A DNA stretch of 52,514 nt from an uncultured Clostridia bacterium. GTDB lineage: Bacteria; Bacillota; Clostridia; Oscillospirales; Ruminococcaceae. Under the pieces are notes generated by a model. The model was not told where the DNA came from, made no database searches, and was given only the letters and a program-made list of their open reading frames with translations. The translations under genes and the position numbers were made by a program. How positions within the stretch are numbered: position 1 is the first letter of the stretch; each line of letters starts with the position of its first letter. The DNA is taken from positions 1-52,514 of the forward strand of contig CALWNN010000044.1 in the NCBI GenBank assembly GCA_944382845.1, read 5' to 3'. Positions 1 through 52,514 of this stretch are shown one piece after another.

Positions 1-36
1 AACCACCTCGACAAGGGTCTGTCCCTTTACGTTCAT
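1..36 (-). CDS. Type IV prepilin-like protein, N-terminus only (cut by window edge)
   Basis: Only the first 12 codons are inside the window. They read MNVKG-QTLVEVV, a short basic leader ending in Gly followed by a TLVEV helix start with Glu at mature position 5, which is the prepilin peptidase (PilD/ComC) recognition pattern. An AAAGGAGG ribosome binding site lies 8 bases upstream of the ATG at 36. The gene follows the PilX-like prepilin gene by 18 bases on the same strand, so it is probably another minor pilin of the same operon. Its length and C-terminal domain are unknown. Confidence 0.75.
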   Translation of the reverse strand, partial: MNVKGQTLVEVV

Positions 37-54
37 GTCTGCCGCCTCCTTTTG

Positions 55-474
55 TTAGGATAAATAATAAGCCCTTTTCCAGCCTTCTCCGCTTTTTTCA
101 ATTACAATACTCAAATCCTGCCCCTCATATCCGGCAGTGATTTTTATTTTTTCTTCACTTTCTCTTATACAGTCTAAAATCACAGTTTTCTCTTCAAAGT
201 CAATTTCAGCCTGTTTTTCGATTTCGGTATACAAAAGAGAACTATCTCCCTTTTTCTCAATGTCGCTTGCCGCAGTTTCAAGGGCAGAGCGACAGATATA
301 AAGGCTTTTGCTTTCGTTTGAAGCAACACTGTTTTTCTTGTGAGTCCACATAGCCGCGGCAAGCGCCGCCGCAACAAGTATGGAGATAATCGACGCTATG
401 CAAAGCGCCCATACCAGAGCGGAGCCTTGTTTGTTAAAAAATCGTATCTTCAACTTTTTCACCTTGTTATGCAT
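55..474 (-). CDS. PilX-like minor prepilin
   Basis: A 139-residue protein with a 17-residue basic leader ending in Gly, then SALVWALCIAS and a long hydrophobic helix to about residue 45. This is the type IV prepilin architecture, but mature position 5 is Trp instead of the usual Glu. Missing Glu5 is typical of PilX/GspK-type pilins that start or cap the pilus. The rest is a charged soluble domain with two Cys. Its start overlaps the end of the PilO-like gene by 16 bases and has no clear ribosome binding site, which suggests translational coupling. The pilin type is inferred from the N-terminus and the neighbours; the soluble domain was not recognised. Confidence 0.65.
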   Translation of the reverse strand: MHNKVKKLKIRFFNKQGSALVWALCIASIISILVAAALAAAMWTHKKNSVASNESKSLYICRSALETAASDIEKKGDSSLLYTEIEKQAEIDFEEKTVILDCIRESEEKIKITAGYEGQDLSIVIEKSGEGWKRAYYLS

Positions 475-1082
475 TTCACGATAACTATACCGTTTATTTC
501 ACTTGGAATATTTTCATAAACCTGATTCTGACTTCCGAAGCTGCCCTTAAAATCACAGGGATAAACTCCGCTAATGTTTTTTATCTCCTCAAAAGCCTGT
601 TCAAGGCTTTCATACTCTCCTGCGATTGAAATCTGCATCTCAGTCACAAAAAGTCCGGAGCTTTCGGCTTCCCGGAACTGCTCGGTATCAGAAGTTACAG
701 AAGCTTCCTGTTCATCCGTGTTCGCATCAAAATCCCACTCCTCCGCAGGTATCTTCTCGCCCACAGAAGCAGAGGTTATCTCATAGCCCTTTTGTCTTAA
801 AATCACGCTTACATCTTCTAATATCTCGTATGTTTCCTTTTCTTCGGAAACTATCCCGTCGCGGTCAATTTCCGCCTGCAAAGACCTTATTTCCTCCTCA
901 AGCTGTGCGCCACAGGAGATTTCAAGCTGCAAGTCATCGAGAGCGATTTGTATATCCGAAATCTTTTCTCTGTTTTCTTCAGCCTTCTCAAGCTTTGGCC
1001 TTGCCATGTACATAACAACCACTACCGTCACAAGAACGCACACAAGAACATAAAGAAGCAAAAGTTGCTTTTTATTGCTCAC
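459..1082 (-). CDS. PilO-like type IV pilus alignment protein
   Basis: A 207-residue bitopic protein with one N-terminal membrane helix (about residues 7-27), a coiled-coil stretch (about 30-95, rich in Glu/Lys/Leu), and a C-terminal alpha/beta domain containing SGVYPCDFKGSFGS. This matches PilO, which forms the inner-membrane alignment complex with PilN and PilM. The start is GTG with GGGAGA 8 bases upstream. It overlaps the PilN-like gene upstream by 11 bases and the PilX-like gene downstream by 16. Sequence conservation in PilO is low, so the name rests mainly on architecture and on its place directly after pilM and a PilN-like gene. A central Glu/Ser/Thr-rich stretch (about 115-140) is probably an insertion. 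Confidence 0.6.
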   Translation of the reverse strand: MSNKKQLLLLYVLVCVLVTVVVVMYMARPKLEKAEENREKISDIQIALDDLQLEISCGAQLEEEIRSLQAEIDRDGIVSEEKETYEILEDVSVILRQKGYEITSASVGEKIPAEEWDFDANTDEQEASVTSDTEQFREAESSGLFVTEMQISIAGEYESLEQAFEEIKNISGVYPCDFKGSFGSQNQVYENIPSEINGIVIVKCITR

Positions 1083-1677
1083 TGTAATTCTCTCCCTTCT
1101 CCGTTTTAAGGGTAAGAACTATTTCAAAGGAAAATCCGCTGTTTTCATTTTGTATATCCTGAGAAAAACCGCTGTAATTTATTTTTTCGGCAATCTCACA
1201 CCGGGAAAGGCTGTCTATCAGCGCAAATATATCTTCCTCTCTTCGGCAAAAAAGATTGAGAGTTATTTCGTCTGTCCCGTATTCGCAGGATAGAACCTCC
1301 GCCTGCCCGTTTATTATTTTGTTAAGCCTGTCTAAATTCTGACTATCCACATTGCAGGCAGCAAAGGAAGTTTTTGCCCCGTCAATTATTTCCTTTGAGT
1401 TTTCAAGGCTCACAAGAGCGTCCGCATATTCCGACGCCTTTATAATCTCCTCTGAATTACTGATTTCCTCATAGGAGCGTTCAAGCCTTTTAAGTTCGTT
1501 TTCCGAGCTTTTAAGGCTCTGAGAAGAACAGGCGACAGAAATAACGCACACCGCCGCAGCAATAGCTCCCGGCAGTAAAGCTGTCCACCATGCTTTTTTT
1601 CCTGCACGGGGCAGTTGCATATCAAGGCGCTCCAATCCGCTAAGAAGATTCATATCATTTTTTCTTATCCTTGCCAA
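1072..1677 (-). CDS. PilN-like type IV pilus assembly protein
   Basis: A 201-residue bitopic protein: about 28 cytoplasmic residues beginning MARIRKNDMNLLSGLERLDM, one membrane helix (about 30-50), a coiled coil (about 52-100) and a small alpha/beta domain. In known systems the short cytoplasmic tail of PilN (motif near INLL) docks on PilM, and the tail here contains MNLLSG, a plausible equivalent. The start is TTG at 1677, supported by AAAGGAG 10 bases upstream; an internal ATG at 1653 is the alternative. It lies 6 bases after pilM and overlaps the PilO-like gene, as in the classic pilMNO order. The domain is too divergent for a firm call without a profile search. Confidence 0.6.
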   Translation of the reverse strand: MARIRKNDMNLLSGLERLDMQLPRAGKKAWWTALLPGAIAAAVCVISVACSSQSLKSSENELKRLERSYEEISNSEEIIKASEYADALVSLENSKEIIDGAKTSFAACNVDSQNLDRLNKIINGQAEVLSCEYGTDEITLNLFCRREEDIFALIDSLSRCEIAEKINYSGFSQDIQNENSGFSFEIVLTLKTEKGENYSEQ

Positions 1678-1683
1678 AGTTCT

Positions 1684-2577
1684 TCAGCTCCTTTCATTGT
1701 CAACAGCCCCCAGAACGTTTATAAATTCCGCCGAGGAAAAATTTCCACATTCAGAAATCACTCCTTGTCCCGATGGAAATTTTTCGATGTTCATTTCAAG
1801 ACTGCTTCCCATCTCCTTTATTTTGTCACATTCCTTGTCCGTAAAGCCTCCAAGGTACACGTCTGTTATATCCGAGCCGCTTTTCTGCGACTTATTGAAC
1901 TGGTTTATGAGGGATATCATTCCGGCGATATCCTCCGGCATATCTTTTGAATTTCTTTCGCAGTTAAGTCTGTTTGTGCTTGAAAACCTGTATTTCCCCT
2001 TTACAAAAAGAGCAAGGTTTATCTGATTGAAATCCGCCGACGCAATAACAAACGTCTTGTTTTTAAAACTTTCAATCCTACGGGCAAGCTTTATATGACA
2101 GTTAAGAGAAGTATCTATCCTTGATAGCTTTATGCCAAGCTCGTCAAACATTTCCTTATAGCCCTTTATAAATTCAGGCTCAGCCATGCAGGCAAGAACG
2201 GTAACTCCCCCGTAAGCGTTCATATTTTCTGTTACGGAGTAATCGAATATCATATTTTCAAAGCCCTCTATATCGGAAAATTCCCCTTTGAGAAATTCAA
2301 GCATTCTGTTTTCCTTTAATCTGGGGGCAAAAATAAGCTTGTGATGTATCCCTCTTCCCTCTACCACAAGCGTTATATTTTTATCGGGAAGTTCGTTTTC
2401 TCTCCACATTTTCACAAGCGTATCCTTGACGGCGTTTTCATCGGTTATTATACCGTTTATTGCCGTCCCTTCTTTAAGGCTCTCCCAACAGCATTTTTTC
2501 ACAAGAATACTTTTCTTTGTTCCTTTTCCCGTAACTGTCTGAATTTTATCATTTGCAATATAAACAGCCGTAAGCAT
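1684..2577 (-). CDS. pilM: PilM-like actin-fold ATPase of the type IV pilus
   Basis: A 297-residue soluble protein, slightly shorter than typical PilM (about 350). In well-studied systems PilM is a cytoplasmic actin-like protein that binds the PilN tail and links the pilus motor to the alignment complex. Visible features fit the fold: an N-terminal phosphate-1-like strand (MLTAVYIANDKIQTV), a central VTVLACMAEPEFIKGY segment, and a late VYLGGF strand. The ATG at 2577 has GAAAGGA 7-8 bases upstream. Its place between pilC and the PilN/PilO pair supports the call. Motifs are degenerate, so nucleotide binding may be weak. Confidence 0.65.
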   Translation of the reverse strand: MLTAVYIANDKIQTVTGKGTKKSILVKKCCWESLKEGTAINGIITDENAVKDTLVKMWRENELPDKNITLVVEGRGIHHKLIFAPRLKENRMLEFLKGEFSDIEGFENMIFDYSVTENMNAYGGVTVLACMAEPEFIKGYKEMFDELGIKLSRIDTSLNCHIKLARRIESFKNKTFVIASADFNQINLALFVKGKYRFSSTNRLNCERNSKDMPEDIAGMISLINQFNKSQKSGSDITDVYLGGFTDKECDKIKEMGSSLEMNIEKFPSGQGVISECGNFSSAEFINVLGAVDNERS

Positions 2578-2604
2578 AAAAACGTTCCTTTCAAACAGGA
2601 TAAA

Positions 2605-3837
2605 TCATCCTTTAATAATTGCCCTTACCGAATACCCTATAGCTTCTTGTCCGTCGATAGAGCTGTAAAGGTCGTATATAGGAAGCATTACCGAACATAT
2701 CACAACAAGCACTACCGTCGCCATAATAATTATCATTAACGGCTCAATTAAAGTTATCATTCTTTTTGCCGTAGCTAAAGCCTCATAATCGTAATCGTCC
2801 GCAATATTTTCAAGGAGCTCGTCAAGGCTTGAGCTTTCCTCTCCTATGCCTATTGTCTGCAAAAGCTTTTGGTCAAGACCGTCAATTGCCCCAAGAGCAG
2901 AACTCAGTGAGCTTCCCGACCTGAGCATTTTAAGCGTCTTGTCAAACTGCGAGCTTATATATCGGTTTTCCACAGTTGAACCCGCAAGGCTGACTGCATT
3001 TAAAATACTTGTCCCGCTTGAATAAAGAGTGGAAAGAGTTCTTGCAAACCGTGCGGTGCATATGATTCTGTTAAGCCTTCCCACTTTGGGAAGCCTGAGT
3101 TTTGCCTTATCGGCAAAAAGCCTTACCCTTTCGCTCCTCCCCACAAGAGCGACAATACTCACAGCCGTCCCAGCCGTCAGAATAAGGGGAAGGGGATATT
3201 TTGTAAAGATATCTGAAATCTTCATCATTATTCTTGTGATAAGAGGAAGCTTCATGTCCTCAAACAAGTTCATAAAAGAAGGCAGGATAAACGCAAACAC
3301 AGCGATTATCACTCCCAGAGTAAGGCAAAGGAGTATGACGGGATAAAGCATTGCAGAGCGAATCTCTGAAGAAAGTCTTTTCTCTCTTTCGTAATATTCA
3401 GCCATATTAAGACAGCTTTTGTCAAGGTCCCCCGATTCTTCCCCCGAACGTATCACGCTTACAAGAAGCCCGGGAAAGCTGTCCTCCTGCATTTTCATTG
3501 CCAGAGAAAGATCGGATCCCTTTCTCACCTCAGCTCCCACAGCGTTTAAAAGCTTTGAAAGCTTTTTGTCGGTAGTTCTTGTTGAAATTATTGAAAGAGC
3601 CTTTACTACAGGTATGCCTGCTTTTAAAAGAGAGCCAAGTTCACGGCAAAATTCGCTTAACTGCCCCCTGCCAAGTCTTATCCTTACGGCGTCCCGGTTG
3701 TATTCTTCCCATGAAACAAGGTAAAGTCCGCTATTGTTCATAAGGCTTTCTTTAAGGTGGGAGGGATCGGAAGCGTAAGCGTTTCCCTTTACGATCTTTC
3801 CTTTTACATCTGAAGCTGTATATTTATATCCCGGCAT
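2605..3837 (-). CDS. pilC: Type IV pilus inner-membrane platform protein PilC/GspF
   Basis: A 410-residue polytopic protein with the duplicated T2SSF fold. The first repeat spans about residues 60-190 (FCRELGSLLKAGIPVVKALSII, then EESGDLDKSCLNMAEYYE) and the second about 260-385 (FARTLSTLYSSGTSILNAV, then IGEESSSLDELLENIADDYD). Each repeat ends in membrane helices (about 160-190, 210-230 and 365-390). The family forms the membrane platform on which the assembly ATPase acts. Length is normal. The ATG at 3837 has AAGGAG 8 bases upstream. The gene follows the major pilin across a hairpin that may lower its expression relative to the pilin. The usual partner ATPases (PilB, PilT) and the prepilin peptidase are not in the window. 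Confidence 0.88.
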   Translation of the reverse strand: MPGYKYTASDVKGKIVKGNAYASDPSHLKESLMNNSGLYLVSWEEYNRDAVRIRLGRGQLSEFCRELGSLLKAGIPVVKALSIISTRTTDKKLSKLLNAVGAEVRKGSDLSLAMKMQEDSFPGLLVSVIRSGEESGDLDKSCLNMAEYYEREKRLSSEIRSAMLYPVILLCLTLGVIIAVFAFILPSFMNLFEDMKLPLITRIMMKISDIFTKYPLPLILTAGTAVSIVALVGRSERVRLFADKAKLRLPKVGRLNRIICTARFARTLSTLYSSGTSILNAVSLAGSTVENRYISSQFDKTLKMLRSGSSLSSALGAIDGLDQKLLQTIGIGEESSSLDELLENIADDYDYEALATAKRMITLIEPLMIIIMATVVLVVICSVMLPIYDLYSSIDGQEAIGYSVRAIIKG

Positions 3838-3871
3838 TACCTCATCTCCTTTTTACTTTTTATAAATCCAC

Positions 3872-3909
3872 AAAAGCACCTGACGCATAATTTCACATCA
3901 GATGCTTTT
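3872..3909 (-). terminator. Intercistronic hairpin between major pilin and pilC
   Basis: AAAAGCACCTGA at 3872-3883 pairs with TCAGATGCTTTT at 3898-3909 (12 pairs with one G-T). In the minus direction the stem is followed by a short T run. It lies 30 bases after the pilin stop codon and 35 bases before pilC, so it probably acts as a leaky terminator or mRNA stabiliser that lets the pilin be made in excess. Confidence 0.6.
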
Positions 3910-3938
3910 TGCCGCAAAACATCATCGCTTCCAAGCCG

Positions 3939-4346
3939 TCAATCTTCAGCTGCCGAAAATGTTTTTCCATCGTATTTTATAACTATCCCCACAGAAGATC
4001 TGAAGGTCATATTTGTTACCTTGCTTTTTTTGAAGGTTATTGAGGTTATCTCCGCACCGCCCGAGTTATCTATCTCCGCCAGAGACATTGCCTCTACCTT
4101 AGAAAATTCAGCGGGATCTTCGCCGTTAAGCACGATTTTTTCTCCGTAAAGCTCGCTTCCTATTGTCTGAGAAGCAACAACGATGCTTCTTGCTTCGGAA
4201 ACCGCAAGCTTTTCATTCGCCTTGTCTATATAACCCGTAAGTGAAGGAACAAGAATTGCCGCCAGAATCGCAAGTATTACAAGAATTACGATTACTTCTA
4301 CAAGTGTAAATCCCCTATAATTTTTTACTTTTTTCATTTTCATCAT
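3939..4346 (-). CDS. Major type IV pilin precursor (PilA/ComGC-like)
   Basis: A 135-residue prepilin. The 12-residue basic leader MMKMKKVKNYRG is followed by FTLVEVIVILVILAILAAI, the canonical class A pilin helix with Phe1 and Glu5; cleavage is expected after Gly12. The remaining 100 residues form a small soluble head without a Cys pair. It is the first gene of the pilus operon and has a strong promoter, as expected for the main subunit. Three in-frame ATGs lie at the start with only a weak ribosome binding site (GAAAG); 4346 is used here. Whether the pilus serves adhesion (for example to plant fibre), DNA uptake or secretion cannot be told from this window. Confidence 0.85.
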   Translation of the reverse strand: MMKMKKVKNYRGFTLVEVIVILVILAILAAILVPSLTGYIDKANEKLAVSEARSIVVASQTIGSELYGEKIVLNGEDPAEFSKVEAMSLAEIDNSGGAEITSITFKKSKVTNMTFRSSVGIVIKYDGKTFSAAED

Positions 4347-4384
4347 CTTTCATTGGTTAAAAATTGATATGTATTCTGATATAA

Positions 4385-4404
4385 CCGATTTAAACCGATT
4401 TAAA
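4385..4404 (-). repeat. Tandem family-A terminal decamer in the pilin leader
   Basis: Minus strand: TTTAAATCGG twice in direct tandem, followed by TTATA. The decamer is the end sequence of the family A elements described elsewhere in this window, and TTATA resembles their opposite end (GGTTATA). This could be the remnant of an element that lost its interior. It lies inside the 5' leader of the pilus operon. Confidence 0.55.
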
Positions 4405-4433
4405 CGCCTTTATACCAAGGCATTCCAAGGACA

Positions 4434-4462
4434 ATTATAATTTATTTTTATAAACTTGTCAA
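4434..4462 (-). promoter_or_regulatory. SigA-type promoter of the pilus operon
   Basis: On the minus strand TTGACA (4457-4462), 17 bases, then TATAAT (4434-4439): consensus boxes at consensus spacing, about 90 bases upstream of the pilin start. The leader also holds a small hairpin (GCCTT/AAGGC, 4407-4422) and a tandem TTTAAATCGG repeat. Confidence 0.8.
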
Positions 4463-4483
4463 TACCGTAAAAGTCCGTGTTTA

Positions 4484-5275
4484 TCAGTCAAGAAGCATTT
4501 TATCCGTAAAAGCGTCTCCGGCGTTATCGGAGTAAAGCTTCATAAGTCCTTCAACGGTCATATTTTTTCTCTGCTCTCCCTCAAGAGCAAAGGCAAGCCT
4601 GCCCTGACTCAGGACTATAGTCCTGTTTCCGTATGCCAGAGCGTTTGAAACGTTATGAGTTATCATAAGCGTGGTGATATTGTTTTCCTTTACGATCTTT
4701 TCGGTTATTTCCATGACCTTTGCGGCGGTTTTCGGGTCAAGAGCGGCCGTATGCTCGTCAAGCAGAAGAAGCTTGGGAGTAACTATTGTTGCCATCAGAA
4801 GGGTAAGCGCCTGACGTTGACCCCCCGAAAGAAGTCCCACCGGAGTTTTCATTCTGTCCTCAAGTCCAAGTCCGAGCTCGCTGAGCTTTTCCCTGAAAAG
4901 GTTAAGATCCTTTCTTTTTATACCTATATTAAGAGAGCGTCTTTTTCCTCTGCTGTAGGCAAGACCAAGATTTTCCTCAATAGTCATATTGGGAGCCGTT
5001 CCTCTTAATGGGTCCTGAAAAAGTCTGCCTATAAATCTTGCCCTCTGATATTCCTTGAGTCTTGTAATATTTTTATCGTCAAGAAAAATCTTTCCCTTGT
5101 CAATTTCATATGTTCCGCTGACAGCATTCATAAGAGTGGATTTTCCTGCGCCGTTGGAGCCGATGACGGTTATGAAATCCCCGTCCTCAACAGTAAGACT
5201 TACATTATCAAGAGCCTTTTTTTCATTTACCGTTCCCTTATTGAACGTAATGCTCACATTTTCAAGCTTAAGCAT
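4484..5275 (-). CDS. ABC transporter ATP-binding protein (TrpZ-like importer ATPase)
   Basis: A 263-residue ABC ATPase. Walker A is GSNGAGKST (about 38-46), a Q-loop lies in GRLFQDPLRGT, the signature is LSGGQRQ (about 147-153), Walker B is LLLLDEHTAALDP, and the switch His is in MITHNVSNAL. It energises uptake through the permease encoded 12 bases upstream and the lipoprotein upstream of that. The three-gene set belongs to the family whose streptococcal members are annotated as tryptophan importers. The substrate here is inferred and could instead be another small amino acid-like compound. The ATG at 5275 has GGGAGG 7-8 bases upstream. It is the last gene of the operon; no strong terminator follows before the pilus promoter. 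Confidence 0.85.
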   Translation of the reverse strand: MLKLENVSITFNKGTVNEKKALDNVSLTVEDGDFITVIGSNGAGKSTLMNAVSGTYEIDKGKIFLDDKNITRLKEYQRARFIGRLFQDPLRGTAPNMTIEENLGLAYSRGKRRSLNIGIKRKDLNLFREKLSELGLGLEDRMKTPVGLLSGGQRQALTLLMATIVTPKLLLLDEHTAALDPKTAAKVMEITEKIVKENNITTLMITHNVSNALAYGNRTIVLSQGRLAFALEGEQRKNMTVEGLMKLYSDNAGDAFTDKMLLD

Positions 5276-5287
5276 ATTATCCCTCCC

Positions 5288-6274
5288 TTATCTGTTTTCC
5301 TTTGAAAATCTCTTTGCGGTCCTGCCGATCAGCTGTTTTATTGCAGGAAGAGCAATTGCCACCGCAACGATGACTGCGGAAAAAAGCTTTGTATAATTGC
5401 TGTCCATTCCGAGGTTCATTGCAAAAGCAAGAATATATCTGTACGCTATGGCTCCGGTTATTGCGGAAAGTATTCCGAAAAGGATAGTATGCTTTGTAAA
5501 GAATATCTCGCCTATTATAATTGAAGCAAGTCCCACAACAAGCATTCCCGTACCGCTGTTTGAATCCCCTGCGGAGGAGTACTGAGTGTACATAGCTCCC
5601 GAAAGGGAAACGAGAGCGTTTGCTATTGCAAAGCCTAATATCTTCATTCTGTCAGAATTTATGGAAGAAGCCCTTACCATGTACTCGTTATCTCCCGTTG
5701 CACGAAGGGACATTCCCGCCTGAGTCTTTAAAAACATGAACAAGAGCAGAGAAGCAATGAGAAGAACTATTGCCGAAACAACAAGCTTATAATAATCCTC
5801 GCCGAAAATATCCTTTGCCATTGTATAAATAGTATCCTTGCGGTAAAGAGAAATATTGGGTCTTTCCATGATAGTAAGATTTATTGAATAAAGAGCGGTC
5901 ATGGTAATTATTCCTGCAAGGATAGGCTGAACGTTAAGCTTGGTGATAAGTATTCCCGTGACGCACCCTGCCACCGCTCCGGCGACAACGGCAAGGATTA
6001 TTCCCTTTATGGGGCTGCCGTTAAAGGCGTTCATAACAGACACCGCAACTCCGAGGGTGAAGGTTCCGTCCACAGAAAGATCGGGGATATCGAGGATTCT
6101 GAAGGATATGAATATCCCAAGGGCTAAAAGCGAAAAAACAAGTCCTTTTTCCAACGTTCCGATAACCACCGATTCCATCATTGTAAAGTTTATCAGCAAT
6201 AAAAGGGCAATAACAATTATAAGCTTAGGCGCAAGCCTGATAATTTTTTTATAAGTTGGTTTATCCGGTCCCAT
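5288..6274 (-). CDS. ABC transporter permease (TrpY-like)
   Basis: A 328-residue permease with about nine hydrophobic helices, in the branched-chain amino acid/ribose-type permease superfamily. The segment FLKTQAGMSLRATGDNEYMVRASSIN is the cytoplasmic EAA-like loop that contacts the ATPase. The start is ATG at 6274, chosen because AAAGGA precedes it and the usual cytoplasmic N-terminus begins there; the frame is open to 6337, but that extension crosses an intercistronic hairpin. It lies between the lipoprotein and ATPase genes, so it forms the membrane channel of that importer. Confidence 0.82.
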   Translation of the reverse strand: MGPDKPTYKKIIRLAPKLIIVIALLLLINFTMMESVVIGTLEKGLVFSLLALGIFISFRILDIPDLSVDGTFTLGVAVSVMNAFNGSPIKGIILAVVAGAVAGCVTGILITKLNVQPILAGIITMTALYSINLTIMERPNISLYRKDTIYTMAKDIFGEDYYKLVVSAIVLLIASLLLFMFLKTQAGMSLRATGDNEYMVRASSINSDRMKILGFAIANALVSLSGAMYTQYSSAGDSNSGTGMLVVGLASIIIGEIFFTKHTILFGILSAITGAIAYRYILAFAMNLGMDSNYTKLFSAVIVAVAIALPAIKQLIGRTAKRFSKENR

Positions 6275-6298
6275 AACGGTCGATCCTTTCTCACTAAA

Positions 6299-6331
6299 AA
6301 TGGCAGAGCGAAAATACCCCACTCTGCCATT
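6299..6331 (-). terminator. Intercistronic terminator-like hairpin after the binding-protein gene
   Basis: AATGGCAGAG (6299-6308) pairs perfectly with CTCTGCCATT (6322-6331), a 10-bp stem. On the minus strand it is followed by a short T run. It lies 46 bases after the lipoprotein stop codon and upstream of the permease, and would favour excess binding protein over permease and ATPase. Confidence 0.65.
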
Positions 6332-6376
6332 ATACACTATTTAATTTTTTTTTGCAACATATCAAACTGTTTTTTA

Positions 6377-7393
6377 TTATTCAAAGTAAACTGTTTTTTC
6401 GCCGTTTGCAATGCTTTCGGGAATTTCGATTCCGATAGCCTCGGCAGTTGTCTTGTTGATATATGTGCTGAGATCCTCATTAAACACCTTTACAGGAATC
6501 TCGGAAGCCTTCTTTTTGCCGCTTAAAATATCTGCGACCATATTAGCCGTTTCCTTACCCAGGTCGGAGTATTCGATGCCGACCGTTCCAAGTCCGCCGT
6601 CCATTACCATTGAATCCGCACCAACGAACATAGGCACCTTTGCGCTGTTCATAACCTCAGCAACTGTTCCCATTGCGCCGGCAATGGTATTGTCGTTAGG
6701 TGAGAACACTGCGTCGCACTTTGAAGCAAGAGTCTGAGCGGCTTCCTGAACCTCAGAGGTATTTGTTGCAGCTCCTTCAACAACCTCAATTCCCTTATCC
6801 TCGCAATATGCCTTTACAGATTCAAGACAGGATACGGAGTTATCCTCCCCTGTATTATAAAGGAACCCAAGGGTTTTGATATCGGGCTTCATTTCAAGGG
6901 CAAAGTCAAGAATCTTATCTATTGCAAGAGCGTCTGATGTACCTGTGATATTTCCTCCTGTGCTTTCAAGTGAATCAACAAGGTTTGCAGCAACCGGGTC
7001 GGTTACGGCAGAGAACACTACAGGGATCTCTTCCGAATAAGGAGCCGCAAGCTGAGCGCAGGGAGTTGTGATGGCAACGATTATATCGCTTCCGTCGGCC
7101 TTGAACTGGTCAAGTATCTGCTGGACGGTAGTTGATTCGTTATTGGCCTGCTGAAGGTCTATCTCGCAGTTTTCGCCGTCCTTGTAGCCAAGCTCTGCAA
7201 GTCTGTCCACGACAGCGTCTCTAATAGTGTTAAGAGAGGTATGCTCCATGATCTGAACGATACCTATCTTGTATACCTTATCTCCGCCGTTTGCGCCGGA
7301 TCCGCCTTCATCGTCCTTTACTCCGCAGGCGGTAAACGCACCGAGAGCAACAGCGCAGGAGCAAGCAAGAGCAAGAATCTTTCTGAGTTTCAT
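6377..7393 (-). CDS. ABC transporter substrate-binding lipoprotein (TrpX-like)
   Basis: A 338-residue secreted lipoprotein. The signal peptide ends in a lipobox (GAFTAC, Cys about residue 23), followed by a Gly/Ser/Asp linker and two alpha/beta lobes (KIGIVQIMEHTSLNTIRDAV..., then KTLGFLYNTGEDNSV...). This is the ABC_sub_bind family that includes streptococcal TrpX. It captures the substrate outside the membrane and delivers it to the permease. ATG with GAAAGGA upstream. It is the first gene of the operon, behind a good promoter and a structured leader. The tryptophan assignment is by family analogy only. Confidence 0.8.
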   Translation of the reverse strand: MKLRKILALACSCAVALGAFTACGVKDDEGGSGANGGDKVYKIGIVQIMEHTSLNTIRDAVVDRLAELGYKDGENCEIDLQQANNESTTVQQILDQFKADGSDIIVAITTPCAQLAAPYSEEIPVVFSAVTDPVAANLVDSLESTGGNITGTSDALAIDKILDFALEMKPDIKTLGFLYNTGEDNSVSCLESVKAYCEDKGIEVVEGAATNTSEVQEAAQTLASKCDAVFSPNDNTIAGAMGTVAEVMNSAKVPMFVGADSMVMDGGLGTVGIEYSDLGKETANMVADILSGKKKASEIPVKVFNEDLSTYINKTTAEAIGIEIPESIANGEKTVYFE

Positions 7394-7424
7394 AAAATCA
7401 TTTCCTTTCTGAGATTTGCTTACC

Positions 7425-7453
7425 GCATATTGCAGTCCGAAATCTGCATATGC
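7425..7453 (-). promoter_or_regulatory. Leader hairpin with an alternative pairing upstream of the TrpX-like gene
   Basis: In the transcribed leader, GCATATGCAG and CTGCAATATGC form a 10-bp stem with one bulge. AGATTT inside this region can instead pair with AAATCT nearer the start codon (7412-7417), which competes with the first stem. The arrangement lies between the promoter and the start codon and could be an attenuator or a protein binding site. No T-box or known riboswitch core was recognised. Confidence 0.4.
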
Positions 7454-7461
7454 TTTACTTT

Positions 7462-7490
7462 ATTAAAGCACCAAACTAATGATTTGTCAA
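7462..7490 (-). promoter_or_regulatory. SigA-type promoter of the TrpXYZ-like operon
   Basis: Minus strand TTGACA (7485-7490), 17 bases, TTTAAT (7462-7467), about 70 bases upstream of the start codon. Confidence 0.7.
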
Positions 7491-7570
7491 GAATTTCAAC
7501 ACTTTTTTGTAGCACCTTATAAAAGAAAGAGAAACCGAAAGACTCAACATAGCAATTTTAACAATAAATT

Positions 7571-7896
7571 TTTAAATCGGAACAAAGCGTGATAAGGATG
7601 TCTGCTTTTCAGCAGACAGGCTTAATCACGTTGCGACGAAAAGCAACGGCAGACCTGCTGAATAATCATCAGACCTGCCGTTTAGGCAGACCTGCCGAAT
7701 ACTCGGCAGGGGGGACATCGGCGACTTGGTTATAACCATGCAGCGTATCTGTCGCTTTTATCGGCAGATACGCCGATAAGGGGGATGGTTCCATTAGGAA
7801 TTTCAGCGGAGGTTGTCAGGCAGTAATCCCAACCCGAATCCCCCTGAAGAGCAAACCGCGGCAAGCTGCAACTTTGGCAGTTTTCTCCGATTTAAA
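7571..7896. repeat. Family A element A1, inverted double copy with terminal inverted repeats
   Basis: The whole 326-bp stretch between the TrpX-like promoter and the end of spo0A is one repeat unit. It starts with TTTAAATCGG (7571-7580) and ends with the reverse complement CCGATTTAAA (7887-7896). The centre is the palindrome GGTTATAACC (7729-7738). The left half (minus orientation) carries the GUCUGCU-GAAA-AGCAGAC hairpin (7600-7617) and the CCTGCCGA/TCGGCAGG hairpin (7691-7710), both shared with element A2. The right half (plus orientation) begins TATAACCATG like element A5. It looks like two family A elements joined head to head. No ORF of interest lies inside. Its right end stops 10 bases short of the spo0A stop codon. 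Confidence 0.8.
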
Positions 7897-7906
7897 GAAA
7901 TAACAA

Positions 7907-8692
7907 TTATGAAGAAGCGGCAGTCATTTCGTTTCTGAAATTAATACGTATCTTGTCTGTGATCATAGCGATAAATTCACTGTTAGTAGGTTTACCCTTT
8001 TCAACGCTTATTGTATAGCCGAAAAACTTGTTTATCACCTGAACGTTCCCTCTGTCCCATGCGATCTCGATAGCGTGTCTTATTGCTCTTTCCACTCTTG
8101 ACGGAGTTGTATCGTACTTTTGCGCCACTGTGGGATAAAGAAGCTTTGTTATAGATTCAAGCATTTCCCGGTTTTCGATACAAAGAAGTATAGCGTCTCT
8201 GAGATAGTGATAACCTTTTATGTGCGCAGGAACCCCTATCTGGTGCATGATCTCGGTAACTGTTCTTTCAACGCTGAAATCATCGTTTCCTGAAGAATAA
8301 TCATTGCGTGAAGAAAAGCTTACTCCCATCATGGATCTTATTCTTTCTCCCAATATTTCTATATCAAAGGGCTTTAAGATAAATAATGCCGCTCCGTTTT
8401 CAAGCACAGACCTTTCGATAAACGGGTTGTCATAAGGACTTGTAACTATTATCTTCGGCTTTTTCATATTTAAAGTACTGACCCTTTTAAGTACTTCCAC
8501 TGCGTCTATCCCCGGCATAGCGGCGTCCATAAGTACAACGTCCGGCTGTTCGTTTCTGATAGCGTCAAGCACCACCTTACCGTCCTTGGGTCTTACAATT
8601 ACGTAAAAATCCATATTCCTTAAAACATTTGCATAGCACACTCCGAACTGTGCCGAATCATCGCCTATTAAGATTTTGATTTTTCCTGACAT
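7907..8692 (-). CDS. spo0A: Sporulation master regulator Spo0A
   Basis: A 261-residue response regulator. The receiver domain has the acidic pair D11-D12, the phosphoacceptor D56 (VVLMDAAMP) and Lys in FILKPFD. After a short Ser/Asn-rich linker comes the Spo0A DNA-binding domain with the recognition region [20 protein letters not shown]. Phosphorylated Spo0A binds 0A boxes (TGTCGAA) and starts sporulation. The start is ATG at 8692, chosen for its GGAGG site; the open frame extends 15 codons further but without one. The gene is monocistronic, separated from nrdR by two terminators, with its own promoter. Together with gerA and spoVAC it indicates a spore former. Confidence 0.97.
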
Positions 8693-8842
8693 ACAGATCC
8701 TCCTATAAATTAATTTTTTTATAAACAAGCTTGTCAAGCAATTTATTTACCCCGAATACATTCCCGGACAATTTCATATCTCTGAATTATTTATGCCCTG
8801 AAAATATAGTTTACAAGAAACTGTAAATCTTGCTCTTGGTAT

Positions 8843-8871
8843 AGAATAGCACATTTCAATTTAAAAATCAA
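8843..8871 (-). promoter_or_regulatory. Candidate spo0A promoter
   Basis: Minus strand TTGATT (8866-8871), 17 bases, TATTCT (8843-8848), about 150 bases upstream of the spo0A start. About 40 bases further upstream AGTCGAA (8911-8917) differs from the 0A box TGTCGAA at one position, so Spo0A could act on its own gene. Confidence 0.5.
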
Positions 8872-9026
8872 TAGTTTTTTTCAATTTTTTTGATATTTTT
8901 CACAGTTATTTTCGACTTTTTTATACAAGATAGCCTATAAAAATACAGCTTATCAATTATTTTTAGAAATATCGATTTTTTATATATTAATTTGCAGGCA
9001 GACAGTTTTTGTTTTAAAAATAAAAA

Positions 9027-9051
9027 ATTCCCATGAAAAGACCGTGGGAAT
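9027..9051 (-). terminator. Second terminator between nrdR and spo0A
   Basis: ATTCCCA (9027-9033) pairs with TGGGAAT (9045-9051); on the minus strand it runs into a T-rich tail. It follows the stronger terminator at 9083-9117 and isolates spo0A from upstream transcription. Confidence 0.65.
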
Positions 9052-9082
9052 CAAATGTACATATTATTTTTAATGCATAAAA

Positions 9083-9117
9083 AAGCCTCTTGTGGTTTTA
9101 ATATCCACAAGAGGCTT
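9083..9117 (-). terminator. nrdR terminator
   Basis: AAGCCTCTTGTGG (9083-9095) pairs perfectly with CCACAAGAGGCTT (9105-9117), followed on the minus strand by six T. This is a strong intrinsic terminator. The 550 bases between nrdR and spo0A otherwise hold the second terminator, the spo0A promoter and a family A end. Confidence 0.85.
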
Positions 9118-9141
9118 CTGTTTTTAAGACTTTTTTCAAAA

Positions 9142-9158
9142 TTTAAATCGGAGCAAAG
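9142..9158 (+). repeat. Family A end fragment downstream of nrdR
   Basis: TTTAAATCGGAGCAAAG, identical to the end of the full elements, then sequence unrelated to them. It lies in the 3' region of nrdR, before the terminator. Confidence 0.6.
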
Positions 9159-9242
9159 GTATGATCAGAGAGAAACAAAAGCCCTGTCACATCATAATTC
9201 CTTTTCTTAAACAGCCCCATATTAAACAGTCTCATAGGTTTT

Positions 9243-9686
9243 TCAGCAATTAAGCTCTGAAATAATTTTTATAAAGCTTTCAACGTCGTTGAAGTCCTTA
9301 TACACGGAAGCGAATCTGACATACGCCACAAGGTCAAGCTTTTTAAGTCCGGCAAGCACCTTATCCCCGATTTCGCTTGTGGTAGTTTCCGTCTGCATAG
9401 CGTTTGCATAGGTGTTTTCGATATCGTCAACAAGAGCAAGCACACTCTCAACGCTTACAGGACGTTTTTTAATTGCCGTCTGGATACCTTTGAGTAGCTT
9501 TTCACGGTCGAACTGTTCAAAGCTTCCGTCACGTTTATAGACCATAAGCAGGGGTTTTTCAACCACCTCATATGTAGTGAACCTTTTTCCGCATTTCACA
9601 CATTCACGGCGCCGGCGTTTCTTTTCGTCGCTTGGTCTTGAATCTATTACTTTTGTGTCTTCATAATTACAAAACGGACATCTCAT
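9243..9686 (-). CDS. nrdR: Transcriptional repressor NrdR
   Basis: A 147-residue protein. The zinc ribbon has paired Cys at MRCPFC (C3, C6) and CVKC (about C29, C32) flanking a basic SRPSDEKKRRRREC loop, followed by an ATP-cone (about 48-138; VYKRDGSFEQFDREKLLKGI). NrdR senses ATP/dATP and represses ribonucleotide reductase genes. Length is normal (about 150). Three residues usually present in the basic loop appear to be missing. ATG with AAGGAG 8 bases upstream. It stands alone with its own promoter and terminator; no nrd genes are nearby. Confidence 0.96.
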   Translation of the reverse strand: MRCPFCNYEDTKVIDSRPSDEKKRRRRECVKCGKRFTTYEVVEKPLLMVYKRDGSFEQFDREKLLKGIQTAIKKRPVSVESVLALVDDIENTYANAMQTETTTSEIGDKVLAGLKKLDLVAYVRFASVYKDFNDVESFIKIISELNC

Positions 9687-9735
9687 CTTTGTTGCTCCTT
9701 CTGCATTAAAAAAGTGTTGTTGCTTCTACATATAT

Positions 9736-9764
9736 ATTTTAGCACATCTTGTATCCGATTTCAA
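9736..9764 (-). promoter_or_regulatory. nrdR promoter
   Basis: Minus strand TTGAAA (9759-9764), 17 bases, TAAAAT (9736-9741), about 45 bases upstream of the nrdR start codon. Confidence 0.65.
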
Positions 9765-9868
9765 GAGACACACAAAATAAAGTTGTTGTGCAAAAAATTG
9801 TCGGCAAATCTGCCACAGGCAGGCGAAAACCTCAGACGCAAAATTGTTTTAAGGCAATGTAAAATCTC

Positions 9869-9897
9869 TTGCAATAAGAAATGAAATATGATATAAT
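9869..9897 (+). promoter_or_regulatory. Promoter of the Asp23-like/fakA operon
   Basis: TTGCAA (9869-9874), 17 bases, TATAAT (9892-9897), 45 bases upstream of the Asp23-like start codon. Confidence 0.75.
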
Positions 9898-9941
9898 AAT
9901 TGAAAATAGTTAAAAATCATAAAGAAAGGAAGCCGTGTACG

Positions 9942-10289
9942 ATGATAAAAAACGAAAACCATATCGGTGAAATAATCCTGTCAAAGGAATATCTGAAACA
10001 TCTTATCGGAAAAACAGTTACTGACTGCTTTGGTGTTGTGGGAACAAACTGCTTCGGAGCGGCTCAGGGTTTAAGAGCAGTCTTTCAAAGCTCTTCTCCG
10101 GACAACGGAGTAATAATCCGTCAAAAAGACAACAAACTGTATATCGATCTTCATATCTGCGTAAGCTATGGTATAAATCTTTCGGCAATAAGCGACAGCA
10201 TTGTAAGCAAAGTAAGATTTGCCCTTGAAAACGAAGCCGGCGTACAAGTCGCAAAGATAAATCTTTTTATTGACGATATGAAAAACTGA
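9942..10289 (+). CDS. Asp23/Gls24 family envelope-stress protein (YloU-like)
   Basis: A 115-residue alpha/beta protein with the family core GEIILSKEYLKHLIGKTVTDCFGVVG, followed by LHICVSYGINLSAISDSIVSKVRFALENEAGVQVAKINLFIDDM. YloU/Asp23 proteins are small cytoplasmic or membrane-associated proteins of unclear function that are often encoded directly before the DhaL-like kinase FakA (YloV), exactly as here. The start is ATG at 9942 with AGAAAGGA upstream; the frame is open to 9900 but that part lacks a ribosome binding site. It forms an operon with fakA, 75 bases downstream. Confidence 0.85.
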   Translation: MIKNENHIGEIILSKEYLKHLIGKTVTDCFGVVGTNCFGAAQGLRAVFQSSSPDNGVIIRQKDNKLYIDLHICVSYGINLSAISDSIVSKVRFALENEAGVQVAKINLFIDDMKN

Positions 10290-10364
10290 CTGATCCCGCA
10301 AAAACTGATCGGGGAATTTAATTTATCCTTGCAATTATTTTGCAGGTGTTAGGAGGAAATTTTT

Positions 10365-11999
10365 GTGATTGAAGGAAAACAGCTTCGCGATGCCATCATA
10401 AGCGGCGCAAACGCTATCTCCAATAACAAGAAAAGTGTTGACGAACTAAACGTATTTCCTGTTCCTGACGGAGATACCGGCACAAATATGTCCATGACCA
10501 TTTCAAACAGCGTTATGGAACTTTCAAGAATGAACGACAGCGTTACCGTTTCACAGGTGGCCGACGCTGCCGCTTCAGCCCTTTTAAGAGGAGCAAGAGG
10601 TAATTCGGGAGTTATACTTTCTCTATTGTTCAGAGGCTTTTCAAAAGGTCTTTCAGGAATGAAGGAAGCTGACTGCGACGGACTTGTAAGGGCTCTTGAA
10701 GCAGGAGTTGAAGGAGCCTATAAGGCTGTTATGAAGCCTACGGAGGGCACAATACTTACCGTTGCGAGAATGGCCGCTCAGAGAGCCAAGGAGATATCTC
10801 TATCTACAAATGACGAGATAATTTTATGGTCGGAAGTGTGCAATGCCGCAAAGGAAGCTCTTGAAAATACCCCGAACCAGCTTGAAGCGCTAAAAAAAGC
10901 CGGGGTAGTCGACGCAGGAGGCAAGGGACTTGTTATAATCTTTGACGCAATGCTTGAAACCTTTAAAACAGGAAATATCGTCAAGGCTGTGAATAAAGCT
11001 GATAAACCTGCCGTTACAGTTGAGACTTTCGCCTCTACCGTCGGTCAGTTCGACAGTGAAATAACATTTACCTACTGCACTGAAATGCTTATTACCAAAA
11101 AAGAGGACGCTCAGGACTCTTCAAAGCTCAGAGCTTATCTTGAAACCATCGGCGACTGCGTTGTGGTAGTTGAGGACGATGAAATAATAAAAGTTCATGT
11201 TCATACAAACAACCCCGGCAAGGCAATTGAAAAAGGACTTGAATTCGGGTATATCAATCTTCCCAAAATTGAAAATATGAAGCTTCAGCATGAGCAGAGA
11301 CAAAAGCAGTCGCAGACTGAATTTACGCCTGTTCCCCCTGAGAAAAAATACGGATTTGTGGCTGTTGCCGCAGGCGCCGGGCTTGAATCTGTATTTTCCG
11401 ATATAGGCGTCGACTGCATCGTCAAAGGCGGTCAGACCATGAACCCGTCAACCGAAGATATCCTTGCGGCAATAAGCGCCTGCCCGGCTGAGATTGTTTT
11501 TGTTCTTCCAAACAACAAAAATATTATCATGGCGGCTGAACAGGCGGTAAGACTTGCCGACAGAAAGGTGTGCGTTTTACAGACAAGAACAATTCCACAA
11601 GGCATGGCGGCTATGCTTGCTTTCGACCCGGACGCCGATTTCAACACAAACAGAGTTGAAATGACAAAAGCTCTTGACAACGTTTCAACAGGTCAGATAA
11701 CCTTTGCCGCAAGAGACAGCGACTATGAAGGTCACGCTATCAAGGAAGGTGAGATACTCGCCCTCGACAACGGAAAATTATCTTTTGTTGACAAGGACGT
11801 TGCCAAGGCGGCATACAAGCTTACAAAGAAGCTCGTTAAAAGCGACAGCTCTTTTGTTACGGTAATCTACGGCTCGGACGTTACAGACGAGAGTGCGGAA
11901 AGCTTGGTTTCACAGCTTCAGAGCAAATTTTCAAATCTTGAAATAAATCTCATAAACGGCGGTCAGCCCGTATATTATTATATCATTTCTGTTGAATAA
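10365..11999 (+). CDS. fakA: Fatty acid kinase FakA-like protein (DhaL/YloV family)
   Basis: A 544-residue protein starting at GTG 10365 with AGGAGG 8-9 bases upstream. The N-terminal DhaL-type kinase domain (about 1-200) has the Mg-ATP binding signature NVFPVPDGDTGTNM and the Gly-rich RGARGNSGVILS, plus GVVDAGGKGL. The central and C-terminal parts (about 230-544) match the YloV/FakA extension, including IIKVHVHTNNPGKAIEKG and FVLPNNKNIIMAAEQA. In staphylococci FakA phosphorylates fatty acids bound to the DegV-family protein FakB for phospholipid synthesis. No FakB gene is in the window. Length is normal. A family B repeat begins two bases after the stop codon. Confidence 0.9.
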   Translation: MIEGKQLRDAIISGANAISNNKKSVDELNVFPVPDGDTGTNMSMTISNSVMELSRMNDSVTVSQVADAAASALLRGARGNSGVILSLLFRGFSKGLSGMKEADCDGLVRALEAGVEGAYKAVMKPTEGTILTVARMAAQRAKEISLSTNDEIILWSEVCNAAKEALENTPNQLEALKKAGVVDAGGKGLVIIFDAMLETFKTGNIVKAVNKADKPAVTVETFASTVGQFDSEITFTYCTEMLITKKEDAQDSSKLRAYLETIGDCVVVVEDDEIIKVHVHTNNPGKAIEKGLEFGYINLPKIENMKLQHEQRQKQSQTEFTPVPPEKKYGFVAVAAGAGLESVFSDIGVDCIVKGGQTMNPSTEDILAAISACPAEIVFVLPNNKNIIMAAEQAVRLADRKVCVLQTRTIPQGMAAMLAFDPDADFNTNRVEMTKALDNVSTGQITFAARDSDYEGHAIKEGEILALDNGKLSFVDKDVAKAAYKLTKKLVKSDSSFVTVIYGSDVTDESAESLVSQLQSKFSNLEINLINGGQPVYYYIISVE

Positions 12000-12001
12000 C
12001 C

Positions 12002-12097
12002 GCAGGAAGGTTCCTGCACCCTATTCGCCGGACAAAGATAAAGCTTATTATCTTTGCTCCGAAAACTCGGACAGATAAGGTTTATTACTTTTAGAAA
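12002..12097 (+). repeat. Family B repeat, single copy after fakA
   Basis: Starts with GCAGGAAGGTTCCTGC (7-base arms, two-base centre) only two bases after the fakA stop codon, followed by ACCCTATTCGCCGG and a tail with TTTGCTCCGAAAACTC. The order of motifs is the same as in the triple arrays at 27083 and 48814. Confidence 0.7.
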
Positions 12098-12122
12098 CCG
12101 CCCTGACTCCGTGCTTAATTCA

Positions 12123-12149
12123 CCCCGACTTTCAATAGTTGGGGTTTTT
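12123..12149 (+). terminator. Terminator of the Asp23-like/fakA operon
   Basis: CCCCGACT (12123-12130) pairs with AGTTGGGG (12137-12144), then a T run. It lies downstream of the family B copy. Confidence 0.8.
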
Positions 12150-12270
12150 ATTTTTGCTCACACCCATAGCATAATAAAGCAAAAGCTTTTTCCGATATTT
12201 CCAATATAACTATAACGCCTATAACGTCAAACGGCACAAAGTGAAAATTTCATGCCTTTATTCATCAGAC

Positions 12271-12304
12271 AAAAAAACGCCCCGATACCGCTGTTAGCGG
12301 GGCG
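12271..12304 (-). terminator. pfp terminator
   Basis: CGCCCCG (12278-12284) pairs with CGGGGCG (12298-12304), followed on the minus strand by seven T. The 316-base gap between fakA and pfp is filled by the family B copy and these two converging terminators. Confidence 0.8.
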
Positions 12305-12315
12305 GGGCGCACCTG

Positions 12316-13530
12316 CTATCTTTTAAAGTGTACAGGCATACCGTTTTTCATTTTTATCTTTACTTCTCCTTGGATAAGAGGAAGAAAATATTTCTCCGCC
12401 TCAGGCAGAACATTGTTTCCGGCTTTGTTTATCCACTTGTCAGGAAAGAATTTTTCCTTGTTTGCAACTTCCCGGGCATCCACCATCTCAATGTTTATCG
12501 CATACGGAACATCGGAAACACGTTTGAAACACATCATTTTTCCCGTGTTCCCCGAAAGAGCCGCCCCAAGAGCCATCGCTCCTATTTCCTCAGCCTCGTC
12601 AATGTCCGTCTTTGAACAAATATGAGACGAACACCTTTGCATAACGTTAAGCTCTATAGAACGCACCTTGCAGTTAAGTTCTGCGGCAATTATCCGCTCA
12701 AGACATTTTCCGACTCCCGAAAGGTACTTGTGACCAAATACATCCTCAGCCCCTGAACGGAAGCTTTCAAGGGGATATTCCTCAGGGTCTATTTTGATCC
12801 CCTCCGAAACCGCAATTATTACCGCCTTGTGCTTTGCCTGTTCTTTTCTTACATCTTCAATAAAATTCTTGACCGAAAAAGATCTTTCGGGAAGATAAAT
12901 AAGGTGGGGAGCTTCCTCGCCGTTTGCCTTTAACATACAGGTCGAAGCCGCAAGCCAGCCTGCGTGCCTCCCCATAATCTCAACAATAGTAACCGAATCT
13001 ATGCTGTAAACAGAGCTGTCCCTGATTATTTCCTGAACGGACGCCGCCACGTACTTTGCCGCCGAACCGAATCCGGGCGTATGGTCAGTTACGGGAAGAT
13101 CGTTGTCAATAGTCTTTGGAACTCCTATTACCTTTATATCAGAACCTATCCTTTCAAAGTAATCCGACAGCTTGACCACAGTGTCCATAGAGTCGTTTCC
13201 CCCGATATAAATGAAAATCTCGATCCTGTGCTTTGTAAGACAGGAAAGTATCTTTTCATAAACAACGCTGTCCTTTTCATAATCGGGAAGCTTGTACCTG
13301 CAAGAACCCAGCATGGTGGACGGAGTCTGCCTTAAAAGCTCCATATCTTCATTTGTTCTTATAACCGTTTTAAGGTCGATAAGCTCGTCGTTGATTATTC
13401 CCTCGATCCCGTTTATCGAACCGAAAACAGCATCGATCTTCTTTGTCTTGAACCCCTGCTTAAACACTCCCACAAGGCTTGCGTTTATGGCGCAGGTAGG
13501 ACCGCCGGACTGTGCAACTGCAATATTCAT
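12316..13530 (-). CDS. pfp: Pyrophosphate-dependent 6-phosphofructokinase
   Basis: A 404-residue phosphofructokinase of the PPi-type clade. Seen directly: IGGNDSMDT in place of the GGDGS of ATP enzymes, PKTIDNDL (Lys where ATP enzymes have Gly), and MGRHAGWLAA. These substitutions are established markers for PPi as phosphoryl donor, which makes the reaction reversible and spares ATP in glycolysis. ATG with a weak upstream site (GGGGAAAG); the N-terminus MNIAVAQSGGPTCAINASL is the expected first strand and Gly-rich loop. Monocistronic, with its own promoter and terminator. Anaerobic cellulolytic clostridia commonly use this enzyme. Confidence 0.9.
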   Translation of the reverse strand: MNIAVAQSGGPTCAINASLVGVFKQGFKTKKIDAVFGSINGIEGIINDELIDLKTVIRTNEDMELLRQTPSTMLGSCRYKLPDYEKDSVVYEKILSCLTKHRIEIFIYIGGNDSMDTVVKLSDYFERIGSDIKVIGVPKTIDNDLPVTDHTPGFGSAAKYVAASVQEIIRDSSVYSIDSVTIVEIMGRHAGWLAASTCMLKANGEEAPHLIYLPERSFSVKNFIEDVRKEQAKHKAVIIAVSEGIKIDPEEYPLESFRSGAEDVFGHKYLSGVGKCLERIIAAELNCKVRSIELNVMQRCSSHICSKTDIDEAEEIGAMALGAALSGNTGKMMCFKRVSDVPYAINIEMVDAREVANKEKFFPDKWINKAGNNVLPEAEKYFLPLIQGEVKIKMKNGMPVHFKR

Positions 13531-13575
13531 AAGCTTTCCCCTTTTTTCTTGTAAAAAAATTAAACCTTCTTTAAA

Positions 13576-13604
13576 ATTTTATCATATTATTTCCCTTTAT
13601 TCAA
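13576..13604 (-). promoter_or_regulatory. pfp promoter
   Basis: Minus strand TTGAAT (13599-13604), 17 bases, TAAAAT (13576-13581), about 50 bases before the pfp start codon. Confidence 0.65.
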
Positions 13605-13704
13605 GTGTTTTTTTTCAGCCAAATCATATTTTGTAGCCTTTCACAATGAAAACAATTACATTTCACCGCTGTTTTGTAGCTCTGCTCCCGGTTTCTTGCC
13701 ACTG

Positions 13705-13733
13705 TTGACAAAAATTAAAATGTGTGCGATAAT
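13705..13733 (+). promoter_or_regulatory. valS promoter
   Basis: TTGACA (13705-13710), 17 bases, GATAAT (13728-13733). The predicted leader is about 145 bases and contains a small ORF and a hairpin. Confidence 0.8.
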
Positions 13734-13774
13734 ATAAAGATAACATATTTATGTTTTATGAAAGGACGGATTTT

Positions 13775-13834
13775 ATGAACCGTGGTTTTGCTATCCTTTT
13801 CAACCCGACCGAACAGGCGGTTTACCGAGTCTGA
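13775..13834 (+). CDS. Possible 19-codon leader ORF upstream of valS
   Basis: ATG at 13775 with AAAGGA ending about 9 bases upstream; reads MNRGFAILFNPTEQAVYRV and stops with TGA. It lies 35 to 95 bases after the predicted transcription start of the valS promoter. Its last codons (GCG GTT TAC CGA GTC, two of them Val) form the 5' arm of an inverted repeat whose other arm lies 22 bases before the valS start. A ribosome at the end of this ORF would open that hairpin, so translation of the leader could control valS. Whether it is translated is not known. Confidence 0.4.
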   Translation: MNRGFAILFNPTEQAVYRV

Positions 13835-13857
13835 TATATTTATTTGAATTGTAAACC
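13819..13857 (+). promoter_or_regulatory. Inverted repeat in the valS leader
   Basis: CGGTTTAC and GTAAACCG form an 8-bp stem with a loop of about 23 bases. It is followed by an A-rich stretch and then the valS ribosome binding site, so it is not an intrinsic terminator. No T-box core was found in this leader. Confidence 0.45.
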
Positions 13858-13886
13858 GAAAAATAAAACCGAAAGGAATAAAAACT

Positions 13887-16511
13887 ATGAAAAAAGAACT
13901 GTCAAAGCTTTATGAACCTGAAAAGGTTGAAAATAAAATATACGATTTCTGGCAGGAAAACAAGTGCTTTCACGCCGAAAGAGATCCTGAAAAAACTCCG
14001 TACACCATAGTTATCCCTCCTCCGAATGTAACGGGACAGCTCCACATGGGTCACGCCCTTGACGAGACCTTGCAGGATATACTTATCCGTTGGAAGAGAA
14101 TGAGCGGATATTCCGCACTCTGGCTTCCCGGAACAGACCATGCGGCAATTGCAACGGAAGCTAAGATTGTCGAAGCAATGGCTAAAGAAGGTCTTACAAA
14201 GGACGACCTTGGCCGTGAAGGCTTTATGAAACGTGCATGGGCATGGAAAGAGAAGTTTGGGGGAAGAATAGTTGAACAGCTTAAAAAGCTGGGCTCTTCC
14301 TGCGATTGGGACAGAGAAAGATTTACAATGGACGAGGGCTGTTCCGAAGCTGTTAAGGAGGTTTTCGTAAAATACTACGAAAAAGGACTTATCTACCGTG
14401 GAGAAAGAATGATAAACTGGTGCCCGCATTGCCTTACCTCTCTTTCCGACGCAGAGGTTACATTTGAAGAGCAGGCGGGTCACTTCTGGCATCTGAGATA
14501 TCCTCTTAAAGACGGAAGCGGTTATGTTGAGCTTGCGACAACCCGTCCCGAAACTCTCCTCGGAGATACTGCCGTTGCTGTAAACCCCAACGACGAAAGA
14601 TATAAGGACATTGTGGGAAAAACTCTTATTCTTCCTCTTGTGGGAAGGGAAATTCCTGTTGTTGCTGACGATTACGTTGAAATGGACTTCGGAACAGGAG
14701 TTGTTAAGATAACTCCCGCCCACGACCCTAACGACTTTGAGGTCGGAAAGCGCCATAACCTTGAAGTTATTAACGTTATGACCGAGGACGCCAAGATAGT
14801 TGACGACTACCCGGATTATGCAGGCCTTGACAGGTACGACGCAAGGAAGAAAATTGTCGAGGACCTGGAAAAGGGCGGATTCTTAGTAAGAGTTGAGGAA
14901 CACGTTCATAATGTAGGAACTTGTTACAGATGTTCAACGACAGTTGAACCAAGAGTTTCAACACAGTGGTTCGTTAAAATGAAACCGCTTGCTCAGCCTG
15001 CCATTGACGCCGTTAAAAACGGGGAAACAAAGTTTGTTCCGGAAAGATTTGAAAAAATCTATTTCCACTGGCTTGAAAATATCCGTGACTGGTGTATTTC
15101 ACGTCAGATATGGTGGGGGCATCAGATACCTGCGTTTTACTGCGACGACTGTGGCGAAATGGTTGTCACAAAGCAAAAATCTGCGGTTTGTCCCAAATGC
15201 GGAAAGCAAATGCGTCAGGACCCCGACACTCTCGACACATGGTTTTCTTCCGCTCTATGGCCTTTTTCAACTCTGGGCTGGCCTGACGAGAACGCAGAGG
15301 ACTTTAAATACTTCTATCCTACAAACACTCTTGTTACAGGCTACGACATAATCCCGTTCTGGGTAATGAGAATGATGTTTTCGGGAATTGAATGTACTCG
15401 AAGAGTTCCTTTTGACACAGTGCTTATCCACGGACTTGTAAGGGATGAGCTTGGAAGAAAAATGTCAAAATCCTTAGGCAACGGAATTGACCCGCTGGAA
15501 GTAATTGAAAAGTATGGCGCAGACGCTCTCAGATTTATGCTTGCAACGGGAAATTCACCCGGAAACGATATGAGATACATTGAAAGCAAGGTAAAGGCAA
15601 GCAGAAACTTTGCAAACAAACTGTGGAATGCTTCAAGATACGTTATGATGAATCTTCCGGAGGATTTCAAAGCGGACAAGCTTCCCGACGAACCTGCTCT
15701 TGAGGACAAGTGGGTCATCTCAAAATTCAACACCCTTGCAATGGAAGTTAATGAAAACCTTGAAAAGTGCGAGCTTGGAATTGCCGCACAAAAACTATAC
15801 GACTTTATATGGGACATCTACTGCGACTGGTACATCGAGTTTACAAAGCCGAGGATTCAGGCAGGAGGAGAGAATGCCGAGAAGGCTCAGTGCGTACTCG
15901 TGTGGGTAATGAAGGGAATGTTAAAGCTTCTTCACCCGTTCATGCCCTTCATCACGGAAGAGATATGGCAGGCTCTTGTAAACGACGGAAGCATTATCAT
16001 GTTAGAGAAATTCCCTGTATATGACAAGGCTCTTGCTTACGACAGGGAAGAAGACGAAGTTGAAAAGATAATCGCCGTTATAAGAGGAGTAAGAAACTGC
16101 CGTGCCGAGATGAACGTTGTTCCATCGGTCAAGGCAAAGCTTTACATTGAAACTGCCGAGAGGGACGCCTTTGAAAAGGGACGGATTCTTATAGAAAGGC
16201 TTGCGTACGCTTCCGGAATTGAAATCGGAGAAAAGTGGGATATACCCGACTGCGTAACAGTTGTTACCGACAGTGCAAGAGTATTCATTCCGCTTTCGGA
16301 CATTGTTGATACGGAAAAAGAGCTTGCAAGGCTTGAAAAGGAAAGAAAAGCGGTTCAAAAGGACCTTGACTTTTTAGGCGGAAAGCTTTCAAATCAGGGA
16401 TTTTTAGCAAAGGCTCCGGAAAAGCTCATTGAAGCCGAAAAGGCAAAATACGCAAAGGCACAGGAAAAAATGGATAAGATACTCGTTTCCATAAACGCAC
16501 TTAAAAAATAA
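13887..16511 (+). CDS. valS: Valyl-tRNA synthetase
   Basis: An 874-residue class I aminoacyl-tRNA synthetase. HIGH motif HMGH at residues 53-56 in PNVTGQLHMGHAL; KMSKS at 525-529; CP1 editing domain in between (TTRPETLLGDTAVAVNP and DFGTGVVKITPAHDPNDF are typical ValRS editing residues); zinc-finger-like CDDCGEMV...CPKCGKQM insertion; WWGHQIPAFYC. The C-terminal coiled-coil tail (about 810-874, ELARLEKERKAVQKDLDFLGGKLSNQGFLAKAP) binds tRNA. Full length. ATG with CGAAAGGA upstream. It is followed after 18 bases by a small membrane protein gene in the same transcript. Confidence 0.98.
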   Translation: MKKELSKLYEPEKVENKIYDFWQENKCFHAERDPEKTPYTIVIPPPNVTGQLHMGHALDETLQDILIRWKRMSGYSALWLPGTDHAAIATEAKIVEAMAKEGLTKDDLGREGFMKRAWAWKEKFGGRIVEQLKKLGSSCDWDRERFTMDEGCSEAVKEVFVKYYEKGLIYRGERMINWCPHCLTSLSDAEVTFEEQAGHFWHLRYPLKDGSGYVELATTRPETLLGDTAVAVNPNDERYKDIVGKTLILPLVGREIPVVADDYVEMDFGTGVVKITPAHDPNDFEVGKRHNLEVINVMTEDAKIVDDYPDYAGLDRYDARKKIVEDLEKGGFLVRVEEHVHNVGTCYRCSTTVEPRVSTQWFVKMKPLAQPAIDAVKNGETKFVPERFEKIYFHWLENIRDWCISRQIWWGHQIPAFYCDDCGEMVVTKQKSAVCPKCGKQMRQDPDTLDTWFSSALWPFSTLGWPDENAEDFKYFYPTNTLVTGYDIIPFWVMRMMFSGIECTRRVPFDTVLIHGLVRDELGRKMSKSLGNGIDPLEVIEKYGADALRFMLATGNSPGNDMRYIESKVKASRNFANKLWNASRYVMMNLPEDFKADKLPDEPALEDKWVISKFNTLAMEVNENLEKCELGIAAQKLYDFIWDIYCDWYIEFTKPRIQAGGENAEKAQCVLVWVMKGMLKLLHPFMPFITEEIWQALVNDGSIIMLEKFPVYDKALAYDREEDEVEKIIAVIRGVRNCRAEMNVVPSVKAKLYIETAERDAFEKGRILIERLAYASGIEIGEKWDIPDCVTVVTDSARVFIPLSDIVDTEKELARLEKERKAVQKDLDFLGGKLSNQGFLAKAPEKLIEAEKAKYAKAQEKMDKILVSINALKK

Positions 16512-16529
16512 AAAGGAAAGGGTTGTGCT

Positions 16530-16994
16530 ATGACAGAAAAAGATTATACACAAGCGGAATTTGGCGGAGATTTTAACAAGGGTAAAAAACTTACAAAAGC
16601 GATATGCATCGCTGAGATCGCAGGAGAGATCATGATGGTTTTAAATCTTGTGATCTTTACAAAGGGCGTATCCTACCACAAGTATATCAGCTTTTCTCTT
16701 GAACTTGGGCTTCTTATTGCCGCAGCTGTCATTATTTCAATTTTAGTTCTTATAACGATAAAAGGAAACCGCATTGCAAGGGTTCTGGGAGCGGCGGTTA
16801 TTGCCGCAACCTTTTTCTACAACGTTATGGAATTCTTTTTGGGACTTGCATACCTCGGAAGCGATGATCCTTTGCCTCATATCCCCGGATTCCTGTGGAT
16901 AACCGCAGTATGTCTTATCAAGATCCTGTGGGTAAGGAACATTTTCCTGCAAGAGGACATACGAACTTATTTTTTTGAAATGAACAAGACATAA
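16530..16994 (+). CDS. Small four-helix membrane protein of unknown function
   Basis: A 154-residue protein with about 25 polar N-terminal residues and four predicted membrane helices (about 25-47, 53-75, 80-105 and 117-140), ending in a short charged tail. No motif was recognised. ATG with AAAGGAAAGGG upstream. It lies 18 bases after valS and before the shared terminator, so it is co-transcribed with valS. No function is proposed. Confidence 0.75.
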   Translation: MTEKDYTQAEFGGDFNKGKKLTKAICIAEIAGEIMMVLNLVIFTKGVSYHKYISFSLELGLLIAAAVIISILVLITIKGNRIARVLGAAVIAATFFYNVMEFFLGLAYLGSDDPLPHIPGFLWITAVCLIKILWVRNIFLQEDIRTYFFEMNKT

Positions 16995-17000
16995 ATTTCA

Positions 17001-17029
17001 ACCCCGGCTTTTTAAAGAGCCGGGGTTTT
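17001..17029 (+). terminator. Terminator of the valS operon
   Basis: ACCCCGGCT (17001-17009) pairs with AGCCGGGGT (17018-17026), then TTT. Confidence 0.85.
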
Positions 17030-17091
17030 GCTGTTTAAGAACACCGGCGGCACAAATAAGGGCGGGATTTCAGGGTGCGGATATTTCAAGC

Positions 17092-17124
17092 AAAAAATAA
17101 CTCCCCTTTTAAACAAAAGGAGAG
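17092..17124 (-). terminator. Hemolysin III gene terminator
   Basis: CTCCCCTTTT (17101-17110) pairs with AAAAGGAG (17115-17122) apart from one base, and on the minus strand it is followed by TTATTTTTT. It ends transcription from the gene starting at 17867. Confidence 0.65.
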
Positions 17125-17147
17125 CAGACGTCAAAGTTTCTCAATGG

Positions 17148-17867
17148 TCAATTTATGTCTACAAGTGCGATAAACACAGAAAAGTAGTGAAGTATACTTC
17201 CGGCAACAGTGAACAAATGCCAGATAGAATGAAAATACCTGAGCTTTTTAAGGGCGTAGAATATGATCCCCACCGTGTAGAAAACACCGCCCATAAGAAG
17301 AAATACAAGGGATAATTTCGGAAGGACGTGAAGCATCGGCTTTATGGCAATAATTATTACCCAGCCCATTGCTATGTAGCAGACTACAGACGGCTTGCGG
17401 AATTTTTCAAGATCTATCGAATTTAATATTATGCCGATTATCGCAGCTCCCCACACGATCCCAAACAAAGTCCAGCCAAGTCCTCCTCGCAATGTCACAA
17501 GAGTAAAGGGGGTGTAGGTTCCCGCTATGAGAAAAAATATGGTGTTGTGGTCCATTATGCGGAAAAACCGCTTTGCACGTTCGTTGGTTATGGCGTGATA
17601 TAAGGTTGACATAGTGTATAAAATAATGAGAGACGCCCCGTATATACATGACGAAACAACGCTCCATGCGTCGGCATATATGGCACAGAATACAATAAGC
17701 ACCACAGTACCCGCTATGGCTAAAAGCCCTCCTGTTCCGTGAGATACGGAATTGAAAATTTCCTCACCTAAAGTGTAACGCTTTGACAAAAGCACCGGCT
17801 CGGGAATCTCTTTCCCACGCTTTGTTCTCTCGTCAAACTGCCTTAATTTGTTTTCCTTGCTTTTCAT
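17148..17867 (-). CDS. Hemolysin III family membrane protein (PAQR, YqfA-like)
   Basis: A 239-residue protein with seven predicted membrane helices after a 50-residue basic N-terminus. The family signatures are visible: NSVSHGTGGLLAIAG, YGASLIILYTMSTLYHAI, FFRIMDHNTIFFLIAGTYTPFTL, and near the end FHSIWHLFTVAGSILHYFS, with the conserved metal-binding His/Asp/Ser set of PAQR proteins. The bacterial members are related to adiponectin receptors and may be metal-dependent hydrolases; the name hemolysin is historical. The start is ATG at 17867 with AAGGAGG; the longer open frame lacks a site. It has its own promoter, divergent from the two-component system. Confidence 0.9.
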   Translation of the reverse strand: MKSKENKLRQFDERTKRGKEIPEPVLLSKRYTLGEEIFNSVSHGTGGLLAIAGTVVLIVFCAIYADAWSVVSSCIYGASLIILYTMSTLYHAITNERAKRFFRIMDHNTIFFLIAGTYTPFTLVTLRGGLGWTLFGIVWGAAIIGIILNSIDLEKFRKPSVVCYIAMGWVIIIAIKPMLHVLPKLSLVFLLMGGVFYTVGIIFYALKKLRYFHSIWHLFTVAGSILHYFSVFIALVDIN

Positions 17868-17894
17868 AAAACCCCTCCTTGTGCCCTTTAAGAT

Positions 17895-17923
17895 ATTGTA
17901 AACCCTTATCATTTTTTTGTCAA
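17895..17923 (-). promoter_or_regulatory. Promoter of the hemolysin III gene
   Basis: Minus strand TTGACA (17918-17923), 17 bases, TACAAT (17895-17900), about 30 bases upstream of the start codon. Confidence 0.75.
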
Positions 17924-17936
17924 CTGAATATTTTAG

Positions 17937-17965
17937 TTGAAACCTGACGGGAAATCTGATATAAT
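17937..17965 (+). promoter_or_regulatory. Promoter of the two-component operon
   Basis: TTGAAA (17937-17942), 17 bases, TATAAT (17960-17965). It is back to back with the hemolysin III promoter. The roughly 100-base leader contains GGTGAA and TTCACC, which can pair. Confidence 0.7.
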
Positions 17966-18069
17966 AAGTACAGGTGAAATTTTCATGGCCTTTTTTCAAC
18001 TGTTCACCAAAGTTTCACATTGAAAGCTTATAATAAAGGATAACATCATATCTGGAAAGGATGAAGTAT

Positions 18070-18738
18070 ATGGCAAAACTGCTTGTTGTTGACGACGAAG
18101 AAAAAATCCGTACTGTTGTAAGAGAATATGCGGAGTTTGATGGCTACGAAGTGGAAGAGGCCGCAGACGGCATTGAAGCAGTCGAAAAAGTAAGAAAAAA
18201 CGACTACGATATAATCGTGATGGATATTATGATGCCAAAGCTTGACGGCTTTTCTGCCTGCAAGGAGATAAGAAAAACAAAGCAGACCCCTGTTATTATG
18301 CTTTCTGCAAGGGGAGAGGAATACGACAAGCTGTTCGGCTTTGAACTTGGAGTCGACGACTATGTTGTAAAACCCTTTTCGCCTAAAGAACTTCTTGCGA
18401 GAATAAGAGCTGTGCTTGCAAGAACCACGGGAAAGAAAACCGAGGACGTTGTGACTTATAAGGGACTTGTTATCAATATGACCGCAAGGGAAGTTACCAT
18501 CGACGGAAAGAAGGTACAGATGACCCCTAAGGAATACGAGCTTCTTTTTTACCTTGTAAGAAACATGAATATTGCGCTTTCAAGAGAAAAGCTTCTTGAA
18601 GAAGTATGGGGCTTTGACTTTTACGGCGACGACAGGACTGTTGACACGCATATAAAAATGCTGAGAAACAGTCTCGGAGAATACAGAAATCTTATTGTTA
18701 CCCTGAGAGGAATGGGATACAAGTTTGAAAAGATCTGA
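18070..18738 (+). CDS. OmpR/PhoB-family response regulator
   Basis: A 222-residue regulator. The receiver domain (1-120) has the acidic pair in LVVDDEEK, the phosphoacceptor D52 (IIVMDIMMP), Ser/Thr in MLSARG and Lys in YVVKPF. The winged-helix DNA-binding domain (about 128-222) includes MTPKEYELLFYLVRN and DDRTVDTHIKMLRNSLG. The start is ATG at 18070, nine bases after GGAAAGG; an ATG at 18061 sits too close to the site. The gene for its kinase overlaps its end by 14 bases. Target genes are not evident here. Confidence 0.95.
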   Translation: MAKLLVVDDEEKIRTVVREYAEFDGYEVEEAADGIEAVEKVRKNDYDIIVMDIMMPKLDGFSACKEIRKTKQTPVIMLSARGEEYDKLFGFELGVDDYVVKPFSPKELLARIRAVLARTTGKKTEDVVTYKGLVINMTAREVTIDGKKVQMTPKEYELLFYLVRNMNIALSREKLLEEVWGFDFYGDDRTVDTHIKMLRNSLGEYRNLIVTLRGMGYKFEKI

Positions 18739-20257
18739 AAAAAAAGAAAATAAAAAAAGACGGTTAAAGCAACTTGCAAAAAACCGCCCCACCCTTAAAA
18801 CTTATATATGGCTAAGCTTTATTGTATTTACATTTCTTATACTTGCGCTTTTGTGGGTGTTCCAGTATGTAATGCTCGAAGCTTACTATTCATCAATGAA
18901 GGCAAACGACCTTGAAACCTCGGCTCAGATCATTTCAGACGCATATGCTTCGCAAAATGATGAACAGCTTCTTGAAATCGTAAGACAGCAGGCGTTTAAA
19001 AACAACGTCTGCATAGTTATTACCGACAACTACGGAAATGACGAGCATATAGAAAATATGCTGGGAAGCTTTTCTTTTTTTGAAACGGATATTAATAATA
19101 ACTACAACCGCTTTTTGTACAGTCTTATAAGCGAGCTTGACAGCGGAAACAAAAGTACTATTATGAAAAAATATCAGAGCGAAAAGTTCAAATCTCAGGA
19201 GCTTTTTTACGTTTCAAAGATAAGCGCCGATGATAAAACGGGATATCTGTTTATAGAAGCAGCTCTTGAGCCTATAGATTCCACAACCATAATCATAAAG
19301 CGCCAGCTTATTTACATTACAATAATCCTTTTTGAGCTTGCCTTTATAATAACTCTTTTCATTTCAAAGCGCCTTTCTCAGCCTATTGTAAACCTTAACA
19401 AAACCGCAAAGAAGTTTGCGCAGGGGGATTACAAAACAGAATTTCGGGAGGACGAAGGATACGAGGAAGTAAGAGAGCTTGCCGGAACGTTAAACAACGC
19501 CCGTATCGAGGTTTCAAAAGTAACCGATCTCAGACGCGACCTTATCGCAAACGTATCCCACGACTTAAGGACTCCTCTTACCCTTATCAAATCCTATGCG
19601 GAAATGATAAGAGATCTTTCGGGAGACAATCCCGAAAAGAGAAACGCTCACATTCAGGTTATAATTGACGAAAGCGACAGGCTTACTGCGCTTGTCAATT
19701 CTCTTCTTGAAATTTCAAAAATCGAAAGCGGAAATATCGAGCTTGAAATATCTGAGTTTTCAATCCACGAAAAAATGGACAATATCATGCAGCGTTACCG
19801 TGTTCTTGTTGAGCGTGACGGATACGATATAACATTTGTTCCGGACGACGACGTAATTTGCCGCGGTGACAGCGCAAAGATCGATCAGGTCATTTACAAC
19901 CTTATAAACAACGCAGTAAACTACTGTGGCGAGGGAAAGAAGATAGTTATCAGGCAGATAAACAAGCCCGGAGCGGTGCGAATCGAAGTTACCGACGACG
20001 GGCAGGGTATTGCAAAGGACAAACTACCCAAGATCTTTGACAGATACTACCGTGACGAGCGCAACAAGCGTGACAAGATAGGCACGGGGCTTGGTCTTTC
20101 CATTGTTCAGGGAATACTCAAAAAGCATCAATTCCCATTTGGAGTTGTAAGCGAAGAAGGAAAAGGCTCTACATTCTGGTTTGAGTTTATAGTTGAAAAT
20201 GAAAAGGACAAGCAAAAAGAAAAACCTTCCAAAAAGCAAGGCAAAAAACCGGTCTGA
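18725..20257 (+). CDS. Sensor histidine kinase, partner of the response regulator
   Basis: A 510-residue membrane kinase beginning at TTG 18725 inside the regulator gene. It has a very basic N-terminus (1-25), a membrane helix (about 28-50), an extracytoplasmic sensor of about 140 residues, a second helix (about 193-215), HAMP, HisKA with the phosphorylated H279 (NVSHDLRTPL), and HATPase with N box NLINNAVNYC, DDGQGI, RYYRDERN and GTGLGLSI. The C-terminal tail is Lys-rich (KDKQKEKPSKKQGKKP). The stimulus is unknown; the sensor domain has no recognised fold. The TTG start has a weak GAGG site and translation is likely coupled to the regulator. Confidence 0.93.
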   Translation: MKRSEKKENKKRRLKQLAKNRPTLKTYIWLSFIVFTFLILALLWVFQYVMLEAYYSSMKANDLETSAQIISDAYASQNDEQLLEIVRQQAFKNNVCIVITDNYGNDEHIENMLGSFSFFETDINNNYNRFLYSLISELDSGNKSTIMKKYQSEKFKSQELFYVSKISADDKTGYLFIEAALEPIDSTTIIIKRQLIYITIILFELAFIITLFISKRLSQPIVNLNKTAKKFAQGDYKTEFREDEGYEEVRELAGTLNNARIEVSKVTDLRRDLIANVSHDLRTPLTLIKSYAEMIRDLSGDNPEKRNAHIQVIIDESDRLTALVNSLLEISKIESGNIELEISEFSIHEKMDNIMQRYRVLVERDGYDITFVPDDDVICRGDSAKIDQVIYNLINNAVNYCGEGKKIVIRQINKPGAVRIEVTDDGQGIAKDKLPKIFDRYYRDERNKRDKIGTGLGLSIVQGILKKHQFPFGVVSEEGKGSTFWFEFIVENEKDKQKEKPSKKQGKKPV

Positions 20258-20302
20258 CTTTTCAGATGTGTACTATTTGTTTTGCGTCTTGAAATAATAA
20301 AC

Positions 20303-20334
20303 AATCCCCGACTTGTGAAAATCGGGGATTTTTT
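20303..20334. terminator. Bidirectional terminator between kinase and aminotransferase
   Basis: AATCCCCGA (20303-20311) pairs perfectly with TCGGGGATT (20322-20330), with T on the plus strand after the stem. It serves the converging two-component operon and aminotransferase gene. Confidence 0.85.
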
Positions 20335-20343
20335 GTTTATATT

Positions 20344-21624
20344 TTATTTATTAAGAATCTTTTCGGCTGCGGCAATTTTTGCGCTTGTGCAGAAAAGCTC
20401 CATTGCAAGCTCAAGCTCCTCAACGGGAGGATAAGAAGGAGCAATCCTCAGATTAGAATCCTTGGGGTCCTTTCCGTACGGGAATGTTGCTCCTGCGCCT
20501 GTAAGAACAACTCCGCCCTCACGGCAAAGCTGAGCAATTCTCTTTGCACAACCCTCCGGAGCGTCAAAGCTTACAAAATAACCGCCGTTGGGCTTGTGCC
20601 AGCTTCCTATTCCATATGGCGCAAGTTCCTTTTCAAGGTAGTTTATAACCGTGTCAAACTTGGGCTTGAGAAGCACTTTTAATTTCTTCATCTGACCCAT
20701 AAGCCCGTCAAGATCCTTGAAGTATCTTACGTGGCGAAGCTGGTTTACTTTGTCGTAACCTATCGTCTGAATGGTTGCAAGCTTCTTATAGTATGCAAGA
20801 TTCTTCTCACTTGAAGCCATTGCCGCAACTCCTGCTCCTGCAAAGCTTACCTTTGATGTTGAGCAGAACATATATACCATATCCTCTTTTCCAAGCTTTT
20901 TAAGTTCGTCAAAAAGATTAAGAAGCACATCAGGAGTGTCTGTAAGGTGATGAATATTATATGCATTGTCCCAGAAAATCCTGAAGTCCTTCGCCTTCGG
21001 TTCAAGAGCCGCAAACCTTTTTACAACCTCGTCTGAAAAAGTTATTCCCGTAGGGTTTGAGTACATGGGAACGCACCATATTCCCTTTATGGAATCGTCC
21101 TCTGAAACAAGCTTTTCTACCATGTCCATATCAGGTCCGTCCGAAAGCATGGGAACGTTTATCATTTCAATTCCGAAGCTTTCGCATATTGCAAAATGCC
21201 TGTCGTAGCCGGGACAGGGACAAAGCCACTTGATTTTTCCCTGCTTTATCCAAGGCTCGCTTTCTTCGTCAACACCGAAAAGAAGATTTTTTGCGATAAC
21301 GTCGTACATAATATTAAGGCTTGAGTTGCCTGCAACAAAAACCTCCTTTTCGCCAACCTGCAAAAGCTGGGCAAAAAGTCTTTTTGCTTCGGGAATCCCG
21401 TCAAGTGCGCCGTAGTTTCTGCAATCCGCACCCGACTCGTCTTTCATATCGCTTTTGCTGTTTACTGCGTCAAGAAGTCCCATTGCAGTGTCAAGCTGGT
21501 CCACAGAAGGCTTTCCTCTTGACATATCAAGCTTTAGTCCCTTGGATTTGAAAACCTCATAATCTTTCTTTGCATTTTCATAAAATTCCGAAAGCTGTTC
21601 GGATGACATTTCACTAAGAAGCAT
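20344..21624 (-). CDS. Aspartate-type aminotransferase of the MocR-like class I group
   Basis: A 426-residue PLP enzyme. N-terminal signature GLKLDMSRGKPSVDQLDTAMG, substrate/PLP region CRNYGALDGIPEAKRLFAQLL, catalytic lysine K258 in CSTSKVSFAGAG, and NSNLRIAPSYPPVEELE near the end. The Aminotran_MocR family includes aspartate aminotransferases of Gram-positive bacteria that transfer the amino group between aspartate and 2-oxoglutarate. Full length. The start is ATG at 21624, placed 8 bases after GGGAGG; the open frame reaches 21657. The gene is preceded by the family A element A2, which occupies its 5' leader. Confidence 0.85.
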   Translation of the reverse strand: MLLSEMSSEQLSEFYENAKKDYEVFKSKGLKLDMSRGKPSVDQLDTAMGLLDAVNSKSDMKDESGADCRNYGALDGIPEAKRLFAQLLQVGEKEVFVAGNSSLNIMYDVIAKNLLFGVDEESEPWIKQGKIKWLCPCPGYDRHFAICESFGIEMINVPMLSDGPDMDMVEKLVSEDDSIKGIWCVPMYSNPTGITFSDEVVKRFAALEPKAKDFRIFWDNAYNIHHLTDTPDVLLNLFDELKKLGKEDMVYMFCSTSKVSFAGAGVAAMASSEKNLAYYKKLATIQTIGYDKVNQLRHVRYFKDLDGLMGQMKKLKVLLKPKFDTVINYLEKELAPYGIGSWHKPNGGYFVSFDAPEGCAKRIAQLCREGGVVLTGAGATFPYGKDPKDSNLRIAPSYPPVEELELAMELFCTSAKIAAAEKILNK

Positions 21625-21684
21625 ACATTTTCCTCCCGAAAAAATCCTGATTTTCATACGGTCACGCCCAGTACATTATCCGTA

Positions 21685-21926
21685 TTTAAATCGGAGCAAA
21701 GCGTTGATAAGGATGTCTGCTTTTCAGCAGACAGGCTTAATCACGTTGCGACGAAAAGCAATCTGGTCGCTGACTGCAGCAAGCTGCAGATAGGAGCTTT
21801 GCTCCTCAGGGGTTTCAATAGTTGTTTTTATCAAAGAAAAAACAACCGGGGATTAAAACCCCCACTGAAAAACTGAATGGAACCCTGCCGAATACTCGGC
21901 AGGGGGACATCGGCGACTTAGTTATA
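21685..21926 (-). repeat. Family A element A2, structured leader of the aminotransferase gene
   Basis: A 242-bp element in sense orientation. In the minus direction it starts TATAACTAAG at the last base of the -10 box and ends in TTTAAA 61 bases before the start codon. Structures seen: CCTGCCGA/TCGGCAGG hairpin with a four-base loop (21884-21903); a closing stem GTCGCCGA with TCAGCGAC (one mismatch); a hairpin of arms GUCUGCU and AGCAGAC capped by GAAA (21715-21732) inside a longer stem; GGAGC/GCTCC hairpin (about 21793-21805). The 10-mer GCTTTGCTCC (21796-21805) is fully complementary to GGAGCAAAGC (21693-21702), which gives an alternative long-range pairing. No known riboswitch core was recognised. 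It fills the 460-base gap before DUF4363 together with its promoter. Confidence 0.75.
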
Positions 21927-21954
21927 TTGTATACCCAAAGGAGGAATTTTGCAA
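21926..21954 (-). promoter_or_regulatory. Promoter of the aminotransferase gene, abutting element A2
   Basis: Minus strand TTGCAA (21949-21954), 17 bases, TACAAT (21926-21931). Transcription would start within the first bases of element A2. Confidence 0.7.
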
Positions 21955-22084
21955 GAGATTTTTTAAAATCCTGCAAATTTTCATTGTTTACAACAAAAAG
22001 CCGCCATTTTTCAATTAAAAATGGTGCTTTGTGAACAAGAGAAACTAAAATTTATTCAGAATTGATTTGTTTCTGCTATAAAAT

Positions 22085-22462
22085 TTACAATACAGAGCTG
22101 AGTCTCGGAAGTTCATTTTCGTAAATCTGCTTTGTACTGTAAATTATCATGTCACATTCCGAAAAAAATTCTTCGCTGCCCTTCCGAAGCAGAGGAGAAA
22201 GCTTTGACACTGCAAAGGATATCTCTTCAAGCTTTGAGGTCTGAATCAGAAAAGAGGCTGTCTTGTAGTATTTTTCCCAGTATTTTTCTATCTTCCCCAC
22301 CACTTCGGACGCCCGGTCATACTCTTTGTTTTCCGCAAGATATACCGCCTCGGTCACATATTCCTTTAAATTATCATTGGAGCGTTTCAAAGTAAATATA
22401 GACAACACGGACTGAAGAAGGATACCGACTAAAATTGCGACGCATATCACAAATCTTTTCAT
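22085..22462 (-). CDS. DUF4363 family protein
   Basis: A 125-residue protein with one N-terminal membrane helix (about 4-25) and a helical remainder (DNLKEYVTEAVYLAENKEYDRASEVVGKIEKYW). The family is found in Clostridia and Bacilli next to DUF421 genes, as here, where its start overlaps the DUF421 gene by four bases (ATGA). Function unknown; the pairing suggests a shared membrane complex. Confidence 0.8.
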   Translation of the reverse strand: MKRFVICVAILVGILLQSVLSIFTLKRSNDNLKEYVTEAVYLAENKEYDRASEVVGKIEKYWEKYYKTASFLIQTSKLEEISFAVSKLSPLLRKGSEEFFSECDMIIYSTKQIYENELPRLSSVL

Positions 22463-23139
22463 TGCTTTTTTATCTCCTTTTTTATAATAACGTTATTGCC
22501 TTTGCCGTCGGTGGTCATTAAAAACACCTGAGACGAGTCGGTATTTTCCTTTCTCAGTATTCGTTCAAGACCTTTTCTTGTAAGTCCCACAAGAGAAAGA
22601 GCGCTGTTTATTACTTCCCCGTCGTTTACAACTATCTGTGGAGGGTCGCTCTCCTTTGGCTTGATTTTCAAAATATCAGGAGTAACCGGAGCAAAGGCGT
22701 TCTTTTGATAAACGCTTATTTTTCCTGTGGTTTCAACAATCGCAAACTGAACCTGAGTCACGTCGAATATCCCCTGCCCCCTAAGAGATTCCATAAGGTC
22801 GTCAACGGTATATCTTAACTCACGCATCATTTTCTGATCGATCTTTCCCTCTCGGATAATAATTCTCGGAGTTCCCGAAATAATTTCCCGCAACCGCCTT
22901 GAATGAACGGCAAAAGTTGAAACTATGACGTCAAGGGAAACTATAGTCAGAATAGGAATAATTCCTGTAACCATAGGAAGATTTATGTCCTCTATGGGAA
23001 GGGTCGCAATATTTGAAATAAGGATTGTCACAACAAACTCAGAGGGCTGAAGCTCTCCAATCTGACGTTTTCCCATAAGACGTATTGAAAATATTACAAG
23101 AACATACAAAAGCACCGCCCTTAAAAATACAATAAGCAT
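22459..23139 (-). CDS. DUF421 family membrane protein (YetF-like)
   Basis: A 226-residue protein with three N-terminal membrane helices (about 1-80) and the conserved cytoplasmic domain. Family motifs visible: FSIRLMGKRQIGELQPSEFVVTILISNIA, TPRIIIREGKIDQKMMRELRYTVDDLMESLRGQG and KENAFAPV-like KNAFAPVTPD. Members such as YetF and YdfS occur widely in spore formers and some affect spore properties. ATG with CGGAGG upstream. It is divergent from the gerA operon and co-transcribed with DUF4363. Confidence 0.9.
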   Translation of the reverse strand: MLIVFLRAVLLYVLVIFSIRLMGKRQIGELQPSEFVVTILISNIATLPIEDINLPMVTGIIPILTIVSLDVIVSTFAVHSRRLREIISGTPRIIIREGKIDQKMMRELRYTVDDLMESLRGQGIFDVTQVQFAIVETTGKISVYQKNAFAPVTPDILKIKPKESDPPQIVVNDGEVINSALSLVGLTRKGLERILRKENTDSSQVFLMTTDGKGNNVIIKKEIKKQ

Positions 23140-23241
23140 AAAATTCCTCCGGCCTTTAAAAATTGATTCATTGATATTATTCCCCTTTTTCCTTTAAAAT
23201 ACATGGTATATTATGTCCCCGCAGATAAGCATATCGGACTA

Positions 23242-23272
23242 TTTAAATCGGAGCAAAGCGTTATGGTATAAT
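23242..23272 (+). repeat. Family A mini-copy at the gerA promoter
   Basis: TTTAAATCGGAGCAAAGCG is followed within 12 bases by GGTATAA, which resembles the opposite element end GGTTATAA. It looks like an internally deleted copy. Its last bases supply GTATA, the possible -35 box of the gerA promoter. Confidence 0.5.
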
Positions 23273-23294
23273 TCCTACACTCAGAAAAATACTA
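23266..23294 (+). promoter_or_regulatory. SigG-like promoter of the gerA operon
   Basis: GTATA (23266-23270), 17 bases, AATACTA (23288-23294). The SigG consensus is about GYATA, 17-18 bases, CATNNTA; only the first -10 base differs. Forespore expression is expected for germinant receptors. Confidence 0.5.
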
Positions 23295-23339
23295 ATAAAG
23301 AAAAATTAAAAAAACAAAAAAGGAGCAAAAGAATTAAAC

Positions 23340-24830
23340 ATGGAAAGAGAAAATATCCCCGACTATGAAAATTATGAGCAGATAAAGATCAGTTCAAGCC
23401 TTGACGAAACTCTTACCGACATTCGTACTATTATGGGAAACACTATGGATCTGAACATTCTTGAGATAGAGATATCAGGGGTAAAATGCGCCGTTATCGC
23501 CATCGAGGGAATGATAGCCACACTTAACATTTCTCAGATAGTCTACAAGTATCTTATGGGATTTCATGCCGATAATGCGGATTGCAAAACAGTATTTGAT
23601 TTTGTCACAAAGCAAAGCCTGCTTACAAACGACAGAAAAACCATCTATACTTACGGGGACGTGGTGAGGTTTGCTTTTTCGGGGTTTGGAATAATTTTCT
23701 TTGACGGACTTGCCAAAGCGGTTGCCTTAGGTATTCAAGGGTACGACAAACGCTCGGTAACAGAGCCTACAAGCGAGGTAAATATAAAAGGCTCTCACGA
23801 GGGATTTATAGAAGCTATACGAAGCAATATTTCCCTTGTGAGAAGAAGGATGAAAACTCCCGCTTTAAGGTTTGAGCTTTTACAGGTTGGAACAAGTTCA
23901 AAGACCGATGTGTGCATTGCCTACATCAAGGGAAAAGCTCCCGATAAGTATGTTGACAAGGTAAGACAGCAGTTAAAGGACATAAAGCTTGAAACAGTCC
24001 TTACAAGCGGATATATCGCTCCTTTTCTGGAATCCGGGAAAAAGCGGCTTTTTTCAGACTTTTCATCAACCGAGCGGCCTGACCTTTTTTGTGCCAAGCT
24101 TACTCAGGGCAGAGTAGGAGTCCTGATTGACGGCACACCATTCGCAATAGTTGTACCCGCCCTTTTTTCCGAGAACTTCATAAGCATTGACGACTACGCT
24201 TCAAAACCTTATTACACCGCTTATATCAAGGCTTTGAAATATTTTTGCTTTTTTATAACCATTGCCATGCCCGGAATATATGTTGCCCTTGCCACATTTC
24301 ACCCCGGCACCTTCAGCCACAAGCTTCTTCTTAATCTGGCGGTTTCGGAAGAGGGAACTCCCTTTCCGCTTTATGTTGAAGTGCTTATCATGATGATTTT
24401 CTACGAAATAATGAGAGAAGCCGGAATACGGCTTCCCCGTGCGGTTGGAGGAGCTGTTTCTATTGTGGGAGGACTTATAATCGGCGACGCAGCGGTAAGC
24501 AGCGGACTTATTTCCGTTTCTATCCTGATAGTTATCGGGCTTACGGCAACGGCTTCCTTTGTTATCCCCTCCTTAAACGAACAGACCTCTGTACTGCGGC
24601 TTATATTTATTATTGCAGGGGGGCTTTGGGGACTTTTCGGCATCGGAATCGCCATTGCTCTTGTGCTTTCAAACATCTGTGCCTCAGAAAATTTAAACGT
24701 GCCGTATACTTCTCCTTTTTCTCCATTAAAAAAAGACAAGCTTGTAAACGCACTTGCAAGAAGAAGCTTTTTTACCCTTGAAAAAACAAGCTCAAAAATC
24801 TCCGACCTTTCAAGCTCAAGGGAGGAGTGA
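23340..24830 (+). CDS. gerAA: Spore germination receptor subunit A (GerAA family)
   Basis: A 496-residue GerA-family protein: a cytoplasmic N-terminal region (about 1-290, with DFVTKQSLLTNDRKTIYTYGDVVRFAFSG and LLQVGTSSKTDVCIAYIKGKAPDKYVDKVRQQL), then the membrane part (about 295-450) containing PGIYVALATFHPGTFSHKLLLNLAVSEEGTPFPL and REAGIRLPRAVGGAVSIVGGLIIGDAAVSSG. With GerAB and GerAC it forms the inner spore membrane receptor that senses germinants. ATG with AAGGAG 12 bases upstream. First of three overlapping genes. The germinant cannot be deduced. Confidence 0.95.
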   Translation: MERENIPDYENYEQIKISSSLDETLTDIRTIMGNTMDLNILEIEISGVKCAVIAIEGMIATLNISQIVYKYLMGFHADNADCKTVFDFVTKQSLLTNDRKTIYTYGDVVRFAFSGFGIIFFDGLAKAVALGIQGYDKRSVTEPTSEVNIKGSHEGFIEAIRSNISLVRRRMKTPALRFELLQVGTSSKTDVCIAYIKGKAPDKYVDKVRQQLKDIKLETVLTSGYIAPFLESGKKRLFSDFSSTERPDLFCAKLTQGRVGVLIDGTPFAIVVPALFSENFISIDDYASKPYYTAYIKALKYFCFFITIAMPGIYVALATFHPGTFSHKLLLNLAVSEEGTPFPLYVEVLIMMIFYEIMREAGIRLPRAVGGAVSIVGGLIIGDAAVSSGLISVSILIVIGLTATASFVIPSLNEQTSVLRLIFIIAGGLWGLFGIGIAIALVLSNICASENLNVPYTSPFSPLKKDKLVNALARRSFFTLEKTSSKISDLSSSREE

Positions 24831-24838
24831 CAGAAATT

Positions 24839-25921
24839 ATGACAAGAAAAATTTCTTCTTTGCAGTTTGTCGTAACGATGTTTTTTATGATCGGCATACT
24901 GACAATCACAAGACCCTCCGCAGAAAACACAAATCTTCTTACTGATATTATATCATCTGTCGCGGCTGTTCTTATCGAATGTCTTATTGTTCTTCCTGCC
25001 GTTTTTTATTCTGAAAGATACAATACAAGCGATCCTGTCCGGGGAATATTTGAAACAAACACAGTCGTGGGAAAAATACTCTGCGTTTTTTATGCCGCCT
25101 TTTTCATATATGCCGCAATAAATTCTCTGGGCGCTTTTTCCTTCTTTTTAACGTCAAACTTTCCTGAGCTTTCAAAAAGCTGGGCCGTAATCCTTCTCAT
25201 GTGTGCGGTATCTCTCTATGCGTCCTGCCTTGGAATCGAAGCTCTCACAAGATCCTCTGTTTTTGTGGGTGCGATATTCGCAGCGCTGGTTTTTATCGTC
25301 ACCATAAGCGTTACCGGAGAATACGATGTTGACAATTTACAGCTTATGTTTCCTTTTTCGGAAAATCTCCCCGGGGATATTTTTAAGGAGACGCTTTTAA
25401 AGCTGGGCCGTTCTTCAGAAATATGCGCTCTGCCTTTTCTTATCTGTCATGTTGACAAAAACAAAAAGACTTCTGTTTTTTATTTTTTAGCTGTAAAGCT
25501 TGGGTTTACAATACTTGTTCTTCTTGCTGTAAAAGCAGTGCTCGGAGGCTATTCACAAAAGATATTCGACCCCTTCTACACTCTTTCCACTTACGCAAGA
25601 ATATCCGTTATTGAAAGATTTGACGCAATATACGGCTTTGTGTGGACCTTGGGAGCTTTTGTCAAGATATCGGTACTTTTTTATCTGGGAGGAATGTTCA
25701 TAGGATATATTTTCCCCGGAATGAAAAACTCTGCGTCTGTTTCTATTGCCACCGCAGTTTCCTTTGCCGTTGCAGTTTTCATTGTGTCAAATAATATGTG
25801 GGACAATGCTTTTCTGCGTTCTGCTCACTGGACGGCAGTGGTTTTTCTGGGAGGTATAGTTCCTTTAGTCGCCCTTCTTCTGAAATCTTTCAAAACAAGA
25901 AAAAGGAGTTTTGATAAATGA
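24839..25921 (+). CDS. gerAB: Spore germination receptor subunit B, permease-like (GerAB family)
   Basis: A 360-residue protein of about ten membrane helices in the amino acid/polyamine/organocation permease fold, beginning SSLQFVVTMFFMIGILTITRPSAEN. The GerAB subunit binds the germinant. The start is uncertain: GTG at 24827 overlaps gerAA (ATGA-like coupling) but touches its ribosome binding site GGAGG; ATG at 24839 is preferred although the spacing is 13 bases. It overlaps gerAC by four bases. Confidence 0.93.
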   Translation: MTRKISSLQFVVTMFFMIGILTITRPSAENTNLLTDIISSVAAVLIECLIVLPAVFYSERYNTSDPVRGIFETNTVVGKILCVFYAAFFIYAAINSLGAFSFFLTSNFPELSKSWAVILLMCAVSLYASCLGIEALTRSSVFVGAIFAALVFIVTISVTGEYDVDNLQLMFPFSENLPGDIFKETLLKLGRSSEICALPFLICHVDKNKKTSVFYFLAVKLGFTILVLLAVKAVLGGYSQKIFDPFYTLSTYARISVIERFDAIYGFVWTLGAFVKISVLFYLGGMFIGYIFPGMKNSASVSIATAVSFAVAVFIVSNNMWDNAFLRSAHWTAVVFLGGIVPLVALLLKSFKTRKRSFDK

Positions 25922-27078
25922 ATTTTACTATTGCAAAAAACATAGGAATAATAGCCGCCGTAGGGGTCTTTCTGATAAGCTCCATATACGCTCCCAGGGT
26001 GAACATTGAGGACAGAGCAATCGTTCACGCAGTGGGAGTTGACAAAGCGGGAGAGGATTACGAGGTTTCTCTTCAGGTCTTTTCCACAACTCAGTCAGGT
26101 TCAAACACTCCCATTGACCCAAGCCAGCCAAACATGAAAGTTATAAGCGCAAAGGGGAAAACCATTTACGAGGGAGTTAAAAACTGCGAACTTATTTTAG
26201 GAAGCGACGCATTTATCGGTCACAACAAGCTTATCCTTTTCGGAAGCTCTCTTTACAGCGAAGAGCTTGACAGCCTCCTTGACTGGTTTCGCAGAGAAAA
26301 CGAAAATTATCTGGGAGTAGCGGTAGCTTATGCCGAAAACACCGCAAAAGAGATACTTGAAGCTCCTTTGACAGAGGGAGCGATGGCTGCTGAAAATCTG
26401 GAGGGGGTAATAAAATACGCTGTAGACTCCGGTACAACTGTAAAAAGCGATCTTCTCACTCTTATAAACGATCTTTCTGAGGAAGGCGGGTGCGGGGCGC
26501 TTCCTGTTATTTCTGTTATTGAAGAGAAAAATTCCGAAAGCGGTTCTCAGCAACAGGAGCAGGGTGGCTCTCAGAGCGAACAGCAGTCCGGAAAATACAT
26601 TGAGATCAAAAAAACCGCAATACTAAAAGACAAAAAGGCAGTGGGAGTACTTGATCCTTCTCAGACCGCAGGTATGCTCTGGATTTCGGGAAAAATGAAA
26701 AACTGCACAGTTTCCCTTAAAAGCTCCGACAGCAGTTTCAACGTCAGGCTTGAGAGCAAAAAAACATCCCGAAAAATCAACATCAAGGACGGCAGGGTTG
26801 TATTAAAGGTAAATATTAAAGCAGATCTTCGGTTGATGGAGGACGTGTCTGAAAAAACAAGGTCAGAGGCGGTGGGACTTGCAAGAGAAAGGATAATTTC
26901 CGACTGCAAAAATGCCTCGGAGGCAGTGATTGAAACTTTGAAAGCAGACGGGCTTGGTATCATGAAAGGGCTGAGAGCCTCCTGTCCGGGGTTTTACAAA
27001 CAAAACGTCGGAAATTATGAAAAAATACTTGAACACATGATAATAGAAATTTCGGTACAATCCTCCCTCTCCACCTGA
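25918..27078 (+). CDS. gerAC: Spore germination receptor subunit C (GerAC family) without a lipobox cysteine
   Basis: A 386-residue GerAC-type protein. After an N-terminal helix (about 5-24) comes IEDRAIVHAVGVDKAGEDYEVSLQVFSTT, the start of the family's first domain; the C-terminal domain is at about 215-386. A Gln/Ser-rich linker (SESGSQQQEQGGSQSEQQSG, about 199-218) separates the two halves. Typical GerAC proteins are lipoproteins with a CWD-type motif just before this point; here the equivalent residues are SIYAPRVN and there is no Cys in the first 60 residues, so the protein is probably held by an uncleaved membrane helix. ATG with AAGGAG; overlaps gerAB by four bases. A family B array begins four bases after the stop. 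Confidence 0.9.
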   Translation: MNFTIAKNIGIIAAVGVFLISSIYAPRVNIEDRAIVHAVGVDKAGEDYEVSLQVFSTTQSGSNTPIDPSQPNMKVISAKGKTIYEGVKNCELILGSDAFIGHNKLILFGSSLYSEELDSLLDWFRRENENYLGVAVAYAENTAKEILEAPLTEGAMAAENLEGVIKYAVDSGTTVKSDLLTLINDLSEEGGCGALPVISVIEEKNSESGSQQQEQGGSQSEQQSGKYIEIKKTAILKDKKAVGVLDPSQTAGMLWISGKMKNCTVSLKSSDSSFNVRLESKKTSRKINIKDGRVVLKVNIKADLRLMEDVSEKTRSEAVGLARERIISDCKNASEAVIETLKADGLGIMKGLRASCPGFYKQNVGNYEKILEHMIIEISVQSSLST

Positions 27079-27082
27079 CCGG

Positions 27083-27313
27083 GCAGGAATGTTCCTGCAC
27101 CCTTTTCGCCGAACCTTGATAAAAATCCTGCCTTCGCACCGAAAATTCCAGACCGATAAAGTTTAAAACTTTGACAAATCGGCAGGAAAGTTCCTGCACC
27201 CTTTTCGCCCAACTTGGATAAAATCCTGCCTTTGCACCGAAAATTCCAGACCGATAAAGTTTAAAACTTTGACAAATCGGCAGGAAAGTTCCTGCACCCT
27301 TTTCGCCGAACTT
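27083..27313 (+). repeat. Family B array, three copies after gerAC
   Basis: Palindrome cores GCAGGAA(T/A)GTTCCTGC start at 27083, 27182 and 27280 (99 and 98 base spacing). Each is followed by ACCCTTTTCGCC. The intervening tails, with TTTGCACCGAAAATTCCAG and TAAAGTTTAAAACTTTG, are nearly identical; the third copy is cut short. The array starts four bases after the gerAC stop codon and precedes the operon terminator. Confidence 0.9.
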
Positions 27314-27344
27314 TTATAAGGTTTTATTTTGTGCCAACGGGCAA

Positions 27345-27383
27345 AAAAGCAGGTCTTGACACAACGGACAAGACCTGCTTTTT
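27345..27383. terminator. Bidirectional terminator between gerA operon and SGNH esterase
   Basis: AAAAGCAGGTCTTG (27345-27358) pairs with CAAGACCTGCTTTT (27369-27382), with A/T runs on both sides, so it can work on both strands. Confidence 0.85.
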
Positions 27384-27418
27384 AAAAATCGGAGCAATGC
27401 CGATTAAACTTGGTTATA
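27381..27418 (-). repeat. Family A mini-copy after the SGNH esterase gene
   Basis: A 38-base internally deleted copy. In the minus direction it begins TATAACCAAG, identical to the starts of A1 and A3, and ends near TTTAAA. The core keeps only AATCGG/CCGATT with a seven-base loop. It lies 13 bases after the stop codon of the esterase gene and merges with the terminator. Confidence 0.6.
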
Positions 27419-27431
27419 AACCGCTTACGGC

Positions 27432-28508
27432 TTATTCATTCCAGATACGGTCGCCAAGGGAGCTTATAAACGCCGTAAGCTCCTCAGCCATTTCATACTG
27501 TTCGGGTATTCTCGGATGTCCCGGAGTAGCGCAACCGTTTCTTGTGTACATAAAGTGGTATATCATGTCAGATGGAACAAGACCGTCCGCAACAAGCTCG
27601 TTTTTTATCTCCTCAATAGCATTGTCACGGTCAGGATCGTGCATAAGCACCGTCGTCACAAGAATAAACACAGGCTTGTTTTTGTGGCGGCTTCTTATGT
27701 CGAGCAAGATCTCCTTGTAACGCTTTTTCCATCTTGCCCTGTACTCCGGATCGGATATCTCAAAATCCTCATGCCCCTCGTGATGATTGTCGTTCTGACC
27801 AAAGGCAAATATAACTACATTGGGCGTAAACCGAGAAAAATCCCACTGTGAATATGTTCCTTCGGGGAAATAACAAAGCTTGTCGTATGAGGTTTCAATT
27901 CCGATAAAGTCAGGAGCGTGATAATATCCGCTTCCGTCAAAAAGGGCAATTCCTCCCTGTGCGTTGTTGTGAAGCTCAGCCCCTAAATTTCTTGCGGTTA
28001 TCGAGGCGTATGAATACCATGAGTTGTCGAAAATCCCATCGTTGTTATCAGGGTCGCACTGACCGACATGGTCTATCGCTTCAACAACAGCCCCTGCGGA
28101 AACAGAATCTCCGTAAACCTCCATTTTTCTTTCCGGATGAACAGGAGCAGGAAGAATTTCAGCCTTTCCTTCAATTTCAAAGCCTAAAAATTCATACCAG
28201 TGAGTAGCGTCCTGCCTTTTGTAAAAGGTAACGCAATGGTCTTTGTCCGGGTCAAGATTTTCACAAAGAACAAGCTCGTATTCTCCGTTTTCATTTGCCA
28301 AAGTCACCTTTGAAACAGCCCCGTCGCATACAACTCCCACTTCCATAACATTATAAAAACGGTAATTGCGTATCCTTGCCTTTACAGCCGTTCCTTTAAA
28401 TTTCATGCGGACAAAGCTTGCGGCATAGTAGAATTTCGGTGCGTCGGGAGATGAAAAATCGATTCTTCCCGAATAATATAAATTTTTGTCAGACGGTTTT
28501 ATAAACAT
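27432..28508 (-). CDS. SGNH/GDSL carbohydrate esterase, CE2-like
   Basis: A 358-residue protein with no signal peptide. The N-terminal part (about 1-118) looks like the beta-sandwich domain of CE2 acetyl esterases; the SGNH hydrolase domain follows with the nucleophile S135 in GDSVSAG, the Asn block FGQNDNHHEG, and a late GHPRIPEQYEMA that supplies the catalytic His. CE2 enzymes remove acetyl groups from xylan or glucomannan oligosaccharides. A cytoplasmic location suggests it acts on imported oligosaccharides. The start is ATG at 28508 with GGAGG 9-10 bases upstream; the frame is open to 28571. It is divergent from a secreted SGNH esterase. Confidence 0.82.
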   Translation of the reverse strand: MFIKPSDKNLYYSGRIDFSSPDAPKFYYAASFVRMKFKGTAVKARIRNYRFYNVMEVGVVCDGAVSKVTLANENGEYELVLCENLDPDKDHCVTFYKRQDATHWYEFLGFEIEGKAEILPAPVHPERKMEVYGDSVSAGAVVEAIDHVGQCDPDNNDGIFDNSWYSYASITARNLGAELHNNAQGGIALFDGSGYYHAPDFIGIETSYDKLCYFPEGTYSQWDFSRFTPNVVIFAFGQNDNHHEGHEDFEISDPEYRARWKKRYKEILLDIRSRHKNKPVFILVTTVLMHDPDRDNAIEEIKNELVADGLVPSDMIYHFMYTRNGCATPGHPRIPEQYEMAEELTAFISSLGDRIWNE

Positions 28509-28543
28509 AAAATAATTCCTCCGTATGTTAGGTTGTTGTATTA

Positions 28544-28571
28544 ATTTTAACACGAAAAAGAAACTTGTCAA
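28544..28571 (-). promoter_or_regulatory. Promoter of the CE2-like esterase gene
   Basis: Minus strand TTGACA (28566-28571), 16 bases, TAAAAT (28544-28549), about 35 bases upstream of the start. Confidence 0.65.
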
Positions 28572-28610
28572 GAGAAAATGCCAAAAAGATAAAACTTTTT
28601 AAAAAAGCAC

Positions 28611-28639
28611 TTGAAAAAACGACGGATTAATTATATAAT
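28611..28639 (+). promoter_or_regulatory. Promoter of the secreted SGNH esterase gene
   Basis: TTGAAA (28611-28616), 17 bases, TATAAT (28634-28639), about 40 bases upstream of the start. Divergent from the preceding promoter, only 39 bases away, so one regulator could serve both. Confidence 0.75.
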
Positions 28640-28680
28640 ATAAGTTGTAAAAATAAATTAAGCGAAACGAGGTAAAAATT

Positions 28681-29982
28681 ATGCTGATGAAAATTTTTGC
28701 GGCGGCAGTTGCTCTCGCCATGTGCGTAACCTGCCTTACTGCCTGCGGCAACTCTGATTCTACATCTGATTCAACATCGGGAAGCTCTCCGGATTCCTCT
28801 TCATCCGCTCCTGCCGATACAAGCAGCACGGACAGCAGCGATGAAACAACTCCTCCGGTTTCTTCGGAGCCTATCGACATCAAGGAAGGAGCGACAGAAG
28901 CTATGCTTGAACGTTCTGTTTTAAGCAAGGGAGATACATCAAGACTTGCTTCAAAGATCAAATATGCTCTTGACAATCCTAAAGAGCTTACCACAATCAC
29001 ATTCCTTGGCGACTCTATCACTGCCGGTTCCTCCGCAAGCCAGGGACTCAACCAGTACACCCAGCAGTTCAAGACATGGTGGGAGGAAAACGTAAGCGTG
29101 TATGTAACGGTGAACAATGCGGGAATCGGCGCTACCGATTCTTATCTCGGAGTACACAGAGTGCAAAGAGATGTTCTTGATGGAAATCCGGACATTATCT
29201 TTATCGAGTTCATAAACGACCTTGACGACGACTTCTACAAGTCTACAATGGACAGCCTTATAAGAAAATGCCTTTCAGCGGAAAACGATCCTGCCGTAAT
29301 ACTTATTGAAATGACTATGGAGGACGGAACTTGTCCTCAGAACGTTCACTCTGAGATAGCTGAAGCTTATGGAGTTCCTGTTATTTCATATCATGACGCA
29401 GTTCTTCCCGAAGTTCAGGCGGGAAACATTATCTGGAGCGACATTTCTCCTGACAACATCCATCCAAACGACGACGGTCATGTTCTTCTCGGACAGCTTG
29501 TTTCCCACTTTGTTGGACTTGTAAAGGACAATCTTGAAAACGAAAGCACAGAGATTGAGGAATTTACCGCTGAATCTCCCACAGGCGACAGATATGCAAA
29601 CGCAACTCTTGCAAACCGTGACAGCGAGGAAATAAATGTCACTGACGAAGGAAACTTTACAGAAGCTGTAAACTTCCAGACATATTTCACAAACGGTTGG
29701 GGAACAGCTACAGGCGGTTCGATGACCTTTGAAGTTGAAGCCAAGAACATAGGACTTGTTTACAACAAGGCAGTTAGCAAGAAGTATGGAATTGCCAAGA
29801 TCACTGTTGACGGTGAAGAAGTGGCACAGATCGACGCAGACTTTACAGGCGGTTGGGGCTCATATGCCTGCTCGCAGGAGGTTTACAGATCCGAAGAGAC
29901 AGCTAAGCACACTGTTACCATTGAGATAGTAAACGGTGATGAAAAGCCCTACTTCCAGATCTACAGCCTTCTCATTTCTTGA
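28681..29982 (+). CDS. Secreted SGNH-hydrolase lipoprotein, probable carbohydrate esterase
   Basis: A 433-residue lipoprotein. Signal peptide with lipobox LTAC (C22), then a 35-residue Ser/Asp/Thr/Pro-rich linker. The SGNH domain (about 100-285) has nucleophile S112 in FLGDSITAG, the Gly/Asn block NNAGIGATDS, IEFINDLDDD, and the catalytic pair in DNIHPNDDGH. The C-terminal domain (about 300-433) is a beta-rich module similar to the sandwich seen before SGNH domains in related esterases. Likely it deacetylates plant polysaccharide at the cell surface. ATG at 28681 with GAGG 8-9 bases upstream. Own promoter and terminator. Confidence 0.85.
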   Translation: MLMKIFAAAVALAMCVTCLTACGNSDSTSDSTSGSSPDSSSSAPADTSSTDSSDETTPPVSSEPIDIKEGATEAMLERSVLSKGDTSRLASKIKYALDNPKELTTITFLGDSITAGSSASQGLNQYTQQFKTWWEENVSVYVTVNNAGIGATDSYLGVHRVQRDVLDGNPDIIFIEFINDLDDDFYKSTMDSLIRKCLSAENDPAVILIEMTMEDGTCPQNVHSEIAEAYGVPVISYHDAVLPEVQAGNIIWSDISPDNIHPNDDGHVLLGQLVSHFVGLVKDNLENESTEIEEFTAESPTGDRYANATLANRDSEEINVTDEGNFTEAVNFQTYFTNGWGTATGGSMTFEVEAKNIGLVYNKAVSKKYGIAKITVDGEEVAQIDADFTGGWGSYACSQEVYRSEETAKHTVTIEIVNGDEKPYFQIYSLLIS

Positions 29983-30004
29983 TCTTAATATTATTTAAAG
30001 TAAA

Positions 30005-30041
30005 AATCCTCCCTTGGGACAATCCCATGGGAGGATTTTTT
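30005..30041 (+). terminator. Terminator of the secreted esterase gene
   Basis: AATCCTCCC (30005-30013) pairs with GGGAGGATT (30029-30037), then TTTT. Confidence 0.85.
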
Positions 30042-30091
30042 AATTCGTCATTAACAATTACAATTCATTGTTCAGCGTTTGGTACTCAAAG

Positions 30092-30180
30092 GTTATAACC
30101 CCTACTGAAAGACTGAACGGAACCTGCCTTACAGGAGGAAGACCCGCCGAATACGCAGGGGGACATCGGCGACTTGGTTA
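30092..30180 (-). repeat. Family A element A3, partial, directly after the dehydratase gene
   Basis: Minus direction: TAACCAAGTCGCCGATGTCC follows the stop codon of the 410-residue gene without a gap. It continues through the GCCGAATA-type hairpin region and TTCAGTCTTTCAGT, shared with A2 and A4, to about GGTTATAACC at 30092. The TTTAAA end is not seen, so the copy is truncated. It is in sense orientation but in a 3' region, unlike A2 and A4-A6. Confidence 0.65.
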
Positions 30181-31413
30181 TCACACCCTTGCGTTTGCAA
30201 GCATAAGCTTTATGCGGTTTTCCTGATTTACCTTTGTCGCTCCCGGGTCGTAGTCAATGGCGACAATGTTCGCTTCAGGATAAGCCTGCTTTATAACTCT
30301 TGACATTCCCTTTGCAACAATATGATTCGGCAGACAGCCAAAGGGCTGAGTGCAGATGATGTTTTCCGTTCCCGTTTCTGCAAGAGCCGCCATTTCAGCG
30401 GTTATAAGCCAGCCCTCGCCCATTTTCACGCCCTGATTGATGTACTTGTCCGCACATTTCCTTAAATGTTCAAAGTCATGAGGAGGCGTAAAAACTCCGT
30501 GTTCCTTTATAATTTTTATCTGCTTTTTCTGAAACTTGTAAAGCACGTCGTATCCGATGGAATAACCTAAAGTCAGCTTTGTTTTCTTGTCGTAAAGAGA
30601 AGCGTCGTTTACAACGTTAATTGCACAGTACAGCACAAAATCCATAAGCCCCGGAACATTAGGCTCGCACCCCTCTGAAATGAGAAACTCGTTCAGGTCG
30701 TTGTTTGCAAGAGGGGAGTATTTAACGTAGATTTCTCCCACTATGCCTACCTTGGGCTTTTTCACGTCCGAACGCTCAATAGAAGCAAAATCGTCAAGTA
30801 TTGCCCTGTAATGAGCAGTGGTGTTTGTAAACTTGTTTTTCTCAAAAAGCTTTGCAAGCCTGTTCTGCCACTTGTCTAACATCTTGTCAGTATCGCCCTT
30901 GTTTATCTCGTAGGGTCTGCACTGATTGTAAAGAAGCATTAACAGGTCGCCGTACATTACAGCATATACAAGCTTTATCATCATGGGAACAGTAAGCCTG
31001 AATGCGGGATTTTTCTCAAGCCCGCTGAAATTAAGGGAAATTACAGGCACCTGAGGAAACTGTGAGGATATGGCTTTTCTTATAAGGTGAATGTAATTTG
31101 ACGCTCTGCATCCGCCCCCTGTCTGGGACATAAGAAGCGCAGTTTTGTTTACGTCGTACTTTCCGCTTTTAAGAGCGTCCATAAACTGCCCGATAACCAG
31201 AAGAGCAGGATAACAGGTATCGTTGTGGGTGTTTTTAAGCCCCTCGTCAACTACCCTCTGACCTCTGTTCTGCAAAAGCTCCATTTTATAGCCATAGGTC
31301 CTTAAAATGTTGATTATAAGCTTGAAATGAATAGGAAGCATATCCGGCACAAGTATGGTGTAGTCCTTTTTCATTTCTTCGGTAAAAATCGTCTTTTTAA
31401 CTCTCTCAGACAT
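30181..31413 (-). CDS. Acyl-CoA dehydratase activase-related protein, C-terminal half (HgdB/DUF2229-like)
   Basis: A 410-residue soluble protein matching the C-terminal part of the very large 2-hydroxyacyl-CoA dehydratase activase-like proteins common in Clostridia. Visible Cys motifs that may hold Fe-S clusters: NTHNDTCYPALLVIGQ, MSQTGGGCRASNYI and CTQPFGCLPNHIVAKGM. Its ATG overlaps the end of the 1,000-residue partner by eight bases with a GAGG site just upstream, so the two halves are made together as separate chains. Such systems use ATP to deliver low-potential electrons to Fe-S proteins; the acceptor here is unknown. Element A3 starts immediately after its stop codon. Confidence 0.8.
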   Translation of the reverse strand: MSERVKKTIFTEEMKKDYTILVPDMLPIHFKLIINILRTYGYKMELLQNRGQRVVDEGLKNTHNDTCYPALLVIGQFMDALKSGKYDVNKTALLMSQTGGGCRASNYIHLIRKAISSQFPQVPVISLNFSGLEKNPAFRLTVPMMIKLVYAVMYGDLLMLLYNQCRPYEINKGDTDKMLDKWQNRLAKLFEKNKFTNTTAHYRAILDDFASIERSDVKKPKVGIVGEIYVKYSPLANNDLNEFLISEGCEPNVPGLMDFVLYCAINVVNDASLYDKKTKLTLGYSIGYDVLYKFQKKQIKIIKEHGVFTPPHDFEHLRKCADKYINQGVKMGEGWLITAEMAALAETGTENIICTQPFGCLPNHIVAKGMSRVIKQAYPEANIVAIDYDPGATKVNQENRIKLMLANARV

Positions 31414-34363
31414 TTATCTTCCTCTTTTCCCTTTCTTTTTTCTCTTCGATCGCCGCAATAAGACTTCTGATTCTTATTTTTGCCGCGCCTAAATTGTTGA
31501 TCTCGTCAATTTTAAGCTGAGTGTATAATTTTCCTTTTTCCTCAAGTATTGCTCTGACCTCGTCGGTTGTGATAGCGTCAATTCCGCAGCCGAAAGACAC
31601 AAGCTGAACAAGCTGCATATCAGGCTGGGTTGTAACATACTGCGCCGCTCTGAAAAGCCTCGAATGATAAGTCCACTGGTTTAAAATATCAAGGTCGGGA
31701 GTGCTGCACAGCGAGGATACGCTGTCCTCGGTAATTACCGCAAGACCCAAAGACGCAATAAGCTTGTGTATGCCGTGATTTATTTCAGGGTCAATGTGAT
31801 AAGGACGTCCTGCAAGAACGATGATTTCCTTTCCCTCGCTTCTTGCCATTTCAATTATTTCCTTTGCCTTTGACTCAACGCCCCGTCTGTATCTTACCAT
31901 GTCGGAATAAGCCCTGTCAAGAATCGGAAGAAGCTCCTTTTCCGTTACGCCATATGCCGATAACGCCCTTGAAAGAGCCTTTGCGGTATGCCGTTTCTGG
32001 TTTATGTCGATATATGGAGCAACAAAGTTTTTGTCGTTAAGCTCCGGCACGTTTGCCCTTAAAAGCTCCGGATAATAAGCAACCACAGGGCAGTTATAAT
32101 GATTGTCGCTTCCGCCCTCGTCAATATTATAGCTCATGCAGGGATAGAAAATAAAGTCTACTCCCTTTTCAAAAAGACTTTCAATATGTCCGTGGCATAA
32201 CTTTGCAGGATAGCATACCGTATCCGAAGGTATAGTCTGCTGACCCTTGTAATATGTATCTCTTGTTGAACGCTCGGAGAACACCACTTCAAAGCCCAGA
32301 TCGGTAAATATTCTGTGAAAAAATGGCATAAGCTCATAAAAACTCAGCGCAAGAGGCATACCAACCTTTGCCTTCACTTTGGTTACAGGCTTTTCATTTT
32401 CAATTTCAAGTATCTTTTCGTACTTGTATTCAAACAGATTTTCCTGTGTTGTATCAATTTTTATTCCCGCACCCTTTTCGCATCTGTTTCCGGAAACAAA
32501 TCTTCTTCCGTCGTTAAAGCGAATAACCGTAAGATTACAATGAGCCGTACAGCCGCCGCAGGAAAGATTTTTTGATGTATAGGAAAAGTCCTCAAGCTCT
32601 TTTTCGGAAATGATATCCGACTGCTCCTTAGCTTTTTCCTTTGCAAAAAGCGCACAGCCGAATGCCCCCATAAGCCCCGAAATCGCAGGTCTTATAACGT
32701 TTCGGCCAAGCTCCTGCTCAAAGCTTCTCAGAACTGCGTCGTTTAAGAATGTTCCGCCCTGAACGACAATGTTCTTTCCAAGTTCGCTTACGGATTTTGC
32801 TCTGATTACTTTATAAATTGCATTCTTGATAATTGAAGAGGAAAGTCCTGCTGAAATATCCTCTACCGACGCGCCGTCCTTCTGTGCCTGCTTTACCGAG
32901 CTGTTCATAAACACGGTGCATCTTGAACCCAGGTCAACGGGAGCCTTTGCAAAAAGGCCAAGCTTTGCAAAATCGGAAATATCATACCCCATAGCCTGAG
33001 CAAAAGTCTGGATAAACGAGCCGCAGCCCGAAGAACAGGCTTCGTTGAGCATAATAGAGTCAATAGCGTTGTTTTTTATTTTAAAGCACTTTATATCCTG
33101 TCCGCCGATATCTATAATAAAATCAACATCAGGGCAGAAATACGCCGCCGCCTTATAGTGTGCGACAGTTTCAACAAGTCCGTAATCTACTCCCAGACCT
33201 GCTTTTATAAGGTCCTCGCCGTAGCCTGTAACGCATGAACCTTTTATAATTATGTTTTTATTTTTTATGGAATATATTTCTCTCAGCTTGTCCGCAATAA
33301 CGTCAAGGGGTTGACCCTTGTTTGAACCGTAATATTGATACAAAAGCCTACCCTCGTCTGTAATAAGCACAAGCTTTGTGGTAGTCGAGCCTGCGTCGAT
33401 TCCAAGATAAGCGTCGCCTTCATATTCCTTTATGTCTGCGTATTTAAGGTCGGAACGGCTGTGGCGTTTGATAAATTCATGGTATTCCTCTTCCGTTTCA
33501 AAAAGGGGTTTTCCAACGGCTATACTGTCGTGGGTTTTTGCGTTCTTTATCTTTTCGAGAGCCTCATCGATTGTCATTTCCTCCGAAAGGTCTCTCGCCT
33601 GCAAAGCCGAGCCGTAAGCCATAAAGCAAGGAGCAAGCTCAGGAAAAACAGCGTGTTCATCATCAAGTTTAAGAGTTGTTGTAAACGCTTTCCTCAGTCC
33701 TTTGAGGAATGAAAGAGGACCGCCCAGAAAAAGCACCTTTCCCGCAATTTTTCTTCCCTGTGCAAGACCGGAAACAGTCTGGTCCACAACCGCCTGAAAG
33801 ATTGAAGCCGAAATATCCTCTTTTCTTGCACCCTGATTAAGAAGAGGCTGGATGTCGGATTTTGCAAAAACTCCGCATCTTGACGCAATGGGATATATTT
33901 TTTCAGCCCTCAGGGACATCTCGTCAAGCTCGGTGGGAGTAACCCCGAGAAGCGTCGCCATCTGGTCGATAAAAGCGCCTGTTCCCCCTGCGCAGGAACC
34001 GTTCATTCGCTGTTCCACTCCGCCGGTAAGGAAGATTATCTTTGCGTCCTCTCCTCCAAGCTCAACGACAACGTCAGCGTCAGGGTATGATTTATTTACC
34101 GCAACAAAAGCAGAATAAACCTCCTGAACAAAGGGTATCCCGCTTGCATTTGCGATTCCCAGTCCCGCCGAGCCTGTTATCGCCATTCTGAATCTCTGAC
34201 CCTTGTACAGATTCCCGATTATTTCAAGCTGTTGTGCAACAGTTTCCCTCACCTTTGAATAATGTCTTTCATACTTGTTGTAGATAATATTTCCATCGTC
34301 AAGAATAACCGTCTTGACAGTAGTCGAACCAACATCTATTCCAAGTTCGTACACCTTTTCCAT
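31406..34363 (-). CDS. Large acyl-CoA dehydratase activase-like protein (two BcrAD/BadFG ATPase domains plus DUF2229)
   Basis: A 985-residue protein. Two ASKHA ATPase domains follow each other: the first (about 1-290) with GIDVGSTTVK, NGSCAGGTGAFIDQMA and RCGVFAKSDIQPLLNQGA, the second (about 320-590) with GIDAGSTTTK, NEACSSGCGSFIQTFA and RCTVFMNSSVKQAQKDGA; the conserved Cys pairs ligate the bridging [4Fe-4S] cluster in known activases. Then come CGGCTAHC (about 620) and a DUF2229-type region (about 670-960). ATP hydrolysis is thought to drive one-electron transfer at very low potential. The start is ATG at 34363, matching the domain start; the ribosome binding site is weak. Element A4 occupies its 5' leader. 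Confidence 0.88.
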   Translation of the reverse strand: MEKVYELGIDVGSTTVKTVILDDGNIIYNKYERHYSKVRETVAQQLEIIGNLYKGQRFRMAITGSAGLGIANASGIPFVQEVYSAFVAVNKSYPDADVVVELGGEDAKIIFLTGGVEQRMNGSCAGGTGAFIDQMATLLGVTPTELDEMSLRAEKIYPIASRCGVFAKSDIQPLLNQGARKEDISASIFQAVVDQTVSGLAQGRKIAGKVLFLGGPLSFLKGLRKAFTTTLKLDDEHAVFPELAPCFMAYGSALQARDLSEEMTIDEALEKIKNAKTHDSIAVGKPLFETEEEYHEFIKRHSRSDLKYADIKEYEGDAYLGIDAGSTTTKLVLITDEGRLLYQYYGSNKGQPLDVIADKLREIYSIKNKNIIIKGSCVTGYGEDLIKAGLGVDYGLVETVAHYKAAAYFCPDVDFIIDIGGQDIKCFKIKNNAIDSIMLNEACSSGCGSFIQTFAQAMGYDISDFAKLGLFAKAPVDLGSRCTVFMNSSVKQAQKDGASVEDISAGLSSSIIKNAIYKVIRAKSVSELGKNIVVQGGTFLNDAVLRSFEQELGRNVIRPAISGLMGAFGCALFAKEKAKEQSDIISEKELEDFSYTSKNLSCGGCTAHCNLTVIRFNDGRRFVSGNRCEKGAGIKIDTTQENLFEYKYEKILEIENEKPVTKVKAKVGMPLALSFYELMPFFHRIFTDLGFEVVFSERSTRDTYYKGQQTIPSDTVCYPAKLCHGHIESLFEKGVDFIFYPCMSYNIDEGGSDNHYNCPVVAYYPELLRANVPELNDKNFVAPYIDINQKRHTAKALSRALSAYGVTEKELLPILDRAYSDMVRYRRGVESKAKEIIEMARSEGKEIIVLAGRPYHIDPEINHGIHKLIASLGLAVITEDSVSSLCSTPDLDILNQWTYHSRLFRAAQYVTTQPDMQLVQLVSFGCGIDAITTDEVRAILEEKGKLYTQLKIDEINNLGAAKIRIRSLIAAIEEKKEREKRKINV

Positions 34364-34432
34364 TATATACTCTCTGCCCTTTCCGATCTCTGGAGATCTC
34401 TCCTTATTTGCCCATTTCAAAAAACTGCCAAG

Positions 34433-34547
34433 TTTAGATCGTCGCAGATGAGCTTTGCTCCTATATCTTTCGGCGGGGAATTATATCCTCGACTGAAAGA
34501 CTGAATAAACCCTGCCGAAGTCTGGGGACATCTGCGACATAGTTATA
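34433..34547 (-). repeat. Family A element A4, structured leader of the dehydratase activase operon
   Basis: A 115-base element in sense orientation. In the minus direction it starts TATAACTATG nine bases after the -10 box and ends at GATCTAAA, a variant of the usual end. The outer stem is perfect: GTCGCAGATG (34441-34450) pairs with CATCTGCGAC (34529-34538). Inside are the CCTGCCGAAG region, GACTGAAAGACTGAA and the GAGCTTTGCTCC hairpin. It ends 70 bases before the start codon. Confidence 0.75.
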
Positions 34548-34556
34548 TACTCTATT

Positions 34557-34585
34557 AGTATACAACATTTTAAAATTTTTTTCAA
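34557..34585 (-). promoter_or_regulatory. Promoter of the dehydratase activase operon
   Basis: Minus strand TTGAAA (34580-34585), 17 bases, TATACT (34557-34562). Transcription would start at about 34550, the first bases of element A4, leaving a leader of about 187 bases. Confidence 0.75.
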
Positions 34586-34645
34586 GTGTTTTATATTACC
34601 GGAGGCTTTTTGTTCCGACTGCGGGAAATTTGTTCAATATGCCAC

Positions 34646-34674
34646 TTGCGGTTAAGCTTTACGAGGGTTATAAT
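34646..34674 (+). promoter_or_regulatory. Promoter of the EamA transporter gene
   Basis: TTGCGG (34646-34651), 17 bases, TATAAT (34669-34674). Transcription would start at about 34681, inside the first bases of element A5. Confidence 0.65.
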
Positions 34675-34677
34675 ATG

Positions 34678-34801
34678 TATAACCATGTTGCAGACGCGGA
34701 ATTTCAGCAAAGAGCAATAGGAATCCTATACTGCCCTCCGCCCTGAGGAGCAAAGCTCCCTGCAACGTAAGCAAGCTTATCACGCTTTGCTCCGATTTAA
34801 A
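34678..34801 (+). repeat. Family A element A5, structured leader of the EamA gene
   Basis: A 124-base element starting TATAACCATG three bases after the -10 box and ending CCGATTTAAA 23 bases before the EamA start. GGAGCAAAGC (34747-34756) is fully complementary to GCTTTGCTCC (34784-34793), and the same 10-mer can instead form the local GGAGC/GCTCC hairpin, as in A2. Divergent from A4: the two leaders and their promoters fill the 460-base gap. Confidence 0.75.
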
Positions 34802-34824
34802 AACCACAGAAAGGCAACTTTGAA

Positions 34825-35697
34825 ATGACAAACACAAAAAAGCACTTAGGAATAATTTACATAACTCTTTCGGCATTCTGCTTTACATTAATGAACATAT
34901 TCGTACGGCTTTCGGGGGATCTTCCATCTATCCAGAAAAGCTTTTTCAGAAACTTTGTAGCGTTGTTTTTTGCGCTTATCATACTTGTCAAAAATCATAC
35001 TCCCATAAAACCTGTTGACAACAGGAATCTGAAATTTTTCTTAATCAGAGCGGCGGCAGGTACTGTCGGAATATTAGGAAACTTTTACGCAGTTGACCAC
35101 CTTGTTTTATCGGACGCGTCGATGCTCAACAAGCTGTCGCCGTTTTTTGCAGTGATTTTTTCCGCTTTGTTCTTAAAGGAAAACGTAAAGCCATTTCACA
35201 TTATCACCCTTCTTACCGCTTTTGCAGGAGCGATATTTATAATAAAGCCCTCCTTTTCAAACGTGGATCTTTTTCCTGCTGTTATGGGCTTCATAGGGGG
35301 CATGGGCGCAGGAGCGGCATACACGGCGGTAAGGCATTTGGGTCAGAAGGGCGAGCATGGTCCGTTCATTGTATTTTTCTTTTCGGTATTTTCCTGCCTT
35401 GTGACGCTTCCGTACCTTTTTTTCGATTATCATCCTATGAGCCTTTATCAGGTGCTTTGCCTGCTTTTTGCAGGTCTTGCGGCTTCGGGAGGTCAGTTTG
35501 CCATTACTGCGGCGTACTGCTATGCGCCTGCAAAGGAAATTTCCGTTTACGATTATTCACAAGTGATATTTTCCGCAATTCTTGGATTTTTCATTTTTCA
35601 GCAAATCCCGGACGGCATGAGTTTTATGGGATATTTTCTCATTATTGCAGCGGCTGTTGCAATGTTTATTTACAACAACAGAAAGTCTGAGGGCTGA
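34825..35697 (+). CDS. EamA/DMT-family transporter
   Basis: A 290-residue protein with ten predicted membrane helices in two EamA repeats (about 8-140 and 150-285). The conserved start IIYITLSAFCFTLMNIFVRLSGDLPSIQKSFFRN and the LNKLSPFFAVIFSALFLKENVKPFHIITLLTAFAGAIFIIKP segment are typical. These proteins export or import metabolites such as amino acids; no substrate can be named. ATG with AGAAAGG 10 bases upstream. Monocistronic behind element A5; no clear terminator was seen before the converging gene at 35704. Confidence 0.9.
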   Translation: MTNTKKHLGIIYITLSAFCFTLMNIFVRLSGDLPSIQKSFFRNFVALFFALIILVKNHTPIKPVDNRNLKFFLIRAAAGTVGILGNFYAVDHLVLSDASMLNKLSPFFAVIFSALFLKENVKPFHIITLLTAFAGAIFIIKPSFSNVDLFPAVMGFIGGMGAGAAYTAVRHLGQKGEHGPFIVFFFSVFSCLVTLPYLFFDYHPMSLYQVLCLLFAGLAASGGQFAITAAYCYAPAKEISVYDYSQVIFSAILGFFIFQQIPDGMSFMGYFLIIAAAVAMFIYNNRKSEG

Positions 35698-35703
35698 CGA
35701 TTA

Positions 35704-36345
35704 TTAAAATGCCAGTTGACATATTCCGAGAGCAAGGATAAATCCTCCTCCCAAAACCGAAAGGTCAAGGCGTGTGTTTATTTTAAGGGAGAGCATCCGC
35801 CCGGCTTTTTCTCCGGCGCATATAAAGCTCAGTCCCGTAATAAACGCAGCTGCGGCGGCAATGCCTTTTTGTGACGGCGAAAATCCCACTCCCGCAGAAA
35901 ATCCCGTTACAAAAGAATCGGGAGAAAGAGCAAGCCCTAACACAAATGCTTCTTTCAGGGAAAGCTCCTTTGAGTTATCGCTGTCGGCTTTTTTTTCGTC
36001 AAGAATTACCGACATCATAAGGCTTTCTTTTTTTCCCTTGGATATGAACCTCTTGTAAAGCCCGGCAATGGGCTTTTGAAAAATCATAAATATCCCGAAG
36101 GCAATAAGTACCCAGCCTCCCACGGCTTTCGCAACGTCTGTATTTATCAATATCAGCGGACTTTCAGAAAGACATAACGCGGCCCACAAGGCGGCTGTTC
36201 CCACAAGGGAAACTAAAAAGGCGCTTTGAAAGCTGATTTTTATTTTGCCTGCGCCGTAAGCTATGGAGGAAGCCAGAAGGTCGGAGCAGACTCCCAAAGT
36301 AAGCAAAATTATTTTAGCCAGAATATTATCTCCCTTCTCTTTCAT
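35704..36345 (-). CDS. YtaF-like sporulation membrane protein (MntP-related)
   Basis: A 213-residue protein with about six membrane helices. It resembles the MntP/YtaF group: LGVCSDLLASSIAYGAGKIKISFQSAFLVSLVGTAAL in the first half and ALSPDSFVTGFSAGVGF in the second, with paired conserved Asp in helices. YtaF is a conserved sporulation-linked protein of unknown role, while MntP exports Mn. A charged central loop (KGKKESLMMSVILDEKKADSDNSKE) separates the halves. Start uncertain: the ATG at 36345 has a poor site, and AAGGGAG lies inside the first codons, so a later non-ATG start is possible. Confidence 0.75.
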   Translation of the reverse strand: MKEKGDNILAKIILLTLGVCSDLLASSIAYGAGKIKISFQSAFLVSLVGTAALWAALCLSESPLILINTDVAKAVGGWVLIAFGIFMIFQKPIAGLYKRFISKGKKESLMMSVILDEKKADSDNSKELSLKEAFVLGLALSPDSFVTGFSAGVGFSPSQKGIAAAAAFITGLSFICAGEKAGRMLSLKINTRLDLSVLGGGFILALGICQLAF

Positions 36346-36448
36346 TGCAAATTTCTTTTACAAGTTATGCAAAAGGAAGAGAAGTTGTGATGACTGTACG
36401 AAATTGACGGGATAATTGTCACGAACAGAAAAACAGAAAGGAAAAATC

Positions 36449-37462
36449 ATGGAGCTTAAGGAAAAAATTCTTGAAATACTTGAAAAAAACCGTGGAATTG
36501 CCGTTTCGGGAGGCGGACTTGCAAAAGAGCTTGGCGTCTCAAGAAGCGCGGTATGGAAGTGTATTGAAAATCTAAGGGAAGAAGGCTATGAAATCTCTGC
36601 GGTAACAAACAGGGGATATGTTCTCTCAGAAAACTCCGACAGCTTGTCCGCCCAGGGAATAACCGCTGTTTTAGGACAAAGCAGATATATTATCTCAACC
36701 TCTCCTTCGGTCACTTCCACAAACGACCTGTTAAAGGAACAGGCCCACAAAGGCGCGGCGGAATACACAGTTTTAGCGGCGGAGGAGCAGACCGCAGGAA
36801 AGGGCAGGCTTGGACGGAGATTTGAATCCCCCGCAAGATCGGGACTTTATATATCAATAATTTTAAGACCGGATATGAAAGCCGAGGATTCCCTTTATAT
36901 CACCACCTCTGCGGCGGTGGCTGTTGCAAGGGCAATTGACGAAATAAAGGGCGAGCCGGGTAAATCACGGATAAAATGGGTAAATGATATTTACATCGGC
37001 GACAAAAAGGTGTGCGGAATACTCACCGAAGCCGCCATCGACTTTGAAACAGGTCAGCTTGAATATGCCGTTTTAGGAATAGGAGTAAACCTTTTTCCAT
37101 CTGAGGAGTTAGAAAAAAATGTAGGCTCAAAGGCAGGAAGCGTTTTTGATTCTCCCGGACCTGATGTTTTTAACGCAAGAAATATCCTTGCCGCCAAAAT
37201 TCTGAAAGAGCTTGACAGGAGTCTTGCTCCCGAAAACTTTTCTTCTAATATCGAGGAATACAAAAAGCGTTCATATCTTGACGGCAAGCGAGTCGTTATT
37301 TCAAGAGGAAACGAGGAGTTTGAGGGGTTGGTTTTAGGAATCGACCATAAGGCAAGACTTGTTGTAAAGGACAACAACGGACAGGAGCAGGTTATTTCCT
37401 CAGGAGAAGTAAGCCGTGTCATACTGCCTCAGCTCAAAGGAGAAGATACCCCAGACCGATAA
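36449..37462 (+). CDS. birA: Bifunctional biotin operon repressor / biotin-protein ligase BirA
   Basis: A 337-residue two-function protein. N-terminal winged helix (about 1-65: AVSGGGLAKELGVSRSAVWKCIENLREEGYEI), biotin-protein ligase domain (about 85-265) with GKGRLGRRFESPARSGLY as the biotinyl-AMP loop and KWVNDIYIGDKKVCGILTEA, and the C-terminal SH3-like domain (about 280-330). It loads biotin on carboxylase subunits and, with biotinyl-AMP, represses biotin genes. The start is ATG at 36449 with AAAGGA; the frame is open to 36416. Its last 29 bases overlap the converging gene of unknown function. No biotin genes lie nearby. Confidence 0.95.
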   Translation: MELKEKILEILEKNRGIAVSGGGLAKELGVSRSAVWKCIENLREEGYEISAVTNRGYVLSENSDSLSAQGITAVLGQSRYIISTSPSVTSTNDLLKEQAHKGAAEYTVLAAEEQTAGKGRLGRRFESPARSGLYISIILRPDMKAEDSLYITTSAAVAVARAIDEIKGEPGKSRIKWVNDIYIGDKKVCGILTEAAIDFETGQLEYAVLGIGVNLFPSEELEKNVGSKAGSVFDSPGPDVFNARNILAAKILKELDRSLAPENFSSNIEEYKKRSYLDGKRVVISRGNEEFEGLVLGIDHKARLVVKDNNGQEQVISSGEVSRVILPQLKGEDTPDR

Positions 37463-37766
37463 GCAGTTTTACGTCTGCTCCGTTTTTTGCAAGTATGTAA
37501 ATAATCATTGCAATAAGGGCTTTTTCCTCGTCGATCTTGAATTGCGAAAGCAACTCCTCAAGCCTGAAAGGACTGCTTTTTTGGTTGTTTGACTGCGGAC
37601 GCCTTTCAGTCGTCCCTTCTGCGGAATCATTCTTTTCATGCTGTGGGTATGGGGGAGTATGCTTTTCTCCTCCCGAAATAAGCTCTCTTGAACGTCTGCG
37701 CATTTCTCTGACGCGCTCGGCTGCGTCCTGTTGCATGGACTTAAATTCCTTATCAGATAATGCCAA
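37434..37766 (-). CDS. Conserved unknown protein, third gene of a small-protein trio
   Basis: A 110-residue protein starting at TTG 37766, chosen because GGGAGG lies 8 bases upstream; an earlier TTG at 37784 has no site. The N-terminal part is helical and basic (MQQDAAERVREMRRRSRELI), the middle is polar and low in complexity (about 35-72), and the C-terminus is a hydrophobic helix pair (EEKALIAMIIYILAKNGADVKLLIGLGYLLL) that may insert in a membrane. It overlaps the upstream unknown gene by 14 bases and the end of birA (opposite strand) by 29. Function unknown. Confidence 0.7.
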   Translation of the reverse strand: MALSDKEFKSMQQDAAERVREMRRRSRELISGGEKHTPPYPQHEKNDSAEGTTERRPQSNNQKSSPFRLEELLSQFKIDEEKALIAMIIYILAKNGADVKLLIGLGYLLL

Positions 37767-38199
37767 GAAGATCGCCTCCCACAAGTCCGCTTTCTTTCAG
37801 AACAGGATAAAGGGACATAAGTCTGAAGATTTTTATGAGTCTGTCGACTTTATTACGGTTTTCCTCATTCAGATGAGGCTTCAGCGCAAGAAGCAGGTCA
37901 ATATTCTTGTCCTTTGTATTTGCCTTTTCCATAACAGACTGCAATACAAGAAGCTTGTTCATGTCAAAACACCCGGCCTGATCATTTGAGGGGGGCTTGT
38001 TTTGTGAAGAAAAAGCTTTGATAAGTCCCGAAAGGTCAAGGCTACGACTGCTGTCAGGCGGGTCTTGCTTTACAGGCGGGTTAGCTTCGGTGGCGCTGTT
38101 ACTATCAGAAAACATTTTTGCAAGCTCGTTTAACTGCTTCATGCTTTCCGGGTCGTTGAGAACTTTGTTTATGCTGTCCATGATATTCATGTCGTCCAA
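37753..38199 (-). CDS. Conserved unknown protein, second gene of a small-protein trio
   Basis: A 148-residue soluble protein. Start TTG at 38199 with AAAGGGGG 8 bases upstream; TTG 38205 is too close to the site. It has an N-terminal helical stretch (SINKVLNDPESMKQLNELAKMF), a Pro/Ser/Asp-rich linker (about 35-75), and a C-terminal helical domain (LLVLQSVMEKANTKDKNIDLLLALKPHLNEENRNKVDRLIKIFRLMSLYPVLKESGLVGGDLLG). Similar domain patterns are familiar from Oscillospiraceae genomes as hypothetical proteins next to genes like its two neighbours (recollection, not searched). Function unknown. Confidence 0.7.
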   Translation of the reverse strand: MDDMNIMDSINKVLNDPESMKQLNELAKMFSDSNSATEANPPVKQDPPDSSRSLDLSGLIKAFSSQNKPPSNDQAGCFDMNKLLVLQSVMEKANTKDKNIDLLLALKPHLNEENRNKVDRLIKIFRLMSLYPVLKESGLVGGDLLGII

Positions 38200-38321
38200 G
38201 TTCAATTCCCCCTTTCAGCGGTATGAGATCAGAGATCAGCTTTTACAGGTCAATGGCGAAAGATCAGGAATCTGTCAGATCCAAGACCTTTCGCTTATGT
38301 TGATTGTCGTTGAATATTGTG

Positions 38322-38567
38322 TTACTTTCCTGTCAGTTTCTTATATATTGCCTGCGCCTGAGGCGTGGAAAGAAGCTTTTCAGCCTGTTTCGGATCCGAA
38401 AGAGCCTTCTTGAGCATTTCACCCTGAGAATCGGAGACCTTGGTCAGAGCCTTGTCAAAGGTTCCGTTCTGAAGCTGATTTTTCAAAGCTTCAGGTGTTG
38501 TTCCAAGCTTTGCGCTTGCGGTTTTAAGAAGCATTTCAAGCTGTTTTTCGTTCAGGTTCAAGTTCAT
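38322..38567 (-). CDS. Conserved unknown protein, first gene of a small-protein trio
   Basis: An 81-residue all-helical soluble protein rich in Lys, Leu and Ala (LNEKQLEMLLKTASAKLGTTPEALKNQLQNG, then SDPKQAEKLLSTPQAQAIYKKL). The DPKQAEKLL-STPQAQAI pattern recalls the DPESMKQL-NELAKMF pattern at the start of the second gene, so the two may be related. The start is ATG at 38567, eleven bases after AAAGG; ATG 38576 touches the site. Between this gene and the next is an imperfect hairpin (about 38248-38310, TCAATGGCGAAAG with CTTTCGC...GTTGA). Function unknown. Confidence 0.7.
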   Translation of the reverse strand: MNLNLNEKQLEMLLKTASAKLGTTPEALKNQLQNGTFDKALTKVSDSQGEMLKKALSDPKQAEKLLSTPQAQAIYKKLTGK

Positions 38568-38630
38568 AATAATCATTTCCTTTCGCCGTTTGATAAATTT
38601 GATAAAACTGTTAAGTTATTTTAAAGCCTA

Positions 38631-38659
38631 TTGCAATTGAAAAAAAGTTATGCTATACT
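38631..38659 (+). promoter_or_regulatory. Promoter of the YfcE-like phosphodiesterase gene
   Basis: TTGCAA (38631-38636), 17 bases, TATACT (38654-38659), with transcription expected at about 38666, just upstream of element A6. Confidence 0.7.
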
Positions 38660-38676
38660 TTTTCAATGGTTGTAAC

Positions 38677-38753
38677 TATAACCACGTCGCAACGTGATTA
38701 AGCCTGTCTGCTGAAAAGCAGACATACTTATCAACGCTTTGCTCCGATTTAAA
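38677..38753 (+). repeat. Family A element A6, shortest structured leader
   Basis: A 77-base element in sense orientation: TATAACCACGTCGC, then the long hairpin with arms GUCUGCU/AGCAGAC and a GAAA loop (38706-38723) inside GAUUAAG/CUUAUC, then GCTTTGCTCCGATTTAAA. It keeps only the 3' module of A2 and ends 19 bases before the TTG start of the phosphodiesterase gene, close to its ribosome binding site. Confidence 0.75.
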
Positions 38754-38772
38754 TTTGTAAGGAGAATTTCAA

Positions 38773-39249
38773 TTGAGAGTTGTTGTGTTTTCCGACATTC
38801 ACGGAAACGGCCGTGCTGTTGAAAAGATAATTTTAAAAAACCCCGAGGTTCGCCACTTTATTTTTTTGGGAGACGGCGACAGCATAGTTGACCGCGTCGC
38901 CCAGCGCCGTAAGGACCTTACCTTTCACATTGTTGCAGGAAACTGCGACTACGGTTCGTTTTTTCCCAACACTGACATCTTCACTGCCGAGGGACACAAG
39001 ATAATTTTCTGTCACGGTCACACAATGGGGGTAAAATACGGGCTTTCTCAGCTTTCCGACTTTGCTCGTTCACAAGGAGCGGACATTGCTCTTTTCGGGC
39101 ATACTCATTGCCGGTATTACGAATACGACGACGGATTGCACATTATAAACCCCGGAAGCGCCTCCTGCCCCCGTGACGGGAAAGCGCCATGTTATCTTTT
39201 CATAGATATGACAAAGGGAGGCATTGCCTTTAATCACGTTGAAATCTGA
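38773..39249 (+). CDS. Metallophosphodiesterase of the YfcE/MJ0936 family
   Basis: A 158-residue calcineurin-like phosphoesterase with all metal-binding motifs: DIHGN (about 8-12), GDGDS (about 35), GNCDYG, CHGHT and GHTHC, then NPGSASCPRDG typical of YfcE-like enzymes. Members hydrolyse phosphodiesters in vitro; the natural substrate is not known. Start TTG at 38773 with AAGGAG 9 bases upstream. The leader is element A6. A weak hairpin with T run at about 39308-39337 may end the transcript. Confidence 0.92.
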   Translation: MRVVVFSDIHGNGRAVEKIILKNPEVRHFIFLGDGDSIVDRVAQRRKDLTFHIVAGNCDYGSFFPNTDIFTAEGHKIIFCHGHTMGVKYGLSQLSDFARSQGADIALFGHTHCRYYEYDDGLHIINPGSASCPRDGKAPCYLFIDMTKGGIAFNHVEI

Positions 39250-39401
39250 CCTTACATTTAATTGTATGCACGAACTTTTAAAAATGTACCTGAGGCATGA
39301 CGCCGGGCATATCAGTCCCTTATTTGAGGGGGATTTTTCACTTCACGTCCACAATTCAGCAAGATAAGGCTTAAACGCCCCGGCTTTTTAAAATCATCTT
39401 T

Positions 39402-39431
39402 TGCATAAATCAAAAAAAACTGAGCATTATA
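39402..39431 (+). promoter_or_regulatory. SigG-type promoter of spoVAC
   Basis: TGCATA (GCATA at 39403-39407), 17 bases, CATTATA (39425-39431): a full match to the forespore SigG consensus (GYATA, 17-18, CATNNTA). It lies 24 bases upstream of the spoVAC start, as expected for a spoVA gene. Confidence 0.75.
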
Positions 39432-39455
39432 AAAAAGAAAGAAGAGGATGATTTT

Positions 39456-39899
39456 ATGGCTGTAACAAAAAAAGAATACGCTCAATTAGTAAAAGATGTG
39501 TCGCCGCCCACAAAAAGCATAAAAACCATACCCTGTGCGTTTTTGGTGGGGGGAAGTATATGCCTGCTCGGTCAGATCCTCGGCGACCTTTATAAGCTTG
39601 GTGGAATGTCCCAGAAAAATTCCTCAACCCTTGTTTCAATAACACTTGTTTTTATCTCCGCCCTTCTGACCGGTCTCGGATTATATCACAAACTTGCAAA
39701 GATCGCCGGGGCAGGAACTCTTGTTCCCATAACCGGCTTTGCAAATTCGGTTGTCTCTCCGGCAATCGAATTTCACTCGGAAGGACTTGTTCTGGGACTT
39801 GGAGCAAAAATTTTCATTATCTGCGGTCCTGTGATTCTTTACGGAGTTTCCGCGTCCGTGATCTACGGATTTGTTTACTGGCTTATAAAAGTTTTGTAA
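39456..39899 (+). CDS. spoVAC: Stage V sporulation protein AC
   Basis: A 147-residue membrane protein with about four helices. The family signature is clear: YAQLVKDVSPPTKSIKTIPCAFLVGGSICLLGQ at the start and GTLVPITGFANSVVSPAIEFHSEGLVLGLGAKIF. SpoVAC is a mechanosensitive-channel-like part of the SpoVA system that moves Ca-dipicolinate into the forespore and out on germination. It is normally encoded with spoVAD and spoVAE, but here the next gene is on the other strand after a strong hairpin, so this copy stands alone. ATG with AGAGGATG upstream; SigG promoter. Confidence 0.95.
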   Translation: MAVTKKEYAQLVKDVSPPTKSIKTIPCAFLVGGSICLLGQILGDLYKLGGMSQKNSSTLVSITLVFISALLTGLGLYHKLAKIAGAGTLVPITGFANSVVSPAIEFHSEGLVLGLGAKIFIICGPVILYGVSASVIYGFVYWLIKVL

Positions 39900-39949
39900 A
39901 AACTTCGCCGACTTTGCCGTTTTATCTGTTTAAACTCGGATAAATGGGT

Positions 39950-39986
39950 ATCCCCCTCGCGGAAGGATAACTTCCGGGAGGGGGAT
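39950..39986 (+). terminator. Hairpin after spoVAC
   Basis: ATCCCCCTC (39950-39958) pairs with GAGGGGGAT (39978-39986), with GGAAG/CTTCC nested inside. The stem is strong but the T run is poor on both strands, so it may stabilise or end the spoVAC mRNA. Confidence 0.6.
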
Positions 39987-40021
39987 TATTCGGCGTTTTA
40001 ACAAATATACGTAAAAGCTGA

Positions 40022-42355
40022 TTATGCCGCAAGTTCTTCTTCAGCTTGTGAACCGACTTCCTTGAGCGCTTCATTTCTTATTTCGTCAAAGGACTCTGAA
40101 TAGCTCTGCTTTTCGTCCTTGTACTTTTCGGCAAACCTTATTACATCATCTAAAAATTCATCGGGAACAGGAATGTTAACATTTCCGTAAATGATAACCG
40201 ACGCTTTATTGTAATCGGCCGATATACCGCTTTGCTCATAGTAGGCTTCTATTTTTCCTGCAAGGTCTACAAGGTCGCTGACTGCTTTGTTGTTGTTTTC
40301 GACAAAGTAATATTCGGCGAAATAATACGGTTCATCCGAGTCGTAATCAGGCGCCAGAGTAACCGATATCATGGAAGAATCATAAAGATTTGCATTGTCG
40401 ATATCTCCGTTTAAAACCGCCTTTGCGCCCTCTGAAAAATTCATTGTGTAGAAGGGATTTCCGGTAATATTCTCGTTTATAAATTTTATCGTGTTTTCGT
40501 ATGAAGAATATATGGTATATGAGTTCCAGCCTAACGCCACGCTTCCTACCATTACGGAACCGGAATTATCTTCCTCTGAGTCAAGCTTGTTTCTTATGTC
40601 CTTTTCATAGCTTTCAAAAAATCCGTCTGATAAAGAATCTGTAAGTTCAACGCTGAAACAGTTACCCGAAAGGTCTTTTGAATAGTAGTAAATTTCAGGG
40701 TAAAACTCAATTGAGCTGAAACCGTACTGTGCTTTATCCTGTTTAAAGTTTTCCTTTATCTGCTCAAAGCAGCTTTCCGTGTATACATCGCTTGTGAGGA
40801 AATCCCCCACTATGTCAAGGAAGTTGTGGGAAATGAAATAGGTTCTGGTCATGGTAAGGTCGGAATCAAGCTTGTATGTGATATTTACCGTTCCGTATGA
40901 ATTTTCTCCATCAACAGATTCTATTATAATATCGTTCATGTCGTCGTAAAAATCCTTGTTGTTCTTGTAATTATTAATAATGTCACGGTGCATGGAAATT
41001 ACCATTTCTTTTCCTTGTCTGTCGTCAAAAGTAACCATAGATATATTTGTCAAATCCGTAATCAGACTTTCCTCCTCATAGGACAAACTTGAACCATAAA
41101 GTTCAAACTCAACAGTTACATTCTTTACGTTGTCCGCCTCAGGGATATTGTATACAACGCCAAATCCATCGGAGTGGTTGCAGATAACTACAAATACAAT
41201 GGAAACACCCGTCATTACAATGCCTGTTACAAAGGCTCTTGCAAAGGTCTTTATCTTGAAGGAACCTCTCTTTGTGATAGCGTCAACTATCATAAAGAAT
41301 ACTATCGAGGCAAACGCTGAACCAATATAAGCCGCCATTTCATTTATAACTCCGATGGAACATACGCACAATACCATGCAGAAGGTTATTACATAGTAGA
41401 AAAAGCTGAATACAAAGGGCTTTCCTACGTCCTCAGACCTTCTTTTCCTGTAAAGAAGATAGGTTACGGCAAAGTAAACGGCTGTAAATATCAGAATGTA
41501 AGCGATCTGCAAAAGAATTGCGTCCCACCGGACAACACCCTCGATTCCGCCGTTTGTATAATACAGCTGAGTTGAGCTGTTGAGTGAGCAGAGATAGTAT
41601 ATCAGAACTCCGGCAGGGCTTGTCATTCTTACAATGTTCATTGCGTAAGAACTGAAATCAACTCCGTATGCGTTTGAAAAAAGTACAAGAAATACAATTG
41701 CGATAATTCCGGGAATAAGTCCGTTTATAACAATCGTATATGTGATGGTCTCAAAGAATTGTCCGCAAAGGGTGCAAACAAGACAGGAAAGAACGTAAAA
41801 CATCAGCATTACGGCAAAAGCCAGCAGAAATGCCTTTATCACCAGCGTCTGGAGAGTTCCCACTCCGTAAGCGGTTAACATCTCATTTATTTCCGCAACT
41901 GCTCCCGTGCAGGCAAGGGCCGTTATGAGAGTTGCCGCAAAACCTATTATCATAGGAACAAAATACGCTATGATTCCCGATGAAAAATCAGCAAAGAAAC
42001 GCTGGTTTGTTGAAACAGGAAGAGCATAGTACATATCGGTAATGGATTTCTTGTGAAGATAGCCAAAGCTTTGTATTGCAAAAAACATTCCCGCAAGAAG
42101 AGCGCACACAAGGAAAATTACCGAAAGAACCGCAGAAAACACAGTGAGAGTAGCGAAAATTTCCGAAGTGTCGTATTTTTCGGCCAGATCGGCTTTTAAA
42201 GTTACCGTCATGAGAATTTCCGTCAGAGGAATACCGATTATCTGCAAAACCGAAAGAATTATCATCGCCTTTCTTGTGCGGCGGAATCCCATAAGAAAAT
42301 AATGCCTGAAAAAGCTTTCTTTCCGGGTTTTAGCGGTCGATACCGTCGAAGTCAT
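40022..42355 (-). CDS. ABC transporter permease with large extracytoplasmic region
   Basis: A 777-residue ABC-2-type membrane protein. After about 40 cytoplasmic residues come some ten membrane helices (about 45-415: YALPVSTNQRFFADFSSG, GVGTLQTLVIKAFLLAFAVMLMFYVLSCLVCTL and others), followed by about 360 residues of mostly soluble, acidic sequence with no further helices before the end. The start is ATG at 42355 with GGAGG 9 bases upstream, overlapping the ATPase gene by 26 bases; the frame is open to 42421. Together with the ATPase and the GntR regulator it forms a YtrA-type operon, a class induced by cell-envelope antibiotics in Bacillus. The substrate is not known. Confidence 0.85.
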   Translation of the reverse strand: MTSTVSTAKTRKESFFRHYFLMGFRRTRKAMIILSVLQIIGIPLTEILMTVTLKADLAEKYDTSEIFATLTVFSAVLSVIFLVCALLAGMFFAIQSFGYLHKKSITDMYYALPVSTNQRFFADFSSGIIAYFVPMIIGFAATLITALACTGAVAEINEMLTAYGVGTLQTLVIKAFLLAFAVMLMFYVLSCLVCTLCGQFFETITYTIVINGLIPGIIAIVFLVLFSNAYGVDFSSYAMNIVRMTSPAGVLIYYLCSLNSSTQLYYTNGGIEGVVRWDAILLQIAYILIFTAVYFAVTYLLYRKRRSEDVGKPFVFSFFYYVITFCMVLCVCSIGVINEMAAYIGSAFASIVFFMIVDAITKRGSFKIKTFARAFVTGIVMTGVSIVFVVICNHSDGFGVVYNIPEADNVKNVTVEFELYGSSLSYEEESLITDLTNISMVTFDDRQGKEMVISMHRDIINNYKNNKDFYDDMNDIIIESVDGENSYGTVNITYKLDSDLTMTRTYFISHNFLDIVGDFLTSDVYTESCFEQIKENFKQDKAQYGFSSIEFYPEIYYYSKDLSGNCFSVELTDSLSDGFFESYEKDIRNKLDSEEDNSGSVMVGSVALGWNSYTIYSSYENTIKFINENITGNPFYTMNFSEGAKAVLNGDIDNANLYDSSMISVTLAPDYDSDEPYYFAEYYFVENNNKAVSDLVDLAGKIEAYYEQSGISADYNKASVIIYGNVNIPVPDEFLDDVIRFAEKYKDEKQSYSESFDEIRNEALKEVGSQAEEELAA

Positions 42356-43232
42356 AACCCAGCACCTCCATTTCGTAAATAAATATTTCTTCAAGCGTAA
42401 GCGGAATAACGTCAAGCACAACAGGTTGTTTCCTGTTTATAACCTCTGTTACTTCTTCGCTCGGTCCTTTGGCAATAATGTTATAAATACTGTGATTTTT
42501 CTCAAAGTGAAGTATCTCGATTCCCGCAAGGTCGTCCTTTGTAATTTCCGACTTGAACACGCACTGATACTTGTGGATATTTCCCTTAACGGAATCGACT
42601 TCTCTGTTAAAGAGAATTTTTCCTTTGTGAAGAAGCGCAACCGTGTCGCAAACCTCGTTTATCTCGTTTAAATTGTGAGAAGAAATAATTGCCGTCATTT
42701 TCCTGTCAAGCATAGCGTCAACAAGCATTCTTTTTACGATTATCCTCATAGTAGGGTCAAGTCCGTCAAACGCCTCGTCAAGCATAAGGTAATCGGGACG
42801 GCAGGCAAGACCTATCAGAACTATCGCCTGACGCTTCATGCCTTTTGAGAATGTTGAAAGCTTTTTGTCCACAGGAAGTTTAATGACTCCGTTAAGCCTT
42901 TCAAACGCTTCTTCGGAAAATTCCGGATAAAATCCCTTGTAAAACGACTTTATCTCGTTTAATGTGCTTGATGTAAACTGAATTGTTTCATCGTTTACAA
43001 AAAATATCTTTCTCTTGACGGACGGCGAGTTAAAAACTTTCCCTCCATCAACAAGCACCTCTCCGCTGTCCTGAGAATATATTCCCGCAAGCAGTCTTAA
43101 TATAGTTGATTTTCCCGCGCCGTTTGAACCTAAAAGTCCGAAAGCGCTTCCCTCCGGGATAACAAGGTCTATATTGTCAAGAGCCTTGAACCCGTTGTCA
43201 AAGGTTTTGGTTACCCCTTTCAGTTCTATCAT
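42330..43232 (-). CDS. ABC transporter ATP-binding protein (YtrB-like)
   Basis: A 300-residue ATPase. Walker A GSNGAGKST (about 34-42), Walker B YLMLDEAFDGLDP, H-loop IISSHNLNEI. The signature is degenerate (STFSKGMKRQ in place of LSGGQ), as is usual in ABC-2 export ATPases. The C-terminal 80 residues form a regulatory extension. It overlaps the regulator gene by four bases (ATGA) and the permease gene by 26, so the three are translated together. Confidence 0.92.
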   Translation of the reverse strand: MIELKGVTKTFDNGFKALDNIDLVIPEGSAFGLLGSNGAGKSTILRLLAGIYSQDSGEVLVDGGKVFNSPSVKRKIFFVNDETIQFTSSTLNEIKSFYKGFYPEFSEEAFERLNGVIKLPVDKKLSTFSKGMKRQAIVLIGLACRPDYLMLDEAFDGLDPTMRIIVKRMLVDAMLDRKMTAIISSHNLNEINEVCDTVALLHKGKILFNREVDSVKGNIHKYQCVFKSEITKDDLAGIEILHFEKNHSIYNIIAKGPSEEVTEVINRKQPVVLDVIPLTLEEIFIYEMEVLGYDFDGIDR

Positions 43233-43609
43233 TGCGTTTCCTCCTTCTTTTCTTTCTTGTTAAGTATAAAGTCTATTCTGTCTTTTAATTCCTCAGCGGT
43301 GACCCCTGAATCAAGAGCGGAGCTTACTATCCTGTCAAAATCAGTAAAGGCGTAATTTTTTACGTTGTCGTGATTAAGCTTGGCAATAAAGCTTCCTCTG
43401 CCGGGAATTGAATAGATAATCCCTTCACGCTCAAGCTGTTGATAGGCTTTTGAAACAGTGTTGGGATTGATTCCGATATCCTTGGCAAGACCTCTTACGC
43501 TTGGTATCTGAGAATTTTCTTCAAGTATGCCGTTCATGATAAGCTCAAGTATCTTTTTATAAAGCTGTTCATAAATAGGCACTCTGCTTTTAAGGTCGAT
43601 GTCAAACAT
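43229..43609 (-). CDS. GntR-family repressor, YtrA subfamily
   Basis: A 126-residue regulator: winged helix (about 1-72; VPIYEQLYKKILELIMNGILEENSQIPSVRGLAKDIGINPNTVSKAYQQLEREGIIYSIPGRGSFIA) and a short helical dimerisation tail, which is the YtrA subfamily layout. Such regulators repress their own operon and are released by envelope stress. ATG with GAAAGGAGA upstream. A promoter and a double palindromic operator lie directly upstream. Confidence 0.93.
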   Translation of the reverse strand: MFDIDLKSRVPIYEQLYKKILELIMNGILEENSQIPSVRGLAKDIGINPNTVSKAYQQLEREGIIYSIPGRGSFIAKLNHDNVKNYAFTDFDRIVSSALDSGVTAEELKDRIDFILNKKEKKEETQ

Positions 43610-43691
43610 ATGATTCTCTCCTTTCTTTTATTCTCCATTTCCACCTTTCTGTCTTTTTCCTTCTTTTGTTTCTCTGTTCATTTTATCTTCG

Positions 43692-43728
43692 TACTATGTG
43701 TAGTAAGTGTACTAATTGTCTTAGTACA
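43692..43728. promoter_or_regulatory. Double palindromic operator of the GntR operon
   Basis: TGTACTAA (43708-43715) and TTAGTACA (43721-43728) form a perfect 8-base inverted repeat with five bases between. A second inverted repeat, TACTA-TGTG-TAGTA, lies at 43692-43705. Both sit just downstream of the -10 box, where repressor binding would block transcription. They are the probable sites of the YtrA-like regulator. Confidence 0.75.
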
Positions 43729-43733
43729 GTTAG

Positions 43734-43762
43734 AGTATACACCTTTTCTTTCCTGTTGTCAA
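43734..43762 (-). promoter_or_regulatory. Promoter of the GntR/ABC operon
   Basis: Minus strand TTGACA (43757-43762), 17 bases, TATACT (43734-43739), with the operator downstream. Confidence 0.8.
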
Positions 43763-43839
43763 GAGGGTTTTTAATTTTTTTCATTAATCAAATAGTAACA
43801 TAATATTCATATAAATCTGTATAACTGATGTAGCGCCGG

Positions 43840-43848
43840 TGTTATAAT
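43840..43848 (+). promoter_or_regulatory. Extended -10 promoter of the CBS protein gene
   Basis: TGTTATAAT is a complete extended -10 element; the -35 region (TATAAC, 43820-43825) is poor. It lies 30 bases before the start codon. Confidence 0.5.
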
Positions 43849-43877
43849 CAACAAAAACCCATAAGGAGCAAAAAGCT

Positions 43878-44294
43878 ATGAACCCTGCAATGTTACTTAC
43901 TCCAAAAACCGAAGTAGTATATTTAAGCGAAGAAAACACCGTAAGACAGGGCGTTGAAAAATTCAAAAAGCATAGTTTTACGGCTGTACCTCTTATAAGC
44001 AAGGAGGGAAAATACATAGGCACAATAAGCGACAAGGATTTTCTTTCCTACATCTTAAAGTCCGGCAAACTCGACCTCAAGGAAATGGAGGACATATCTA
44101 TAGTGGAGCTTGTGCGGCGAGGATTTAATCCGGCTGTATCTATTGACGCGGATATGAATATTCTGTTTCACGAAGTAATGGACAGGAATTTCATACCTGT
44201 GGTTGACAGCAGAGGACATTTTGTAGGCATTATTACAAGACGCGCTGTTCTGAGCTATGTGTACAAACTGTTAGACGAAAAGGACCGTAAATAA
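43878..44294 (+). CDS. CBS-domain pair protein
   Basis: A 138-residue cytoplasmic protein made of two CBS motifs (about 1-60 and 70-135; AVPLISKEGKYIGTISDKDFLSYIL and FIPVVDSRGHFVGIITRRAVLSYV) with no further domain. Such proteins bind adenine nucleotides such as AMP or c-di-AMP and act as sensors. The partner is not evident from the neighbours. ATG with AAGGAG 9-10 bases upstream. Own promoter and terminator. Confidence 0.9.
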   Translation: MNPAMLLTPKTEVVYLSEENTVRQGVEKFKKHSFTAVPLISKEGKYIGTISDKDFLSYILKSGKLDLKEMEDISIVELVRRGFNPAVSIDADMNILFHEVMDRNFIPVVDSRGHFVGIITRRAVLSYVYKLLDEKDRK

Positions 44295-44300
44295 AACACA

Positions 44301-44335
44301 ACCCCAGTAAGCCATTGGGCATACAGGGGTTTTTG
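44301..44335 (+). terminator. Terminator of the CBS gene
   Basis: ACCCC (about 44302) pairs with GGGGT (about 44330) with further pairing inside (GCCATTGGGC), followed by TTTTT. Confidence 0.65.
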
Positions 44336-44354
44336 TCTTATGTTACGTCGCATA

Positions 44355-44364
44355 TTTAAATCGG
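44355..44364 (+). repeat. Family A terminal decamer
   Basis: TTTAAATCGG, alone, in the gap between the CBS terminator and the small RNA terminator. Confidence 0.5.
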
Positions 44365-44393
44365 CAGAGGGGAGATTTTAACCTTAAAAAAGC

Positions 44394-44508
44394 AAAAAAA
44401 ATAGCAGAGCCAAATGCCCTGCGAAGATAAAATGAAATAAACTATGTGTAGAACAAAAGAAAGGAGACAACAAAACGGATGTAAGAAATTAAATCATTTC
44501 TTAACACC
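44394..44508 (-). ncRNA. Candidate small RNA, about 115 nt
   Basis: An independent transcription unit with no protein gene: a near-consensus promoter, an RNA of about 115 nt, and an intrinsic terminator (GCAGGGC/GCTCTGC with a five-base loop at 44404-44422, then about ten U/A bases). Near the 5' end is a perfect hairpin TAAGAAAT/ATTTCTTA. The unpaired middle is pyrimidine-rich (GUCUCCUUUCUUUUGUUCU) and contains CUCCUUUC, the complement of GAAAGGAG, the Shine-Dalgarno sequence used throughout this window. Only a two-codon ORF is present. No known RNA family was recognised. It could act by pairing with ribosome binding sites. Confidence 0.6.
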
Positions 44509-44514
44509 AGTTAT

Positions 44515-44543
44515 ATTATAATACATCTTCCTGTTCAAGTCAA
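44515..44543 (-). promoter_or_regulatory. Promoter of the candidate small RNA
   Basis: Minus strand TTGACT (44538-44543), 17 bases, TATAAT (44515-44520). No coding region follows on this strand before the terminator at 44404. Confidence 0.75.
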
Positions 44544-44664
44544 GAAAATGTTTTGATTTTCCACGGTTTTTGCATAATTTTCGTTAATTTACACAAAAGC
44601 TTGCCTTGATTTTTGTCACAAACCTATCACATTATGTTACATAATTTGTATTCAAGCTATAAAA

Positions 44665-44762
44665 AAGGAAAGGAAGCTTTTTAAAAAAGTTTCTTTTTCA
44701 AGAATGAAAGCGCAAACCCTGTTTACCAGCTTTCCTTTTTTAATGTAAAGCTCCCTTTCCTT
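44665..44762 (-). terminator. Long-loop terminator of the DUF378 gene
   Basis: AAGGAAAGGAAGCTTT (44665-44680) pairs with AAAGCTCCCTTTCCTT (44747-44762), 15 of 16 bases, around a loop of about 66 bases, and on the minus strand is followed by a T run. It starts 14 bases after the DUF378 stop codon. The 480-base gap after the CBS gene is filled by the terminators, the small RNA and this structure. Confidence 0.6.
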
Positions 44763-44776
44763 TTCAAGCAGAAATG

Positions 44777-44983
44777 TTAATTCTGCTCTACCATGCTGTT
44801 GTTTTTGAAAAACAACGATACGCACCAGATGGCTGAAAGAGCCACAAGAACGTAAACGATTCGGCTTATGATACCGGCTGTTCCGCCAAAAGCCCATGCA
44901 ACAAGGTCAAATTGGAAAATCCCCACAAGACCCCAGTTAATGCCACCGATAATAAGAAGGATCAAAGCTATTCTGTCGAGCAT
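44777..44983 (-). CDS. DUF378 family small membrane protein
   Basis: A 68-residue protein with two membrane helices (about 3-25 and 38-58) and the family signature IGGINWGLVGIFQFDLVAWAFGG. Members are small membrane proteins of unknown function. The start is ATG at 44983, nine bases after AGAAAGG; ATG 44992 touches the site. Monocistronic with its own terminator. Confidence 0.88.
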   Translation of the reverse strand: MLDRIALILLIIGGINWGLVGIFQFDLVAWAFGGTAGIISRIVYVLVALSAIWCVSLFFKNNSMVEQN

Positions 44984-45203
44984 TTTTATCATTCCTTTCT
45001 GTATTTTTGTCAGGCAACCAAGACTTTCGTCCTGTCTATATTATTACCGTGTACAATCGGATTATTCTTTTGCGTAAAATTAAATTCTGTCTGATTTTTC
45101 AACGCATTTGTACATTTCGTCCTGTTTTTGACATAAAATTTAATCAAAGATTACAAATATGATTTTTAATGGACTTTTTGTGTTAAAAATCAGCAGTAAG
45201 CTA

Positions 45204-45232
45204 TAGACAAAACTTTTTATTTGTGATATAAT
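45204..45232 (+). promoter_or_regulatory. Promoter of the cellobiose operon
   Basis: TAGACA (45204-45209), 17 bases, TATAAT (45227-45232), about 45 bases before the first start codon. Confidence 0.7.
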
Positions 45233-45242
45233 ATTTCTTAAT

Positions 45243-45252
45243 TAAACGTTTA
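45243..45252. promoter_or_regulatory. LacI-type operator of the cellobiose operon
   Basis: TAAACGTTTA is a perfect 10-base palindrome with the central CG typical of LacI-family operators. It starts about four bases after the expected transcription start, where a bound repressor would block transcription. No LacI-family gene is in the window. Confidence 0.55.
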
Positions 45253-45277
45253 CGTATTTGTGAAAGGGGCTTTGAAA

Positions 45278-46288
45278 ATGGCAGGCTATGCTGACAGTTC
45301 ATATCAGTTCAAGGGTCTTTGCTGCACACGGCTTGAAACCGAAAAATATTCTGCGATAATATCACCGCTTACCGGTTGCTCTGTTATTCGTCTTTTTGAC
45401 AAGATAAATAACATTGAGGTTTTCAGATATAAAGATGACGTTACCTTTGATACCATAAATCAGGCAAGAGAGATATGGGGACTTCCTACCCTCTACCTCC
45501 CCAACAGATTTGATAAGGGTATTATAAAGACCTCGGACGGGATTTATAACCTGCCAATAAACGAAACCCTTTTTGACAACTATATCCACGGCTGGGTGCA
45601 TAAAAGAGAACATACTGTTGAAAAAGCTTTCAGCGACGGAGTCAGGGCAGTGCTTGAAACATCCTACACCTTTGATGAAACTGATGAAATGTATGAGTAT
45701 TTCCCTGTAGACTTCAGGATTGAATATACCTTTGAGCTTTCGGACGAAGGCGGACTTGAACAGAGAATAAAGCTCACTGACCTTTCACCGAAGACTCTTC
45801 CTGTTTCCATTTGCACTCACACCTGCCTGAACGCTCCTATGACGGCAGGCGGAAAAGAAGACACCATGACTCTGAGCGTTCCTGTGGAAAAAAAGTGCGA
45901 GCTTAATGAGAGATGCCTGCCCACCGAAAAGCTTCTTGACCTTGACGACTGGGATTGGGAATATAAAAACGGAACTAAAATCCCTACCGGTCAGGTGATA
46001 TCAAACGATATGTACACAGCCTGTATGAACAGCTTTGACGGAAAGGACTTCTACGGGGTTGTGGTCACCGACCATGCAACAGGACACAGCATTTTAAACG
46101 AAGTTTCACCGGAATTTAAATTCTGGAATATGTGGAACGATAACGGGGATAAGGGCTATTTTTGCCCCGAACCCATGACGGCTATGATAAATGCGGTAAA
46201 TCTGAGCCTTCCCGACAGCGTAAGCGGAAATGCCGAGCTTTTCGAAGGTCAGTCCTTTACCTGCTCACAAAGGTTTTTCACTGTTTAA
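45278..46288 (+). CDS. Aldose 1-epimerase-like protein of the cellobiose operon
   Basis: A 336-residue beta-sandwich protein of the galactose mutarotase-like superfamily: SAIISPLTGCSVIRLFDKINNIEVFRY at the start, VDFRIEYTFELSDEGGLEQRIKLTDLSPKTLPVSICTHTCLN in the middle, and EFKFWNMWNDNGDKGYFCPEPMTAMINAVN near the end, with the conserved His and Glu of the mutarotase site. It may convert sugar anomers for the phosphorylase encoded next. The start is ATG at 45278, eight bases after AAAGGGG; a GTG at 45260 has no site. It is separated from the GH94 gene by 60 bases without a terminator. Confidence 0.8.
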   Translation: MAGYADSSYQFKGLCCTRLETEKYSAIISPLTGCSVIRLFDKINNIEVFRYKDDVTFDTINQAREIWGLPTLYLPNRFDKGIIKTSDGIYNLPINETLFDNYIHGWVHKREHTVEKAFSDGVRAVLETSYTFDETDEMYEYFPVDFRIEYTFELSDEGGLEQRIKLTDLSPKTLPVSICTHTCLNAPMTAGGKEDTMTLSVPVEKKCELNERCLPTEKLLDLDDWDWEYKNGTKIPTGQVISNDMYTACMNSFDGKDFYGVVVTDHATGHSILNEVSPEFKFWNMWNDNGDKGYFCPEPMTAMINAVNLSLPDSVSGNAELFEGQSFTCSQRFFTV

Positions 46289-46348
46289 TCTTGAAATTCA
46301 ATTTGAATTTAATTCATTAATATATTTTTGAAAGGTGGATAATAGCAA

Positions 46349-48802
46349 ATGAAATTCGGCTACTTTGATGACGTAAACAAGGAATATGTCATCACAAACC
46401 CAAAAACTCCATATCCTTGGATAAACTACCTTGGAACTCAGGAGTTTTTCTCCCTTATCTCCAACACAGCAGGCGGATACAGCTTCTACAAGGACGCCCG
46501 TCTAAGAAGAATAACACGTTACCGCTACAACAATGTTCCCGTTGACGCAGGTGGAAGATATTTCTACATAAACGACAACGGCGATTACTGGACTCCGGGA
46601 TGGGCTCCCGTAAAGAAGGACCTTGATAATTATTCCTGTCGCCACGGTATGGGTTATACTGTAATCAAGGGAGAACGAAACGGAATAGAGGCCGAGATCA
46701 CCTTCTTTGTTCCTCAGAACTTTAACGGCGAGGTTCAGAAGGTCGTTTTGAAAAATACTTCCGGCAAGAAAAAGGAATTCAAGCTTTTCTCGTTTATCGA
46801 ATGGTGCCTGTGGAACGCACAGGACGACTCCACAAACTTCCAGAGAAACTTCAACACCGGCGAAGTTGAGATTGAAGGCTCAACCCTTTACCATAAGACC
46901 GAGTACAAGGAAAGAAGAAATCATTTTGCATTTTATACCGTAAACTCCGAAATCAGCGGATTTGACACCGACAGAGAAAGCTTTATCGGACTTTACAACG
47001 GCTTTGACGCACCTGATGTTGTTGTTGAAGGAAAGAGCAAGAATTCAGTTGCCGACGGCTGGTCGCCTATCGCTTCGCACTGCGTTGACATTGCTCTTGA
47101 AGCCGGCGAAGAAAAGACCCTTGTATTCATGCTTGGCTATGTTGAAAATCCTTACGAAGAAAAATTCAACGCCGACGGCTCGATGAACAAATCAAGAGCC
47201 CATGCTATGATAGAATCCATGAACACTGCCGAAAAGGCTGACAAGGCTCTTGCTGAGCTTAAAGAAACATGGAACGAACTTCTTTCAAAATACACTGTAA
47301 ACACCGCTGACGACAAGCTCAACAGAATGGTAAACATATGGAATCAGTACCAGTGCATGGTTACATTCAATATGTCACGTTCGGCTTCATATTTTGAAAG
47401 CGGAATCGGAAGAGGAATGGGCTTCAGAGATTCAAACCAGGACCTTCTCGGATTTGTTCACCAGATACCCGAAAGAGCAAGAGAAAGGCTTCTCGACCTT
47501 GCCGCAACTCAGCTTGAGGACGGCGGATGCTACCACCAGTATCAGCCTCTTACCAAGAAGGGAAATGACGAAATAGGCGGCGACTTCTCAGACGATCCGC
47601 TGTGGATGATACTTTCAACCGCTCAGTACATAAAGGAAACAGGGGACTACTCCATACTTGATGAAATGGTTCCTTACGACAACGACCAGACCAAGGCTCA
47701 GACAATGATGCACCATCTTACGCAGAGCTTCTGGCACGTTGCGGCAAATGTGGGTCCTCACGGACTTCCACTTGCAATGAGAGCTGACTGGAACGACTGT
47801 CTTAACCTTTCATGTTTCTCAATGACTCCGGGCGAATCCTTCCAGACTTCAACTTCACCGAAATACGGCGAGGACAAATACAGCAAGGTTGCGGAATCTG
47901 TTATGGTTGCCGGAATGTTCACATTCATAGGTCCTGAGTACGAGGCTCTCTGCAAGTACAAGGGAATGGACGATGAAGCTTCAAAGGCAAGAGAAGAAAT
48001 TGACAAGATGGCTGACAACATTATGAAGTACGGCTGGGACGGACAGTGGTTCTTGAGAGCTTATGACGACTTCGGCAAGAAGGTAGGTTCACACGAATGC
48101 GAGGAAGGAAAGATATTCATCGAACCTCAGGGCTTCTGCGTAATGAGCGGACTTGGCAAGGACAGCGGCAAGGACATTCTCACCATGAACAGCGTAAAGA
48201 AATATCTTGACTCAAAATACGGACTTGTTCTCAACAATCCCGCATTTACAAGATACTATGTTGAATACGGTGAAATTTCCACATATCCTGCAGGATACAA
48301 GGAAAACGCAGGCATTTTCTGTCACAACAACGCATGGATAATCTGTGCTGAAGCCGCTATCGGAAGAGGAGATCAAGCATTTGAATACTATTCAAAGATA
48401 GCTCCCGCTTATCTTGAGGACATTTCAGATCTTCACAGAACAGAGCCTTACGTTTACGCTCAGATGATTGCAGGAAAGGACGCTTCACGTCACGGCGAAG
48501 CAAAGAACTCATGGCTTACAGGTACTGCCGCATGGAATTTCGTTGCCGTATCCCAGTACATTTTAGGCGTAATCCCGGACTATAACGGACTTAAAATAGA
48601 TCCTTCAATTCCTGAAAGCTGGGACGGATTTAACGTAACAAGAAAGTTCAGGGGCAACACCTACAATATTAAGGTTACAAACCCTGATCACATTTCCAAG
48701 GGAATCAAGTCGGTTATCTGCGACGGCGTCAAAGTAAACGGCAATGTTATTCCTGTATTTGAGGAAGGTTCCGTTCACGAAGTAGAAGTAGTAATGGGCT
48801 AA
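46349..48802 (+). CDS. Cellobiose phosphorylase (GH94)
   Basis: An 817-residue GH94 enzyme, the usual length. The N-terminal beta-sandwich starts [20 protein letters not shown] with [42 protein letters not shown]; the (alpha/alpha)6 barrel contains [20 protein letters not shown] and the general acid region RADWNDCLN, where D483 corresponds to the catalytic Asp of characterised cellobiose phosphorylases; phosphate-site residues are in the [16 protein letters not shown] and [11 protein letters not shown] segments. It splits cytoplasmic cellobiose with phosphate to glucose and glucose 1-phosphate, saving ATP. No signal peptide. ATG with AAAGGTGG upstream. A family B array starts 11 bases after the stop. 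Confidence 0.95.
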
Positions 48803-48813
48803 CCGGCCCAACG

Positions 48814-49040
48814 GCAGGAAAGTTCCTACACCCTTTTCGCCCAACTTGGATAAAATCCTACCTTCGCACCGAAAATTTCAGACGGATAGGGTTTATAACT
48901 TTGAAAAATCGGCAGGAAAGTTCCTGCACCCTTTTCGCCGGGCAGAGATAAAAATCCTATCTTTGCACCGAAAACTCAGCGAAATAAGGTTTGTGATTTT
49001 GAAGAATCAGCAGGAAAGTTCCTGCACCCTTTTCGCCGGG
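48814..49040 (+). repeat. Family B array, three copies after cellobiose phosphorylase
   Basis: Palindrome cores start at 48814, 48912 and 49010, exactly 98 bases apart. The first has one change in the second arm (TTCCTAC); the other two read GCAGGAAAGTTCCTGC. Each is followed by ACCCTTTTCGCC. Tails are similar to those at 27083 but more diverged. The array runs from the end of the GH94 gene to near its terminator. Confidence 0.9.
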
Positions 49041-49131
49041 CAGACCGGACAGAGATAAAGCCTACTGTCTTTGCGGTGAAAGCAAAGTAAAAAGTAAGAT
49101 GTTAACCGAACAAGCGAAAAAGCAAAAAAAT

Positions 49132-49165
49132 AATCCCCGATTTTTCACAGTCGGGGATTTGTTTT
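49132..49165 (+). terminator. Terminator of the cellobiose operon
   Basis: AATCCCCGA (49132-49140) pairs perfectly with TCGGGGATT (49151-49159), then TGTTTTTT. The stem arms are the same as at 20303-20330. The 457-base gap holds the family B array, this terminator and nothing else recognisable. Confidence 0.85.
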
Positions 49166-49259
49166 TTCTGTTTTCAGCGTAAAGCGCTAAAAGACAAAAC
49201 TTCTCACGCACTAAAAAATGTAACAGAGTATAGAGGCGGAAACGGGAATAACACCCATG

Positions 49260-49841
49260 TCATTCCATGTCTTTTACTTCCGATAAAAATTCCTCTTTAC
49301 TTACAAGTCCTTTTTCAAGAGCATAAGTTTTCATTATCGCTATCTGCGTCTTTGAATCGGGAAGCTTGTTCATTACCGCCAGACGGTAGGCTTCTTCAAG
49401 AGGTACCTTCTTAAGCTCCAAAAATTCGCCCTCGTCAAGCTTCTGATCTCCAAAAGATAAACCTTTTGCAAGGTACATATAAATTATTTCCGTGTCGTAG
49501 GCTACCGTTGGGTAAAGCCTGCCCAGATAGATAAATTCCGCCGCCTGAGCGCCCACTTCCTCTTTAAGCTCTCTTATTCCGCACACCCGCGGATCTTCCC
49601 CCTTTTCAAGCTTTCCTGCCGGGATCTCCGTAAGGACTTCCTTAAAAGGATAACGAAACTGCTCTACCATAATAACCTCTCCGTTGTCGGTAAGAGGCAC
49701 AACGCAAACTCCCCCGTTATGGTGGACAAGCTCACGATATGAAGTCGAGCCGTTTTCAAGCTCCACCTTTTCATGTGTCACATCAAGGATCTTTCCCTTA
49801 AATATCTCCTTGACCTCAAGAGTTTTTTCCCAAAGATGCAT
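49260..49841 (-). CDS. Nudix hydrolase, ADP-ribose pyrophosphatase-like
   Basis: A 193-residue Nudix enzyme. The Nudix box GKLEKGEDPRVCGIRELKEEVG (about residues 80-102) has all the required Gly, Glu and Arg residues. The preceding NGGVCVVPLTDNGEVIMVEQFRYPFKEVLTEIPAGK and the following YDTEIIYMYLAKGL fit ADP-ribose diphosphatases (NudF type), which hydrolyse ADP-ribose to AMP and ribose 5-phosphate. The start is ATG at 49841, eight bases after GAGGAG; an ATG at 49847 overlaps the YfhO stop but is too close to the site. Last gene of the YfhO transcript. Confidence 0.9.
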   Translation of the reverse strand: MHLWEKTLEVKEIFKGKILDVTHEKVELENGSTSYRELVHHNGGVCVVPLTDNGEVIMVEQFRYPFKEVLTEIPAGKLEKGEDPRVCGIRELKEEVGAQAAEFIYLGRLYPTVAYDTEIIYMYLAKGLSFGDQKLDEGEFLELKKVPLEEAYRLAVMNKLPDSKTQIAIMKTYALEKGLVSKEEFLSEVKDME

Positions 49842-49846
49842 AATCA

Positions 49847-52294
49847 TTACTCCTCTTCTTCATTGTTTTCACTTTCGGATTTAACATTAACAGCCGTCTT
49901 TTTTCTCTTAAGACAAGCGTTTATTCCAAGATAAACAGCAAGAATAATTCCGCCGCAAACCGAGATAATAACACCCTGTCTGAAGCCGTATGTCTCAAAA
50001 TCAAAACGAATCACATTATTTTCTCCGGCAGGAACTCTTACCGCCATCATGCCGTTTGAAACCTTTTCAATTTCTGTTTCAACTCCGTTTACCGTTGCGG
50101 TAAAACCTTTGTCGTAAGGAACAGAGAAGAACACAAGCTTGTCGCTGTCAAGGTCTATCTCAGCCGTAAAGCCGTCCTTATCAGCATAAAAGCTTTTGCA
50201 GGACTGCTCTCTTCTTTCCTCACAGAGATTTTTATAAAACGGGGTTGACGTGTTTACTTTTCCGTCTCCCTTTTCAATAATGTCACTGTATTTAAGGTAC
50301 TGCTCAGGAGTAAGGACAAGACTGTCAAGAAGAACAACCGCCTTGTTCGCCGTGGATAATTCCTTGAATTGCTCCTCGGTAATATAAGTGTCGTAAGCAA
50401 ATCCCATAGGAATATAGTTTTCATTTTCGTAAACTATGAAATCCTTGGTTTCCTTAAGCTTTGTAAATCCGAATACAGGACTGCCTTTTTTCTCCTCATT
50501 CTCGTCGCCGTGCTTTTGGTAAACATAATATTTGACCGATAAAAGTCCGCGGAGAGAGGTGTATTTTGTGTCGATGCGTGAAGCTACGTCCCTTGAAAGA
50601 CCCATATCAATATAAAATTCCATAATTGAAGTAGTTACCACGCTTTGGAAAGCTCTCATTGAAGAATAACCCCAGAACATACAGTAGTTATCTATGTTCG
50701 GACTTGTGTCTATGCGGTAAAATTCGCCATCTGTCTGTTCAAGCTGAAGCTGGTCGGCGCCGTTTATTGCCTGATCGATGTACTTCTGAGGCTCAGGCCC
50801 CTGAAGCGCCCCGTACCATATATTCGACGCAGAATAAACCGTAATTGAAATAACGGTAAAAACAGTTATTATCCTATAGTAATTCTTTTTATTCTTTGAA
50901 AGCTTGTAAACAAACAATATAAGAAGCAGCAGCGTAAGGACAGTTACCGCCATCTGCAAAGAGAACAGTCCGGGATACTGAGCTACCTGTGCAAACTTAA
51001 TTTTTTCCGCAACTTCTCCCGTAGTGGTCTCATCAGTGACCTTTGAAGGAAGAAGGCTTATTACAATGAATATTCCAAGGACGACGCACACCGCAGGTAT
51101 CCCCTTTTTAAAGGAAAGTCCCTCCTCATTTTCTTTCGCACTTTCAAGCACAAGTGAAGTCATAAGCGCCATAATAAGCACAGGCATATAGAACCACCTG
51201 TAATAAGCGCTTGTAAATAAATAAAATGCAGTGTTAAGGAAGGGAACAAATGCAAAAACTATGCAGACGGCAATAACTCTCTTTGCCCAGTGCTTTTTTA
51301 CTCCCCTCATAAAGGCGATGACTCCCGCCATGGAAAACATAGGAAGATATCCTGCGATAGACGACCATCTTCCGTACTCAGACGCAAAAAGGTTGCTTCT
51401 TGCAGGCGGATCTGACATCATGAAGAAAGACTGGATTATCCTTAATATTCTTACGCTTTCATTGTAAACCACCATATTTATTCCGTTGATAGAAGATTCC
51501 ATTCTTGGGTTTCCCGTTATAGCAAGAACCGCAGGAACAAGCATAAAAGCAGAAAGCATTACGCCCACAACAGATTCAAGGGCAAGAATCCCGAACTTTT
51601 TTATGTTTATTGTAAAATCCTTTGAAAGACATCTGCATATAAAGTATATTACAAGGAATACCACATGACCCACAAAAAAGAAATAGTTCACCACAGCCGA
51701 CAATGCAACTGTAAGAGCGAATACTCCCTTTTTATTATCAACAACAGCCATTTCAAGCGCAAGAAGAAGAAGCGGAAAAAAGGCGGTGACATCGTGGAAA
51801 TGGTTAAAGAAAAGGTCGTAAAGCTGAAAACCTGAAAAAGCATACAAAAATGCGCCTATTGCCGCAGAGTCGGGAGTTTTCACAAAACGCCTTATATAAG
51901 CATAGGAGGTAACAGCCGCAACCGAGGTTTTAAGACCAAGAAGCCACGGAATAAGATACGGAGCCGCCCCTTCGGGGAAAAGAACGGTTATCCAGAAAAA
52001 AGGGCTTCCAAGAAGATAAAATGCATATGAACCAATAAAGCTTGAACCCAGGTCTGTTCCCCAGTCCCAGTTAAGACTGCCGCTTTTCACAGCCCTCTGA
52101 ACATGGTCGTAGAACATATTCTGCTGGGCGTTGAAATCCCCGTAATAAAACATATAGCCTTTGCTTACTATTAAAATGGGTACAAGCACTACCATAAACA
52201 CCACAAAGGAAACAACAAAAACAAATAGGTACTTTTCCTTTTGCCTGTTTCCCGAAAGTGCATTTTGGGGTTTTATATCCATTGTTTCAGGCAT
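49847..52294 (-). CDS. YfhO-family membrane protein, probable glycosyltransferase
   Basis: An 815-residue protein with about 13 membrane helices. The family start is clear: GYMFYYGDFNAQQNMFYDHVQRAVKSGSLNWDWGTDLGSSFIGSYAFYLLGSPFFW, with the first extracytoplasmic loop Asp and helix pattern of GT-C enzymes. A long extracytoplasmic region (about 500-770) precedes the last helix, then a Lys/Glu-rich tail. YfhO proteins take part in glycosylating cell-wall polymers such as lipoteichoic acid in Firmicutes. ATG with CGGAGG 8-9 bases upstream. The Nudix gene follows by stop/start overlap. Full length. Confidence 0.88.
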   Translation of the reverse strand: MPETMDIKPQNALSGNRQKEKYLFVFVVSFVVFMVVLVPILIVSKGYMFYYGDFNAQQNMFYDHVQRAVKSGSLNWDWGTDLGSSFIGSYAFYLLGSPFFWITVLFPEGAAPYLIPWLLGLKTSVAAVTSYAYIRRFVKTPDSAAIGAFLYAFSGFQLYDLFFNHFHDVTAFFPLLLLALEMAVVDNKKGVFALTVALSAVVNYFFFVGHVVFLVIYFICRCLSKDFTINIKKFGILALESVVGVMLSAFMLVPAVLAITGNPRMESSINGINMVVYNESVRILRIIQSFFMMSDPPARSNLFASEYGRWSSIAGYLPMFSMAGVIAFMRGVKKHWAKRVIAVCIVFAFVPFLNTAFYLFTSAYYRWFYMPVLIMALMTSLVLESAKENEEGLSFKKGIPAVCVVLGIFIVISLLPSKVTDETTTGEVAEKIKFAQVAQYPGLFSLQMAVTVLTLLLLILFVYKLSKNKKNYYRIITVFTVISITVYSASNIWYGALQGPEPQKYIDQAINGADQLQLEQTDGEFYRIDTSPNIDNYCMFWGYSSMRAFQSVVTTSIMEFYIDMGLSRDVASRIDTKYTSLRGLLSVKYYVYQKHGDENEEKKGSPVFGFTKLKETKDFIVYENENYIPMGFAYDTYITEEQFKELSTANKAVVLLDSLVLTPEQYLKYSDIIEKGDGKVNTSTPFYKNLCEERREQSCKSFYADKDGFTAEIDLDSDKLVFFSVPYDKGFTATVNGVETEIEKVSNGMMAVRVPAGENNVIRFDFETYGFRQGVIISVCGGIILAVYLGINACLKRKKTAVNVKSESENNEEEE

Positions 52295-52330
52295 AATTTT
52301 ATCCTCCGTTAATTAAATAAATGTAAATAC

Positions 52331-52359
52331 ATTATAGCATAAAAGACAAATTTTTTCAA
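52331..52359 (-). promoter_or_regulatory. Promoter of the YfhO operon
   Basis: Minus strand TTGAAA (52354-52359), 17 bases, TATAAT (52331-52336), about 30 bases upstream of the start codon. Confidence 0.8.
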
Positions 52360-52375
52360 CCCGGATTTGACAACT

Positions 52376-52388
52376 TTTAAATCGGAGA
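52376..52388 (+). repeat. Family A end fragment near the right edge
   Basis: TTTAAATCGGAGA, then unrelated sequence. Confidence 0.45.
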
Positions 52389-52428
52389 TGTAATGTTACA
52401 ATAGATGTGAGACTACAGGGTATAGAAA

Positions 52429-52495
52429 AAATGATTGAGATCTGTTAAAATAGAGTTCGCCACAAACAAAATCAACAGAAAGGTCTCAATCATTT
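52429..52495 (+). promoter_or_regulatory. Start-codon hairpin of the right-edge ORF
   Basis: AAATGATTGAGA (52429-52440) and TCTCAATCATTT (52484-52495) are perfect 12-base inverted repeats; the second arm ends at the base before an ATG. A possible -10 (TAAAAT, 52446-52451) lies between the arms, so transcripts starting there would lack the first arm while read-through transcripts would carry the whole hairpin. Confidence 0.5.
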
Positions 52496-52514
52496 ATGGA
52501 AAGTATAGCACAAA
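52496..52514 (+). CDS. Start of an unidentified ORF, cut by window edge
   Basis: ATG at 52496 begins MESIAQ; AAAGG lies 12 bases upstream. Only six codons are visible, so no product can be assigned. The hairpin just before the start is of a kind known in some transposase genes, so an insertion sequence is possible. Confidence 0.35.

Follow-up and report, generated by a model that had tools for sequence, protein, structure and literature searches.

The structured elements in the window (the whole stretch of DNA analyzed, 52,514 nucleotides of a contig from an uncultured Clostridia bacterium of the Ruminococcaceae) probably belong to a family of mobile DNA repeats, rich in hairpins, that is found in Ruminococcus-type bacteria and inserts directly 3′ of TATAA. 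A sequence-only reading of this DNA had offered two interpretations, a cis-regulatory RNA class and a small mobile element. The mobile element is strongly supported by more than 100 dispersed copies, loci that are empty in congeners or homologs, sharp ends, identical copies, tandem junctions, and related families elsewhere. The RNA class is not supported as the main explanation, given the unrelated genes, the turnover of hairpins, the convergent and antisense copies, and the leading-strand bias.

Results

The four elements on which the sequence-only reading was based (A2, A4, A5, and A6) were confirmed at their coordinates, and all begin with TATAAC and end at or near TTTAAA, the right end of A4 being degenerate (Table 1). 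A promoter-like TTGnnn-17-TAnnnT pair precedes each of them, with the −10 box at the element or 3 to 17 nt before it, as had been claimed. In A2 (TTGCAA/TACAAT), the last −10 base is the first T of the element (1-nt overlap), and the pairs of A5 (TTGCGG/TATAAT), A4 (TTGAAA/TATACT), and A6 (TTGCAA/TATACT) lie 3, 9, and 17 nt upstream, always with 17-nt spacing. The downstream genes are indeed unrelated, with Pfam matches to Asp_aminotransf (A2), BcrAD_BadFG/DUF2229 (A4), EamA (A5), and Metallophos_2 (A6). A1 lies upstream of a gene for an ABC substrate-binding protein (PF04392) and stands head to head with A1b, the palindrome TTATAA at 7730-7735 being common to both left ends, and A3 lies directly 3′ of the TGA stop codon of the 30181-31413 gene. 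The predicted fold of A2 has −98.0 kcal/mol (z = −9.8). The search of the window with Rfam covariance models gave 0 matches at gathering scores, in agreement with the earlier statement that no described family was recognized; a known Rfam family for A2 was rejected, as the 10 matches around it (E 0.41–9.6) were all far below gathering. No description of the repeat was recognized in the literature searched, and an earlier one may still exist.

Table 1. Elements and element remnants located in the window
Feature	Position	Strand	Basis
A1, full element, 164 nt	7571..7734	-	exact left end; right end with one mismatch
A1b, diverged element	7731..7896	+	by eye: TATAACCATGCAG ... CTCCGATTTAAA
Right-end remnant	9142..9159	-	right-end pattern match
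A2, full element, 242 nt, leader of aspartate aminotransferase gene	21685..21926	-	begins TATAAC, ends GATTTAAA
Right-end remnant	23242..23259	-	right-end pattern match
Minimal copy, the two ends fused, TATAACCAAG...GCTCCGATTTTTAAA	27381..27418	-	read from sequence
A3, degenerate right end GAATTAAA	30039..30182	-	left end by pattern; 30039 boundary by eye
A4, leader of BadF/BcrA-type activase gene	34433..34547	-	begins TATAAC; right end degenerate, GATCTAAA
A5, leader of EamA transporter gene	34678..34801	+	begins TATAAC, ends GATTTAAA
A6, short element, 77 nt, leader of metallophosphoesterase gene	38677..38753	+	begins TATAAC, ends GATTTAAA

Instead of a small class of leaders, a large family was found in the genome. 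In pattern searches of the 2.14-Mb genome, the exact left end TAACYAAGTCGC occurred 105 times versus 2 for the reversed pattern, and the right end TTTGCTCCGATTTAAA with at most one mismatch occurred 121 times versus 1 in the control, far beyond chance. Element counts below are lower bounds, drawn from 449 kb around listed motif matches (100 of 105 left and 100 of 121 right) with genes called by our own script. The copies are dispersed, and both of their ends hardly vary: on the left, CCAAGTCGCCGATGTCC follows TATAA, and on the right stands GATTTAAA, mostly as GCTTTGCTCCGATTTAAA. Between these ends lie 41 to 332 nt of exchangeable hairpins, and whole internal hairpins were gained and lost between copies. 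Conservation begins sharply at TATAA (T 87, A 96, T 96, A 99, and A 100% in 131 listed left ends, figures that are partly circular because the motif belonged to the search pattern) and, in the right-end logo, ends sharply after TTTAAA. Inspection of the ends and end logos revealed no evident terminal inverted repeats. Tandem copies join right to left ends, TTTAAA being followed directly by CCAAG or TCAAG, and in RUG060 GATAAA by TTAAATT or TCTAATT. Identical copies were found at contig ends, which suggests recent activity of the putative element. Among the ends without a close partner, seven candidate left-right pairs 1.7 to 4.8 kb apart contain called genes and could include a parent element. 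The compensatory changes for which the sequence-only reading had proposed to look were present: covariation was seen in 17 of the 20 pairs of the right-end stems, in an alignment of 50 loci that we selected and fitted to the structure under test. A covarying structure fits folded single-stranded DNA equally well as RNA.

With regard to gene context, placement was mostly intergenic. Among the matches listed, 20 of 173 elements lay in convergent gaps and 15 of 173 were antisense to both neighbors, and in tandem gaps the ratio of sense to antisense copies was 67:15 (p = 5e-9). Right ends fell within 60 nt of gene starts (41/82) and of gene ends (17/34) with no preference for starts among the listed elements; of those pointing into a same-strand gene, 31 of the 82 listed ended no more than 30 nt from its start. 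On the left side, the TAA of TATAA was the stop codon of 21 of 77 same-strand upstream genes among the matches listed. A scan for a TTGnnn-16/18-TAnnnT-like pattern placed the start of a promoter-like −10 box at −34..−18, −17..−1, and 0 in 10, 8, and 2 of 128 listed left ends, whereas six 17-bp control windows (−170..−69) each gave 1 to 3 of 128; the two windows between these ranges gave 7 and 3 of 128. A looser promoter score around the left ends gave no clear signal. An upstream promoter is thus the minority pattern by the −10 scan, and a general rule of promoter placement in this genome was rejected. The proposal that the element targets promoter starts was accordingly kept only in part: TATAA directly 5′ is constant, whereas a promoter is found only sometimes here and the context is often a stop codon. 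In another genus (g82), all seven TATAAT-type copies lay exactly at a sigma-A-like −10 box, before genes that, from their translations, we take to be ruvC, fabD, and tpiA.

Orientation was also compared with replication. Among the matches listed, 73 of 98 assignable elements lay in leading-strand orientation, the strand being inferred. In divergent and convergent gaps, leading versus lagging copies numbered 26:5 when the strand was set by genes (31/55 assignable, p = 2e-4) and 31:10 when it was set by GC skew (41/55 assignable, p = 1.5e-3), and Marseille-P6503 gave 25:11 (p = 0.03, switch points set by eye); these p values are optimistic, because elements on one contig are not independent. A leading strand was assigned to 50 (by genes) or 64 (by skew) of the 82 tandem-gap elements, and the sense bias in tandem gaps can be explained at least partly by the leading-strand bias. 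Gaps between lagging-strand genes contained sense and antisense copies at 6:3 or 6:6, too few to separate the causes. The orientation bias agrees with the preference of IS200/IS605 elements for the lagging-strand template, although gene bias is not fully separable from it. The available part of a study of BOX, RUP, and SPRITE gives 60.8 to 63.3% leading-strand insertions, mirroring coding bias (PMC3049150), so leading-strand bias alone is weak evidence for single-strand transposition; the share here, 73/98, differs from the 60.8% given there for BOX.

Comparison with congeners revealed empty loci. Between pyrC and pyrF, the stop-to-start distance was 30, 32, and 38 nt, without the element, in all three congeners compared (G001, G003, and G002). 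In the present genome, this distance is 134 nt, with an insert directly after the TATAA that holds the pyrC stop and 20 nt remaining past the right end; pyrC keeps its Leu-stop ending within TTATAA, and the stop codon is native. At the A2 locus, TTGCAA-17-TACAAT (TATAAT in G004) was kept and the element was absent in 4/4 congeners. A6 was likewise absent in 4/4, and A4 was not seen in 17/17 homologous upstream regions inspected. All of these empty sites are interspecies comparisons. Of the empty sites with target duplication that had been put forward as a sign of mobility, the empty sites were thus found in congeners, but no duplication was seen.

The search of this genome and its relatives, as had been suggested, gave more than 100 copies here and related families in other genera. 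The left motif had 78 exact copies here versus 0 to 3 per genome in 396 others of the family, and by this motif count the expansion is species restricted. The left-motif matches in congeners were rejected as family copies, since the six stretches viewed among the matches listed contained, by eye, no second end or hairpin set. G001 had one weak right-end model match (E 4e-4, with 13 candidates scored per genome) that looks related by eye, and congeners may carry rare diverged copies. A both-end scan of 80 loci gave 6 matches versus 5 in the reversed control, with L176 and L220 being true family members. No match was found for A2 in plasmid and phage records or for two exact end patterns in viral contigs; a third end pattern identified one viral contig with a related complete element.

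Discussion

The family would consist of non-autonomous mobile elements that work in the manner of PATEs, which derive from IS200/IS605, and that probably move as single-stranded DNA. An enzyme acting in trans would excise and insert the folded single strand, with putative cuts at the 3′ edge of TATAA in the target and of TTTAAA in the right end, and insertion would proceed without target duplication and preferably into the lagging-strand template, as with the IS200/IS605 TnpA. As TATAA is found both in −10 boxes and ahead of start codons, many copies lie where transcription would make them 5′ leaders of unrelated genes. This consequence is shown in part, and putative leader RNAs could possibly affect expression.

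In the parts of PMC7290912 and PMC6006769 available, IS200/IS605 elements are described as lacking inverted repeats and duplication, as inserting 3′ of a fixed pentanucleotide, as carrying hairpins close to their ends, and as biased toward the lagging-strand template. The present elements resemble these elements and PATEs in all four respects: the end logos and pyrC–pyrF showed neither terminal inverted repeats nor target duplication, and insertion was 3′ of TATAA, a finding that is partly circular. They differ from PATEs in that no intact TnpA or parent was found, guides were not recognized, and the multi-hairpin interior is large. In this genome, the search for Y1 transposase genes (PF01797) found no intact gene and one broken copy (C31:251-484, 2 stops) at which no ends like those of the elements were seen, and the carrier genomes G413, G414, and G182 had no PF01797 match at E <= 0.001. 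In the left 25 nt, no TTATA-like guide was seen beside the hairpin by eye, an inspection that noncanonical pairing could escape. The lack of an intact Y1 gene in the four carrier genomes and of a visible guide is counted against the IS200/IS605-like reading; the enzyme could have been lost, or could lie in another strain or on a plasmid.

A narrower and rather unlikely form of this mechanism is that the target is the melted −10 region of a working promoter, with insertion 3′ of the TATAA in its non-template strand while the complex is open, or in some comparable single-stranded site. The −35 and −10 boxes would stay intact and the element would become the transcript start, which would account for the position of A2 and of the seven TATAAT-type copies in g82 exactly at a −10 box. 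If true, the element would amount to a mobile leader RNA that makes use of transcription itself to spread.

We consider it unlikely that the elements are a riboswitch- or attenuator-like leader RNA class copied to many operons and kept for regulation. The sense orientation in tandem gaps, the right ends close to same-strand gene starts, the covarying right-end stems, and the −10 placement in g82 all favor such a class, but copies also lie in convergent gaps and antisense to both neighbors, orientation tracks replication where genes give no cue, and right ends are equally near gene ends and gene starts. The gain and loss of internal hairpins, the species-restricted expansion, and the lack of Rfam matches at gathering score also argue against it. 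Movement by a serine or tyrosine recombinase through a circular double-stranded form, crossing over within the AA common to TATAA and TTTAAA, seems less plausible still; the junctions of TTTAAA with CCAAG and the single-copy ends fit crossover at a short AA core, but neither the replication-strand bias nor the conserved right-end stems are predicted by it. A miniature inverted-repeat element (MITE) mobilized by a DDE transposase acting in trans, as suggested for BOX, is very improbable: the modular BOX-like anatomy and mostly intergenic placement fit, whereas terminal inverted repeats were not evident at the inspected ends and the left TATAA differs from the right TTTAAA, so that no target duplication is seen. 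Group II introns have the ends GUGYG...AY. Retro-mobility like theirs, by reverse transcription of a structured transcript into lagging-strand template DNA, would fit the folded elements and leading-strand orientation, but no such ends were seen by eye and many copies lack a recognized promoter just upstream, making it the remotest of these explanations.

According to the available part of PMC3049150, the BOX elements of Streptococcus pneumoniae are small interspersed repeats whose outer modules are constant and whose inner modules vary in number; they are predicted to fold as RNA, effects on downstream genes are reported, and their ends resemble ISSpn2 inverted repeats. The present elements share the constant outer modules and variable interior, a likeness drawn from the description of BOX, and differ in host, in having no evident inverted repeats or target duplication, and in the TATAA on their left. 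REPs, in the part of PMC6006769 available, are 21 to 65 nt long and have a GT[AG]G foot, and many of their hosts carry a cognate Y1 gene. Like the REP/REPIN repeats with TnpA-REP (RAYT), the present elements are high-copy, intergenic, folded DNA; unlike REPs, they are longer and have no intact Y1 gene in the four carrier genomes.

If the mobile-repeat reading is right, it cautions that genes without any relation may share a structured, covarying leader that is not a class of regulatory RNA. Ruminococcus-type gut bacteria would in that case have their own BOX-like mobile repeats, which in one species lie in the leaders of many unrelated genes. Nature would thereby have supplied a series of leader insertions whose counterparts in congeners are free of the element, and on which the possibility of promoter-guided single-strand transposition could be tested.

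Four leader elements belong to a modular repeat family

The four elements that the sequence-only reading had placed in the leaders of unrelated genes (A2, A4, A5, and A6) were confirmed at their positions, each beginning with TATAAC and lying in sense orientation to the next gene. The elements A2, A5, and A6 were closed by GATTTAAA, whereas A4 closed with GATCTAAA. The proposed relation to a promoter −10 box was borne out by a TTGnnn-17-TAnnnT pair at all four, and the downstream genes matched an aspartate aminotransferase, a BadF/BcrA-type activase, an EamA transporter, and a metallophosphoesterase. The A2 fold was far stronger than its own shuffles (z −9.8). No known Rfam family matched at gathering scores, and the matches around A2 appeared only at E 0.41–9.6.

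Positions of the elements and neighboring repeats in the window
Feature	Position	Strand	Remarks
A2	21685–21926	−	−10 and element share one base
A4	34433–34547	−	−10 ends 9 nt ahead of element
A5	34678–34801	+	−10 ends 3 nt ahead of element; a second, weaker promoter pair also fits the pattern
A6	38677–38753	+	−10 ends 17 nt ahead of element
TTATAA common to A1 (−) and A1b (+)	7730–7735		palindromic; elements head to head
Second repeat family, GGCAGGAAAGTTCCTGCACCCTTTTCGCC units	11995–12042, 27076–27320, 48807–49050		7 copies; units ~98 nt apart

These elements belong to a large repeat family. In the window's own genome (G000, 2.14 Mb), TAACYAAGTCGC occurred 105 times versus 2 for the reversed control, and TTTGCTCCGATTTAAA at ≤1 mismatch occurred 121 times versus 1 for the control. 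An end survey of 116 merged stretches (449 kb), allowing ≤5 mismatches at left ends (element starts at TATAA) and ≤3 at right ends (element ends at TTTAAA), yielded at least 131 left and at least 123 right ends, of which at least 79 pairs formed elements of 41–332 nt. The interior was modular, with hairpins absent, present, or multiplied between copies; the exchangeable hairpins included CTGCCGAATATTCGGCAG, TCTGCCTCATATTAGGCGGG, the long CAGTTTTTCAGTGGGGG...CCCCCACTGAAAAACTG, GGAGCAAAGCTCC, and CTGCAGCTTGCTGCAG, and repeats of AGCTCCGAAGGAGATGT likewise varied in presence and number. The N/N positions of the AGCTC-N-GAA-N-GAG unit (n = 64) were T/A in 43, C/G in 18, T/G in 2, and C/T in 1, so that 63/64 units keep the pair. 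At C8:7990, the left end TATAACCAAGTCGCCCATGACC led into another kind of hairpin, a very long one that closed with GGAGGTCATGGGCG, and the usual right end was absent. A sequence like the GGCAGGAAAGTTCCTGCACCCTTTTCGCC repeat closely follows the element at C47:5959.

Element boundaries and probable recent copying

Among 131 left ends, TATAA was conserved at 87, 96, 96, 99, and 100 percent (T, A, T, A, A), values that partly reflect the search pattern, which contained these letters; one base 5′ of it, conservation was near background. Conservation at 117 right ends (≤2 mismatches) stopped after TTTAAA, and no terminal inverted repeats were evident at the element ends. A right end directly abutted a left end at two places (TTTAAA|TCAAG and TTTAAA|CCAAG), and the junctions in RUG060 were GATAAA|TTAAATTACTG and GATAAA|TCTAATTACCG, indicating that the element itself begins immediately 3′ of TATAA and stops immediately 3′ of TTTAAA. 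The TTATAA common to A1 and A1b looks as if one target had been used from both strands.

Across 126 nt, the left-end copies at the ends of contigs C25, C29, and C55 were identical. The same held for right-end copies at C65/C79 (127 nt) and at C2/C72 (126 nt), and this identity points to recent copying. Seven loci (L031, L098, L103, L127, L137, L143, and L146) had contigs breaking 126–132 nt into identical copies, a pattern that suggests both a recent duplication and a k-mer near 127.

Element-free sites in relatives

The pyrC-pyrF gap was 30, 32, and 38 nt without an element in the congeners G001, G003, and G002, whose PyrF proteins are 89–91% identical. The gap in G000 was 134 nt, with 20 nt containing the ribosome-binding region left after GATTTAAA; its pyrC, like that of the relatives, terminates with Leu-stop, here within TTATAA, and the element follows directly. 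At the A2 locus, TTGCAA-17-TACAAT (TATAAT in G004) was kept in 4/4 congeners and the element was found in 0/4; at A6, the element was likewise found in 0/4. For A4, no element was seen in the 17 homologous upstream regions inspected (80 loci fetched), and the two closest homologues (L162 and L163) kept a promoter at the corresponding place. As far as interspecies comparison reveals the ancestral sequence, these loci indicate insertion in the G000 lineage, 3′ of TATAA. Of the empty sites with target duplication envisaged for a mobile element, element-free sites were found (pyrC-pyrF, A2, and A6) but a visible duplication was not.

Distribution and covariation

Right ends at ≤2 mismatches numbered 36 in Ruminococcus sp. 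Marseille-P6503 and 6 in RUG060. A right-end covariance model matched 14/397 family genomes at E ≤ 0.001, strongly in G000, G152, G163, G182, G245, G248, and G340; the remaining, weak matches are probably mostly due to chance. Coordinates are identical between G413 and G248 and between G414 and G340, indicating that each pair is a single assembly; the second pair is RUG060. Inspection revealed the same architecture in G152, G163, G182, and G245. Three copies from G182, of a different genus, shared 128/146, 166/193, and 130/146 identical columns with G000 copies, suggesting that the elements were transferred or change slowly. Exact matches to the left motif AAGTCGCCGATGTCC numbered 78 in G000 and 1–3 each in 8/396 other genomes. 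A viral contig (IMGVR_UViG_3300035501_000194, about 1950–2250, minus) carried a complete Marseille-P6503-type element; phages or prophages may therefore carry the family.

Compensatory stem changes were present, both sides having changed in 17/20 base pairs of the right-end stems (49 distinct right ends). In the alignment, 86.9% of cells pair (0/500 shuffles; slid controls 35–48%), counts that lean toward the tested structure because the alignment was fitted to it. By eye, the closing stem covaried between families (GTCGC/GCGAC, GCGCC/GGCGC, TCACCG/CGGTGA, and TTACCG/CGGTAA).

Placement relative to promoters and genes

A recognizable promoter lay just upstream of a minority of G000 left ends, yet more commonly than in farther windows. 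In a second genus, g82 (RUG060 and G245), 7/8 copies with a readable left end opened with TATAA|T and had a TTG hexamer spaced exactly 17 nt away, one of the seven having a degenerate right end; the eighth was of the TATAACC type without the hexamer, and one more copy was cut by a contig end. In RUG060, a T directly followed the right end in 6/6 copies, and in two it opened a tandem copy. This placement may reflect promoter targeting or retention of promoter-placed copies. The suggested targeting of promoter starts may hold for g82 but is not the rule in G000.

Among the elements found in tandem gaps, 67 had the orientation of the flanking genes and 15 the opposite one, a bias that first looked regulatory. 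However, in divergent/convergent gaps the elements agreed with the leading strand at a ratio of 26:5 when it was assigned by gene strand (p = 2e-4) and of 31:10 when it was assigned by GC skew (p = 1.5e-3), which counts against this. In Marseille-P6503, 25/36 right ends ran along the leading strand as deduced from the GC skew of 40 samples (switch points by eye; a stretch of C4 at 650–720 kb is skewed the other way; p = 0.03). TATAA contained the TAA stop of the 5′ neighbor in 21/77 elements with a same-direction 5′ neighbor. A same-strand gene lay downstream in 82/121 elements with a known right end, starting within 30 nt in 31/82 and within 60 nt in 41/82. This closeness is not special to gene starts, since opposite-strand genes were equally within 60 nt in 17/34.

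Proposed mode of transposition and nature of the family

Passages of PMC7290912 and PMC6006769 describe IS200/IS605 elements as inserting 3′ of a fixed pentanucleotide without inverted repeats or duplication, with hairpins near the ends and a lagging-strand-template bias. All five formal marks are common to the present family, but the defining enzyme is missing among the genomes examined: the Y1 transposase (PF01797) was absent from G413, G414, and G182, and G000 held a single broken copy (C31:251–484) with 2 stops in an unrelated context. Our claim is therefore limited to the family working like IS200/IS605. As a mobile element, it is somewhat probably moved by an unknown or lost single-strand recombinase, our first choice; a recombinase acting via an AA core comes second.

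Of the two readings originally offered, the mobile element has strong support, and a cis-regulatory class is not supported as the main cause. Compared with the pneumococcal BOX repeat, the family is similar in kind and adds single-strand-type insertion features. We conclude that Ruminococcus-type bacteria carry a real family of modular mobile repeats, probably active in recent times, whose leader position stems mainly from TATAA occurrence plus copy orientation; regulation by individual copies is possible.
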